Source of the DNA: Sipunculus nudus
Taxonomy: Eukaryota > Annelida > Sipuncula > Golfingiida > Sipunculidae
Length of the DNA stretch: 64,000 nucleotides
Assembly: GCA_026874595.1 (NCBI GenBank)
Contig: CM049316.1
Span: 68,720,676 to 68,784,675, forward strand
Direction: 5' to 3'
Shown here in pieces: positions 1 through 64,000 of the stretch. Both the position numbers and the translations under genes were made by a program. Each line of letters begins with the position of its first letter. The stretch's first letter is position 1. The notes below the pieces were generated by a model. That model searched no databases and was not told the DNA's origin. It saw only the letters and a list, made by a program, of their open reading frames with translations.

Positions 1-2207
1 ACAGGTCACTCAGTACAAACAGGTGGGGTCCAGACATCACCATGGCAACTTACCTGGCTCTGAGGGGGTGTCTAGACAATGTGTCTAGACGTCTAGACAC
101 AATGTTTAGATGCAGAATTCCCAGATTATTGTAATTATATCTTTCAACTGTTTGAAAAAACTTTGTTTGCATTTTAAGGGAATTGGGTTTATCATCAGGT
201 CACATGTGAACTGCTGCGCCCTAATTTTTGGTTGACCTCTGACCTTTCCTCGCTGCCCAGTGTCCGTTTGTGCATCTGCTTCCAAACATGAACCGGCATA
301 TCTCCGGAACCGTTTGACCGATCAGGCTAAAAATTTTGCACAAATGTAGCCCTTTGATAGCTTTATAACGTACAGTAAAAATGGTGGTGCCACCTGCAAC
401 CATTTTTGCACAGCGTCTATCTGTTAATCTGGGTTGGGATAATATCACTCATATCTCAGCAGTGGTTTGACTGATCCACCTGAAATTTTGCAGGTTTATA
501 CATCCTGGACAGCTTTCTCGATTTTATGACAGGTGGCGCCACATTCATTCACGTTTACGCTGCATACATCCAAGCTCATATCTCAGGAACCGTTTGACCG
601 ATTGGGCCAAAATTTTGCATGTGTATAGATCTCACATGGTTCTTTATCATACACAACACTGGTGGTGCCACCTGCAATTATTAATGCACAGTGTCCATCT
701 GTTTGTCTGTCGTGGGATAAAATCACTCATATCTCAGCAGTGGTTTGACATATCTGCCTAAAATTTTGCAAATTTATACATCGTGGACAGCTTTCTTGAT
801 TTTATGACAGGTGGCACCACCTACATTTGTGTTTATGCTGCAGACATCCAAGGTCATATCTCAGGAACCAATTGACCGATTTGGCCAAATTTTTGCATGT
901 GTATAGATCTCACATAGCTCTTCATTATAGGCAAAACTGGTGGCGCCACCTGCAATCATTAATGCACAGCCTCCATCTGTTCATCTGCCTAGGGAAAAAA
1001 TTACTCATATATCGGCAGTGGTTTAACTTATCCACCTGAAATTTTGCAGGTTTATACATCATGGACAGGTTTCTCAATTTTATGACAGGTGGCGCCACCT
1101 ACAATTATGTTTACTCTGCAGACATCCAAGCTCACATCTCGGGAACCGTTTGACGAATTGGGCCAAAATTTTGCATGTGCATAGATCTCACATAGCTCTT
1201 CATCATAGGCAAAACTGGTGGCGCCACCTGCAACCATTTTTGCACAGCCTCCATCTGTTCATCTCCCTTGGGATGATATCACTCATCTCAGCAGTGGTTT
1301 GACTTTTCCACCTGAAATTTTGCAGGTTTATACATCCTGGACAGCTTTCTCGATTTTATTACAGGTGGTGCCACCTACATTCACATTTACTCTGCAGACA
1401 TCCAAGCTCATATCTCTGGAACAGTTTGACCGATTGGGCCAAAATTTTGCGTGTGTATAGATCTAACATAGCTCGTCATCATAGGCAAAACTGGTGGTGC
1501 CACCTGCAACCATTTTTGCACAGTGTCTGTCTGTTCATCTGCCTTGAAATGATATCACTCATATCTCAGCAGTGGTTTGACTTTTCCACCTGAAATTTTG
1601 CAGGTTTATACATCATGGACAGCTTACTTGATTTTATGACAGGTGGCGCCACCTACATTCATGTTACTCTGCAGACATCCAAGCTCATATCTTGGGAACT
1701 GTTTGACTGATTGGGCCAAAATTTTGCATGTGTATAGATCTCACATAGCTCTTCATCATAGGCAAAACTGGTGGCGCCACGTGCAACCATTTGTGCACAG
1801 CATCCATCTATTCATCTGCCTTGGGATAAAATCACTCATATCTCAGCAGTGGTTTGAGTTATCCTCCTTAAATTTTGCAGGTTTATACATCCTGGACAAT
1901 TATCTCGATTTTATGACAGGTGACACCACCTACATTCACCTCACTCTATTCCCCTTGCCATTTAATCCATGCCTGACTTTACCCATCCTACCCTGATTTC
2001 TGCGGATACACACTCGCTTGTCAACTACCCATATTCTAGTTTTATAATGTCCTAGTCTGAAACTTACAGGTCCGAAACGTCCATTTTGCTGAAATCATAA
2101 TGACTAAGGTTGATATGCAGGAGAGAATCAATATTAAATTTTAAAAGTAAACATCCATTCATACTCCCAAACTTTGCACAGGTTCGCATTAGGCCTGTAG
2201 GCCTTGT
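1..2207 (+). mobile_element. Family A Helitron-like element, 3' part (A1), carrying a family B-type satellite core
   Basis: The 5' end lies outside the window. The 3' end is diagnostic: CACAGGTTCGC, then the hairpin AGGCC-TGTA-GGCCT, then TTGTT at about 2177-2207. From about 300 to 1965 it holds a tandem array whose monomers meet at the palindrome GGTGGCGCCACC or a one-base variant. At about 2003-2040 it contains a family B type 3' end (GCGGATACAC ... ACCCATATTCTAG). No coding frame of any length survives; the short frames here are read through the satellite. The shared ends with other copies in this window are visible directly; the Helitron assignment is inference. Confidence 0.7.
300..1965. 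repeat. Higher-order satellite array (about 277-bp dimer of 129- and 148-bp halves)
   Basis: The 12-bp palindrome GGTGGCGCCACC, or its GGTGGTGCCACC variant, recurs at 1088, 1217, 1364, 1493, 1642, 1770 and 1919. Spacing alternates at 128-129 and 147-149 bp. One half carries a 'GGAACCGTTTGACCGATTGG' type block and the other an 'AGCAGTGGTTTGACTTATCC' type block. Both halves contain AAATTTTGCA followed by a TATA-containing segment, so they derive from one ancestral monomer of about 140 bp. Confidence 0.85.
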
Positions 2208-2869
2208 TATATGGCCAGGTGACTTTCATGAGACATTTTAACTGTGCATTAATATATCTGGCATAAGATAAATTGATACAGACACATTTCCTGGCCATCA
2301 TTTAAAGATTTAATAAACTTTGGCACACTGGTACATTAAAATATAGATATAAAGTGAAAAATTTCATAATAATCAGTTTCCTCAGAGTGAAAGTTGAGCT
2401 ACATTTTCACATGGATTGCCTCACAATTGTAGCTTATCATCTACAATATCTTCACAGATCTACCAAATTGGTGCAGCCATCTGCAGGGTCATTATTCTTC
2501 GTGATTTTCAGGATTATTTTGAGACAGACATGTCAGAATATCAGCCAAGGAATCATATAGTTTTACCAATGCAAATAAAGCCCTTAACCATTCCAGCAAA
2601 ATCTTAACAAAATTTGGCCAAAAGAGATGTGCGTGTTATGGTTGGGATTTCATTACTTTCAGTTCATAAAAAAATTTAGTAAAAATTGATACAAAATCCC
2701 AATAACTTGATGATGCATGCATGGATTGCCTTGAAATTTGCCTTGCATGTGGATCTTAGACAGCTAAGAGGCCAGGGATGCCACCTGTTTTTTTTTAGAA
2801 TATGGGCAAAATTAATGTGTACTTCAATAATTTGACAACTTGACGTCTTTTACTGTTTTTCATTTCCAG
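2208..2869. other. Intron of the first CYLD-like gene, no feature recognised
   Basis: AT-rich sequence between the end of element A1 and the first visible CYLD exon. I see no exon-like frame and no clear repeat boundary. It ends in a good polypyrimidine tract and the CAG acceptor at 2867-2869. Confidence 0.5.
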
Positions 2870-2978
2870 AAACCATCAGTTTTGATTCTTCAGATGCCTC
2901 GTTCAGGGAGCAGATTCAAGATGTTTAAGCGCATTATCTGCAGTTTGACACTGGATATAACTGACATGCTAAAAAAAG
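2870..2978 (+). CDS. CYLD: CYLD-like ubiquitin carboxyl-terminal hydrolase, copy 1: internal exon of USP domain
   Basis: First of four visible exons. CYLD is a deubiquitinase of the USP superfamily that trims Lys63- and Met1-linked ubiquitin chains and damps NF-kB and JNK signalling in the cytoplasm. The frame starts KPSVLILQMPRSG and continues FKMFKRIICSLTLDITDML. It matches the human CYLD segment around LIIQMPRFGKDFKLFKKI. The exon is bounded by acceptor TTTCCAG (2863-2869) and donor GGTAAT, with the GT at 2979-2980. It enters in phase 0 and leaves in phase 1. Upstream exons (CAP-Gly domains and catalytic Cys) lie before the window. The next exon is 12.6 kb away, across an intron full of transposable elements. 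Confidence 0.88.
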
Positions 2979-4021
2979 GTAATTATTTCCTTGTCAATTC
3001 TGATTTCTTCCTGTTCAGCACCATAAATACTACTTTTCCTGCAGGCACATATTAGGAAAAATACAGAATGTGTCTACTGTACAATAATAGATAGCTGTAA
3101 TTTTAGCTCTGCTAACTAAATGTCATCTGAGCAATAACATCAAACAATGGTCCTTTGTCAATTGCCTGTCTGACCAGACATCCATTAACAAGGCATGTTT
3201 TGAAACCTTTTGACCCATGAATCCAAAATTCTACATACAGATTTACCAAAGTTTTCCCACCAAACTTCAACTTTGTTCCTTTGCTTTATTAAGAGAAAAC
3301 CACAATTTTCCATTAAACACTTATACACTTCATGACTGCACACCATAAAAACCACAGGTGTTGTTTGTTCATATTAGACATAACCATTTCTGCATATATT
3401 TTTTATGTACATGCAAGAAATTAGGTCAATATAAATAATATTGTTGAACTTATAAGCCCAAACATAAGGCACTTTGTCAAAAATCAGGAAAATTATTTAC
3501 ATACTTGCTTGATAATTGTTGAAACTAGAGAGCCTATTACAACAATATAACTTTAATTTAGTTTTAATTGTATACCAGATATTAGATCAAATGTAAAAAA
3601 ATTAAGTTTTTAGCCTAAATATAAAATTATTACCTTAGATATTGGATACCTTTGGCTGTGACACATTTTAAGTTCAGCTGACTGTAAGTCATCTGAGCTT
3701 AAGCAATCACTCTTTGTCCGTCGTCCTTCCGGCCATCTGGCCGTCTGTCCGTTAACAGGGCTCAAATCGCAACCGCTGGACCTAGAATCTTCTTACTTAA
3801 CATCCAGAGGGGTCCATGAAAAATCTCCTTGGAAACCTGAAATTAGGTCTCTGTTACCCATATTCTTCCAGCTATGGGGCGAAGTACCCCAAAGAATAAT
3901 GGAAAATTTCATACAAAAGTCAAGTATCTGAACAACTAATGCATGGATGGCCATGATCTTTTGCATGAATATTGATCATGGGGTATTTCATCAGTTTCTG
4001 AAGACTTGTGGTGCCACCTGT
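2979..4021 (+). mobile_element. Two degenerate family C copies in the CYLD intron
   Basis: A degraded family C start (TTTTAGCTCTGCTAACT, about 3099) is followed by the usual family C body (CCAAAATT, CACAATTTTCCATTAAA, ACATGCAAGAAATTAGGTC). A second start, AGTTCAGCTGACTGTAAGTCATCTGAGC, lies at about 3671, followed by a GTCCGTCGTCC-type run. Family A sequence starts at 4022. The rest of the second C copy seems to resume at 9341 and to end at 13861, so the A and D elements appear to have landed inside it. Confidence 0.6.
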
Positions 4022-5393
4022 ATTTTTAGCAAACCTGTGAGCTTATGCTATGGTGTGGCGTCGTCCGTCGTTCGTCATCTGTACGTTAACCTATACTATC
4101 TTGAAAACGGCAAGAGTTAGCATCATGAAATTTTATTAAAAAAATTAGTCATCTAAAAAACTCAATTGGAGTTTGTTCATTTTTTGGCTATTGCATTTTC
4201 TTAGATTTTATAGGGAAAAAGCTAAAAAAGCTTTAAAAATCTTCTTCTCTGAAACTGTTCAGCCAAATTGTCCAATATTTCAGAGAAATGATTCTTTGAA
4301 CAATCTCTCTCAAGTTTGTTCGAATGGTTTAATTTCAGTGATTTTTGGCCAAGTTACAGGAAGTTGAACTTAGTCATCTGTCTAAAAAAGCATACTAAAT
4401 TTACAATCTCAGAAATGGCTACAGCTATCATCACCAAATTTTATGCCAATGTTGGTCACATGAGTCATATCTGAAATTGAGGTATTGGTGGCGCTACCTA
4501 TATCGGCCTTTTTTGTATGGGGGTCATCAGTGCTCCTATCATACTGACTGCTACAAAAAATTCTTCTCTGAAACCATTTGGCCAAATTGTTTAATATCGC
4601 AAAGAAATAATCCTAGGGTAGTGCTTTCTGAATTTTGTTCAAATGGTCTCAGTTCAATGACTTTTGGCTGAGTTATGGGAAGCTGAATTTAGTCATATGC
4701 CATAACAGCCCATTTTAGCTTAGTGGCTACAAAGAACTTCTCAAAAACCATTGGGCGAAATTCTTAAATCTCGCACATAAATTATCCTTAGATGTTGATA
4801 ATTCAAGTTTGTTCAAATGGTTTTGGTTCAGTAAATTTTGGCTGAGTTATGGGAAGCTTAGCTTAGCCATATTGCTGTATTTTCCCAAATGAGTTATAAA
4901 CCTGCAAAACGTTTTTTGACTAACGCCACTGAGGCCAATTTGTTTAATATTTTACAGGAATAATCCCCTGAATAATTCTTATAATAATTGTCTTTTATGG
5001 TTCAAACGAATGAATTTTGGCAGAATTATAAAGATTGAATTGAGTCATTTTACCATATATGTTAGCTGTGTGAAGCAGATAATCTAGCCTGGCACCAATT
5101 TATCAGCATCCGTTACATTGTGCCGCTAGACATTTAGATTTTAGGTTATCTATTGTTAATATTGACAAGAATATTTTTTTAAAAGCTTTTAAAAAATATC
5201 AATTTATGATTTTTGATATTCCTCATGCCAGGCAATGTTAACAATCACAGGTATACATCTCTCTGTGGGTGTATAAAGATGGCTGTACATGGATTATAAA
5301 TAAATTGTATCCATACTCAACTTTATTCAAGATTTTGCCATCAGTGAGATGTATCTGTATTATAATTTTGCATTCAATATGGATCTGTAGTAA
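4022..5393 (+). mobile_element. Family A element, 5' part only
   Basis: Starts TTTTTAGCAAACCTGTGAGC, the family A subterminal repeat with one change, then a GTCGTCCGTCG run and the standard A body (blocks such as GCCAAATTGTCCAATATTTC and TTTTGGCTGAGTTA). It has no 3' hairpin before the next family A start at 5394, so it is truncated or interrupted. Confidence 0.65.
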
Positions 5394-7486
5394 TTTTTAG
5401 CGAACCTGTGAGCTAATGCAATGGTTTGGCATCGTCTGTCGTTGTCATTAACCCATACTATTTCGAAAACATCTGGACCTAGTATCATGAAATTTAATGC
5501 AAAAAATTAGCCATCTGAAAGACTGCTTTCTTAGATTTCATAGAGAAAAAGGTAAAATACTTTAAAAATCTTCTCCTTCGAAACAGTAAGGCCAAATTGT
5601 TCAATATTTCACAGAAATAATCATTTTTAATATCTCTCTCAACTTTGTTGGAATGGTTCAAGTTTGGTGAATTTTGGCTGAGTTACAGGAAGTTAAACTT
5701 AGCTAACTGTCCAAAAAAGCATACTAAAATTACAATCTCAGAAACAGCCGGAGCTATCATCACCAAATTTTATGCCAGTGATGGTCACATGAGTCACATA
5801 TGAAATTCAGGTATTGGTGGCGCCACCTGCATTGACCTTTTTTTGTACAGGGGTCATTGGTCTTCTGTACATTAATCCATAATTTCTCAGGAATAGTAGG
5901 AGCTACCATCCCTAGATTTAATGCAATAATCTGTCATATATCAAATGTTGTGGGTTTCAGCTTATTTTTTGCTATCTCCATTTACTTAGATTTTATAGGG
6001 AAAAAGCTGAAAAACCTTTAAAAGTCTTCTTCTTGTAAACGGTCCAGCCAAATTGTTCAATATTTTACAAAAATGATCCCAGAGGCAAGCCCTCTCAAGT
6101 TTGTTCAAAAGGTTTGCATTTGATGATTTTTAGTGGTGTTACACAAATTTGAACAGTCATTTGGCCAATTAAGCATACTGACATAGTAATCTCAGAAATG
6201 ACAGAAGCTATCATTACCAAGTATTGTGCAAATGTTGGTCACAAATGTTGCAGATTTTGTGGTGCCACCTACATTGACCTGTTTTTCATGGGCAAAAACC
6301 TCATTATTTTAGCCTCTTTCAGCTTAAATGTTTATGATGAAACTGTCAGGTTGTGCAAATGTTGGTCACAAATGTTGCAGATTTTGTGGTGCCACCTACA
6401 TTGACCTGTTTTTCATGGGCAAAAACCTCATAATTTTAGCCTCTTTCAGCTTAAATGTTTATGATGAAACTGTCAGGTTGAATTGTTCAATTTTTCAAAA
6501 GAATTATCCTAGGACATGGTTCTTTCAATCATATCAGAAAAGCTTAAGTTGGTCTTGTGGCCATTATTATGTCTATTTCAAACATAGGACTGCAAAGCTT
6601 GAAAAAAAAGCATTTTAGCTAAAGTCTTTCAGTATGTGTAAACAGATTTACCAACAGACCAAGATTGTTTTGGTATCTTTAAATAGGTTGAGAAACTGCC
6701 AACTGTTTCAGATTTGGCAACAGATCAAGAGTTCATTCAGTGCAGCCAGATATAGGTCAAGAGTTCAATCAGTGCAGCTAAGCACAAGGCATGTGATCAC
6801 CTAATGGGTGACATGTGAACACCTCATGGCCACCATGTGATCACCTCATGGGTGTCATGCCCCTCAGGGCTGCATGTGGACTACCAACTGTGTCAGATTA
6901 TGCAACAGGTCAAGAGTTCACTCAGTGCAGCCAGGTAGAGGTCGAAAGTTCACTCAGTCTAGACAGGTGCAGGTCATGAGTTCACCTAGTGCTGTAGCCT
7001 GAGCCAGCTAGCAAATTTGTCACAGTTCACTCGGGGCAACTGCTTTTCTCAACTAAGCCTGGTCAGCCGCATGCATCAGGCTAAAGGTAAGTTTGACGTA
7101 TTGGTCTGATATTTTGACCTGTCTATGTGTCTTTGATGGCTTTCTCGTTCACAAGACAGGTGTCGCCACCTACAGTGACTTTTGCACAGTGTTTGTGCCT
7201 GCTTATTTCTACAGAGGAATTTGATATATCAGCCTGAAATTGGGCATATGTATAGTTCTCTGATAGCTTCGTTGTATACAAGACTGGTGGTGCCAGCTAC
7301 AATCATTTTTGTGTTGTGTGCACCCATGCCAGAATTTCAGCAGTGATGTATGTGTAATTGTTTCATATTCAGAATGTTTAGTACTTGCATTATTCATATA
7401 CATGAGAAGTAATGGTCCAGCATTGAAGCATTATACCTGGTGTATTTCCCAATGCACAGGTTCGCACTAGGCCCATAGGCCTTGTT
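5394..7486 (+). mobile_element. Family A Helitron-like element, full ends (A2)
   Basis: Begins TTTTTAGCGAACCTGTGAGC and ends CACAGGTTCGC + hairpin (AGGCC-CATA-GGCCT) + TGTT. The subterminal GCGAACCTGTG and CACAGGTTCGC are exact inverted repeats. Inside are a 127-bp recent duplication (6224-6477), a minisatellite of about 24 bp (CATGTGATCACCTCATGGG, about 6788-6870) and a 'GTCAAGAGTTCACTCAGTGC' block repeated about every 30 bp. At 7305/7306 it has the unoccupied form of the site that family B occupies in two other copies. Confidence 0.72.
6224..6477 (+). repeat. 127-bp tandem duplication inside A2
   Basis: Units 6224-6350 and 6351-6477 are almost identical, with one obvious change (CATTATTTT versus CATAATTTT). 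This indicates a very recent duplication within a much older, diverged element. Confidence 0.9.
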
Positions 7487-7488
7487 AA

Positions 7489-9340
7489 TTTTTATGCCCC
7501 CGCCACAAAGTGGCCGGGGCATATAGTTTTACCCATGTCCGTCATTCCGTCCTTCCGAAATCAAACAGTTGTACAGACTTTTTTTGGCAATGCCTGCAGA
7601 TATTGGCCTGATTATTGGTGTATGGGCAGATATAGACTAGTTACAGATCTAGTTCACGTTTCGTCCCGGTTGACCTATTTTGACCGATTTACGGCTCCTA
7701 AACTTAGAAAATTTCATGAAAAATAGAAATTTCATGACAAATACACATGTACAGACTTTTTTTCCCAATGCCTGCAGATATTAGCCTGAGTTCGTGTTTT
7801 GTCCCGGTTGACCTTCTTTTGACCCCTTTATGGCTCCCTAAACTTAGAAAATTTCATGAAAAATAGAAATTTTCATGACAAATACACATGTATAGACTTT
7901 TTTCGCAATGTCTGCAGATATTTGCCTGATTTTTGGTGTGTGGGCAGATAATGACCAGTTACAGGTTGAGTTCGCGTTTTGTCCCAGTTGACCTACTTTT
8001 GACTGTTTTACGGCTCCTAAACTTAGAAAATTTCATGAAAAATATAAATTTTCATGACAAATACACATGTACAGACTTTTTTTCGCAGTGCCTGCAGATA
8101 TTGGCCTGATTTTTGTCTGTGGGCAGATAATGACCAGTTACAGATTGAGTTCACGTTTCATCCCAGTTGACCTTTTTTTGAACGTTTTACGCCTCCTTAA
8201 CTTAGAAAATTTCATGAAAAATAGAAATATTCATGACAGATACACATGTACGGTCTTTTTTTCGCAATGCCTGCAGGTATTGGCCTGATTTTTGGTGTGT
8301 GGGCAGATAATGACCAGTTACAGATCGAGTTCACGTTTTGTCCCAGTTGACCTACTTTTGACCATTTGACGGTGCTCTAACATAGAAAATTTCATGAAAA
8401 TTATGAAATTTCATGACAAATACACATGTACGGACTTTTTTCGCAATGCCTGCAGATATTGGCCTGATTTTTGGTGTGTGGGCAGATATTGACCAGTTAC
8501 AGATCGAGTTCGCGTTTCGTCCCAGTTGACCTACTTTTGATTGTTTTACGGCTCCTTAACATAGAAAATTTCATGTAAAACATAAATTTTCATGACAAAT
8601 ACACTTGTACAGACTTTTCTTCGCAATACCTGCAGATATTGGCCTGATTTTTGGTGTGTAGGCAGATAATGACCAGTTACAGATCAAGTTCAAGTTTTGT
8701 CCCAGTTGACCTACTTTTGACCATTTGACGGTGCTCTAACATAGAAAATTTCATAAAAAAGTGCACATGTATGGACTTTTTTCGCAGTGCCTGAAGATAC
8801 GGGCCTGATTTTTTGGTGTGTAGGCAGATAATGACCAGTTACAGATCGAGTTCTTGTTTTGTCCCAGTTGACCTACTTTTGACCATTTGACTGCTCCTGA
8901 ACATAGAAAGTTTCATGAAAAATAGAAATTTTCATAACAAATGCATATGTACTGATTTTTGTCCTCAATGCCTGCAGATACCACCCTGATTTTTTATGTG
9001 TTGGCAGATAATGACAGTTACAGATTGAGTTCCCGTTTCATCCCGGTTGACCTACTTTTGATTGTTTTACGGCTCCTAAACATAGAAAATTTCATGAAAG
9101 ACAGAAATTTTTATGGAAAATGCAATTGTATGGACTTTTTTTCACAATGCCTGCATATACTGGCATGATTTTTGGTGTGTTGCTTGATAATGACCCGTTA
9201 CAGATCGAGTTTGCATTTTGCCCTTGTTGACCTACTTTTGACCATACGACACCTCCTGAACTTAAAAAATTTTTCAAAATTTTACAAATGTTTCTTATTT
9301 GCCCCAGGCGGGGGCATTCGTGTCGTTCGGACACATCTAG
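7489..9340 (+). mobile_element. Family D Helitron-like element with about 180-bp core repeats
   Basis: Starts TTTTTATGCCCCCGCC at an A^T junction. It opens with a hairpin (GCCCC-CGCCAC-AAA-GTGGCC-GGGGC) and ends GGCGGGGGCAT (9307-9317), hairpin GTGTC-GTTCG-GACAC, then AT-CTAG at 9337-9340 followed by a host T. ATGCCCCCGCC (7494-7504) and GGCGGGGGCAT are exact inverted repeats. The core is a tandem array of about ten units of roughly 180 bp, each holding CTGCAGATATTGGCCTGA and AGAAAATTTCATGAAAAAT. It sits immediately 3' of A2. No transposase or helicase frame is present, so it is non-autonomous. Confidence 0.78.
7560..9290. repeat. Tandem array, about 10 x 180 bp
   Basis: The landmark GCCTGCAGATAT, with variants, recurs near 7590, 7770, 7910, 8090, 8270, 8450, 8630, 8790, 8970 and 9150. 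Units are mostly 170-185 bp, with one or two shortened. The short frames here are readings of the repeat and are not genes. Confidence 0.85.
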
Positions 9341-9650
9341 TTTTTCTCTGTTTTTTTAGACCTTTAAAGATGCGTTCCTCTATTTACAGGGCAAAAATTG
9401 TAACCACTAGATCTTTTATCTTGACAGGCAGGGAGGTCCATGAAAAGTCTCTTAGGAAACCTTAAATTAGGTCTCTGTTCCCCAAAACCTCTGAGCTATG
9501 GGGCTTCAAAGTACCTCCCTGATTAATGGAAAAATTGTTATGAAAGAACAAGTATCTGAACAACTAATGCATTGATCACCATGATTCCTTGCAAAGATAT
9601 TGATCAAGGAGTGTTTCATCAGTTTCTACAGACTGGTGGTGCCACCTGTA
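9341..9650 (+). mobile_element. Family C fragment between D and A3
   Basis: Directly after the D end the sequence resumes with TTTTTCTCTG...TTTAGACCTTTAAAGATG. The same text follows the A4 end at 13297 (TTTTTCTCTTTTTTAGGCCTTTAAAGATG). It then reads AGGGAGGTCCATGAAAAGTCTC, as in other family C copies, so it belongs to the C element interrupted by A and D. Confidence 0.55.
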
Positions 9651-10386
9651 TTTTTAGGGAACCTGTGACCTTATGCGATGGTGCGTCGTAGCACGTTGTG
9701 CATCATTTGTACGTTAACCATAGCTAACTCATAAAATGGCAGGAGCTAGCATCACTAAATTTTTTGGAAATGATCAATCATCTGAAAAACTCTATCAGAT
9801 TTTGTTTATTTTTTTCTAACTGCATTTTTTTAGATTTTATCTTCCTGTATCTTCCTTTATGAGTTGTAAACCTGCAAAATGGTTTTTGACTGACGCCACT
9901 AAGCCAGTTTGTTTAATATTTTACAGGAATAATCCCCACAATAATTCTTATAATAATTGTCTGAAATAGTTCCACATGAATCATTTTTGATGAAGTAGCC
10001 TGAAATAGGGCATATATATACATATTGGGTAGCTTCATAGTGTACAAGACTGGTGTCGCCACTTAAATAAATTTTCGCAGAGTGTATGCCCCTGCTTATT
10101 TTGCAGGAGGGGTTTGACATATCATTCTGACATTAGGCATATGTATGTATCTCTTCTTTGTATACAAGACTGGTGGTGCCAGCTACAAGCATTTTTGTGT
10201 TGTGTGCACCCATGCCAGAATTTCAGCAGTGATGTTTGTGTAATTGTTTCTTGTTCAAAGTGTTAATTATATGCATTGTTCATATACATGTTACACATGT
10301 TCTTGAAAAGTAATGGTCCAGCATTGAAGCATTATACCTGGTGTAATCCCATTGCACAGGTTGGCATTAAGCCTGTAGGCCTTGTT
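9651..10386 (+). mobile_element. Short family A element (A3, internally deleted)
   Basis: Starts TTTTTAGGGAACCTGTGACC and ends CACAGGTTGGCATTAAGCCTGTAGGCCTTGTT. Only about 736 bp, with the middle of the family missing. It keeps an unoccupied family B site at 10191/10192 (CAAGCA^TTTTTGTGTTG). Confidence 0.65.
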
Positions 10387-10402
10387 TAATTTTTTTTTAC
10401 AA

Positions 10403-13296
10403 TTTTTAGCGAACCTGTGAGCTTATGCGATGGCGCAGTCAGTGTCGTCCGTCCGCCGTCTGCCGTCCAGGGCTGGCTTTCCGCCGTCCATGGCTGTAAG
10501 TCAGAAACTGTCGGAGCTAGCAGCTCCAAATTACATGTAAAAATTTGTCACATGTAAAACTTGGTGCCCTGGAGCTTATTATTGGGTATCTGCATTAATT
10601 TAGATTTTATAGAGAAAAAGCTTAAAAACCTTTAAAAATCTTCTTCTCTGAAAATGTCCAGCCAAATTGTCCAATATTTCACGAAAAATGATCCCTGGAA
10701 CAATCTCTCTCAAGTTTGTTCCAATGGTTCCAGTTCGGAGATTTTTGGCCAAGTTACAGAAGGTTGAACTTAGTCATCTGTCCAAAAAAGCACACTAAAA
10801 TTAAAATCTCAAAAACAGCTGGAGCTATAATGACCAAATTTTATAATAATGTTTGTCACATATGTCATATCTGATTTTGAGGTATTGGTGGCGCCACCTA
10901 CATTGATGTGTTTTTTACAAGCGAAAACGTAATTTTAAACTCTTCTAGCTTATACACTGATATATGATGAAACTGTACAGCTGATTGGTTTAAACTTTAC
11001 AAGAATTATTCTATCGTAGGGTTCTGCCAGTTTTATAAAAATAGATTGGGTAAATACAGTTTTAAAAAAGCATTGTAGCTAATTGAAAAAGGCTTTCTGT
11101 ATTTGAAAACAGATTTGATTTCATACTGAGTTTCAGCAGCCAAGTAAGAGGTCACTCAGTACAAACAGGTGGGGTCCAGACATCACCATGGCAACTGACC
11201 TGGCTGGGGGGGGGGGATGTCTATGCAATGTTTCTAGACGTCTAGACACAGCGTCTAGACGTCTGGACACATTGTTTAGAAGCAGAATTCCCAGATTATT
11301 GGAACTGTATCTTTCAACTGTTTGAAAAAACTTGGTTTGCATTTTAAGCAAATCGGTTTATCATTAGGTCACATGTGAACTGCTGCACCCTCATTTTTGG
11401 TTGACCTCTGACCTTTCCTTGCTGCCCTGCGTCCATTTGTGCGTCTGTTTCCAAACATAAACCCACATATCTCGGGAACCATTTGACCGATCAGGCTAAA
11501 AATTTTGCACAAATGTAGCCCTTTGATAGCTTTATAACATACACTAAAATTTTGGCGCCACCTGCAACCATTTTTGCACAGCGTCCATCTGTTAATCTGC
11601 CTTTGGATAATATTACTCATATCTCTGCAGTGGTTTGACTTATCCACCTGAAATTTTTCAGGTTTATACATCCTGGACAACTTTCTCCATTTATATCATG
11701 TGGCGCCACCTACATTGGCATTTACTCTGCAGACATCAAAGCTCATAGTTGGGAACCGTTTGACCGATTGGGCCAAAATTTTGCATGTGTATAGATCTCA
11801 CATAGCTCTTCATCATAAGCAAAACTGGTGGCGCCACCTGCAACCATTTATGCACAGCCTCCATCTGTTCATCTGCCTAGGGATAAAATCACTCATATCT
11901 CAGCAGTGGTTTGACTAATCCACCTGAAATTTTGCAGATTTATACATCCTGGACAGCTTTCTCGGTTTTATGACAGGTGGTGCCACCTATATTCACGTTT
12001 ACTCTGCAGACATCCAAGCTCATATCTCGGGAACCGTTTGACCGATTGGGCCGAAATTTTGTTTGTGTATAGATCTCACAAAGCTCTTCATCATAAGCAA
12101 AACTGGTGGCGCCACCTGCAACCATTTATGCACAGCGTCCATCTGTTGATCTGCCTTGGGATAAAATCACTCATATCTCAGCAGTGGTTTGACTTATCCA
12201 CCTGAAATTTTGCAGGTTTATACATCCTTGACAGCTTTCTCGATTTTATGACAGGTGGCGCCACCTGCAACCATTAATGCACAGCGTCCATCTGTTCATC
12301 TGCCTTTGGATAAAATCACTCATATCTCAGCAGTGGTTTGACTTATCCACCTGAAATTTTGCAGGTTTATACATCATGGACAGCTTTCTCAATTTTATGA
12401 CAGGTGGCGCCACCTACATTCACATTTACTCTGCAGACATCCAAGCTCATATCTCAGGAACCGTTTGACTGATTAGGCCAAAATTTTGTTTGTGTATAGA
12501 TCTCACATAGCTCTTCATCATAGACAAAACTGGTGGCGCCACCTGCAACTGCTTATGCACAGCATCAATCTGTTGATCTGCCTTGGGATAAAATCACTCA
12601 TATCTCAGCAGTGGTTTGACTTATCCACCTGAAATTTTGCAGGTTTATACATTCTGGACAGCTTTCTCGATTTTATGACAGGTGGCGCCACCTACATTTG
12701 TGTTTACTCTGCAGACATTTAAGCTCATATCTCGGGAACCGTTTGACCGATTGGGCCAAAATTTTGCTTGTGTATAGATCTCACATAGCTCTTCATCATA
12801 GACAAAACTTGTGGCGCCACCTGCAACCGCTTATGCACAGCATCAATCTGTTGATCTGCCTTGGGATAAAATCACTCATATCTCAGCAGTGGTTTGACTT
12901 ATCCACCTGAAATTTTACAGGTTTATACATCCTGGACAATTTTCTTGATTATATGTCGGGTGGCACCACCTACATTCACGGTTAAGCTGCAGACATCCAT
13001 GCTAATATGCAACACACCAATCTCTATTCCCCTTGCCACTTAATCCATGCCTCACTTCACCCGTCCCACTCTGATTTCTGCGGATACACATAGTGGCTTG
13101 TTGACTACCCATATTCTGGTTTTAAAATGTCCTAGTCCGAAACTTGCAGTTAAGAAATGTCCATTTTGCTGAAATCATAATGACTAAGGTAGATATGCAG
13201 GACTTAAGAGGATCAATATTAAATTTTAAAAATAAACCTCCATTCATAAACCTCCTAAACTTTGCACAGGTTCGCATTAGGCCTGTAGGCCTTGTT
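10403..13296 (+). mobile_element. Family A Helitron-like element, full ends (A4), with satellite core
   Basis: The subterminal GCGAACCTGTG is at 10409-10419 and its exact inverse CACAGGTTCGC at 13265-13275. The 3' hairpin AGGCC-TGTA-GGCCT is at 13279-13292. The middle (about 11350-13122) is family B-type sequence: CACATGTGAACTGCTGC, then a satellite array with GGTGGCGCCACC joints, then GCGGATACACATAGTGGCTTG...CCATATTCTG. A run of G and repeated TCTAGACGTCTAGAC palindromes lies at about 11205-11280. Confidence 0.75.
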
Positions 13297-13861
13297 TTTC
13301 TCTTTTTTAGGCCTTTAAAGATGAGGTCATCTGTTTACAGTGCACCAATCATATTGACAGGACCTAGAATCTTTCACCTTGACATCATGGAAGGTCCATG
13401 AAAATTCTCCAAGGAAACCTGAAATTAGGTCTCTGTTACCCAATCAATTTGAACTATGTCGCTCAAAAGTGCCCTCAAAACAAATAAAAGTTTAAAAAGA
13501 AACCAGGGCACATATCATAACCATTGGACCTAGAATCTTCTAATTTGTCATCCAGGGAGGTCCATGTATAAGTCTCCTTGCAAACTTTAAATTTTAGGTG
13601 TCTTTAACTCATATTTTCCAATTCATGCCGCATGTTTAAGCACACTAAAAATAATGCAAAATATACTCAAATTGCAAGATTCCTCAGAAATGGGTGAATG
13701 GATTATTCCAAAATTTGGTGTGCTAATGGTTCTTAATGAACTAATGCTAACTTGCATGAAAAATGGTGCCACCTCCATTATCTTAATTAGTTCCCTATGC
13801 AAGGACATATTGTCAACATGTCAGTCAGCTGAGCGTCATGACCCATGGGTCACTTGTTTTC
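13297..13861 (+). mobile_element. Family C 3' end
   Basis: Ends with the family C terminus: TCAGCTGAGC, then the perfect palindrome TGACCCATGGGTCA, then CTTGTTTT (about 13822-13861). TCAGCTGAGC is the inverse of the family C start AGCTCAGCTGA. This looks like the distal end of the C copy that begins at about 3669. Confidence 0.65.
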
Positions 13862-15574
13862 TAATAAGCACTTAAATTAATCATCACATCCTCAGCAATC
13901 ATAATATTTTAATCTTTCATAATTTGAATATAAAAGCAGATGATAAAACAATCTAGCTTTTATTGAAATTTTTAGAAGAGAATAATATTTAACTTCAAAG
14001 AAGTTGACAGTGAACTTGTACTGATAGTTACTTTAACTGTTAATGTTATACAGTTTATTTAAAGGATATAATTAGTTTTAGTTTATGTCTAAGCCTACTC
14101 TTGAGATCAATTTTTTTAATTATAGAAAATATATTTAAGCTTTAATTTAAACAAACATCAACAAAAATTGCCTCTAGTTTGAACTAAGCACAATTCTTTG
14201 CAGGAAGCAATTTGATTAGATTACCAATTCTGAATTTTGAAAGTATTTGCCCCCAAACTGGACAGGTTTCAGAAGTATTAAAAGAAGCCATGCCATATTT
14301 CAGTGTAATACCTGCTGGTCACTAAAGTTCAAGAATGCTTTCCAGTGAAGCTTCACTTGGAAGGCCACCAGCTAGGCTAGATGAGTTTGGCAACAGCAAT
14401 TGAGTCAGATGCCTATAGTTACCAAGAGAATACCTGCCCTCCCCCCCAAGTTTATAGCACATTGTGTAACAACACAAGCAATGTAATAGATTTAGATATA
14501 TATCCTAGGACTGATGAGACATTTTGATGTTTGATATTACAATGGTTGACCTCATTCACTCATTCTTCTTCCACTGTATGATGTATTGCTTGAATTTTTA
14601 TCATTAGTACAGACACAGCAGATGATATAAAAAAGGATCAACATTCTTTGGAGACATTAAGGAAGAACCTCAATTTTCCATTAGATAGCCATTGTTACAC
14701 TTCAAGACTGCCTAATGTCAAATCCACAGATCTGTTTTTGATCATAAGCAAACCTGTGAGCTTATGCGATGGTGTGGCGTCATCTGTAGTCTGTACATTA
14801 ACACATACTTTCTCAAAATTGGCAGAAGCTATCATCACCAAATTTTATGCAGAAAATAAATTAGTCATCTAAAAAACTATCAGATTTTGCTTATTAAGCA
14901 AATTAATTTGAATTTCTGGTGGTGCCACCTGCATCAGCCTTTTCTGTATGAATGTCATTGGTCATTAGAATATAAACCATTTATTTCTCAGGAATAGCAG
15001 GAGCTGGCATCCCCGAAATCATGCAAAATCTGTCACAAATATCAAATGTTGTGGGATTGAGTGTTTTGTGGTCCCACCTGCATTAACTTACATTTTACAG
15101 AGAGAAAAAGCTATAAAACCTTTGGAAATCTTCTTCTCTGATATTGTTCAGCCAAATGGTTCAATATTTCACAAAACTGATATCAGAGATAAGCCCTTTG
15201 TTCAAATGGTTTAGATTTGATGAATTTTGATGGAGTTACAGGAATTCGAACTTAGTCATATGCCTAATTTAGGATACTGACATTAATAACTACGAATCAA
15301 CAGGAGCTAGCATCACAAAGTTTTGTGCTAATGTTGGTCATATGACTCATATTTGAAATTGCAGTTCTTGTGGCACCACCTACATCAACCTGCTTTTAAG
15401 GACACAAAGGAAAAAGGACATTTTCTTTCAAATTTAGGTTCACAAAGTTTTTGATATGTTGTTCCATTGGGGTGTCATAATCATGCACTCATGTTAATAA
15501 TACCTGACTTATGAATTTTATTTATTTGATAAACATTTCTTCCTTCTTTGATTAATTTTGTCATGTGTAAATAG
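13862..15574. other. CYLD intron with a degraded family A fragment
   Basis: 13862-14740 is AT-rich with no recognisable exon. From about 14747 (AGCAAACCTGTGAGCTTATGCGATGG) to about 15400 the family A body is present without a 3' end. The intron closes with a weak acceptor, GTAAATAG, at 15567-15574. Confidence 0.5.
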
Positions 15575-15696
15575 CTGCCAGAGAGTGTTGTGTGTGTGGT
15601 GGCCTTGCAACAGAAGAATGCGCAGAGTGTTATAGGCAGTTCAGTGAGCACAAGGACATGTGTCTGGTTCCATTTTGTCAGTTGTGCAGTGAAAAA
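15575..15696 (+). CDS. CYLD: CYLD-like hydrolase, copy 1: exon with first half of the zinc-binding B-box
   Basis: Enters in phase 1; the G from the previous exon plus CT gives Ala. It reads ARECCVCGGLATEECAECYRQ, then FCQLCSEK. The three CxxC pairs (CCVC, CAEC, FCQLC) line up with CYLD CRICGGLAMYECRECY ... CKTC, the small B-box-type zinc module inserted in the CYLD USP fold, which the parent USP family lacks. The donor is a strong AAA|GTAAGT, leaving in phase 0. All visible zinc ligands are kept, which argues for a working protein. Confidence 0.88.
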
Positions 15697-15917
15697 GTAA
15701 GTTCTGATTTCATTTTGTTATGAAAGATCTCTCATTCCTATAAAGCTACTCTTTCTCTGTACCCTTTCCCTTTTTATGTCTCTTGAAATACTCTTGAAAT
15801 ATGTTGAACTTTAAAGCAAGATCTGTTTGAAATGTAAGTAACTCAAAAGGATCATGAAACCTGAAATATGATCAAATTGCCAATTTCTTGAGCTATGTAT
15901 TTATACAATTTTGATTC
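15697..15917. other. CYLD intron, unique sequence before the nested elements
   Basis: Short AT-rich stretch from the donor to the first family A start. No feature recognised. Confidence 0.4.
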
Positions 15918-16040
15918 TTTTTAGCGAACCTGTGAGCTTATGCCATGGTGTGGCATCGTGCGTCATCTGTCGTGCGTCATGCGTTGTCTGTACGTTAACC
16001 ATAGCTATCTCAAAAACTGCAGGGGCTAGCATCACCCAAT

Positions 16041-17870
16041 TTTTTAGCGAACCTGTGAGCTTATGCGATGGTGCGGCGTCGTGTGTCGTGCGTCGTACGC
16101 CGTGCGTCGTCTGTACATTAACCATAGCTATCTCAAAAACGGCAGGAGCTAGCATCACCAAATATTTTGCAAATAATCATTCATCCAAAAAACTATATCA
16201 GATTTTGTTTATTTTTTTCTAACTGCATTTTCTTAGATTTTATAGGGAAAAAGCTAAAAAAGCTTTAAAAATCTTCTTCGATGAAACTGTCCAGCCAAAT
16301 TGTCCAATATTTCACAGAAATTATCCCTGGAACAATCTTCCTCAAGTTTGTTCGAATGGTTCCAGTTGGAAGATTTTTGGCCAAGTTACAGGAGGTTGAA
16401 CTTTGTTAACTGTGCAAAAAAGCATATTAAAATTTAAATTTTAAATTTTTGCACAGTGTATGTCCCTGCTTTTATTTTACAGGAGGGGTTTGACATATCA
16501 GTCTGACATTGGGCACATTATATATCTCTTCGTTGTATATAAGACTGGTGGTGCCAGCTACAATCATTGTATCCGCCAAAACAGAGTTTTGCAGATACTA
16601 TGTTTTCAGTCGGACGCAGACGCTGCCACCATCACCGCATAGGTTTCCAGAGAACTCCTCCATAACCACTGGGCAGAATTTTTTAAAATTCAGAATTATG
16701 ATCCGTCACATGTGAACTGCTGCGCCCTCATTTTTGGTTTACCTCTGACCTTTCCTCTCTGCCATCGTCCATTTATGCGTCTGTTTCCACACTTAAACCC
16801 ACATATCTCGGGAACCATTTGACCGATAAGGCTAAAGATTTTGCACAAATGTAGCCCTTGGAAAGCTTTATAACATACACCAAAAATTTTGGCGCCACCT
16901 GCAACCATTTTTGCACAGGGTCCGTCTGTTCATCTGCCTGTATCTCTGTATCTCTGCATTGGTTGGACTTATCCACCTGAAATTTTGCATGTGTATAAAT
17001 CCTGGACAGCTTTCTTGAGTTTATGACAGGTGGCGCCACCTACATTCACGTTTAAGCTGCAGACATCCAAGCTCATATCTCGGGACCTGTTTGACCAGTT
17101 GGGCCAAAATTTTGCATGTTTATAGATCTCACATAGCTCTTTATCATACGCAAAAATGGTAGTGCCACCTACAATCATTTTTGCACAGGTTTTTTTGCAT
17201 GTTTATACATCTTTGATAGCTTTCTCGATTTTGTGGCAGGTGGCGCCACCTATATTTATGTATACGCTGCAGACATTCAGGCATATATATAAGGACTGGT
17301 TTGACATATCCCCCTGAAATTTTGCATGTGTATTGATCTCACATAGCTCTTAATCATACACAAATTTGGTGGCGCCACCTGCCACCTTTTTTGCACAAGT
17401 CCTTTTGTTTGTCTGCCGTGTGCTAAAATCACTCATATCTCAGTAGTGGTTTGACTTATCTGCCTAAAATTTTGCATATGTATACAACTTGGACAGCTTT
17501 CTGGATTTTGTGGTAGGTGGCGCAACCTACATACACATTTCGGCTGCAGACATCCAGGCTATTATGCAACACACCTCACTCTATTTCCCCTTGCCACTCA
17601 ATCCATGCCTCACTTCACCCATTCCACTCTGATTTTGGCTGATACACATAGTCCCTTGTTGACTACCCATATTCTAGTTTTTGTGTTGTGTGCACCCATG
17701 CCAGAAATGCAGCAGTGATGTTTGTTTAATTGTTTCTTGTTCTAAGTGTTTAGTACTTGCATTGTTCATATACATGTTACACATGTTCTTGAAGAGTAAT
17801 GGTCCAGCATTGAAGCATTTACCTGGAGTAATCTCATTGCACAGGTTCACATTAGGCCTGTAGGCCTTGT
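16041..17870 (+). mobile_element. Inner family A element (A5) inserted into another A copy
   Basis: Complete ends: TTTTTAGCGAACCTGTGAGC at 16041 and CACAGGTTCACATTAGGCCTGTAGGCCTTGTT ending at about 17870. It splits the outer A copy at a T tract, with no visible target-site duplication. It carries a family B element inside (16567-17677), making three nested layers. Confidence 0.7.
16567..17677 (+). mobile_element. Family B Helitron-like element (B1), nested in A5
   Basis: Begins TTGTATCCGCCAAAA and ends TTTGGCTGATACACATAG ... hairpin GTAGTCCCTTGTTGACTAC, CCATATT, CTAG at 17674-17677. The empty site elsewhere reads CAATCA^TTTTTGTGTTG; here CAATCA precedes and TTTTTGTGTTG follows. Insertion was therefore exactly between A and T, with no duplication, the hallmark of Helitrons. 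The 3' hairpin about 7 nt before CTAG also fits. There is no Rep/helicase frame. The core holds the GGTGGCGCCACC satellite. Confidence 0.8.
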
Positions 17871-19090
17871 TTAAAATATCAGTCATCTGAAAAACTCTAT
17901 CGGATTTTGTTAATTTTTTTTCTAACTTTTTTCTAACATTTTCTTAGATTTTATAGATCAAAAGCTAAAAAAGCTTTAAAAATCTTCTTCTCCGAAACTG
18001 TCCAGGCAAATTGTCCAATATTTCACAGAAATGATACCTGGAAACAATCTCTCTCAAGTTTGTTCGAATGGTTCCATTTTGGAGATTTTTGGCTGAGTTA
18101 AAGGAGGTTAAACTTAGGCATCTGTCCAAAAAAAGCACACTAAAATTAAAATCTCAGAAACCGCTAGAGCTATAATCACCAAATTTTATACCAATGTTTG
18201 TCACATATGTCATATCTGAAATTGAGGTATTGATGGCACCACCTACATTGATGTTTTTTACAAGCGAAAATGTAATTTTAAACTCTTCTAGCTTATACAC
18301 TGATTTATGATGAAACTGTTAAGCTGTTTGGTTTAAACTTTACAAGAATTATTCTATGGTAGGGTTCTGCCAGTTTTATAAGAATAGATTGGGTAAATAC
18401 AGCTTTGAAAAAGCATTGAGGTCACTCAGTACAAACAGGATGGGTCCAGACATCACCATGGCAACTGACCTGGCTCTGGCGGGTGTCTAGACAATGTGTC
18501 TAAATTTCCAGACACAGCGTCTAGATGTCTAGACACAATGTCTAGATGCAGAAATCCCAGATTATTGGAACTATATTTTTCAACTGTTTGAAAAAACTTG
18601 GTTTGCATTTTTAGCGAATCAGGTTTATCATCAGGTCACATGTGAACTGCTGCGCCCTCATTTTTGGTTGACCTCTGACCTTTCCTCGCTGCAGAGAATC
18701 CATTTGTGTGTCTGTTTCCACACATAAACCCACATTTCTCGGGAACCGTTTGACCGATCAGGCTAAGAATTTTGCACAAATGTAGCCCTTGGAAAGCTTT
18801 ATAACATACAGTAAAAATGGTGGGGCCACCTGCAACCATTTTTGCACAGCGTCCATCTGTTCTTCTGCCTTCGGATAATATCACTCATATCTCAGCAGTG
18901 GTTTGACTTGTCCACCTTAAATTTTGCAGGTTTATACATCCTGGACAGCTTTCTCGATTTTATGACAGGTGGCACCACCTACATTCACGTTTACTCTGCA
19001 GACATCCATGCTAATATGCAACACACCTCACTCTATTCACATTGTCACTTAATCTGTGCCTCACTTCACTCATCCCACTCTGAGGTGTTT

Positions 19091-20091
19091 GTTAGACAAC
19101 AGTGATGTCACAAAGACACAATGGTTGGTCGCATATCATCAGCTTGACTGCAGGCTTGTTTATAATCAGTACTCCAGTGAGATCACCTGTTTTGTCATAT
19201 TTCGGATTGTCTAATATGAATTCCAAGCATGCTTGGTAAGGCATAATTTTTACACAGGTAGTTTGCAGAATAGCTCCTGCAACCTTTGGACCAGGAATGT
19301 CTATACTGCTTCACTTGTATGAAAAATTAACCTGGAAAAACAAGCAGACATGGATACTCAGACAGACCATTGTCAGCCATTCAGCAGAATGGTTGTATAG
19401 GAGTGTTAGACCTAGGGTGTTCTCTCTCCAGAAGGGTCAGCGGGATATTTCAAGGCTGCTTATTCTTTAAGCTATGCAAACAAACTGACTTTAAGTACCT
19501 TGGAAGTCATATTATTTTCTTGTGTTCAAAGCTGTTGAAAAAAAATTTACAATTTGATCCCAAAACTAAATAAATACACCTCATCTCCATCCCCATAATG
19601 GAACATTGAACAAATTGGCCCAGCTATTCCTGTAGAAATGTTACTCAAAATTTGTTAAAATTTCACTGCAGTGGTTCCATTTACAGATTCTCCAGTTTCT
19701 AAAAAAAAATGTGCCTGATTTATCATGGACATCTTTTTATGTTTTATGAGATTAGTGGCTGCCCTATATATTTTGTTTTAAAAAATATTTAGTTGATATC
19801 CAAATTGAATATCCCCTATCTCTACCTCAAATGTATGGAGTACCTTGAAATTTGTCATGTTTATTCTGTCTGTTCATATCAAATTAATCAAATTCAACTG
19901 AGTTATTGGTGTGAAACAACAAGAATCAACAGACATAAGCATTTTTGTGCCATCTGTGCAACGCTGTACATATATTCAGTATAGGAATTAATTAAAAGGC
20001 AATATGAATTAATAACTTTTGGTCAGTGAATGTGGAATATAGTAAATGCAAGTCACAAGCTGATACTTGACCATGAATCTGGTTTTTGTAG
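19091..20091. other. CYLD intron, no feature recognised
   Basis: AT-rich unique-looking sequence with no exon signal until the acceptor GGTTTTTGTAG at 20081-20091. Confidence 0.4.
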
Positions 20092-20323
20092 TGTCACAAC
20101 CATCCAAACCGTCGTACACACAGAAGAAGACCCTTAGAAATGCCGGCTGATTTGATTAGATATATTTCTCATGATGGCAAACAACCTGAACCTATTAACA
20201 GGGAAACGCTTGAGCTGTTTGCCGTGATGTGTATAGAGACCAGCCACTATGTGTCATTTGTGAAATGTGGAACAGACAAAGGTGCCCCATGGGTGTTCTT
20301 TGACAGTATGGCAGACAGGGAAG
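20092..20323 (+). CDS. CYLD: CYLD-like hydrolase, copy 1: exon with second half of B-box and catalytic His box
   Basis: Phase 0 entry, phase 1 exit (GAAG|GTAAGA). It starts CHNHPNRRTHRRRPLE, which supplies the His ligands that complete the B-box (human CYLD: HLHPKRLNHKYNP). It then reads TLELFAVMCIETSHYVSFVK and WVFFDSMADREG. The His of ETSHYV (20245-20247) is the catalytic His of the USP triad. The Asp of FFDSMADR (20302-20304) is the conserved acidic position. Nothing is missing, so this end of the domain looks catalytically competent. Human CYLD reads LFAVLCIETSHYVAFVK and FFDSMADRDG here, a strong match. Confidence 0.93.
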
Positions 20324-20829
20324 GTAAGAGTTTCTTAGACTTATTGCAAGTCATAGGAAGTGCTTATATCTTATTTAAATATTGACTTTGGTATGTGAGA
20401 GGTCAATTAAAAGCCTAAAGCTGCTAATTACTGCTGTGATCATTTCATATGATTATTTAAGCAGTCTTCATTGTTCTTAGTTTATTACACAAAACTAGTC
20501 TCACAAAGTTTATTCACCACATTTTTTCATTAAACTTCTAATTGCAATCATTTTGGTGACTGATAAAATTATTAGGCAGTTATGAATATTTAGTACATAA
20601 GTCAAGCTGTAAGTTTGAGGTTTATCAAATTGTATTATTTCTTTTACTTCCCTTGTATCCATCTGTCATTTTACAATTTTAAAACCATTATCAGTACTTT
20701 GGAGGTGACTTCGCAAAAATTTCATGAAACTCATAATACATATTTACCAATAGAGTTTCTCACCTAAACTACATTCCCATCAAAATTCACACATATTTAA
20801 TTAGGTCAGAGGTCACCAGATACATAATT
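20324..20829. other. CYLD intron, no feature recognised
   Basis: AT-rich sequence between the donor at 20324 and the family A fragment. Confidence 0.4.
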
Positions 20830-21582
20830 GGCGAATTATGCATGTTTGGGGTGTAATTTTCTGTAATTTTTTGCGGAGTTACAGGAAGCTGAAATTAGTC
20901 TTTAGGCGAAATAACGTATAATCTCTAAAAAGGCAAGAGCTATTACCGCCAAATGTTATGCAAATATTGGTAACATGAGTCATATTTGAAATGGAGGTAT
21001 GGGTGGTGCCACATTCATAAACCTTTCCTGTTAGGGGATCATTGGTCATTTATACATTAACACATAATATCTAATGAACAGCAGGAGCTAGCATCACCAA
21101 ATTTTATGCTAAAAATACTCTTTGTGTCAAATGTTGTGGGGTTGAGCTTTGTGGTGCAAACTGCATTGAGAAACATTTAATTGGGAAAAGCTAGAAAACC
21201 TTCGAAAATCTTAGAAAGTTTTGTTGTGTACATGACTTGCAGCACCACCTAAATTTGTTTATGGGTTTTGTGCATCTGGGTACATAGCCCAAGAGTGCCT
21301 GAAACTTTGCATGTCCAAACATATTTGATGGTTTTCTCGTACGCAAGACTGGTGGGTGGTGCCACCTACAATCATTTTGTGATGTGTACTTCCATGCCAG
21401 TATTTCAGGTGTGTTGTTTGTGTAATAGGTGCTTTTAATCAGGTTCAGAATGTCCAGTACCTGTATTGTATATACACATGTCATACATGTACTTACAAAA
21501 AAAAAAAAATGGACCAGCATGGAAGCATTATACCTGATGTATGTCCGATTGCACAGGAGGGCATTAGGCCTGTAGGCCTTGT
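20830..21582 (+). mobile_element. Family A fragment with 3' end
   Basis: Contains diverged A body sequence (TTTTTTGCGGAGTTACAGGAAGCTG, a GGTGGTGCCAC joint) and the family 3' end GCATTAGGCCTGTAGGCCTTGTT ending at about 21582. The subterminal inverted repeat is mutated (GCACAGGAGGGC) and the 5' end is absent. Confidence 0.65.
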
Positions 21583-21777
21583 TAAAATAACCTACTGGTT
21601 CTAGATGTTAAGATATTAAATGGTCTTAATTTTATGCAATGGTTATTAGGTTTTATATATTTTAATCATTCTGCACCTGAGAATGTTTTTACACTTTTGG
21701 AGCGCTATATAAATTAATGAATGTAATGTAATTAATGTAATATGTATAATGTACATATGACCATATTATTATTGCAG

Positions 21778-21986
21778 GGGGCAGAAATATACCAGAGGTT
21801 TCTCTGTGTAAAGGAGTGGAATATTATCTGAGCCCTGAAGGTCGCATTGATGCCACCAGCCAAGATGATAAACAGCTACCAACGAAAATCAAGAGGTTAC
21901 TCTCAGATCCATATCTGTGCATGTATCGACGTCCTGTGAATGAAATGGATGAAGACCTGTATGGTGCATCAGGAACACAGGTGTAA
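21778..21986 (+). CDS. CYLD: CYLD-like hydrolase, copy 1: last exon with stop
   Basis: Acceptor ATTATTGCAG at 21768-21777, entering in phase 1. It reads GRNIPEVSLCKGVEYYLSPE and then IKRLLSDPYLCMYRRP, ending GASGTQV and TAA at 21984-21986. It matches the CYLD C-terminus (FNIPQVTPCPEVGEYLKMS ... RRLLCDAYMCMYQSP), with a slightly longer tail (NEMDEDLYGASGTQV) than the human protein. All exons of this copy are intact, with matching phases, so I see no sign of pseudogenisation in the visible part. Confidence 0.93.
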
Positions 21987-22260
21987 TAATGAGAAGAACT
22001 TGTAAATAGATTGGATAGCTTGACTGGGTTAAGGAGTATTAACAGTTTTTAAACAGTGTAAAAAGCATGAATAGAGAATATGTAAACTTTCATCGTGTAA
22101 TATATGATATTCTGCTATTGATTTAATTGTATACAGTTACTGATTGGATGTCACTGAGCATCCATGCATATATTACTTTACCGGTCTTTATAAACCTACA
22201 AATTGATGCTTTTTGGAATCAGGTATTACTTAAAGCAAATAAAAAACCATGAAAGCAAAA
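21987..22260 (+). other. 3' UTR of CYLD-like copy 1 with candidate poly(A) signal
   Basis: An AATAAA hexamer lies at 22238-22243, about 250 bp after the stop, in AT-rich sequence. The cleavage site itself cannot be read from sequence. Confidence 0.55.
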
Positions 22261-22422
22261 TGATAGGAAAATGCAACAACAGACATGACCCAAGAAAAGG
22301 AAAACATTCCAACATTGGCGAAGATCATAATGATTTATGGACTTAATTTAACTTTATTAAGCCTTACCTTGTACCAATCAGAATAGCAGTCAGTCCAAAG
22401 TCTCCTTTGTTAATCATGATTA

Positions 22423-23596
22423 TTGTATCCGCCAAAATGAAGTTTCGCGGATACGGTGTTTTTGACCGGGTTCTGCCCCAGCCGTTTTCGTTTCCGGAGA
22501 ACTCCTCTGAGACTACTGGACAGATTTTTCCAAAACTTGCACCAACTATCGGGTCACGTGTGAACTGGTGCCTAACCAATTTGCGTTGACCTCTGACCTT
22601 TCGTCTCGCCCAGCGTCCATTTGTGTGTCTGTTTTCACACATAAATCCACATATCTCGGGAACCGTTTGACCAATCAGGAAAAATAATTTGTACAAATGT
22701 AGCCCTTGGATAGCTTTAGAACATACTCAAAAAATGGTGGCGCCACCTGCAACCATGTTTGCACAGTGTCCATCTGTTTATCTGCCTTGGGTTAAAATCA
22801 CTTATATCTTTGCAGTGGTTTGACTAATTCACCTGAAATTTAGCATGCATATACATTCTGGATAGCTTTCTTGATTTTATGACAGGTGGCACTACCTTCA
22901 TTCACGTTCACACTGCAGAGATCCATGCTTATATCTCCAGACTGGGTTGACCTATCTTCCTGAAACTTTGCATGTGTATAGATCTCATTTTTACCATGCT
23001 CAAAACTAGTGGCGCCACCTGCAATCATTTTTGCACTGCATCCATCTGTTTGTCTGCCATGGGATAAAATCACTCGTAACTCGGCAGTGGTTTGACAGTT
23101 CTGCCTAAAATTTTGCAGGTTTATACATCTAGGACAGCTTTCTTGATTTTACGACAGGTGGCGCCACCTACATTTTAGTTTATGCTGCAGACATCCAAGC
23201 TCATATCTCAGGAACCATTTGACCAATTGGGCCAAAATTTTGCATGTGTATAGATTTCACATAGCTTTTTATCATACGCAAAACTGGTGGCACACCTTCA
23301 ACGATTTTTGCACAGCGTCCGTCTGTTTGACTTGCGGTGGGCTAAAATCACTCATATCTCAGTAGTGGTTTGACTTATCTGCCTAAAATTTTGGGTTTTT
23401 ATACATCTTGGTTAGCTTTCTTGATTTTTTTGGCAGGTTGCGCCACCTACAAACACATTTTGGCTGCAGACATCCATACTAATATGCAACACACATCGCT
23501 CTATTTCCCCTTGCCACTCAATCTATGCCTCTCTTCACCCGTTCCATCTGATTTTGGCGGATACACGTAGTGGCTTGTCGACTACCCGTATTCTAG
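22423..23596 (+). mobile_element. Solitary family B Helitron-like element (B3)
   Basis: Starts TTGTATCCGCCAAAATG after an A, and ends TTTTGGCGGATACACG, hairpin GTAGTGGCTTGTCGACTAC, CCGTATT, CTAG (23593-23596) before a T. GTATCCGCCAAAA and TTTTGGCGGATAC are exact inverted repeats. It is not inside a family A copy, which confirms that B moves independently. The core has the GGTGGCGCCACC satellite (about 22740-23450). Confidence 0.8.
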
Positions 23597-24060
23597 TTTT
23601 GTATATATTTTTGTTTTTGTGCTGGTTTGTGGTAAAGAACTTACAAATTCAGAATGAAGTAACAGCTATTTTTATATATCTGAGGACAAAACTGATATTT
23701 AAACCATGTTATAGATATGGTGGCACTCCATCAAGATGTATCACATTAAATAATGACTTTGCATTTTATATGTTGTAAATTTCTGTATGATTACATTCAA
23801 ATTACATATTTTTTGTATCAATTTTTATTTGAAAAATATATATCATTTGGAAAAAAGGTCAAGATATAGAAGATATAGAAATATTCTTCACTTAAAGCAG
23901 GCCCATTCAGATGATAACAGTATAAAGCTTTGCTTTTTATTTGTATCCCCAGACAAAGTCAGGATACTATGGTTTAGGCATGGCCGCCGCAGCAGAGATT
24001 TCTTCCAGTCGAGATAACTCAAAAATATTTCACGAATCTTTACAAACCTTGACATGTGCA
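23597..24060. other. AT-rich intergenic, nothing recognised
   Basis: No splice-bounded frame, repeat end or RNA gene seen. Confidence 0.4.
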
Positions 24061-26200
24061 TAGATATGGGTGAGAGGATGAAGCCTTAATAAAATGGAGT
24101 CATGACCTTTAAAAGAAGAGTGACCTTGACCTTGAATAGATCCATTTTGGGGGAAATCACACAAATTCTTAAATCTATCAAGAAAGCTTGCATGGATTGA
24201 TCCAAATTTTAAGTTGACCGAAGATCTTGGAAAGTGTTGTCATGTACTGGAAACTGGTGGCACTATCTGTTATCCTCTTCTGCTTTTCATTCCTTTTAAT
24301 ACCCTCATCATTGCCATGTGACTGTATTGTGAGCATTATAAGTCAAAAACTTATGTACAGATTTCTTTTATATTATGTATATTCAGAGATATGGGTTATT
24401 GGATGATGTATATTTAAATCAGTCATGACCTTTCCTATGAGAGTAGCCTTGACCTTGAATATTGCCATATATGGTGAAATATATATCTCTGTAAGTGATG
24501 CATGGATTGGTCCAAAAATTATGTTGACCCAAGATCTTGGATAGTGTTGTCTTCTGTGGAAGACGGGTGGTGCCATGCACCCTCTGTCCTTTTCTTGTTT
24601 TCACACCATTTAATATTTCATCATTGCCACTTGAAAGTACTTTGAGCATTATAAGTCAAAAACTGATGGACTGATTGGGCTGATATTGTGCATGTCCATT
24701 GATCTTGGAATACCTCCATCCTGTATTTGAGACTGGTGGTGCCATCTGCAGTTGTTTTTTGGGTTGCCTCCATCCATACGTTTTAGGTGAAAATTACTCA
24801 TATCTCAGGAGTGGTTCAATTTATTGGTCTGAAATTTGACATATACATCCATCTTGGAGAGATTTTTCTCAACCAGACAGGTGGCGCCACTTACCTTACT
24901 GTTTTCATAGTATAAATTAATCACCTTTTCTCAAGAGTCATCCACTGTATTGGCCTGAAATTGTGTATGTCCATAGATCTTGGATACCTCCATCTCGTAT
25001 TCAAGACTGGGGAGCCATCTGCAATTGTATTCGTGTGGTGTCCATCCGTACATTTGATTTAGGTGGAATTGCTCATATCTGAGGAATGGATTGATGCATC
25101 AGCCTGAAGGTTACACTGACGTAGCGGCGTGCCTGGAGATTCTGTGTAGGGATTTGACAGGACAGAGCCGAATGCAATACCGCACTTCAAGACTCTCGTA
25201 AATAATGCAGAATGCGACAGGGCAGTTACCCATTATGGTATCTGGTAATGAATCCTTTTAGCTATTTTATGACACCTGTTTTGTAAATTTAGAGCGACTA
25301 TAAGCGCAACAGTGACACGGCCAGTAAATGATGTTAAAATTCTATGAATTGTTCAGCGCAGTGCTGCCATCTGGAGCTCCCAATGAAAACAAGTTAATAA
25401 CGCGAAAACCAATCACACATGATATGTATTTCTGGGTTGAATTAAATAGTGTATTGTCCTAGGAGCTAGGAAAATATCATAATTGTGCCGGAAACAGGGT
25501 AGATATATTTTTAAATGGACAGAGTGTTAAACATCACAAAGTGGGCTGCAGAATAGGTCGGTCTAGCCTGAAATTTTGGTATGTTTATCCATCTTGGATA
25601 GCTTTGTTGTTGACCAGACAGGTTGTGCCACCTGATGTTCTGTTTTTATAGAATACATTGAAGCACTTTTTCTCAGTAGTGGATTGGTGTCTCGGCCTGA
25701 AATCATGCATGGTGCATACATCTGTAGATCTGTCTTTGGTGAAAATTGCACAGATATGAGGAGTTCAGTTTGTATCACTAGTGTCACAAATGGTGCCTTT
25801 CCTATGAGTAGCCTTGACCATTAATATTTCCGTATTTGGTGAAATCACACAAAATTTTAAATGCATGGATTGGTCCAAAAATCAAATTGACAGAAGATCT
25901 TGGATAGCTTTGTCTTCTGTGGAAGACAGGTGGCACCACCTTCTGTCCTTTTCTTATATTAGCAACTTTAATACTCCCTTCATTGCCACTTGACAGTACT
26001 GTGAGCATTATAAGTATAAAACTAATGGACAAATTTCTTTCATATTATGCAAATACATAGATATAGGATGTAGGATGAGGTATAATTAAATTTGGATCAT
26101 GACCTTTCCCATGAGAGTGGCCTTGATCTTGAATATTCCCGTATTTGGTGAAAATAATGTTTCTCAAGTTGATGATGAAAGAAACCATGATCGCTTGCCA
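24061..26200. repeat. Diverged tandem repeat field, unit about 310-330 bp
   Basis: The block GAGTRGCCTTGACCTTGAATAT recurs at about 24114, 24441, 25806 and 26116. Each time it is followed by 'GGTGAAAT', 'ATGGATTGGTCCAAAAAT', 'GAAGATCTTGGATAGTGTTGTC' and a GGTGG(C/T)(G/A)CCA joint. Spacing is 327 bp in one pair and 310 bp in the other. The joint motif resembles the family A/B satellite, so the arrays may be distantly related. An unrelated stretch of about 450 bp sits at about 25115-25565. Confidence 0.6.
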
Positions 26201-27648
26201 TGTGTCAGTATATGCTGCCGACGATGGGGACCTATTATTAAAGGAGGGGGTCAATTATCTGGGGATACTAGGTCACCGCCAAGAAATTCTAGATTTATAT
26301 TGAGTTTTAGCAACAGCTGTTTAAATTGTTAAACTTTATGTAACTTATATAATGTATTCATAAAGCAGGCTCATTAAGATGTTAATAGCATAAGGATTTG
26401 ATAAGTAATTTTACTTTGTTTCAACACTCAGATTTTGAAATTATTAAACTTTATATAAGTTATATAATGCCAACTTAAGTTTATGAAAATAAGGAACTAA
26501 CATGCTTATATATGTTCTTTTGCCTTGCTAATCTGACCTGCCGTTGTGCAGTGACCTGTTTTGTAATGAATCTGATTCTGAATATTGCTGGTTATATGAC
26601 GTATCATTTATTTTAAGATACATGGTACATTTGAATATAAGAGTATGAGAGCATCTGATCCCAAAATTTTGATATCACTATTATGGTACACAAATGATTA
26701 AGTCACTATTGTGTAAATTTAGATTTTTATTATTCATGTATGTAATAATTATGATAAGAAAACTTTATAGAGATTCATGGGGTTAGCTGTATGTGGTATA
26801 TTTATGATTAATTTTAATATATATGTATATATTATGTATATTTTTTTCTTTTTTTTGTTGCTTATTTTGCATATAATTTATTTTATCAGTACAGAGGTAT
26901 CAGCTACAGGGTGAAATTGATTTGGATTCACTCTTGTAAAGCTCAGTTTTCCCAAATAGCAGTCCTTGCAGTTTGTAAACTATATTTTGTTTTTTAAAAA
27001 ATGTACCAGATCATTGGTTCGGGATGAAGAAGCTTTTTCATATCAGTATGTAGCTGGTAGAAATCAGTATTTTTTCCACACTCTTTCTCCCTCTCATAGA
27101 ATTTGATGTATGAGTGACTGTTAGTTCCCATTAAAGGGAACCTTAACTAACCACTAGTTAAGGTTGTATTTATCTGTAAAATAATTGTTGGTAAATCAAA
27201 ATATACCTCCAACAAAACAATACCCAAACAATGAGTAAAAGAATTTCCCTGTTCTAAGTTGATGCTTACAGTAAGTCAAGTAGGTTTTCATTTAAGCCCT
27301 TTAACTGGCTTTGACAAGACAAATCCTTACACAGTTATTATGTTACACTTTCTTGATGATTGCTTAATGATGTATATGATCACTGACTGCTTTCATATGT
27401 TTTTTCTTTTGATTATTAAGAGAATGATTATTGGAGAATAATCCCGGATTATATTTTTCTGTCAGTTCCTTGATCTGTTTCAAATTTATTGTATCATTTA
27501 TAGTACAGTATCCACCATGTTATCAGAGAATAAATCAGCTTTCAAGATGTAATTCTTTTATCTTTACTATATTGAGACCTAAAATGATAAATGGAAGTAA
27601 ATCACAAATCAAAAAAAAAAAGTGAACCTATCACGTAATCTATCTGTA
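26201..27648. other. AT-rich intergenic, nothing recognised
   Basis: Contains long A/T runs and several short frames with no coding signature. No repeat ends seen. Confidence 0.4.
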
Positions 27649-28622
27649 TTTTTAGCTCAGCTGACTATAAGTCATCTGAGCTACAGTCGTGGTCCATTGT
27701 CCGCCGTCCGTCCGTCTGTCCTTAGATGTGGCACATTTTGAAACTGTAAGACCTAGGAATCCAAAATTTGGCATAATGTTAGATGTCCCCAAGATCTCCT
27801 ACCAAGCCGAAAACTGGGTCTTTGTGACTTCTTTCCTTTTAGAAATTAAGGAAAGACCTCAATTTTTTATTAAAAACCTATTTTCACACTTCAGGACTGC
27901 CTAACATTAAAACCACTCATCTGTTTTTTTGTCATATGTACCATAAATGATCCTCTATATAGTTCCTATGGACATGCCAGAAATTAGGTCTATATTATAT
28001 AATTTAAAAAAGTTATGGGCCCAAACAATGCATTTTGTAAATAATCAGGAAAGAAATTTGATCACCTAGCACAAAACTTGTTAAAGCTAAGCACTTTTTT
28101 TCCAGTAATATAACTTTTATTAATCAAAATTAAATTGTATCCCAAAATTAGATCAAAATCTTTTAAATTTCTTAAAATATTAGCAAAAATAAACAATTGG
28201 TACCTTAAATTTTGCCCAAATTTGACCACGGCACTTTTTTTGCTGTAACTGTGTGGATTTTATTCAAGTTTTCAAGCACCATTTCACCTATTGTTTACAT
28301 CAAGCTATTGTTATGCAGTTTGCTAGAGGTTAGATCCCCAGCTTCAGCTCTAAGTTCCTTAAATTTGGCATACAGTTAGATGTCTCCAAAATCCCCTACC
28401 ATGCCAAGAATTTTGTCACTAGGACTTAATTCCTTCGAGATATTAATTAACAACTTCATTTTTCCATTAAAAAACCAATTGTTACACTATAAGACTGGCT
28501 AATATCAAAACCACTGATCTGACTTTGATCATATAAAATATACATATTTTTCTATACATTCGCTATGCTCATGCCAGAAATGTCAGTATTGCGTTAAGTT
28601 ATGGACCTAAACATAATGCACT
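27649..28622 (+). mobile_element. Family C element, 5' part
   Basis: Starts TTTTTAGCTCAGCTGACTAT then a CCGTCCGTCCGTCTGTCC run, and the standard C body with ATTAGGTC and TTATGGGCCCAAACA blocks. No 3' palindrome is found before the next C start. Confidence 0.65.
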
Positions 28623-29700
28623 TTTTAGCTCAGCTGACTTTCAGTCATGCTGGGCTATAGCGATGGGTCTTTGTCCGTCGTCCTTCCGTCTGTCCGTCCG
28701 GCCGTTAGCAGGGCACAAATCGTAACCGTAGGGGCTAGGGCCATGAACCCTATGCAGTCTTAGAGGTTCTAAAAAGATCTTGCAAACCTGAAATTAGGTC
28801 ACTGCAACCTATATTCTCAAAGTTATGGGATGTGTTTGCACCCCCCAGAAATGATTCTTTCAGCCAAAATTTTCATCCCAAACCTTCCATCTTTCACATA
28901 CAGCTCACCTACCAACATGGGAAGAACCATAATTATTTTGAGGTCCAAAGGTCAAGGTCACAGTACCAACTTCTTTGAAAGGCCTGTGGATGCATTTTAT
29001 GCTAAACCTTTCATCCAAATCCTTTGATCTTTCACATATAGCTCACCTACTATGTGGGAGAAGAATCCTATAGATGTTGAGGTCACAAGGTCATAGGTCA
29101 GGGTCACAGGATCCGATTCTTTGAAAAGGTTGTGGACACATTTCAAGCTAGACCTTTCATTCCAGTCCTTTCAGCACTGATATCACTTCTCTGCCAACAG
29201 GGGAAAAAACCTGTTGATTTTGAGGTCAAAGGTCAAGTTCACAGCACCCTCTTCTTGCGTGGAGTCATTTTCAGGCAAACTTTCTATACTTTCCATCTGT
29301 CATATATGGCTTACCTACCAATAGGGGAAGAAGCCTATTGATGTTGAGTTCAAAAGGTCAAAGGTCAAGGTCACAATATTGTTCTAAATGCTTGTGAACA
29401 TATTTCAAGTGAAACTGTTCAACCCAAACCTTCAGTCTTTCACATATGCCACATCTATGCATCACTGAATGTGATTCAAACTTCATATTTATGGGTCTTT
29501 TTGCATGAAGAAATAACTAATTGATTTTGAGGTCAGCTGGTCAGGAGGTTAAAGCTTGCAGGTCTAAGTTAGTCACTCATTGGTTGCCAAGTAATTACAC
29601 CCGGCCAGATGTAATTGGTTAGTAGTTACCCATCATTTAGAAAGAATCCAGTTGATATGTGGGCAAAAGGCCAAGGTCATAGGTCAGGTCAACTTATTTT
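28623..29700 (+). mobile_element. Family C 5' part with repeats rich in AGGTCA half-sites
   Basis: Starts TTTTTAGCTCAGCTGACTTTC with a GTCCGTCGTCC run. From about 28850 to 29450 it holds diverged repeats of roughly 110-140 bp, each with CTTTCACATATAGCTCACCTACC and TTGAGGTCAAAGGTCAAGGTCAC type text. Direct repeats of AGGTCA spaced by one base lie at 29088-29100, 29223-29235 and 29355-29367. Confidence 0.6.
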
Positions 29701-31778
29701 GTAGACCATCTCTATTTTACTTGTATATATAAGCTTGCACTCCAGCTGGTACATCTCACCGTGTGGCTGTAATTGTGAGTGACACTGGTGACATATGACT
29801 CCCTTTTGTATCAGGCTATTAAGTGATAAGGCTGAGTGATAAGTACCTCGTTACTGCATAACAAAACACTGTTGTTGGAATACTTCAGCCAGGAATTAAC
29901 ACTATGAGAGTATAGTATTAAGGTTTAGCTTCTGATTTATAAGATGATGGGAACATTTTGCAGTTTATTTTATGGATTCATAGCAATAAACTTCGTTTCC
30001 TAGATATCTGAATATTTTTATATAAATCACCACATATAAAAGCAAGTGTTTGTTCTCATAATATGTGGATGTGTACTTGATTTAGGATGGCTTTATTTTA
30101 TTACAAGACTCTTAGTCATGCTTTCTGCATTTCTATTCTTTCAGGTTTTGCAGTTTACCAACCCTGCTGACCCCATTGAAAAGCAGGGTGATAATAAAAA
30201 ATATTGGATTTACATTTGCATATGTATAAATTTAATATGAGGGCCTGAACATGCCTTTTGAATTGTTTTGGACATTCATTACTGTAACATCATTTGGAGA
30301 ATTTGCTACAAGTTTGGTCTCTTATTGGAGGATGTGTGATATCAAATGTCAGACTTGGCAGAAATCCATTATGTCTGCCAGTTAGCCACCTTAGAAATCC
30401 TTTTTTCAGTGCAGTTTCAGTAATTTACCTTCAATTTTTGGTCCGATTTAGAGAATGGTTGTTGTCTGATTTCAGACCTGTCAGAAGTCCAAAATGGCCA
30501 CCAGGCAACCATCTTTAAATTCCTTTTGATCATATTATCTCAAGAACAGTTAAAGTGAAGGCAGTCGGACGTATATCAATGTAATCTTGCAAAGGATTGG
30601 GTCAAATATTTCTTAATAAATATTATCATCATATATGAAAGTGCAGTACAGTTGGCTTGTATTGAATAAAAATTCATACAGAAGCACCTGTTTCTCAATA
30701 ATTCTTGCATGGATTTCCTTGATTTTTTGCTATATATTTTGATCTTATATTTGCCCTTTGTGGTGTTCCTTTTGAGACTGACAGGTATCAAGTAAGCTAT
30801 GGGAATAGTTCTGGATACCTTAACAATCATACATTTTGCTCAGACCATCAATTCACTGTGTTTTAATAATACATAGCTGATATATATTTCTGTTGTCATA
30901 GAAAATTTCATTAAACAATCAAGAAATATATTTACTCCCTTAACAAATGGATTGCTGAAGCTAGAGATTTTTTGTCAGGGTTGTAACATTATTTAATCAA
31001 GATTCAATTGAATACCCAAAATTAGTTCTGAAGTTTTCAAATTTAATTATTATTATAAATATAAAATAAGTACCTTAAATTTTGCCCAACTTTGACCATT
31101 GCACGTTTGTTTCCTGAGAGCACTGTTGATATAATTTTCATATGCACACATAAGGATTTCATCTTTGTAATTTTGAAAGCTGAAGGAAATTGGCCAAATT
31201 GTAGCTTTTATTAATGTTTTTATGAGACCATGTCAGACGCAGGCTCTACCCAGCCCCTCTTCAGTCACCTGTATGTTGACCTTTCAGCAAATTATGCACG
31301 CTTGAGGCGAGGCATACACTGGGGCAACCAGGCAGCTAATGTCCAGCCACAGTTGATCCAGGTGTCCAACCCAACTCATCTAGTAGTTGTTTTGAAAAAC
31401 AACATAACAATAAACAATAAATTAATAAATTTTTATTGGTTTTTAATAACAAATTAAAGAAAAATTAATAGAAAAGGAATTTTTAGTTGATGATTAACAG
31501 GAAATTAACTTGCAGTTACTGATGATGTAAGAATCTTTTATAATTGGATAGAATGTCAATGTCAATGTTATTCCAAATAAAACCATGCAGTCACCTATGG
31601 TATTGTACAGTTCAATTTTAATGATAAAAAAATAAATCATAGTATTCATTACTAATCATTAGGGATCATATGAAGGAAATTAATGATAGACAAAGATGCA
31701 GTTGATAATATCATCTAGATTCCTACTGTGTCTAGTGTGTAGATTGATGTGAAAGTAGTCCAAAGTGAATATATTACA
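29701..31778. other. AT-rich intergenic, with weak family C similarity at the right
   Basis: No gene recognised. The stretch at about 30900-31200 resembles the middle of family C (ATACCCAAAATTAG, ACCTTAAATTTTGCCCAACTTTG). A G/C-richer patch at 31220-31390 gives a readable frame but sits at the same relative place as 42040-42180 in another C copy. Confidence 0.4.
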
Positions 31779-34700
31779 TTTTTAGCGAACCTGTGAGCTT
31801 ATGCGATGGTGCGGCGTCGTGTGTCGTGCGTCGTGCGTTGTCTGTACGTTAATCATAGCTATCTCAAAAACGGCAGAAGCTAGCATCACCAATTTTTTTG
31901 TAAATAATCAGTCATCCAAAAAACTATATCAGATTTTTTCTTACTGCATTTTCTTAGATTTTATAAAGAAAAAGCTTTCAAAGTCTTCTTCTCCGAAACT
32001 GTCCAGCCAAATTGTCCAATATTTCACTGAAATGATCCTTGGAACAATCTTTCTCAAGTTTGTTCGAATGGTTCCAGTTCGGAGATTTTTGGCCGAGTTA
32101 CAGGAGGTTGAACTTTGTTAACTGTGCAAAAAAGCATATTAAAATTTAAATCTCAGAAACGGCTGGAGCTATCATCACCAAATTTTATGCCAATATTGGT
32201 CACATAGGTCATATCTGAAATTGAGGTGTTGGTGGCGCCACCTCCATCGGCCTTTTTTGTACGGGGTCATCAGTGCCCGTATCACACTGAGGGCTACAAA
32301 AAACTTCATTCTTTGAAACCATATGGCCAAAATGTTTAATATTGCACAGAAATGATCCTAGGGTAGTGCTTTCTGAAGTTTGTTCAAATGACTTTTGGCT
32401 AAGTTATGGGAAGCTGAATTTAGTCATATGCCATAACAGCCCATTTTAGCTCAGTAGCTACAAAGATCTTCTTTTCAAAAACCACTGGACCAAATTTTTA
32501 AATCTTACACATTAATTATCCTCAGATGTTGATAATTCAGGTTTGTTCAAATGGTTTTGGTTCAGTGCTTTTTGGCTGAGTTACGGGAAGCTGAACTTAG
32601 CCAGTTTGCTGTATCTTCCTATATGAGTTATAAACCTGCGAAACGTTTTTCGACTGATGCCACTGAAGCCAGTTTGTTTAATATTTTACAAGAATAATCC
32701 CTACCATAATTCTTATAATAATTGTCATTAATGGTTCCACATGAATGATTTTTGGCTGAATTATGGAGATTGAATTGAGTCATTTTACCATATATGTAAG
32801 CTGTGTTATGCTGTTACATCTAGCCTGGCACCAGTTTATAAGCATCTATTACATCATCCCACTAGACATTTAGATTTCAGGTTATCTTTGGTTAATATTG
32901 ACAAGAAAGTTTTTTTAAAAGCTTTTAAAAAACTTAGATTTATGATTTAAGTTATTCATCATACCAGGCAATGTTACAATCATAGATATTCTGTTCTCTG
33001 TGGCTATATAAAGACAACTGTACATGGATTATAAATTATTGGTATCCCTGCTCAACTTAATTCAAGAATTTGCCATCAATGAGATATATCTGTATTTTAA
33101 TTTTGCATTCAGTATGCATCCGTAATAATTTTACATATATTCTTGATTTTTTTTTATAAAAAGTCAGCTGAAAAGCATTTTGTATTGGGAAAATAAATTT
33201 CAAAGTTATTTCAAGTAGGGACAACTTTTGTGTACAGATGGCCGCACTTGGTTTACCATTGGCAGATTGCCAGTGCCTTGATGTTGGCTGTTAGCCAAGA
33301 TGATGTTAGCCCTATAAATAGTTTTGGCACAGTGCCAGGATTGGAAGAAGTGCAGCCAGGTATAGGTCAAGAGTTCACTCAGTGCAGTAGCTGCATTCTA
33401 TTTATAGCTTTAGCAGACTGCTCACTGCATCATATTTGGCACTCAAGTTCAGCCTTATTCTATTTATAGCTTTGGCAGACTGCCAACTGTATCAGATTAT
33501 GCAACAGGTCAAGAGTTCACTCAGTGCAGCCAGGTACAGGTCAAAAGTTCACTCAGTCTAGCCAGGTGCAGGTCAAGAGTTCACTCAGTGCAGTAGCTTG
33601 AGGCAGCAATTTGTCACAGGTCACTGGGTGGCAACTGTCTTACTCACCTAAGCCTTGTCAGCCCAGTGCATCAAACTCTGGGGAAGTTTGACCTCTCTAT
33701 GCGTCTTTGATGATATTCTCATTTACAAGACAGGTGGTGCCACCTACATTGTCTTTTGGAGTGTATGCTCATTTTTACAGAGGAATTTGATACATCAGCC
33801 TAAAATTGGGCATGTTTATACATATCGGGTAGATTTATAGTGTACAAGACTGGTGGCGCCACCTACAATAATTTTTGCACAGTGTATGTCCCTGCTTATT
33901 TCACAGGAGGGGTTTGACATATCCGTCTGACATTGGGCATACTTATATATCTCTTTGTTGTATATAAGACTGGTGGTGCCAGCTACAATCATTGTATCCG
34001 CCAAAATAGAGTTTTGCGGATACTTTGTTTTTTAGTCGGATGCCGACGCTGCCACCATTGCCGCATAGGTTTCCGGAGAACTCCTCCATAACCACTGGGC
34101 AGAATTTTTTAAATTCGGAATTATGATCGGTCACATGTGAATTGCTGCGCCCTCATTTTTGGTTGACCTCTGACCTTTCCTCTCTGCCCGGCGTCCATTT
34201 GTGCGTCTGTTTCCACACATAAACCCACATATCTTTGGAACCGTTAGACCGATCAGGCTTACAATTTTGCACAAATGTAGCCCTTTGAAAGCTTTATAAC
34301 ATACACTAAAAATGGTGGCGCCACCTGCAAGCATTTTGCACAGCGACCACCTGTACATCCTGGACAGCTTTCTTGATTTTATGACAGGTGGCGCCACCTA
34401 CATTCACGTTTAAGCTGCAGATATCCAAGCTCATATCTCGGGAACCGTTTGACCAGTTGGGCCAAAATTTTGCATGTGTATAGATCTCCCATAGCTCTTT
34501 ATTTTAGGCAAAACTAGTGGCGCCACCTGCAACCATTTTTGCACAGCGTCCATCTGTTCATCTGCCTTGGGATGAAATCACTCATATCTCGGCAGTGGTT
34601 TGACTTATCCATCTGATATTTTGCAGGTTTATACATTCTTGACAGCTTTCTTGATTTTATTACAGGTAGCGCCACCTACATTTTAATTTACGTTGCAGAC

Positions 34701-35291
34701 ATCCAAGCTCATATCTCAGGAACCATTTGACCGATTGGGCAAAAATTTTGCATGTTTATAGATCTTACATGGCTCTTTATCATACGTAAAACTGGTGGCG
34801 CCACCTGCAATCATTTTTGCACAGCGTCCGTCTGTTTGTCTGCCATGGGCTAAAATCAGTCATCTCAGTAATGGTTTGCTTATCTGCTTAAAATTTTGCA
34901 TTTTTATACATCTTGGACATCTTTCTGGATTTTGTGGTAGGTGGCACACCCTACATACACATTTCGGCTGCAGATATCCAGGCTATTATGTTACACACCT
35001 CACTCTATTTCCCCTTTCCACTTAATCCATGCCTCACTTCACCTTTCCCACTCTGATTTTGGCGGATACACGTAGTCCCTTGTTGACTACCCATATTCTT
35101 GTTTTTGTGTTGTGTGCATCAATGACAGAATTGCAGTGACGTTTGTTTGTTTCTTATTCTAAGTGTTTAGTATACTTGCATTGTTCATATACATGTTATA
35201 CATGTTCTTGAAAAGTAATGGTCCAGCACTGAAGCATTATACCTGGTGTAATCTCATTGCACAGGTTCGCATTAGGCCTGTAGGCCTTGTT
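31779..35291 (+). mobile_element. Family A Helitron-like element, full ends (A6), with nested B
   Basis: Starts TTTTTAGCGAACCTGTGAGC and ends CACAGGTTCGCATTAGGCCTGTAGGCCTTGTT (to 35291). At about 3.5 kb it is the longest A copy here. It keeps the CAGGTCAAGAGTTCACTCAG minisatellite (33355-33600) and the family B element at 33992-35101, at the same position as in A5. Confidence 0.75.
33992..35101 (+). mobile_element. Family B Helitron-like element (B2), nested in A6
   Basis: Starts TTGTATCCGCCAAAATAG after CAATCA and ends TTTTGGCGGATACACG, GTAGTCCCTTGTTGACTAC, CCATATT, CTTG, followed by TTTTTGTGTTG. The final tetranucleotide is CTTG where B1 and B3 have CTAG, a likely point change. Its length (1110 bp) and insertion point are the same as for B1 (1111 bp). 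Confidence 0.78.
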
Positions 35292-35519
35292 TTACACATT
35301 TTTTCTCTATTTTGAGACCTTCAAAGATAAGGTCGTCCGTTTGACCTAGAATCTTCTTACTTGACAAAGAGGGAGGTCCGTGAAAAATCTACTTGGAAAC
35401 CTGAAATTTAGTCTCAATTACCCATACTCTCTGAGATATGGGACTTATAATTGCCTGTGCAAGGACACATTGTCAACATGTCATTCGGCTGAGCTTCATG
35501 ACCCATGGGTCACTTGTTT
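35292..35519 (+). mobile_element. Family C 3' end fragment
   Basis: Runs from TTTACACATTTTTTCTC through AGGGAGGTCCGTGAAAAATC to TCGGCTGAGC, then the C hairpin palindrome TGACCCATGGGTCA, CTTGTTTT. A6 ends at its left and A7 starts at its right edge. Confidence 0.65.
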
Positions 35520-37828
35520 TTAGCGAACCTTTGAGCTTATGCGATGGTGTGGCGTCGTCCGGCGTCCGTCGTCCGTCGTCTGTACGTTAACCATACTATC
35601 TTGAAAACGGCAAGAATTAGCATCACGATATTTTATGCATAAAATTAGTCATCTAAAAAACTCTATCGGATTTTGCTTATTTTTTGGCTAACTGCATTTT
35701 CTTAGATTTTATAGGAAAAAAGCTAAAAAAAGCTTAAAAAATCTTCCTCTCCGAATCTGTTCAGCCAAATTGTCCAATATTTCACAGAAATGATTCCTGG
35801 AACAATCTCTCTCAAGTTTGTTCGAATGGTTTAAGTTCAGTGATTTTTGGACGAGTTACAGGAAGTTGAACTTAGTCATCTGTCCAAAAAAGCATAATAA
35901 AATTACAATCTCAGAAATGGATTGAGATATCATCACCAAATTTTATGCCAATGTTGGTCACATGAGTAATATCTGAAATTGAGGTATTGGTGGCGCCAAC
36001 TGAATGGGCCTTTTTGTACGGGGGTCATCAGTGCCAGTATCATACTGACAGCTACAAATAACTTCTTCTCTGAAAAGATATGGCCAAATTGTTTAATAAC
36101 GCAAAGAAATGATCCTAGGGTAGAGCTTTCTGAAGTTTGTTCAAATGGTCTCAGTTCAGTGACTTTTGGCTAAATTATGGGAAGCTGAATTTAGTCATAT
36201 GCCATAACAGCCTATTTTAGCTTAGTGGCTTCAAAAATCTTCTTCTCAAAAACCACTGGGCCAAATTCTTAAATCTCACACATTAATTATCCTTAGATGT
36301 TGATAATTCAAGTTTGTTCAAATGGTCTCAATTCAGTGACTTTTGGCTGAGTTATGGGAAGCTGAATTTAGTCATATGCCATAACAGCCCGTGTTAGCTA
36401 AGTGACTATAGGAATGAATTTTGGCTGAATTATGGAGATTGAATTGAGTCATTTTACCATATATGTTAGCCGTGAAGCAGATACATCTAGCCTAGCACCA
36501 GTTTATCAGCATCCATTACATCATGCCTCTAGACATTTAGATTTCAGGTTATCTATGAAATATTGACAAGAATGTTTTTAAAAGCTTTTTAAAAATGTAG
36601 ATTTATGATATAACATATCATCTGTACACTAACTCATAATTTCTCAGGAATAGCAGGAGCTACCATCCCCAAATTTTATGCAATTATCTGTTACATATCA
36701 AATGTTGATGGATTCAGCTTATTTTTGCTTAGATTTTACAGGGAAAAAGCTGAAAAAAACTTTAAAATTCTTCTTCTTGTAAAAGGTCCAGCCAAATTGT
36801 TCAATATTTAACAGAAATGATTCCAGAGGCGAGCCCTCTCAAGTTTGTTCAAATGGTTTGTGTTGGATAAATATTAGCAGAGTTACATAACAGGCCAAGA
36901 TTGTGTATGTTTCTTGAATAGGTTGAGAATTGCCAACTGTTTCAGATTTGGAAACAGATCAAGAGTTCATTCAGTGCAGCCAAATATGGGTCAACAGTTA
37001 AATCAGTGCAGCCAAGCACAAGGCATGTGATCACCCCATGGGCAGCATGTGATCATCGCATGGGTATCATGTGATCACCTGATGAGTATCATGTGATCAC
37101 CTCATGGGTGTCATGCCACTCAGGGCTGCATATGGAGCCAATCTGTGAGCTTATGCAATTGTGTGGCTACTATTTCAGATTTGGCAATAGGCAAAAGGTC
37201 AGCCTGGATTTATTTATAGCTTTGGCAGACTGCCAACTGTGTCAGATTATGCAACAGGTCAAGAGTTCACTCAGTGCAGCCAGGTACAGGTCAAAAGTTT
37301 ACTCAGTCTAGCCAGGTGCAAGTCAAGAGTTACCCAGTGCAGTAGCCTGAGCCAATAATTTGTCACAGTACACTCGGGGCAACAGCCTTTCTAAACTAAG
37401 CCTGGTCAGCCCCGTGCATCAGACCTAAGGTAAGTTTGATGTATTGGCCTGATATTCTGACCTGTCTATGTGTCTTTAATGGCTTTCTCATTCACAAGAC
37501 AGGTGTCGCCATCTACAATGACTTTTGCAAAGTGTATGTGCCTGCTTAATTCTACGGTGGAATTTGATATATCAGCCTGAAATTGGGCATATTTACACAT
37601 GTCAAAAAGCTTTGTCGTATACAAGACTGGTGGTGCCACCTACAATAATTTTTGTGTTGTGTGCACCCATGCCAGAATTTCAGCAGTGATGTTTGTGTAT
37701 TGCTTCTTGTTCAAAATGTTTAGTACTTGTATAGTTCATATATATGAAAAGTAGTGGCACAGCATTGAAGTGTTATACCTGGTGTATATCCATATGCACA
37801 GGTTCGCATTAGGCCTGTAGGCCTTGTT
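35517..37828 (+). mobile_element. Family A Helitron-like element, full ends (A7)
   Basis: Starts TTTTAGCGAACCTTTGAGC and ends CACAGGTTCGCATTAGGCCTGTAGGCCTTGTT. It contains the GTGATCACC(C/T)CATGGG minisatellite (about 37020-37115) and the GTCAAGAGTTCACTCAGTGC repeats (37200-37330). The family B site is unoccupied (AATAA^TTTTTGTGTTG at 37648/37649). Confidence 0.72.
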
Positions 37829-39476
37829 TTTTAATATAAGCATTTGAAAAGCTAAGAGGAAATGGCCCTGCTATTTTGTGATAATCAAATACTAAATATA
37901 TGAATGCAAGACAAATACTGCATGTATACTTTTATGGAGTACATCAAAGATGCAGGAGCCTCTCATGATCAAATATTCGTAAAACTGTCAGTATTTCAAC
38001 TATGTGAAAGTGATATATGTTCAAAATACCCACTAAAAATATGTGAAACCCTGCACAACGTTTCGCACACGTCAAGTTTCAGTCTTTATCTACAAGGATA
38101 CTTGATTTTGCAGACTACCTACTATTTTAGATTAGCAACAGGCCAAGAGTTAAGTCAGTGAAGTAGCCACACCTGGTAGGCCTACATTAGGTATGCATGA
38201 CTTGGGGCAGCTGTCTTGATCAGCTGTGCTAGGGTTCCTCTCCCTGAATTAACAGGATGCATAAATAATTGTGGCTCAATGCAAGGCTTGAAGAGGAACT
38301 TGTGCTGTCATTTAGCTGTTGCATTAGAACTGCTATAGATATCGCATTTCATGTTTTGTTCAGTATTGTGATATATTTTGCGTAAATTACGTCCTTACGT
38401 ATTTTTCTGGGGTGATTTGACATAAAAGCCTGAAATTTTAATGTCCATACATCTCGGATAGTTTTGTAGTATACAACACTGATTGCGCCACCTGCAATTT
38501 ATATTTGCAAAGTGTGTGTTCCTGCTTAAATCTCGGGAGTGATTTGACATATTAGCCTGACATTGTTCATGTCCATACATCTTGGATAGTTTTATCGTAT
38601 TCTAAAATGATGGCAGCACCTACAATTTGTTATTGGTTGCCTGCATCTATGCACATATCGCCAGTAGCATGACGTATATGTCTGTATTTTTGCATGTCAG
38701 CACACATGTAAAAGAACTGAAATGGATTATCTAATATATGTCACTGAATCTGTAAAAGGTTACTACATTTATTTTTCTTGTAGAGCTTTTGATAATGAAT
38801 TCCATAATATGGGTTTTCGTAGATAAATTATTTTTGCAGCAATTAAATTCGAACTATAGCCAGTTGGAGTTAAAAAGAAATAAAGATAATCTGACCTGAG
38901 GTTATTTAAGTACATAAACACAAGAAATATTAGAAGTGAAAAATACTCATTGACTGTTATTTGCATACCATTTTCAGGTTTATATTATTATTGAAAATGC
39001 AGCTTTCAGTTATAAAGGCTGACCATCTAGCTCCAGTGACAGTAGCTGGGTATTTAGAGGTGATTTTAACCCAGAATCAAGAAACGGTAAGTTTTCATAT
39101 AGTCTCTTGGTATATTCCAGGGTAAATTTTAAAAATGAGGCATAGCAAGCGTCTAGTGGAAATACAAATGGCTTGCATGGATCGTTTAACAATTTCTGGC
39201 CATCTACCATCATGTTACAGAACAATCATAGGGTTTGGAGCCTTCACTTCTGCACACAAACAAAATGGAAAAGAGGAATAAAAAAAAACAACATGAGATA
39301 AAATGTGTAAGTATATAATCATATTACTGTTTAGATTTATTTTAGAAATTTTCAGTCTGACACTCTTAACATTTACATTATAGACAATATCTTGCTAAGC
39401 TTTTCTTTCTTCACAAAATTTCAACAAATACAACAAAACTAGATTCTCTTTAAGTCAAAAGGAACCTTTAGAACTG

Positions 39477-39479
<3 letters not shown>
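37829..39479. other. Intergenic, nothing firmly recognised
   Basis: Short pieces resemble the A body (TTTGACATATTAGCCTGACATTG near 38540). No repeat ends and no convincing exon seen. Confidence 0.4.

Positions 39480-39535
<56 letters not shown>
39480..39535. repeat. (TA)n microsatellite
   Basis: Uninterrupted TA dinucleotide run of about 56 bp. Confidence 0.98.
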
Positions 39536-39537
<2 letters not shown>

Positions 39538-40630
39538 CAGACAAGATAGTTATAATTTTTCTTCTTTCTATTCCATATGGGAATAACATTACAATAACAG
39601 TGCATTGAGAAACATGAAAATATTTATTTACATAAAACGTCATATTTTATCTATTTGTGTGTGTGTGTATACTCAAATAATCGAACATTAAATAAATTTG
39701 AGTTAACAAACATAACACTTGCCAGTAGTTGACTGGTATAAGAGTAAGCAGCATTTTTTTTTTTTTTGGGGGGGGGGCGCCCCTTTGCGCCCCCCTATAA
39801 ATACGCCCCTGTACACACGACTTGTGACGCAATCTACAATATTTTTTTGCGCCATGTATGTGCCTGCTTATTTCTCACGGGGGATTTGAAATACACAGGG
39901 CTTGCCGGTAAATATATATACCAAGGCGGTATATGTCACTGGCATTTCCGGAGATACAATGATGGACAATAGCCCCTCTGGCAAATAAGTGGAATTTTAA
40001 TATGTAATATATGAACATAAAATAAATGCCTTATTGTCTGTGTTTTATTACTGTCACAAAGATCTACAAACTGCAAAGACCCACGATATGTTGAGAACTG
40101 CTCAATACAGATAAAATGGGATTTGTCTGCAACGGCAGACTACAGCAGCAGAAGACTACAACAGTGCATTGCAAAATTGCAGTCATTGTATGATAACAGT
40201 TTTGAAATAATTTTAGCAGGAGGAACAATATATTTCTCTGGGGTTTATGTTAATTTAAGTGAATCAATGGTATCCTCTCATTCTGCCGATTTTCATGTTG
40301 CCGAATCCCAGAATATAATTGCTTTTTATAGTAAAACTTCAGCTATATAAATCGACCGCATGACTGACCGTCTGGTTGAGTTGGTTTCGTTAAGAAGAGA
40401 TGCGTGATAGTTCCAGCAAAGCCTATTAGATTGTCCCGATAAAATAATTTTTGCAATTTAGTGCATGGTGTTTGTCTGTTTTACGGTTCGTATGCCTTTA
40501 CGTGTCTATAATCACCGAATGATGCATATCCCATGAGACCAGTTGAAAGGGACGGCGTTTCTGGACGGCATATACCAGGGAGACACCCCTTATCACCTAT
40601 TTTATATTGTTTTGTTCACAATTGCACCAA
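39536..40630. other. Intergenic with one hAT-like terminus
   Basis: The segment at about 39755-39812 (T run, G run, GCGCCCC..., ACGCCCCTG) looks like one end of a CAGGGGCGT-type MITE read on the minus strand. I found no matching partner end. The rest shows nothing recognisable. Confidence 0.4.
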
Positions 40631-43600
40631 TTTTTAGCTCAGCTGACTCTAAGTCATCTGAGCTGTAGTCGTGGTCCATTGTCCGTCGTCCGTCCGTCTG
40701 TCCGGATGTCCGTCCGTAAGACTGGCACGTTTCGACACCATTGGACCTATGAATCTTATATTCGGCATACAGTTAGATGTCCCAAAAATCTCCTACCATG
40801 CCGAAAATTGGGTCAATAGGACTTCGTTCCTTCGAGAAAAACCTCAATGTTTTTATTAGAAATCTATTTTTACACTTCAGGACTGCCTAATATCAAAACC
40901 ACACATCTGGTTTTCTTCATATTTACCATAAATATTCCTCTATATAGTTCCAATGTACATGCCAGAAATTAAGTCCGTATTATTTAATTTAAAAAAGTTA
41001 TGGGCCCAAACATAATGGACTTTGTAAAAAAATCAGGAAAGATATTTGGTCACTTAAGACCAAAAGTGTTAAAGGTAGGGACTTTTTTTCAGTAATACAA
41101 CTTTAAATAATCAAAATTTAATTGTATACCAAAAATTAGATCAAAATCTGTTAAATTTTTTTGAATATTGGCAAAAAATTAAAATTGGTACCTTAAATTT
41201 TGCCCAACTTTGGCCCAGGCACGTTTTTTTTTTCCTGTAATGAATGTGGATTTAATTTTCACAGCATGTACATTTAATCTGTTCAAATCTGAAATTTGAA
41301 AATAAAAGCTGCAAAATTAGGCTAGTTATTGAATTTTTGGAGGCTCTTGTTGTATTCCCTTACATTGTCAAGCAGTCCACTTTGATGACTGTAGGTCATT
41401 CAGTGCACATCTCTATGCTCCCCAGGCTGTTAGCATAACGTTAGATGTACCCAAAATCTCCTACCATACCGAATTTTGGGTCATTAGGACTTCGTTCCTT
41501 CGAGATATTAAGGAAAAACCTCCGTTTTCCATAAAAAAAGCCATTGTTACACTTCAAGGCTGCCTAATATCAAAACCACTGATCTGTTTTTGATCATATT
41601 TAGTATTCACATTCTTTAATACATTTTCTATGTACATACCAAAAATTAGTTCAGTTTTGGGTATTATTTTGAAGTTATTGGCCAAAATATTATGCAATTT
41701 TCTAAAAAAAATCGGGAAATATATTTACTCACCTAACATGAGAATAGCTGATCATAGAGGCTTTTTTCAGGGATATAACTTTATTTAATCAAGATTCAAT
41801 TGTTTACCCAAAATTAGATCTGAATTTTGCAAATTTTTTCAAGTTATTAGCATAAATAAAAAATCAATACCTTAAATTTTGTCCAACTTTGGCAATGGCA
41901 CGTTTTTTTCCCTGTAAGCACTGTTGATTTAATTTTCACAGCATATATACATAAGGATTTAATGTTTTAAAATCTGAAATTTCAAAGACATTGATTTGAA
42001 AGAATAGCTTTTATTCACGTTTTCATACACAATGTCAAGTGTTGTTTACATCTAGCCCACCTAGTAGTACAGCCTTCACTTGCATTATGTAACCCACCCC
42101 AGGCAGCTTGCCTTGGCTCAGCTTGGCCACTACCAGCAGGCTTCCCCTCTGCCCTGCACTCCCCCCCCCCCCCCAAGATGGTGCATAAACTAGATGAATG
42201 TTATTATTTTCTGTATTTGATTCATTCTTATTCTAGGCTATGCTACATTTTAGATTTTGTATTGTACCACCAGGGTTACAATGATTTAATTGTGTCCACA
42301 AAGTGGTGTATTGCTATGAAAGTGTGGATGTTCATCAGATAAGTTATTCCTTACTTCAGAAGAGTAAAACTTCACCAGTGTGATATTGACTATTAATTCC
42401 AGTAATAAATATTTTATTTTATCAAATTTACTGAATCTTTTATTTTGTTTTGGTGAATAAAATTAAGCATGTACTGAAAAGGAATATTCTTGTAGATGCC
42501 ATGTTGTGGCATTATTTTCTTTTAAATTCAGTTTAAACATTTAAGATTTTAAATTATAAAATATATGTGTATGCATAATATGACCCAATATGAGCTACAC
42601 TCTGGATATATAATGATTGCAATTTTTGCAACAATTCTAATATTTTAACTTATAGTTTCAGTTTTTTATTCTGTATATAGAATGATTGTAACTTATGCAA
42701 TAATTCTATTATTTTAACTTATATTTTCAGGTTTTTTTATTAAAAATTTTTAAAACCTGTGAATAAAAAAATGATTCAGATAAAAACTTGGAAAATGGAA
42801 AAAATGGATATGCTAAAAAAAATAGGCTTATATATAAACTTAAATGTATTGAAAGTGAAATTAAGGTATTAGTCCATTCTGTCCACTTGCCTGTCCATCT
42901 GTAAATTTTCATATGCATCACAGTATCTAAAAACTTTTACTGTTTTTCTTCATGACATTCTTGTCAGAGTATTAGTTTGCAATCATAAATTTAGAACTTT
43001 ACTATAACCAAGTAGGAGGGCCCCTTTCCTCTTAGCTTTTCATATTCTTATATAAATGAAAAACATTACAATAGAATATTTCTACATCCACCTTCGTGCT
43101 GCCCTCACCTTTCCCTTCTCCGAACCCCATCCCAAAGTCAGCCTCAGTAAGCAAGAACAAGAAGAATCAGATATATTCATACTTTAATATTTTGTATAAC
43201 TGTTCGTCCATAGGTACCTATGTACATGCCAGAAATTATGTCAATATTGTGTATAATGTAGACATAGTGGGCATCACAATAATGTACCTTGTCAAGACTA
43301 AAGAGATATTGTGTCATACAGTTACAAATTCATAAATCACTTCATCAGCATAGTTAATCATAACATCAAATCTGTCAAATTGAAAGCTTGCAGACTACCA
43401 TACACTTTAGATCCTTCAACAAATAGCCTTATCATCATTCTACTACTGCTTATTACTGCTGTCATTGCATTCATATTTGCTCAAATATGTCACAATTTTC
43501 AACCTCTCCTAAATAAATAAAAAATTAACCACTATATTTTACTCTATTGATCCATCAGTCAGGTAATTTCATTTATCATTTACTCACATATTACATAACA

Positions 43601-43729
43601 TTCCTTTATAATAGCCCAACATGTCCATGATATTCATAAGCTTTATCGACTCTATATAGTATCACAGTGGAGAAACATTTATAGTCCAATCACGATCGGC
43701 TGAGCGCCGTGACCCATGGGTCCCTTGTT
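40631..43729 (+). mobile_element. Family C Helitron-like element, full ends
   Basis: Starts TTTTTAGCTCAGCTGACTC with a GTCCGTCCGTCTGTCC run. It ends TCGGCTGAGC, GCCGTGACCCATGGGTCC, CTTGTTA. The inverted subterminal repeats (AGCTCAGCTGA; TCGGCTGAGC with one change) and the 3' hairpin match the ends at 13861 and 35519. About 3.1 kb with no coding frame. It contains two diverged copies of a block of about 700 bp (ACCTCAATGTTTTTATTAG and ACCTCCGTTTTCCATAAA regions). Confidence 0.68.
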
Positions 43730-43994
43730 AAATTATTTATTAACTTATCAATAATTTTCTCGTTACACAGATTTGGCTCATGTAATATATGGAATTAAAA
43801 ACTATGAACTTTTCCATCAACCTCCCATTGCCGGGATTTACCATATTCTATCCACAAAATTGTAATTTCCCTATGTCAGGGTTATCTGTTTATGACATTG
43901 AAAAATATAATGAATATAGATAGACATAAATAACATAAAATTATTATTTTAAAGGACTGCTATAACATGAAGTAATATGAAATGTAAAGGGAAT
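43730..43994. other. Short intergenic spacer
   Basis: AT-rich, nothing recognised. Confidence 0.4.
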
Positions 43995-44217
43995 GTCTGG
44001 TCAGCACTAGGTTAAGTCATTTAGACGTGTTAAGGGGCTAAAGGATAATCGACATAAGGCGAAGTTCAATAGCCTGCCACGACCCTTCTAGCTCCCTGTT
44101 TATCACGTGTAACTATCAGACTGGCAGTATAATATAAAGGACAGATATTTCGGCAACTTGGTAATTTAAACCTAAAGTTCTGTGTTGTTTTCTATTATCT
44201 GTTGGAAAAATCCTACA
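43995..44217 (+). repeat. 223-bp dispersed direct repeat, copy 1
   Basis: From GTCTGGTCAGCACTAGG to GGAAAAATCCTACA. A second copy of the same length lies at 49032-49254 in the same orientation, with roughly a dozen differences. No inverted ends or poly(A) tail seen. Confidence 0.85.
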
Positions 44218-44660
44218 TTTGGCGAGCGTTTGCCAGCTTGTAAATCTGAAATATTTACGAGCAGTGATTCGAACCTGCATTTTTGGCAATATTTGTTCTT
44301 CAAAATTAAAAAAATGAACTGCCACACAAAAAAGTTAGGTAGATAAATTAAAAAGAATGAAGATGAAGAAGACCACCCAATCAAGAAGTTCCAGATTCCC
44401 GGAAATACTACGGTATGTGAATTTGGTGTTTGTATTAAGTGTCATAGAGTAAAATATACCGTAGTACGTATCAAAAAGGGCCCTAAGAGGCTGGTTGAAT
44501 AGATTTGATGTAGATATCATGAGAAATCGGCCTCTGTTACCTTTTTAAGAGAATTGCCATAGCATAGGTAAGCGTTGCCGCTGTCCACCGACACGAACAT
44601 TTATAAAGTAGTAACGGAAACATGCCTGTACCTTATAAGATTGCTTATATTGGCAATAAC
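44218..44660. other. Intergenic, nothing recognised
   Basis: Short frames only, with no splice context. Confidence 0.35.
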
Positions 44661-45718
44661 CAGGGGCGTTAGCCAAGCCCCCCCCCCCCCCCGCCCCGGT
44701 CGCATCCAGTACTCGTCGTCCTATATATATATTTGCATTAAATCAGTGGCGGATATATGCTATCATTGGCGGATCCAGGGGGGGGGGGAGGGTTTCGGCG
44801 CGCGGCCCCCCGTTAAGCTGCAAATTCTCTCATTTTATCCAATTTCCGATTTTCGTTTTTCATATTTCTTACTATTAATCAACAATTAGACTTTATTCAA
44901 GTTATCTGCAGTTACAATTTCTTTCAAATTTATTAGTTGAATATACGGATATTTATGAATTGCTGCAGAACAACTGCAGATCGATCGAGCACCGGGCCCT
45001 GGTTGGGGTCGACCGTGAACAATCTTGCGGCTCCTCTGGTGATACCGGTACTCGAACTCGCGATCTGTGCTGAGCTCTTAGAAGTCCTGTGTGCTGTCGA
45101 GACCACGGAACCCGGTAGAATGCAAATTTTAACATAATAATTCAGCTGATCAGTTATTTCACCACGAGCATTACATTTAAAAGATAATATTTTGATAGTT
45201 ACAAACGTGATTGCGCTTTTGCGCCATTGACTCGTTTGAAAACGATTAAAAATTTTATATCCTAATTTTAAAGAAATATAAATATTAAATATTGACTCTC
45301 TCTACAGTTTGACTACATAACGCAAAGACATTAGGGAACAGTTTTTCAGGAACAGGAAATCCTCATTTTTTGTGAAAAATAGCCTAAAATGTCCTGTTAA
45401 CTATTTATATTAAAAAATCTCCCAATATGTAAGGGGAAACCCCCTCCCATACCCTCTCCATGTACCTGTAACTAACCTTATTTAAACCATGGTTCATAAT
45501 TGAAAATAAAAAAATATATATTTTCAAATACTTAAATAAATAAAGTATAGTAAAAATTATAATAATAATATTTTACATATATATACTTAAATTGTATATA
45601 TAACCGTTTTCATATTACCCATACATGCATATTAGCGCCCCCCTCCCCCGTTTACGAATTTCTTGATCCGCCACTGATGATGGCCCCCTCCCCTCCCTCA
45701 ATCCTGGCTACGCCCCTG
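44661..45718. mobile_element. hAT-like MITE with CAGGGGCG ends and a second MITE nested inside
   Basis: Outer ends: CAGGGGCGTTAGCC at 44661 and GGCTACGCCCCTG ending at 45718, inverted. They are flanked by an ATAAC direct repeat (44656-44660 and 45719-45723). Inner ends: CAGTGGCGGAT (44744-44754) and ATCCGCCACTG (45666-45676), exact inverted repeats. Both end types are typical of hAT-derived MITEs. C and G runs flank the ends. No transposase frame. Confidence 0.68.
45010..45118 (-). mobile_element. Possible tRNA-derived SINE head (degenerate)
   Basis: On the minus strand, TGGTCTCGACAGC resembles a pol III A box and GAGTTCGAGTACC resembles a B box about 40 nt later. It cannot fold as a normal tRNA, so I read it as a SINE relic inside the MITE. 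Weak. Confidence 0.35.
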
Positions 45719-45821
45719 ATAACCATGATTAGCAATGAGGCTAGAAATATTGACTTGCCCTAGTTAACGTGAAAAATGGCCCTAAGTAGCTGGTAATATA
45801 GAATTGCTGTAAATGACATGA

Positions 45822-46173
45822 GAAATGGCCCTAAGTGGCTAGAAATAGGGAACTGCTGTAGTTCAATGGCATGAAAAATTACCTCAGCGCTCGAAAGGTT
45901 CAAACATGTGTCGACATAGGGCGAACCGGTATAGTAGTAGCCTGCCGCGATAGTTTGAAAACTTTCCAATAGCGCTCAAATGAGGACTGGCTGTATAGAA
46001 ATGGCCCTCAGTGGCTGGAAATAGGGAACTGCTGTAGTTCAATGGCATGAAAAATGACCTCAGCGCTCGAAAGGTTCATATATGTGTCGACATAAGGCGA
46101 ACCTGTATAGAAGTAGCCTGTAGCGATAGTTCGAAAACTTTCCAATAGCGCTCAAACGAGGACTGGCTGTATA
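45822..46173 (+). repeat. 176-bp tandem duplication
   Basis: Units start at 45822 and 45998 (GAAATGGCCCT(A/C)AGTGGCT(A/G)G) and are about 90 percent identical. A shorter, more diverged third unit lies just left (about 45772). The block 'AAGGCGAACYTGTATAG..GTAGCCTG' echoes the 223-bp repeats nearby. Confidence 0.85.
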
Positions 46174-49031
46174 ACTAAAGATATACGAAAAACTGTGCCT
46201 TCTGGCAACCCCTGTGTAAAGAATGACACAAGTGTTGTGTCAAAGATCGGCCAGCAGGTAGGCCTATATTGTGAGAAAATGTACTAAAGTATTGTACTAC
46301 TTGACACAGGTATGTGCCACTATTGTTTTGATGTACATGAAATGTAGAAACTGTAGAAAATGTTACTTTGAGTGTATTAAGGGCCAGGTAAGGCAGCATG
46401 AACTAAAGGTATAGAGATATAGCAGTGTGCTAATTAAATTAATGAAAAATTTGATGTTTACTGGTTGTTATGTCAAGTAACCTTTAATATGTGTATGTAT
46501 ATATAAATTGTAAGGCTCTTTAATCCTATTTTCGCAATGCAGAAATTTATAACTGTTATTGTAAAAGGGGGACAGGCAATCGTTCATTTATTAAGTATTC
46601 CGATTAAGTGCTACATATATACGTATAGATAGAGTGATAAAGTGCAGACCCTTTAGCTTAAAGTTGACATAAAAACGACTAACTAAGCAAAATATTGTTA
46701 TTTTAATATGTCCCATTATTTATCCATATAACAATCATTAAAATAAATAAATGATAAAGTAAGCATATAATACAGTATAAAAATAAAAATATTCTAAATT
46801 TTTGTATATCTTTATTAGATCTATTAGGCTGGTTTCAAGGGTTTAATATAGTGTTTATACAATTTATAACCTTTTAAATATGTGAGCACATACGCCTCAA
46901 AATAATAATTAAACAGATTGATCTTTGAAAAAAAATCACATCTAAGGAAACCACTAAGAGTGTGTGCACTCGAAACTGAATAACTATATATAGGCTGACC
47001 CTGTAAAAAGTCATGAATGCGAACGCCCGTGAATTTTCTGTCATTCCCTTAACCCATAAGGGAAAAGCTTATTAAAGAGTACACTATAAGTACACTATAA
47101 AATAAAAATTTAATAAGGTACATTCCATAGTTATTGAAATGCTTAAGATCATAATTTATTTAACAAATAATTTTTGATGTTAGAACAAAAATAAAACCAG
47201 TAATTTTTCATTTTAAAATGAATTTTATCAACAGATTAAAAGCGAGAATCAAAATCCAATAGCATCTACCTAAAAAAGAATTAAAAACACCAAAAAAGTA
47301 AAAAAAGGTACAACTCTAAGACTTAAATGGATAACCTATAATTTGATACTAAGTGCAGGTGTAGAATTTGTTGTTTAAGGGCCAAGGTCAGTACGCTTTA
47401 GATTCGAATCGTAATGGGTATTTTTGTGTGGTTAAAATCAATCATCTAAACCTTTAATGAAAACTCTTAAATGGTAAATAATAAACAAGACATAGTTGTT
47501 TCAATTATAAAAGTTGTTTGAATAATATATATTTAATTAACGTACCTAGTTCTCTCTGATATACATTTTAAATATATTTGTTTTGTCTAGAAAATAAAGT
47601 CCCTAGTTAATACCTGTGGCAACTGACAGAGGTATTTATCACATGTCCAGTCACAAGTATATTGCACAGTGATATAATACAAGTCACAAGTTCAGGCATA
47701 TTTGTGGAGCCTACACACTGGTATCAGATGATGTAACACACAACGGGCCACCAGCCTTTCTGACTCCCAAACACTCATCACTGACCTCACTGTCCGAGAT
47801 ACTAACAGAGACCTTCAATGGGCACCATAGACACCCTAATTGATAACAGGTCTGATATCTACCAAACACCTGGACTTATGTCATGTCTCTGTTGAATAAG
47901 CAGTCAGCTGTCAAAACGGTTATCAGATACATTAGCTTGTGCACCTATTGAGTGTCAGGACAGACTGATTAAATCTAGTAATCCCAGATTAGTTTAATCT
48001 GGCTGAGAAGTATGCATGTTTGGTGACTGTCAAGGGTGTTTAAGGTGGCATTTACGAAAGAGGAAACATATTGTAATATTTGGGGATGCCATTAACCATA
48101 TTTTACACAGTTTAGTAATTTGAACAACATAGGACATTTAAAATAAACAGCACATTTCTATTTCTAGTAGTATACATTTTTAATTACTGGATATCAATAT
48201 TTAATGTAAGCAAATAAATCTATTAAAAACAGATATGTTAATTGAGGAATTATACCCAATATATATTTGTTAGCTTGTTGTTAGTTAGTTCACTCTCTCG
48301 CATTAAAGAATTGAATAAATAGTGTGATATTTTATTCAAAATTCGACCAACTGTTCTGTTGGTCACTTGGGATACAGTTGATGTTGCCTAGCAGCAGTGC
48401 TCCTAGCATATATATTCAAATAATTATAACAATAAAATAAATAAAAACCTGCCAATGGACTTGCCACATGGTGCAAAGTTATAATGAAAAGACATTTAAA
48501 TGCTACATGTTCAGTGATTTATGTGTAAGACTGTCATATATTTCGTGCGATGCTGACACAGTGCAGCCAATTTGGACATTATGCAAAATATTTTGCAAAC
48601 ATTAATGTTTTACATATGCATGCAATGCGATTCTATGTTGTTATCATTCCATTACTATCTGATGTGTTTATTTGAATAAACTTACCAATACACAAAATTG
48701 TGGAGGGGGAACAGATTAGGATATTACAGTTATATAAGATAAATACTGCCAGACCTGTCAGGTCCAAGCACAATTACAAGCTCATAGTTTTTGCCTCTAT
48801 ACGGCCAAGATGTCTTCTTTATTTAAAAACAAAAAAAAATCGTTTTTTTTTCAAATAAGGGGGGGGGGAGAAGAAGACATCAGGCCTACTACCCGTCAGC
48901 TATCAGTATTTGGACCAGCTCATTAATAGGCCACCCATATTGTAAAGTAGGCTTGCCCACGCCCGGGAATGTTCAGGTCTCCTCACTCTACTGCGTGCGC
49001 TTGAATGATGCAGACGTGGGCCACGGCCCGC
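46174..49031. other. Long AT-rich intergenic stretch, nothing recognised
   Basis: No exon, RNA gene or repeat ends seen. 47600-48060 is less AT-rich than its surroundings and carries a TAATCCCAGATTAG / TTTAATCTGG inverted pair near 47980. Its role is unknown. Confidence 0.4.
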
Positions 49032-49254
49032 GTCTAGTCAGCACTAGGTTTAGTCATTTAGACGTGTTAAGGGGCTAAAGGATAATCGAGCCAAGGCGAA
49101 CTTCAGTAGCCTGCCACGACCCTTCTAGCTCCCTATTTATCACGTGTAACTATCAGACTGGCAGTATAATATAAAGAACAGTTATTTCGGCAGCTTGGTA
49201 ATTTAAACCTAAAATTCTGTGTTGTTTTCTATTATCTGTGGGAAAAATCCTACA
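49032..49254 (+). repeat. 223-bp dispersed direct repeat, copy 2
   Basis: See the copy at 43995-44217: same length and orientation. Unlike that copy, it is followed at once by a short CCGC-rich minisatellite. Confidence 0.85.
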
Positions 49255-49261
49255 CAGGCCC

Positions 49262-49335
49262 GGCTATCCGCTTCCCAGTTATTCGCTTCCCAAATATCTG
49301 TTCACCAAATATCCGCGTGCCCAGATATCCGTGTG
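49262..49335. repeat. Short minisatellite, unit about 13-17 bp
   Basis: Five diverged units of the type TATCCGCTTCCCA / TATCCGCGTGCCCAGA in a row. Confidence 0.6.
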
Positions 49336-50025
49336 TGAGCGTTAACGGTCGAAAATGATCTTGCATGGTATATATATTCAACGGTCATGGAAAAAAAAGA
49401 TGAAGGAAGACATCAAGGAACATTTAAATACAGGAGCTACCGGTTTTTGAAGCATTTTTGACCAGATCGCGACATCACTGTCGATGCTGGTGTCCTATAT
49501 TGGGTCAACGGATTATCGCATGTGTGCGATCACTGAATCGCGACGCTCCAAGCGAACTTGTTCGTGTGAGGCTATCCCGGCCTTAGTTAAAACACTGCTT
49601 TTATTTAATTATGATTACTCTTACGTTTTTGTGTCAGCTTCATATTCATTCTTGCAGGTTTTTATTAAGGTACCCCGAGAGATTGTTTTTGCATCATTCA
49701 TGACATATTTTGACGGACGGACAAAAAAACTGGTTCTAATTTTGTTGCCATTACGGTGATAATAAGAGACCATACCTATTCCTTAACAATATTTTTTACC
49801 TTAAAATGTTAGCTTGGATGTTTTCATCACGTTAACCTTGGAGAAACCCCGCTTGCGTGATATACTAGAAAATTAAGCTGTTTCGTGCAGTCGAAAACTG
49901 CTCCGCCGCGAAAGGGTTCTCTTTAAGTGTAATACTAAACATTAATGCACCCTTGATCATGTAACTTTGATTTAATCATTAAGGCAAGTACACCCATTAT
50001 TATCTTAATAAACATTACAACATCT
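49336..50025. other. Intergenic, nothing recognised
   Basis: One open frame of about 90 codons (49484-49759) has no splice context or recognisable motif. Confidence 0.35.
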
Positions 50026-50427
50026 GCGTTCTCTCTCTCTCTCTCTTTGTGAATATGAAATGCATTATACAATATTACACGCCTTATATATATCGTTATC
50101 GGACAAAATAAAGTTATTTAATGAAACAAGAAATAAGATCCATGAAAATTAAATTATCTCTCTCTTTCCGTCTTTTCTCTCTTATTCTGAGTCTCATTTT
50201 TTTCTTTCTATCTCTCTCATTCAATCTTTCTCATTCCTTCATCCTTTCTTTCTTTCTTCCTTTCTTTTCATTTCTTTTCCTTTCTTTCTTTCTCTCATTC
50301 ATTCTTTCCATCTGTCTCTCTCTGTATATGAAAACCGATTTTGCAATATTAGACGCCTTACATATATCGTTATCGGACAAAATAGGTTATTAATAAAGAA
50401 AAGCCTGGGATCCATGAAAATTAAATT

Positions 50428-50469
<42 letters not shown>

Positions 50470-51030
50470 GTTTCTATTATTTTTTCTTTCTCTCTCTCGC
50501 AAATTCATTCATTATTCAAATCTTTCTTTCTGTCATTCTCGCTAAATATATCGTTATCAGACAAAATAAAGTTATTAAATGAGACAAGTCTGGGAACAAT
50601 AAAATTAATTTAACTCTCTCACATTATCTCTTTCTCTCTCTCTCTCTCGCCAAATATATATCATCGGACAAAATAAAGTTATTAAATGAGACAAGTCTGG
50701 GAACAATAAAATTAATTTAACTCTCTCACATTATCTCTTTCTCTCTCTCTCTCTCTCGCCAAATATATATCATCGGACAAAATAAAGTTATTAAATGAGA
50801 CAAGTCTGGGATCGTTTATAATTAATTTAACGCTCTCTCCGTCTCTCTCTCATTCTATCTCTCATTCTCACTCTTCCTCTATCTCATTCATTCATTCATT
50901 CATTCTTTCTCTCTCGTCGTACACATCGTTATCGGACAAAATAAAGTTATTAAATGAGACAAGTCTGGAATTCATGAAAATTAAATTATTCCCCCCCCCC
51001 CCACTTTTTCTCTCTGTCTCTCTCTTTGTG
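50026..51030. repeat. CT-rich minisatellite with a roughly 65-bp unique core
   Basis: At least six units of the core ATCGTTATCGGACAAAATAA...GTTATTAAATGAGACAAG...ATTAAATTA alternate with (CT)n runs. Cores lie near 50091, 50361, 50550, 50652, 50768 and 50930. The frames through the CT runs, rich in Ser/Leu or Arg/Glu, are artefacts of the repeat. Confidence 0.85.
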
Positions 51031-51880
51031 AATATGGAATGCATTATAAAATGAGAGAGATAGCACATCTTATTTTCCTCTTCCAAGCCAATATTGGAAT
51101 ATATCGATAGACATGCATCGTCTTCTGATTCATTTTGCATTTGTTTCATCACATCACTTTCAGCATACAGTGACTTTGTATGAACTGTAGTCCTAAGCAT
51201 GTACATTTCTTCTCGTACATGTCGTACTTTGAGTGCGTCAGCAGTTTGAAAGTCTAATTAAAATTCGCTATTCAGTCGCTAATAAATTTATACATAAATA
51301 TGTCAAACACTATACAATAATTTCAGCAACGTGTATATATTTTATCTGCATATCTTTATATTATATTAGCTATGAAAGTTGTTGTTGTGTAAAATTAATG
51401 GCCATGCTCGTTGAAAGGAATTGGCATTAAAAAGTGGTATACGGTCAAAACTCCTATATGTTTGTCTTTTCTTAATGACTACCTAAATATATCAACAGGC
51501 CTGTCAACTGTTAGAGAATATTGCATACTACCGTAGTTCAAAGCGAATTAGATCTAAATCCCAAGCTTTGCCGGATTTATATATATATATATATATATAG
51601 CGTATATTTTAAATTGGCAGTTGGGATCGCAAGTTATCATTGTTGAATTTTGTCGCCAGTAAAGAGATCAGTTTACATAAATGTAGCATAAACATTAAAT
51701 TACAACAACATGAACATATGCTTCTGTATCTTTGTATTAAAGTCTGTGTTGTAAATAGTGAATTGTTAAGCACGCTGGTTCAATTAGTTATTTAAATTCT
51801 CAAGGATTTCATGATTGTATTTTTTAATAACTTTTTATATATGTTGTTCGTCCCATTGTTCGTCCGATTGAGAGAGTGGC
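51031..51880. other. AT-rich spacer between inverted CT/GA repeats
   Basis: Contains a (TA)n run at about 51577-51599. No gene recognised. Confidence 0.4.
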
Positions 51881-51965
51881 GGAGAGACTGGGAGAGAGAG
51901 AGAGAGAGTTAATCAAATTTACATGGATCCCAGACTGATCTCATTAAATAACCTTTCGTGTTTTG
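51881..51965 (-). repeat. Inverted copy of the CT minisatellite core
   Basis: GAGAGAGAGAG, then TTACATGGATCCCAGACTGA and CTCATTAAATAAC. This is the reverse complement of the core at 50361-50430 (GTTATTAATAAAG...GGGATCCATGAAAATTAA). It makes the whole 50.0-51.96 kb segment an inverted-repeat structure. Confidence 0.7.
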
Positions 51966-52924
51966 TTTTTTTTTGTTCAAAAACGATATGTTTGATAATA
52001 CCGGTTAAAAGATATTACTAATAATTATTATACGCAATACAGATGTTGTAATGTTTATTTAGGTATTTATCGTTGTACATGCCTTGATAATAGCTTCAAA
52101 GATTACATGATCATTGCATATGTGAACTGTTACATTACAGTTTATGTTTTGATCGGCTAATAAATGCCCTGTACACTATTGATATAGATATGTCAAAGAA
52201 TGTTTCTTAAGTTTTTAAGTATATCGTGGAATAATTTTATACAGATTAATGGCAAAGTTTCACATACGCTCCTGTTGCTTCAAGTTAGAAGATCGACAAT
52301 ACAGTATTAAGGGCACCAAAGTATGGAAAATAATCATGTTAACTTTCTCAAGGATCCACATATTTTTTCGCCAAGCAGCGATTGTGGACTTAAATTAGCG
52401 CTCATTGTATGCTTCGGGTAGGTCCCCTTGAGAGAATTATGTGCATCCGTTGATGTTCGTCATCAAATTTCAGACACGTCAGCTATCCAACGTAGCCGCC
52501 TAGCAGCCATCTCAGAATACGTTTGCACAGAAAATGCCAGAGGGAAGTAGAACAGTGGAAGGGTAATCAAACAAATATTTTTTTTATAAATATATAAATA
52601 TATATATATAAACATATATATATATATATACCTTTTATTGTTTGTGTGACACTTTAAAAATAAATTACAATTAAATAACAATTAAGTACATGGTTTTAAA
52701 GATAAGGTATTATGATCCTTGTAAAGGTTACTTCAAACTGGGTTAAGAATGAACTGAGAAATGGAACCAAAGTCTTTCGTTCTAATTGTTCATATATTTC
52801 ATCTCCAATATATAAATATTGTTCTCTGGGGAGCAGGGGTAATGACTACACTTTTTTCACATGTAGACTTTTTTTTGGTGGAGATAACCGCCTCCATTTT
52901 TTATGCTTGCTTTACTTTTACTAT
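51966..52924. other. Intergenic with a TA microsatellite
   Basis: An (AT)n tract lies at about 52587-52631. Nothing else recognised. Confidence 0.4.
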
Positions 52925-53240
52925 GTACATCTGCAGACTTCCATTCCAGTTTCGGTCTACGTGACAGGGGCTTAGACCCGGTTATCCTGGTGTTGACCAG
53001 GCTCGGTGTACCACTCCTGCGGGTCCTGGGTGTGTCTCATCCCCATTGCCGGGGTCATAACATCGATGAACCCCTGGAAGGCGCACTCGTTTGTGAGTGA
53101 AACATGACGGCTCGGCACAGTCCCTCAATTAAACCTGTAAAGCGCTAACCCGCTCTCAAAAATCTCACCGCCTCAGTTGCGATTCGAGCTCACGGCTTTG
53201 ATTCCTGCGCTCTACCGCTGAGCCACACAAACCCCATGGG
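52925..53240 (-). mobile_element. tRNA-derived SINE
   Basis: On the minus strand the head reads GTGTGGCTCAGCGGTAGAGC, a near-perfect pol III A box with a tRNA D-arm look, at about 53207-53230. A degenerate B box (GAGCTCGAATCGC) follows about 30 nt later. The body extends to about 52930. The anticodon and T arms do not fold as a functional tRNA, so this is a retroposon and not a tRNA gene. The family is not identified. Confidence 0.6.
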
Positions 53241-54232
53241 GCTGGTTACACTTGCTAAACAGTCGGGGATGCATACCCCCATCTCCCTGTAGTAACGCCC
53301 CTATTAGTACATGTAATATGGTCTCTATTATTTATAAATTCAATCCGAGTGGCATGTGTAAAGATACATGACATAACTGCATAATCATACGATATTGATA
53401 TTCAAAAGCACAAAATCTTCTGTGGTCTTGTATTATTTAAAAATAATAATTATCGAAAAGTTGATCTTTTCAAATGCAACCGTGGTCATAATAATTGACA
53501 GAATGGCTGCAGTAATGTAATAAGAGGTATGCATTCGGGCAATTGTCACAGAACAACCCACAATTACGATCTTGAAAATAATGTCAAGGCCAGAAATATA
53601 ATATTAGGTGCAAATCTGCTACCTTTGATTCTAACTCTGACCACTGGCCAGTTTTGAGAAATCAGCTAGACAGCTGATCCAACACAATTACGGATAGAGC
53701 CCGGGGGAAGGCCTAGTGATTGTAACAACCGAGCACGGTTAAACAGTATAGGTTGTGAGCGATAATCATAAATATTGTGGCGATAATCATAAATATAGAA
53801 GCCGTTATTGCAGGATCCAGTACATGATATTTGTCCCCAAATGCTTATATATTAACCAACCCGTGTATCAACAAGATCAACTTTTGATCTCATCACAATG
53901 TATAAACAGATAAAATGATATTTGGTCTCCATACGGAGACATACTGACAGATATCCCGGTCCAATGTCTGTGTCTTTTAACGTTGATCAATACACAGCCT
54001 GGATCTCCCTTTGTGAACACACAAATAAGTTTCGGCTGCATATCGAGTAGCCCATGCATTGTCGAGGAGGAGGTCTTACTTCCGGGTAGGAAAGACAGCT
54101 TCATGTTGGTTTTAAAAAACAACCTGGGCAAATTCACGGTTACAGAGGTTTAATCAAATAGAGGATCGTAGGCCATTAAGCCGAGCATTATTTGAACTTC
54201 AATCTTTCTATGAGTGTTGGAGCTTCCATAAA
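53241..54232. other. 5' flank of the RING/B-box gene
   Basis: AT-rich. No convincing TATA box or repeat end. The start codon context TAAAATGG (A at -3, G at +4) is favourable. A minus-strand frame at 53877-54137 has no recognised motif. Confidence 0.4.
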
Positions 54233-55228
54233 ATGGCGACGAGGCCTCACATGTCTCTTGCTACAGAAATGAGAGAATGCCCAGTCTGTCTGGATGACAT
54301 GCTGAATAAGACACCGAAACTCCTCGAATGTAAACACTCATATTGTATGTCATGTCTCTCTGGACTAGCAGTGGCACACGGAAGATCTGGTTTAAATATA
54401 TCGTGTCCAAAATGTAAACATAACACAGTTGTGAAGTCTGGGAAGTTGTCCGACCTGCCGAGTAACTTTCTGCTCGGGGAACTGAAGGCCGCAATAGAAG
54501 AACACTTACGCTATCCTTACTGTTTCTATTGTAACAAACAGGGTGCGGAGACCAGGGCTGTAAGTCAATGCATGAACTGTCGCAGATACCTGTGTAAAGA
54601 TTGCTTGGATAAGCACCAGAGAAACCCACGATTTTCAAACCATGAAATAGTTACATTAAGGAACGAAAAAGAAGAACATTGTTCAAAACACGATGAACCT
54701 GTTCTGTATGTTTGTATGGCTTGTACTCCTGCTCGTTTAATTTGCGATGTTTGTATGGTTCTGGATGGCCAATATCATGCTCCAGAGGAGCTGATAGACT
54801 ATGCAACAGCCGTTTCGGAAATAGAGTCTGAGATCAAATCACACATTAGCCAAGACATAGATGTAGATGATGAGGTATCCAAAATTGAATCCAAGCAGCA
54901 AACACTGACACAGAAAGTTCAGGAAAATGCTGATACTTTTAAAAAGTGTATAGAAACGACCAAAAATGATATTGTCTCTAAGATTACGAAGGGCTTTGAC
55001 GTTGAGTCATTAAAGATTGCAGCTGAAAATGCTAAAGAGTCAAAGCTGAAGGCAGAAGAGTTGCTGAAGAAAGGAAAAAAGAGAATGGATGAACTCAGCG
55101 AGGCTGCCGTGCAGATCACTATAACATTACAGAAACTGTCAGAAGAGAAAGAGAGAGCCCTCCGTGTTGATACTTACGAGTTCCACAAGGTAGCTGAACC
55201 ATTTTGCGTAGATGAAGCATGCTTCTAA
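54233..55228 (+). CDS. TRIM-like RING / B-box / coiled-coil protein (331 aa, single exon)
   Basis: Probably an E3 ubiquitin ligase. In order: C3HC4 RING at residues 16-61 (Cys16, 19, 33, His35, Cys38, 41, 58, 61 all present; motif CPVCLD...CKHSYCMSCL...CPKC); B-box1 at 97-137 (Cys97, 100, 113, 116, 121, 124, His128, 137); B-box2 at about 150-182 (CSKH...CMAC...CDVC...H); predicted coiled coil at about 190-310, rich in Lys/Glu. This is the RBCC order of TRIM proteins. It has no C-terminal NHL, PRY-SPRY or other reader domain before the TAA at 55226-55228, as in many short bivalve TRIM-like proteins. AATAAA at 55565-55570 supports an independent one-exon transcript. A usable donor, AAG|GTAGCT, at 55189/55190 could instead splice it onward in phase 0. 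Confidence 0.88.
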   Translation: MATRPHMSLATEMRECPVCLDDMLNKTPKLLECKHSYCMSCLSGLAVAHGRSGLNISCPKCKHNTVVKSGKLSDLPSNFLLGELKAAIEEHLRYPYCFYCNKQGAETRAVSQCMNCRRYLCKDCLDKHQRNPRFSNHEIVTLRNEKEEHCSKHDEPVLYVCMACTPARLICDVCMVLDGQYHAPEELIDYATAVSEIESEIKSHISQDIDVDDEVSKIESKQQTLTQKVQENADTFKKCIETTKNDIVSKITKGFDVESLKIAAENAKESKLKAEELLKKGKKRMDELSEAAVQITITLQKLSEEKERALRVDTYEFHKVAEPFCVDEACF

Positions 55229-55636
55229 TCATATAGGCTTATTTTGTTTAAATATACAGCCTATATCGTAAGAGTCTTGCATTTAGTATTTGATTCCTCA
55301 TTGATAGTTTATAGTAAGAGGTTGTATTTAAACTTTATAATAGGAGGTTAAAAGGCAAATGATTTACATTATTGAACGTAATGTAAATGTGAGGAAATTC
55401 TCTAAACCAACTTACTAATTGAACACCATCACGGAGTTAAAAAGAAACATTCGAATATGCCTTTATACAACGGATTACCTTACCTTTCATTCCTGTGAAC
55501 ATCACCTATGATCCTGTTTTTATACTTTAAAAGTGCAAAGGGTAATCCGTATTTATTTTTAGAAAATAAACTGTTTCAACGTTTTAAGGTCTAAGCCAGG
55601 GATCAACGAAATACTTTAATATTATGCTTGGAACAG
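55229..55636. other. 3' flank of the RING/B-box gene, with AATAAA
   Basis: AT-rich. AATAAA at 55565-55570 is a plausible poly(A) signal for the gene upstream. The next exon candidate starts 67 bp later. Confidence 0.5.
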
Positions 55637-55709
55637 GAAGAAGAGCTAATTGGTGGCATTGATGGAGCATACATGAAGTTTAAGTTATTTGATTTTCCAA
55701 CAGAGATCG
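55637..55709 (+). CDS. Putative exon: second half of a CAP-Gly-like domain, CYLD-like copy 2
   Basis: Reads EEELIGGIDGAYMKFKLF and DFPTEI. It lines up with the CAP-Gly stretch of CYLD just before the USP domain (LEDECAGCTDGTFRGTRYF): acidic run, Gly-x-x-Asp-Gly, then aromatic. Boundaries are GGAACAG| and ATCG|GTGAGT, a strong donor. It enters in phase 0 and leaves in phase 1, exactly the phase needed by the Cys-box exon at 62252 (joining gives Glu). The match is short and the acceptor is weak, so this is tentative. CAP-Gly domains of CYLD bind partners such as NEMO or microtubules. Confidence 0.42.
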
Positions 55710-57430
55710 GTGAGTATTCATACAACTGCACAATCATTCCATCATTTGAATACTAACCGGTCTTATTTCATACTGATTATTATTCAATAATTTTATATTG
55801 TTTAATTCCATCTCATTTCAAACTGGTCAGTATTAAAAGAATTTATATTGACCTTTGTATCTCTCTAAAATTGAAATGATGTACATATGTCATCTCACTG
55901 GTTTCTGGATGAATAACATCCACACAAGCTCTTATATGTTGAAACCCATTTTTCCGGACTAAAGAAAAACAAAATTTGACTATCATGTGGAGTTGTTATT
56001 GGAATCTGTAGTGCTGTGAAATGTTTTATATCGTGAAAATGATGACCCTTAGTTATCAGGATCCATTGGAAAGCCCCTTTTCTTCTGTTTGTCTGTATTA
56101 CACAATTATTCCTTTGAGCTGCAAACTAAACAGGGCGTGACTAGGCTTAAAAATATTTGTGTTCAATTTCTTAACGCGGGGACACATTTTTAGCACTGTG
56201 AAGGTCAGGCATGCTAGTGTTCAAGATTGATGAACAATATAACCTTCAAATACGGTCGGAACTAGAAATTTGAACTCCGCCAAGGTATAGCTCATTACCC
56301 CCATATGGTATTGTCCGAAATGCAGCATTTTTCCTTTAAAAATTATTCGATCCATATGATGATCCAGGTTACCCCTAAAGAGAAATTGTTCCTTTTGTAA
56401 TAGCTGAGCTATCCAGAAATTTCACCAAAATCCATTGACAACTTATTGAGTAATGTTGCTAACGGACAAACAATTTAACCAACGCCACCAAACACATAAT
56501 TGACGGAGGGCAATCTCCCAGGCTCATACATAGAGCTATATTCCATTAGTTTAACGATTTATTCACCAAAATGTAATACATCGTAATAGCCATACAATGT
56601 AATCCAGCAAAAACAAAAATTATCACGAACCAACTATTATCTCATGGGTCATGACACCCAGATGACGTAACCATACTGGTTAAATTAATACAACGGACTT
56701 CAAATATCCCAAAATAAAAAAAGGTAAATTCTATAAAATTTGGAGAGCCTCATTTTTTTACGGTATATGTTTGGTTAATGTTCATGGTCAATATGCACGC
56801 AAGCTTTCCATCCGAGTCTTTCAATCTTTACCTTCTTTCGTACTTAACCTACTGGCGTTTTACTGGAAGAATATGTCACAGTGACTTAAATTCTGGCAAC
56901 CACCGAAAAAAATTGGTAGGATTTGTTTGCATCAAAGCGCCAAAGTAACGAATTGTGCAGTGCTCAAATTATTCACAACAAAACGTGAAAAGACCAAACA
57001 TTGAAAAAATAGTGTAATTGTTAAGGTTCTAATGGATTTAAGACGTCAAATTTAATTTATTCGTTCTTTCCTGAGAACTTTGGTCTTTGTGTGAATATTA
57101 ACTCAAAAGTGTCTTAACATCTGAGGAAGTAAAACCTGTTTTTCTGTCCCTTTAGAAAGTCATAATAACCCCTTATGCATTCCCCTGGGGAATAGTTGAG
57201 GATCTATCAGCATGTAAAGTTTGGACTTCCCAGGTATTATGGATGTAAACACTTTTCAATGTTGACTGTCGGAAAACATCTCTGTGACGAGAATCGCATT
57301 AAATGCTCTATTCAATCCTTTTCCATAAAGCAGGAGGTGCCAACAAAGTACAGACGGTACAAAGTGCTTGAAGCTGGATCATATCTTGCTACATGCTCCG
57401 AAATAAAGAGATAATATATGGTATTGAAAA

Positions 57431-57432
<2 letters not shown>
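55710..57432. other. Putative intron of CYLD-like copy 2
   Basis: Mostly AT-rich and unremarkable. A frame at 57196-57414 (ending AGSYLATCSEIKR) is open but has no recognised motif and no splice phases that fit the neighbouring exons. Confidence 0.35.
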
Positions 57433-57511
<79 letters not shown>

Positions 57512-57513
57512 AT
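57433..57513. repeat. (AT)n microsatellite
   Basis: AT dinucleotide run of about 80 bp with one frame slip near 57500. Confidence 0.98.
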
Positions 57514-57669
57514 CCCTTTAGTGGGATTTTCTTGAACTGAGAATGAATTTATCCATAACTTATTAACTTATTAAACTCAGTGTGCCTCTTTTTCCCTATT
57601 CTAAAGTGTGTGAATGTGTCTGTGTTTCGCATCCACTATTTTCTTGTGTTCACTGTGATTCTCATTCAG

Positions 57670-57771
57670 GCTCGGCAATAAACCTTTGCGAAATGATATC
57701 CAATTTCTTAGGATTTGAGCATACACGTGGGAAATTTCTCCCGAAATACAAACTTGGGATCGTTCCCGACG
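57670..57771 (+). CDS. Candidate cassette exon, product unknown
   Basis: Acceptor TTCTCATTCAG, 102 nt (34 codons), donor GACG|GTAGAAG, phase 1 at both ends. It could therefore sit between 55709 and 62252 without breaking frame. It reads SAINLCEMISNFLGFEHTRG then KFLPKYKLGIVPD. No family recognised. The frame also continues past the donor to a TAG near 57833. Low confidence. Confidence 0.22.
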
Positions 57772-58263
57772 GTAGAAGACCAAAATATGCTTTTCCTCAG
57801 AGAAAAATGGTAGCAGTGTCAAATAGGCTATAGTGTTTGGTAAATGATGTTAACATCAGAGATTTGCTTAAATTAACAGCTCCCAGATGTTTTATTACTG
57901 TATATAACATACCAAGCATGGTGTCAAGCATACCGACTTGTATAATAGACACCCAGAATAACTTAACAAAGGCCTACCTCACTGGACTCAAAGCCGAGAG
58001 AACTTGGGTTAAAAATTCGGCCGAGGAGCAGTTAGATTTTTCAAGGTCGGCCCTACTCGAGTGAACGTCTTCAATGTTTTTTTTGGGAAGACTTTGCCCC
58101 ACAGCCCACTGTCGACAGTGGGTCATAAGCGAATTTGCCTCTGGGAGTCTGTTGGTGTTATAACCCTGCAATGAACCCCGGGTAATACCAGGATATGAAA
58201 AAAAAATGAGAGGAAGCAGGTGCTACTGCCCCATGAAAACAGTTGTATAGTATGTACACAGAA
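57772..58263. other. Intron / intergenic, nothing recognised
   Basis: No repeat ends or exon with consistent phase seen. Confidence 0.35.
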
Positions 58264-59091
58264 CAGGGTTGGGCCAGGTACTTGTACCTAGGTACACAAC
58301 TCACTGTTACGTGAATAACAGGTTATGATACTGAAAAGAACATCAGGTTGGGTTAAGTAAGTGTACTGAACTGTCACCCCGTGAGGGCTGTTACCTAAAC
58401 CAGGCAGGGGTAATTACTGAGCTTCTATCCATACAGCCTTTAAAGTTGAGTGGGCCAGGGCTAGTGGCACGCTGGCCTAGCTATCTCCAGCATCAGCATC
58501 ACAGGAAGTTCATTGTGGCATTATCATTTATAAAGGCTACAGAGCAAAGGATATGGGAGAGTTGCTTACAAGCCCCATGTAGATACCTGTTGTCTAGTAT
58601 ACAAAGAACATTAGTGAAGTTATATAATATATTTTTTGTCGCCTCTTCATTTATCCTTCACTAATGTATGTTTTATACTCTGAATCTCAAAGTTTTATAC
58701 TTCTGTATAAATAACTTTGTAAACTTCATCAGCTTCATACTTTATCACATTTACTAAAGGCAGTCCTCTACATTTGCCAGGCCTGTATTTTTCCTGATGA
58801 AATAGCAATCATTTAAACCTTTTTATCGATATATTATGCCATTCTATTATAACTTATTGTCGCATATCTAGATGAAATTTATGCAATTATCGTCAGTTCA
58901 AATGTCTTTGAAATGAACCTGTACCTGTACATAGCTGCTTTCTAAACTACATGTCCCTGTACCTAGGTATTTTCTAAACAACATGTACCTGTACCTAGAT
59001 ACTCTACAAAAAAGTAGACCTGGACCTGGACCTAACCATTTCACCAGTACCTGTACCTAGGTACTGTCGCATGTACCATGCCCCAACCCTG
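58264..59091. mobile_element. hAT-like MITE with CAGGGTTGGG ends
   Basis: Ends are CAGGGTTGGG (58264-58273) and CCCAACCCTG (59082-59091), inverted. Just inside are GTACCTAGGTAC palindromes at both ends and repeated 'CTGTACCTAGGTA' units at 58920-59065. Flanking 8-mers ACACAGAA and ATACAGAC agree at 6 of 8 positions, which could be a decayed hAT target duplication. No transposase frame. Confidence 0.65.
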
Positions 59092-59590
59092 ATACAGACA
59101 GATATAAACACTTAAGACATTTAAGACATTTAAGGAAGCTAGAGCTAGGTTGAGCTAACGAGAAACAATACACATTTTTACAAATCATTTAATGTGTACT
59201 TTTTTCTGTATTTGTATATCAATAGCTGCTGTCACATTAAAGTTCTCCGTAAAGGGTTAGTGTATTGAATATTACACTCTTAGGATTCATGATATATGTA
59301 AAAAAAGATTTTCAATTCTCTGCGTCATTTTTAGCCCAAACATTCAGCTTGCATTAATAAAACTGGACGGGGAATATTATACCTGAAAATCGACCCGACC
59401 TCAAACGGGAATCTTGTGCCAAATAATTATCTTTAAAAAATACCTCAAATACCTGATAGATGGTAGATCACTCATGAATTCTTCATGAAGGATAAGCTTT
59501 CCCAGCGTACCTTGCCATAGTATGAGCATGCTCCTCTTGAAGACAAATATTATTTCATTTTCTTGAAATTAGGTACCAGTATTAGATTAA
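59092..59590. other. Intronic, nothing recognised
   Basis: AT-rich, no feature. Confidence 0.35.
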
Positions 59591-60115
59591 TTAACTATAA
59601 CTTTTGAAGGGCTGCATATTTTCTTCCAAAATTGCAAACATTGTTCCTACCAAAACCTCAGAGAAGTTTGAAATCGATGACCTTGACATTCATTTTCAAG
59701 GTCAAATCTGCCAAATGTAAAGTTTTTTTTAAACCCCATAACTTTTGAAGTATCTCATATTTTGTCCTCAAATGTGGTACACCAATCCTTTTACTACGAA
59801 GTTCTCAGAGGAGTTTGAAACCCTGTGACCTTGACTAGGATCTTCAAGGTCAAATCAGGCGAATTATAGCTATTATCTTGTGAAGGCGATAACTTTTGAA
59901 TGACTGCATATTTTTCTAGAACCTCAAGGTCAAATTTATGCAATTCTGGGATTATTTTGATCCCAATAACTTTCGAAGTACTAAAGGTTTTTTTCTACAA
60001 ATATGATACACCAGTTCTTTTTGCAAAATTTTCACTGTAAAAGCGGTGACCTTGACCTTCAATAGTAAATCTGCTGAAATCTATAATCATTGTTTTGAAA
60101 TAGTGCATGTTTCAC
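59591..60115. repeat. Diverged tandem repeat with TGACCTTGA / TCAAGGTCA inverted pairs
   Basis: 'ATAACTTTTGAAG' recurs near 59605, 59741 and 59889, with a variant near 59970; units are about 80-150 bp. Two units carry TGACCTTGA and TCAAGGTCA as inverted pairs separated by 9 nt (59678-59704 and 59826-59852). Confidence 0.65.
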
Positions 60116-60840
60116 CCCTTATGTTTAAGGATGGCCCATAGGGGTAGACATATATTTGTTTTTGCGCTGGAAAAACAAAGCCATTCTAGTTTAGCTTAAA
60201 TCTATCCCCCGCTAAAAGCGTGAAAATGTAAACCCGGCCAACAATACCAGTATATGAAAGATTGATCACTGGACCATAGTTCTTGAATTTGCTGTCTAAG
60301 CTGTTTAAACCTGTTTAATCAAAGGCCTAAGATAAGAGCATTTCCAACATTCTGTTAAATGACCCTGTTTCAGTGAGATGTAAAAGATGCGGGTCACAAC
60401 TGGTAACATAACATCTAAACACTGCTTGTATAAAGTTGTTCCAGAGGATCCAGATCACAGTACTTAGAATTCGAATTAGAAACTAATTTTCTCACATCAT
60501 ATTCCGAAAGCTCAACATATCTTTACAAGTCTTACTACTAACATTATTATAAATTGTTAATATTTACACATATTTTAGGTAGATATAATGTCATCCACTG
60601 AATATCTAATCTTAATAATTTAGTCTTGAAAAAATGTCTTAAATTCTTGACTTATTTTCCATAGGTCCACTTATCGGCAATGCATTATCCTTGTAACCGT
60701 ACCAGTGATCCACTACATTAAATAATTTATTTAAATTTCTGTTACAGTTTCTCACCTGATCCGCATGGTTATGTCTTGGTTCCTTCACACTCATTTATGT
60801 AGATATATATTTTATCTTTGAAAAGAACAAAATTTTCACC
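60116..60840. other. Intronic, nothing recognised
   Basis: AT-rich, no repeat end or exon seen. Confidence 0.35.
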
Positions 60841-61730
60841 TTATTGATTATTTTCCCATGTATTCTGAGCAACAAGTTTTGCCTTCTTTGTTTCATCTCT
60901 GATATATACCACTCCTTCCTTTCTATCAACGTACAGTTTTCGTGAGCAGAGGGGCATGCTTGTAAAATATGTCAGAAAGTGTAGAATTATATGCAGCTGA
61001 CAGTTCGTCAAAAACTTCTTTATTATAATTGAGTAATCCACAATTAACAATGTTCTGCTTAAAATGTGTAATATTTATAGAATTTATCTTGCGAAAAGTA
61101 TTTTTTTTTCTAAATCTTCCTCCCTCTAGAACATTAGATGCCCAAAACCGAACAGTGATCTGAAATGTATTCACCAGCCTTTAAATTGATCATTGTAATG
61201 TCAATGTTAAATCTGGTAACAATCAAATCAAATTTTTGGCCGGATGTATGTGTTAGATCTCTCAAATGATTTACAAAGTTCATGTTTTGCAACTAATTTT
61301 GTATCTCATGGGCATCGTAGTCAGTTTGTAATTCCATATGGGTATCAAAATCTCCAGCAATGATCAGGCCTTTACACATGACCACAGATTCCAAGAATTC
61401 ACTAAATTTCTTATGAAATGTTCTGGTGGTAAGGGAATTGGGCAGACACCAATTACTCTAATAAATCTGGATTTATATCAGGACTCATGGCGCAAATTCA
61501 CATGACTTTTTAGTTGGTAATATCCACATTTACAAGATCAAATTCCTGCCTATAAAGTAACCCCTATCCAACTCCAGTTCTACCCATTTGCAAAATGTAA
61601 CTGATACGAAAACCCTCTTCATGTCGCTCAGTGTCAATTTCAGCTCTTCATATATCCTTTCAAAAACGTGGAAAAATGCTCCCACAATAATACCTGGCTG
61701 TTATGCACAGGCGCGTACAGTTATGAGGGC
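60841..61730 (-). mobile_element. Degenerate non-LTR retrotransposon (LINE) fragment: endonuclease and start of linker
   Basis: Read on the minus strand in pieces: RTGVG near 61580, IIAGDFDTHMELQTDYDAH, HTSGQKFDLIVTR, YISDHCSVLG, then FDELSAAYNSTLSDIFYKHA and a Lys-rich stretch ending TKKAKLVAQNTW. These are the conserved blocks of the APE-type endonuclease of LINEs (GDFN..H, SDH) and the linker before the reverse transcriptase (YN..L..I.D.HAP). Frameshifts and stops break it, and the RT catalytic region is not seen, so it is a dead fragment, opposite in strand to the host gene. Confidence 0.78.
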
Positions 61731-62251
61731 AATTCATATAGATTACAGACTACATTGCCATGAACATATAAAATTTAAACTAATCTCATTTCCATATGCA
61801 AGAATTATTTAAGCCTTTTAGATAGCTTAGCACTGTGATCTATGGTCCCTTGTATTTTTTTGTCATCACACTGAATTCTACAAATGTCACACATTGCAAC
61901 AAACATCTCATCAAATAAGATTATTCATCACTATAATGCCATCTTCTGGTAACTACTAGCACAATTGTCCCGTAACAGTACGGATTCATATCTGTGTGGT
62001 TCCATTTTGTGGCTTTCAGGAGCTGGCCCCTGCCATGTATAATGCAAATTTGAACCACAGTGCACGAATATTAAACCAACCAAGTATCCTGGTACAGAAA
62101 ACAATGAAGATAGACCTAGTTTTGTGATCTTTTGTTTTCCTATGCAGAGACAGATTATGCTTGGCCTAATTTAGTCATAATTGAATATTGTCACCATTAG
62201 TTTCATTATTCTTGATATGTTCCTTTTTTTTTTTGTTTACATTGTATTCAG
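61731..62251. other. Putative intron upstream of the Cys-box exon
   Basis: AT-rich. It ends in a strong polypyrimidine tract (62220-62245) and ATTCAG acceptor. Confidence 0.5.
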
Positions 62252-62507
62252 AAGGCAGCCAATTACCAGGTGTACAGGGCTTTTCACAACCACTCGTGCA
62301 ATATGATGTCAAAAGACTACTTGGTGTGAATAAAGGAATACAAGGACATCATAATTCTTGTTACCTGGATTCAACATGGTTTTGCATGTTTTCCTTTGCT
62401 GATGTTTTTGATGAGATTCTCCACCGACCAAAAGGAAAAGATGATGTTGATGAATATAGGGATGTAGAGACTGTGCTTAAGGAACGCATTGTGAATAGAC
62501 TTAGAAG
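62252..62507 (+). CDS. CYLD: CYLD-like ubiquitin hydrolase, copy 2: exon with catalytic Cys box
   Basis: Enters in phase 1 (acceptor TTGTATTCAG) and leaves in phase 2 (AGAAG|GTATTT). It contains GIQGHHNSCYLDSTWFCMFS, the USP Cys box in its CYLD form (human GIQGHYNSCYLDSTLFC). The nucleophile Cys codon is 62359-62361. It continues FDEILHRPKGKDDVDEYRDV and ERIVNRLRR, as in CYLD LRPKEKNDVEYYSETQ...EIVNPLR. Upstream residues GSQLPGVQGFSQPLVQYDVK match the linker between the last CAP-Gly and the USP domain. The exon lies downstream of a complete CYLD 3' end on the same strand, so it belongs to a second gene. Its remaining exons fall outside the window. Confidence 0.92.
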
Positions 62508-64000
62508 GTATTTTCAGATTTGCTTTATTTCCCTTTTACCTAAGTTAAGTCTGTCATGAGTGGATGTGTTGTAGTATTTTTAGCTCAGCTGACTTTCCGT
62601 CATGCTGAGTTATAGAGACCACCTTTGTTCTGGTATTCCCATATCTCCCTCCGCTAAAGCAATATACACTGTGTGTTATGCGTTAATTCTAAATGTTTAC
62701 ACTGCATTGCCCAAGACTGTTCATACATTTCTAGATATTCCACGAGCATATTTGTTGGGAGTGGGAGAGTGAATGTTTCACAATAGTCCATCGAATAGGC
62801 TATGTAGAGTATCATTCAAAGAGTGAATTCAATCTTGAAATACAAGGATTCTTTTTATTTATATACTAGCAGATAAATCCGGTAAACCAGGCTTTTTACT
62901 GGGGTTGGGGAGATGTATTAATGGAGATAAGGAATTTGTGCTCATTTTTTTTATTCTAAAAGTTAAAAGACTCGAGTGATACTGTCTCAATAAGATATGT
63001 ACAAATATCTTTCCATTTACTTGGTGGCGCTGTGCTCTTGGCAAGAAATTCATACACCAGTATGTTGACCTTGAAGACCTGGTCAGTGACGATGTTTACA
63101 TTTGCAAAACAGAACAGGATGCAAGGGCATCAGATTTTTGAAGATATTTGACTGGTTACATACATTATTATTATTATTTATGTTAGACCTATAAAGGATA
63201 GATTGATGTAAGAAAGAATCATGAAAGATGAACAAAATGTATGTTTTAAGACAAGGAAGCTGATCCTAAAGAAAGAAACAGGAATATGCATACCTCGTTA
63301 GTTGCATAAGCGGGATCTGGACCCCCCCCCCCCCCACTTTTTTTCAGCTGCCGCAACCTTTCTGAAGGGTTTCAAAAACTCACTAAACGTAAGAAAACAA
63401 AGTTAAAAAAAATGATCAATTGATGAAGTCTTGATGGATGGCCTGCATGGCGGAGCACGGATTATCTGTATTAAGCACTGTTTGCCCCTGATGTCCTTGT
63501 TAACTTTAGGTTACATTCTCCCCACAGACGGTCTATCTATATGAATGTCAAGGAAAACCATGCGGCTAATATTCATCCGCACAGAAAGCTTTTATGCTGA
63601 AAATATGTCAATGCCAAGTGATAGTGCAGCGACACATGTTGCGGTCATTTCAACATTATGCAAACGGATATTACCTGAAAAATTGTGAAATTAACCATTT
63701 TTTCTAGTTCAGCTGACTGTAGGTCAACTGAGGTATAGGAATGGCGCTTTGTCCATCGACCGTTCGGCCGTCCGGTCGTCTGGCCGTCCGGTTGTCCGTT
63801 AGCAGGGCACAAATCATAACTGCTGGTCCTAGAAACTTCAAAGTGAACATCCAAGTAGGTCAATAAAAAACAATATATTAGCAGAAACTGACAAAAGCCC
63901 TCAGCCAAAAGAACAGTGTTTAGAGGTGGTAACAATAACAAGTACTAAATATCTGTTCTTACATGGATATATATCTGTACATGTCTCAGTTATAAATTTA
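62508..64000. other. Intron of CYLD-like copy 2 with two family C starts
   Basis: Family C 5' ends appear at about 62577 (TTTTTAGCTCAGCTGACTTTC) and about 63706 (CTAGTTCAGCTGACTGTAGG, with a GTCCGTTCGGCCGTCCGGTCG run). Neither reaches a C 3' end in the window. The patch 63030-63141 reads YVDLEDLVSDDVYICKTEQ before a stop; no family recognised. Confidence 0.55.

Follow-up and report, generated by a model that had tools for sequence, protein, structure and literature searches.

CYLD-like exons on both sides of a RING/B-box-like reading frame in a 64-kb stretch of DNA

CYLD-like exons in the window

The window is the whole stretch of DNA analysed here, 64 kb in length. It was searched by tblastn with the human CYLD USP domain, a query identical to the PDB chain 2VHF over 374 residues. 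Five matching stretches were detected, all on the + strand and with E values from 1e-20 to 1e-4: 2867-2974 (1e-7), 15580-15699 (1e-4), 20095-20325 (7e-18), 21780-21935 (1e-5) and 62317-62538 (1e-20). Beyond these five, the next matches had E values of at least 4.2, the chance level. In the PDB searches, the CYLD exons matched CYLD (2VHF) and the chains 3WXE, 3WXF and 3WXG. The latter three are named uncharacterized protein in PDB, and we take them to be zebrafish CYLD. The CYLD-like exons are real and correctly read, and the family is an ordinary one.

Exons at 2870-21986 (gene 1): The first visible exon (2870-2978, +, phase 0 to 1; tblastn E 1e-7) begins with KPSVLILQMPR and has AG/GT borders with splice scores of 9.5 and 8.0. 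It encodes USP residues from about 166. The preliminary description had placed a "USP core" at 2870; the USP identity is correct, but the exon does not hold the whole core, as it starts near residue 166 of 374. The second exon (15575-15696, +, phase 1 to 0; tblastn E 1e-4), identified also from its sequence and alignment, carries three Cys pairs, CCVCGG..ECAEC..FCQLC, which belong to the CYLD B-box. In the third exon (20092-20323, +, phase 0 to 1; tblastn E 7e-18, with a PDB match to 2VHF), the end of the B-box is followed by the His box (CIETSHYVSF, FFDSMADRE). The USP His box of gene 1, CIETSHYVSFVK, was assigned by the PDB match and by tblastn. The last exon (21778-21986, +, phase 1 to stop; tblastn E 1e-5) ends with TAA at 21984-21986, and an AATAAA follows at 22238. 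The internal exon borders are all AG/GT and the phases of the four exons, read on the DNA, are consistent throughout. The introns are 1.5, 4.4 and 12.6 kb long. Within the first visible intron, 7651-9272 is a tandem array whose unit measures about 179 bp.

Gene 1 and human CYLD share 98 of the 196 aligned residues (50%; 16 gap positions left out). Inside the USP domain, the human B-box stretch is matched in the alignment by the three Cys pairs and HNHP...H, and we take these to be the zinc-binding residues. A B-box module is included in the CYLD catalytic domain (PMC8511506).

Exon at 62252-62507: The CYLD Cys box, GIQGHHNSCYLDST, lies in an exon at 62252-62507 on the + strand, which is entered in phase 1 and left in phase 2. 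The exon was recognised by its sequence, by PDB 2VHF (E 3.7e-21) and by tblastn (E 1e-20). The PDB search with this exon also gave one unrelated chain, at E 0.85. The motif GHHNSCYLDST is intact, the splice borders are intact and internal stops are absent. The Cys box with the catalytic Cys, GIQGHHNSCYLDST against GIQGHYNSCYLDST, was assigned by the PDB match and tblastn, and 35 of the 63 residues (56%) are identical to human CYLD. As described before, the exon is located downstream of the stop of gene 1 (TAA 21984-21986).

The Pfam UCH model reached 11.4 bits on the Cys-box exon (cut-off 23.9, E 0.24), and no family was matched by the three gene 1 ORFs submitted to Pfam. Thus, the CYLD parts are not nameable by Pfam alone.

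Human CYLD and the window have in common the Cys box, the USP domain from about residue 166, the B-box insert, the His box and the C-terminal end. In contrast to human CYLD, the Cys box and the His box of the window lie in two parts and in reversed order, and neither CAP-Gly nor the USP middle was found in the window. CAP-Gly domains precede the USP domain in human CYLD (PMC8511506). The CAP-Gly searches used human sequences as queries, and the 5′ part of gene 1 falls outside the window. With a human N-terminal part, tblastn against the window gave a best E of 2.3. A profile built from eight CAP-Gly sequences gave at best 6.2 bits (E 1.2) against 2901 reading-frame pieces of the window, and a scan for CAP-Gly-like motifs returned four scattered matches.

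RING/B-box-like reading frame between the CYLD parts

An ORF of 331 aa with its own ATG and stop is located at 54233-55228 on the + strand. It contains a RING, B-box-like segments and a possible coiled coil, and is TRIM-like. Two RING models exceeded their Pfam cut-offs, zf-RING_UBOX with 31.6 bits (25.2) and zf-C3HC4 with 26.6 bits (21), and the RING matches in PDB were TRIM2, TRIM56 and TRIM3. The B-box models remained below the cut-off (ANCHR-like_BBOX, 22.8 against 27; zf-B_box, 14.5 against 24.1), while the Cys/His spacing fits by eye. Thus, of the RING/B-box gene named in the preliminary description, the RING stands above its cut-off and the B-box does not. The AlphaFold2 model, built without an alignment and of low confidence (mean pLDDT 45.3), has helices at residues 211-252 and 257-324.

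The ORF resembles the TRIM family of E3 ligases in that a RING above the cut-off is followed by B-box-like segments and then by predicted long helices, the latter from the low-confidence model. It differs from them in the B-box models below the cut-off, in the absence of a C-terminal domain and in its length of only 331 aa.

The RING was the sole domain above the cut-off in the scanned stretches, which were 22-32, 34-44, 44-54 and 54-64 kb on the + strand and 44-54 and 54-64 kb on the − strand; from 1-22 kb, four short peptides were covered. Scans of long reading frames are insensitive; the Cys-box exon escaped detection by them.

The order of USP, B-box, His box, stop, RING/B-box ORF and Cys-box exon, all on the + strand, was confirmed by tblastn, exon reading and PDB matches, in agreement with the preliminary description.

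One CYLD gene or two

The exon at 62 kb covers USP residues 5-67, whereas the exons at 3-22 kb cover about 166-368, and the two sets do not overlap. Neither tblastn nor blastn detected two copies of the same USP segment within the window. The USP middle, about residues 65-164, was searched for in both end stretches. In 1-2900, leaving aside the exon at 2870, the best score was 31, and ten shuffled queries scored 25 to 31; in 62508-64000 it was 28, where the shuffled queries scored 28 to 41. Elsewhere the best scores were 35 in 2979-22000 and 40 in 22000-62250, to be read alongside shuffled controls that cover the end stretches only. Since the CYLD parts do not overlap, a tandem pair and a single misordered gene are not separable by content. 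The earlier claim of two head-to-tail CYLD genes therefore holds for order, strand and domain identity; the exons do not by themselves demonstrate a duplication, as no USP segment was found twice. Matching copies, if any, would fall outside the window.

The explanation that we favour overall, giving it about an even chance of being right, is that the window contains the 3′ end of one CYLD-type gene and a second, paralogous CYLD-type gene, with a separate TRIM-like E3 gene between them. Gene 1 would be the 3′ end of a CYLD-type deubiquitinase gene. About 40 kb further on and on the same strand, the catalytic domain of the second, paralogous gene would start. The TRIM-like gene, with its RING, B-box-like segments and probable coiled coil, would stand separately between the CYLD parts. 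The arrangement would most likely reflect a local duplication of the ordinary kind, in an animal genome rich in repeats; a CYLD duplication is likely.

The same exons could be seen if a single CYLD gene had had its 5′ and 3′ parts misordered by the assembler, or if an unpurged haplotype copy lay in tandem. We regard this as rather unlikely. In its favour, the visible parts are complementary and without overlap (5-67 against about 166-368), the first 23 kb contain large tandem-repeat arrays, which are sites where assemblers can fail, and the 20 listed repeat families (of 30) all lie within the first 42 kb, so that the repeat content differs between the parts. If this were the case, there would be one CYLD gene and no cluster. 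However, the letter N is absent from all 64 kb. Thus, there is no marked scaffold gap between the CYLD parts, which mildly favours tandem paralogues. Furthermore, blastn of 1-42 kb against 42-64 kb detected six diverged repeat matches with 73 to 90% identity, and these shared repeats make it plausible that both parts belong to the same genome. None of these observations, the differing repeat content included, is decisive. If genes at least about 19 kb long stood in a tandem array, a 64-kb slice of it would give an identical picture. It is conceivable, with very little probability, that the exon at 62 kb is instead an orphaned partial duplicate that lacks the remaining catalytic domain. No further CYLD exon was recognised in the 1.5 kb downstream of it. 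However, with introns of 1.5, 4.4 and 12.6 kb in gene 1, the next exon may well fall past the window end. The exon is also open, with intact splice borders, and matches human CYLD (35/63) as well as gene 1 does (98/196).

The separateness of the TRIM-like gene was weighed against a different gene structure, in which the RING/B-box/coiled-coil ORF serves as 5′ coding exon for the second CYLD gene, with splices from 55189 to 55637-55709 and onward to 62252. Whichever exon precedes the Cys-box exon must end in phase 1, and the candidate exon at 55637-55709 (+, EEELIGGIDGAYMKFKLFDFPTEI; phase 0 to 1; donor 9.2, acceptor 2.6) has this phase. Both junctions are in phase, and the searches recognised no alternative upstream exon for the second CYLD gene. 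With untrained splice weights, the donor at 55189 in the RING ORF scores 6.3, where four known donors score 5.2 to 10.4, and the mediocre acceptor at 55637 (2.6) falls within the range of five known acceptors (1.3 to 9.5). With a score of 17.4, the candidate tops its interval, the next distinct one reaching 12.3, and its codon score was reached by 12 of the 2668 open stretches before any GT. However, 2 of 41 also reach it when the open stretches are restricted to those before GTRAG. The codon model is itself weak, giving scores below zero to two of the six known pieces, including the Cys exon, when these were left out. In addition, the controls, 42 overlapping stretches of the same length taken from non-coding parts on both strands, contained an equally good phase 0-to-1 exon in 4 cases, and one of any phase in 17. 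Within the RING ORF, a stop follows 36 bases past the donor at 55189. An AATAAA at 55565 also speaks against the splicing, but is weak evidence since the + strand of the window has 67 of them. Moreover, RING/B-box genes lacking such a fusion are common. We therefore rate this splicing as improbable, and equally so its product, a single chain of RING, B-box, coiled coil and CYLD USP that might perhaps lie in tandem with gene 1. The TRIM-CYLD fusion is live but unproven.

Two candidates in this region were rejected. The segment at 55.6 kb resembled CAP-Gly by eye (GGIDGAY..LFDFP) and gave a weak tblastn match (E 4.8); it ranked eleventh in the profile search with 3.6 bits and had no PDB match up to E 10. 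Between 55709 and 62252, 42 open stretches could by their incoming phase serve as an intermediate exon, but none was convincing. The confidence of the RING ORF model does not support a splice at residue 319, as it declines only gradually from about residue 311. Past the RING ORF and ahead of the Cys-box exon lies an (AT)41 microsatellite (57433-57513).

Possible function and comparison with other animals

Under the preferred explanation of two CYLD-type genes and a separate TRIM-like gene, we infer that both CYLD genes are expressed and enzymatically active, possibly with an immune role. Each CYLD protein is predicted to remove Lys63- and Met1-linked ubiquitin chains by means of the Cys/His catalytic pair. 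This activity would dampen NF-kB-type signalling, and the TRIM-like protein would attach ubiquitin. If both CYLD genes are real, the lineage would have more than one CYLD-type enzyme, a further case beside the expansions of ubiquitin and cell-death genes known from some invertebrates. A protein uniting ligase and protease would be a single-chain ubiquitin editor built from TRIM and CYLD parts. A20 follows a comparable logic with other building blocks. As it stands, the outcome is a modest annotation result.

The preliminary description had gone further and suggested a ubiquitin cluster acting in innate immunity, which we regard as speculation. The gene groups expanded in bivalves include those with RING and B-box (PMC8382680); thus, one RING/B-box neighbour carries little weight, even if the host were a bivalve. 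Oyster IAP genes are described in PMC8917759 as having expanded mainly via tandem duplication, with new domain architectures. They are thus a tandem-duplicated immune family of bivalves, although their protein family differs from CYLD.

CYLD itself appears in several reports. Human CYLD is cut at R324 by an oyster paracaspase (PMC5978004), a CYLD-annotated transcript was reported in Aplysia (PMC8195618), an oyster infection study has CYLD among cell-death genes (PMC9162580), and a planarian cyld-1 is listed in PMC7958881. In Branchiostoma, PMC3503706 describes TRIMs with MATH domains similar to those found in MATH-UCH proteases; these may serve as a loose precedent for exchange between TRIMs and proteases. 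Among the matches listed (e.g. the best 15 of 5,213), no title refers to CYLD genes in tandem or to a fusion of TRIM and CYLD.

Repeats and other elements

Rfam at gathering scores gave no match in the window, and no tRNA was found. Against viral contigs, the Cys exon and the RING ORF had 16 and 3 pattern stretches, respectively, with none confirmed. Two repeat patterns compared with viral contigs, one of them also with genome contigs, had no matches. The His-box exon had 56 pattern stretches in genome contigs, and the only one confirmed by tblastn was bacterial (16 residues, 75%) and was taken as chance. On the − strand, a weak endonuclease/reverse transcriptase trace was observed at 61146-61442 (PF14529, E 0.0091, 16.3 bits, cut-off 27.4).

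The stretch from 1 to 37 kb consists largely of repeats, several of which contain internal tandem arrays. The repeat content changes between 1-42 kb and 42-64 kb (20 listed of 30 families), possibly at a join. One repeat has internal tandem units of about 278 bp and was found at 377-1938, 11553-13008 and 22710-23451, and also at 16983-17397; in two of the arrays the unit is 272 and 210 bp. Its flanks recur near 71-434, 11240-11603, 18507-18870 and 34002-34365, and the whole resembles a mobile element that has a tandem core.
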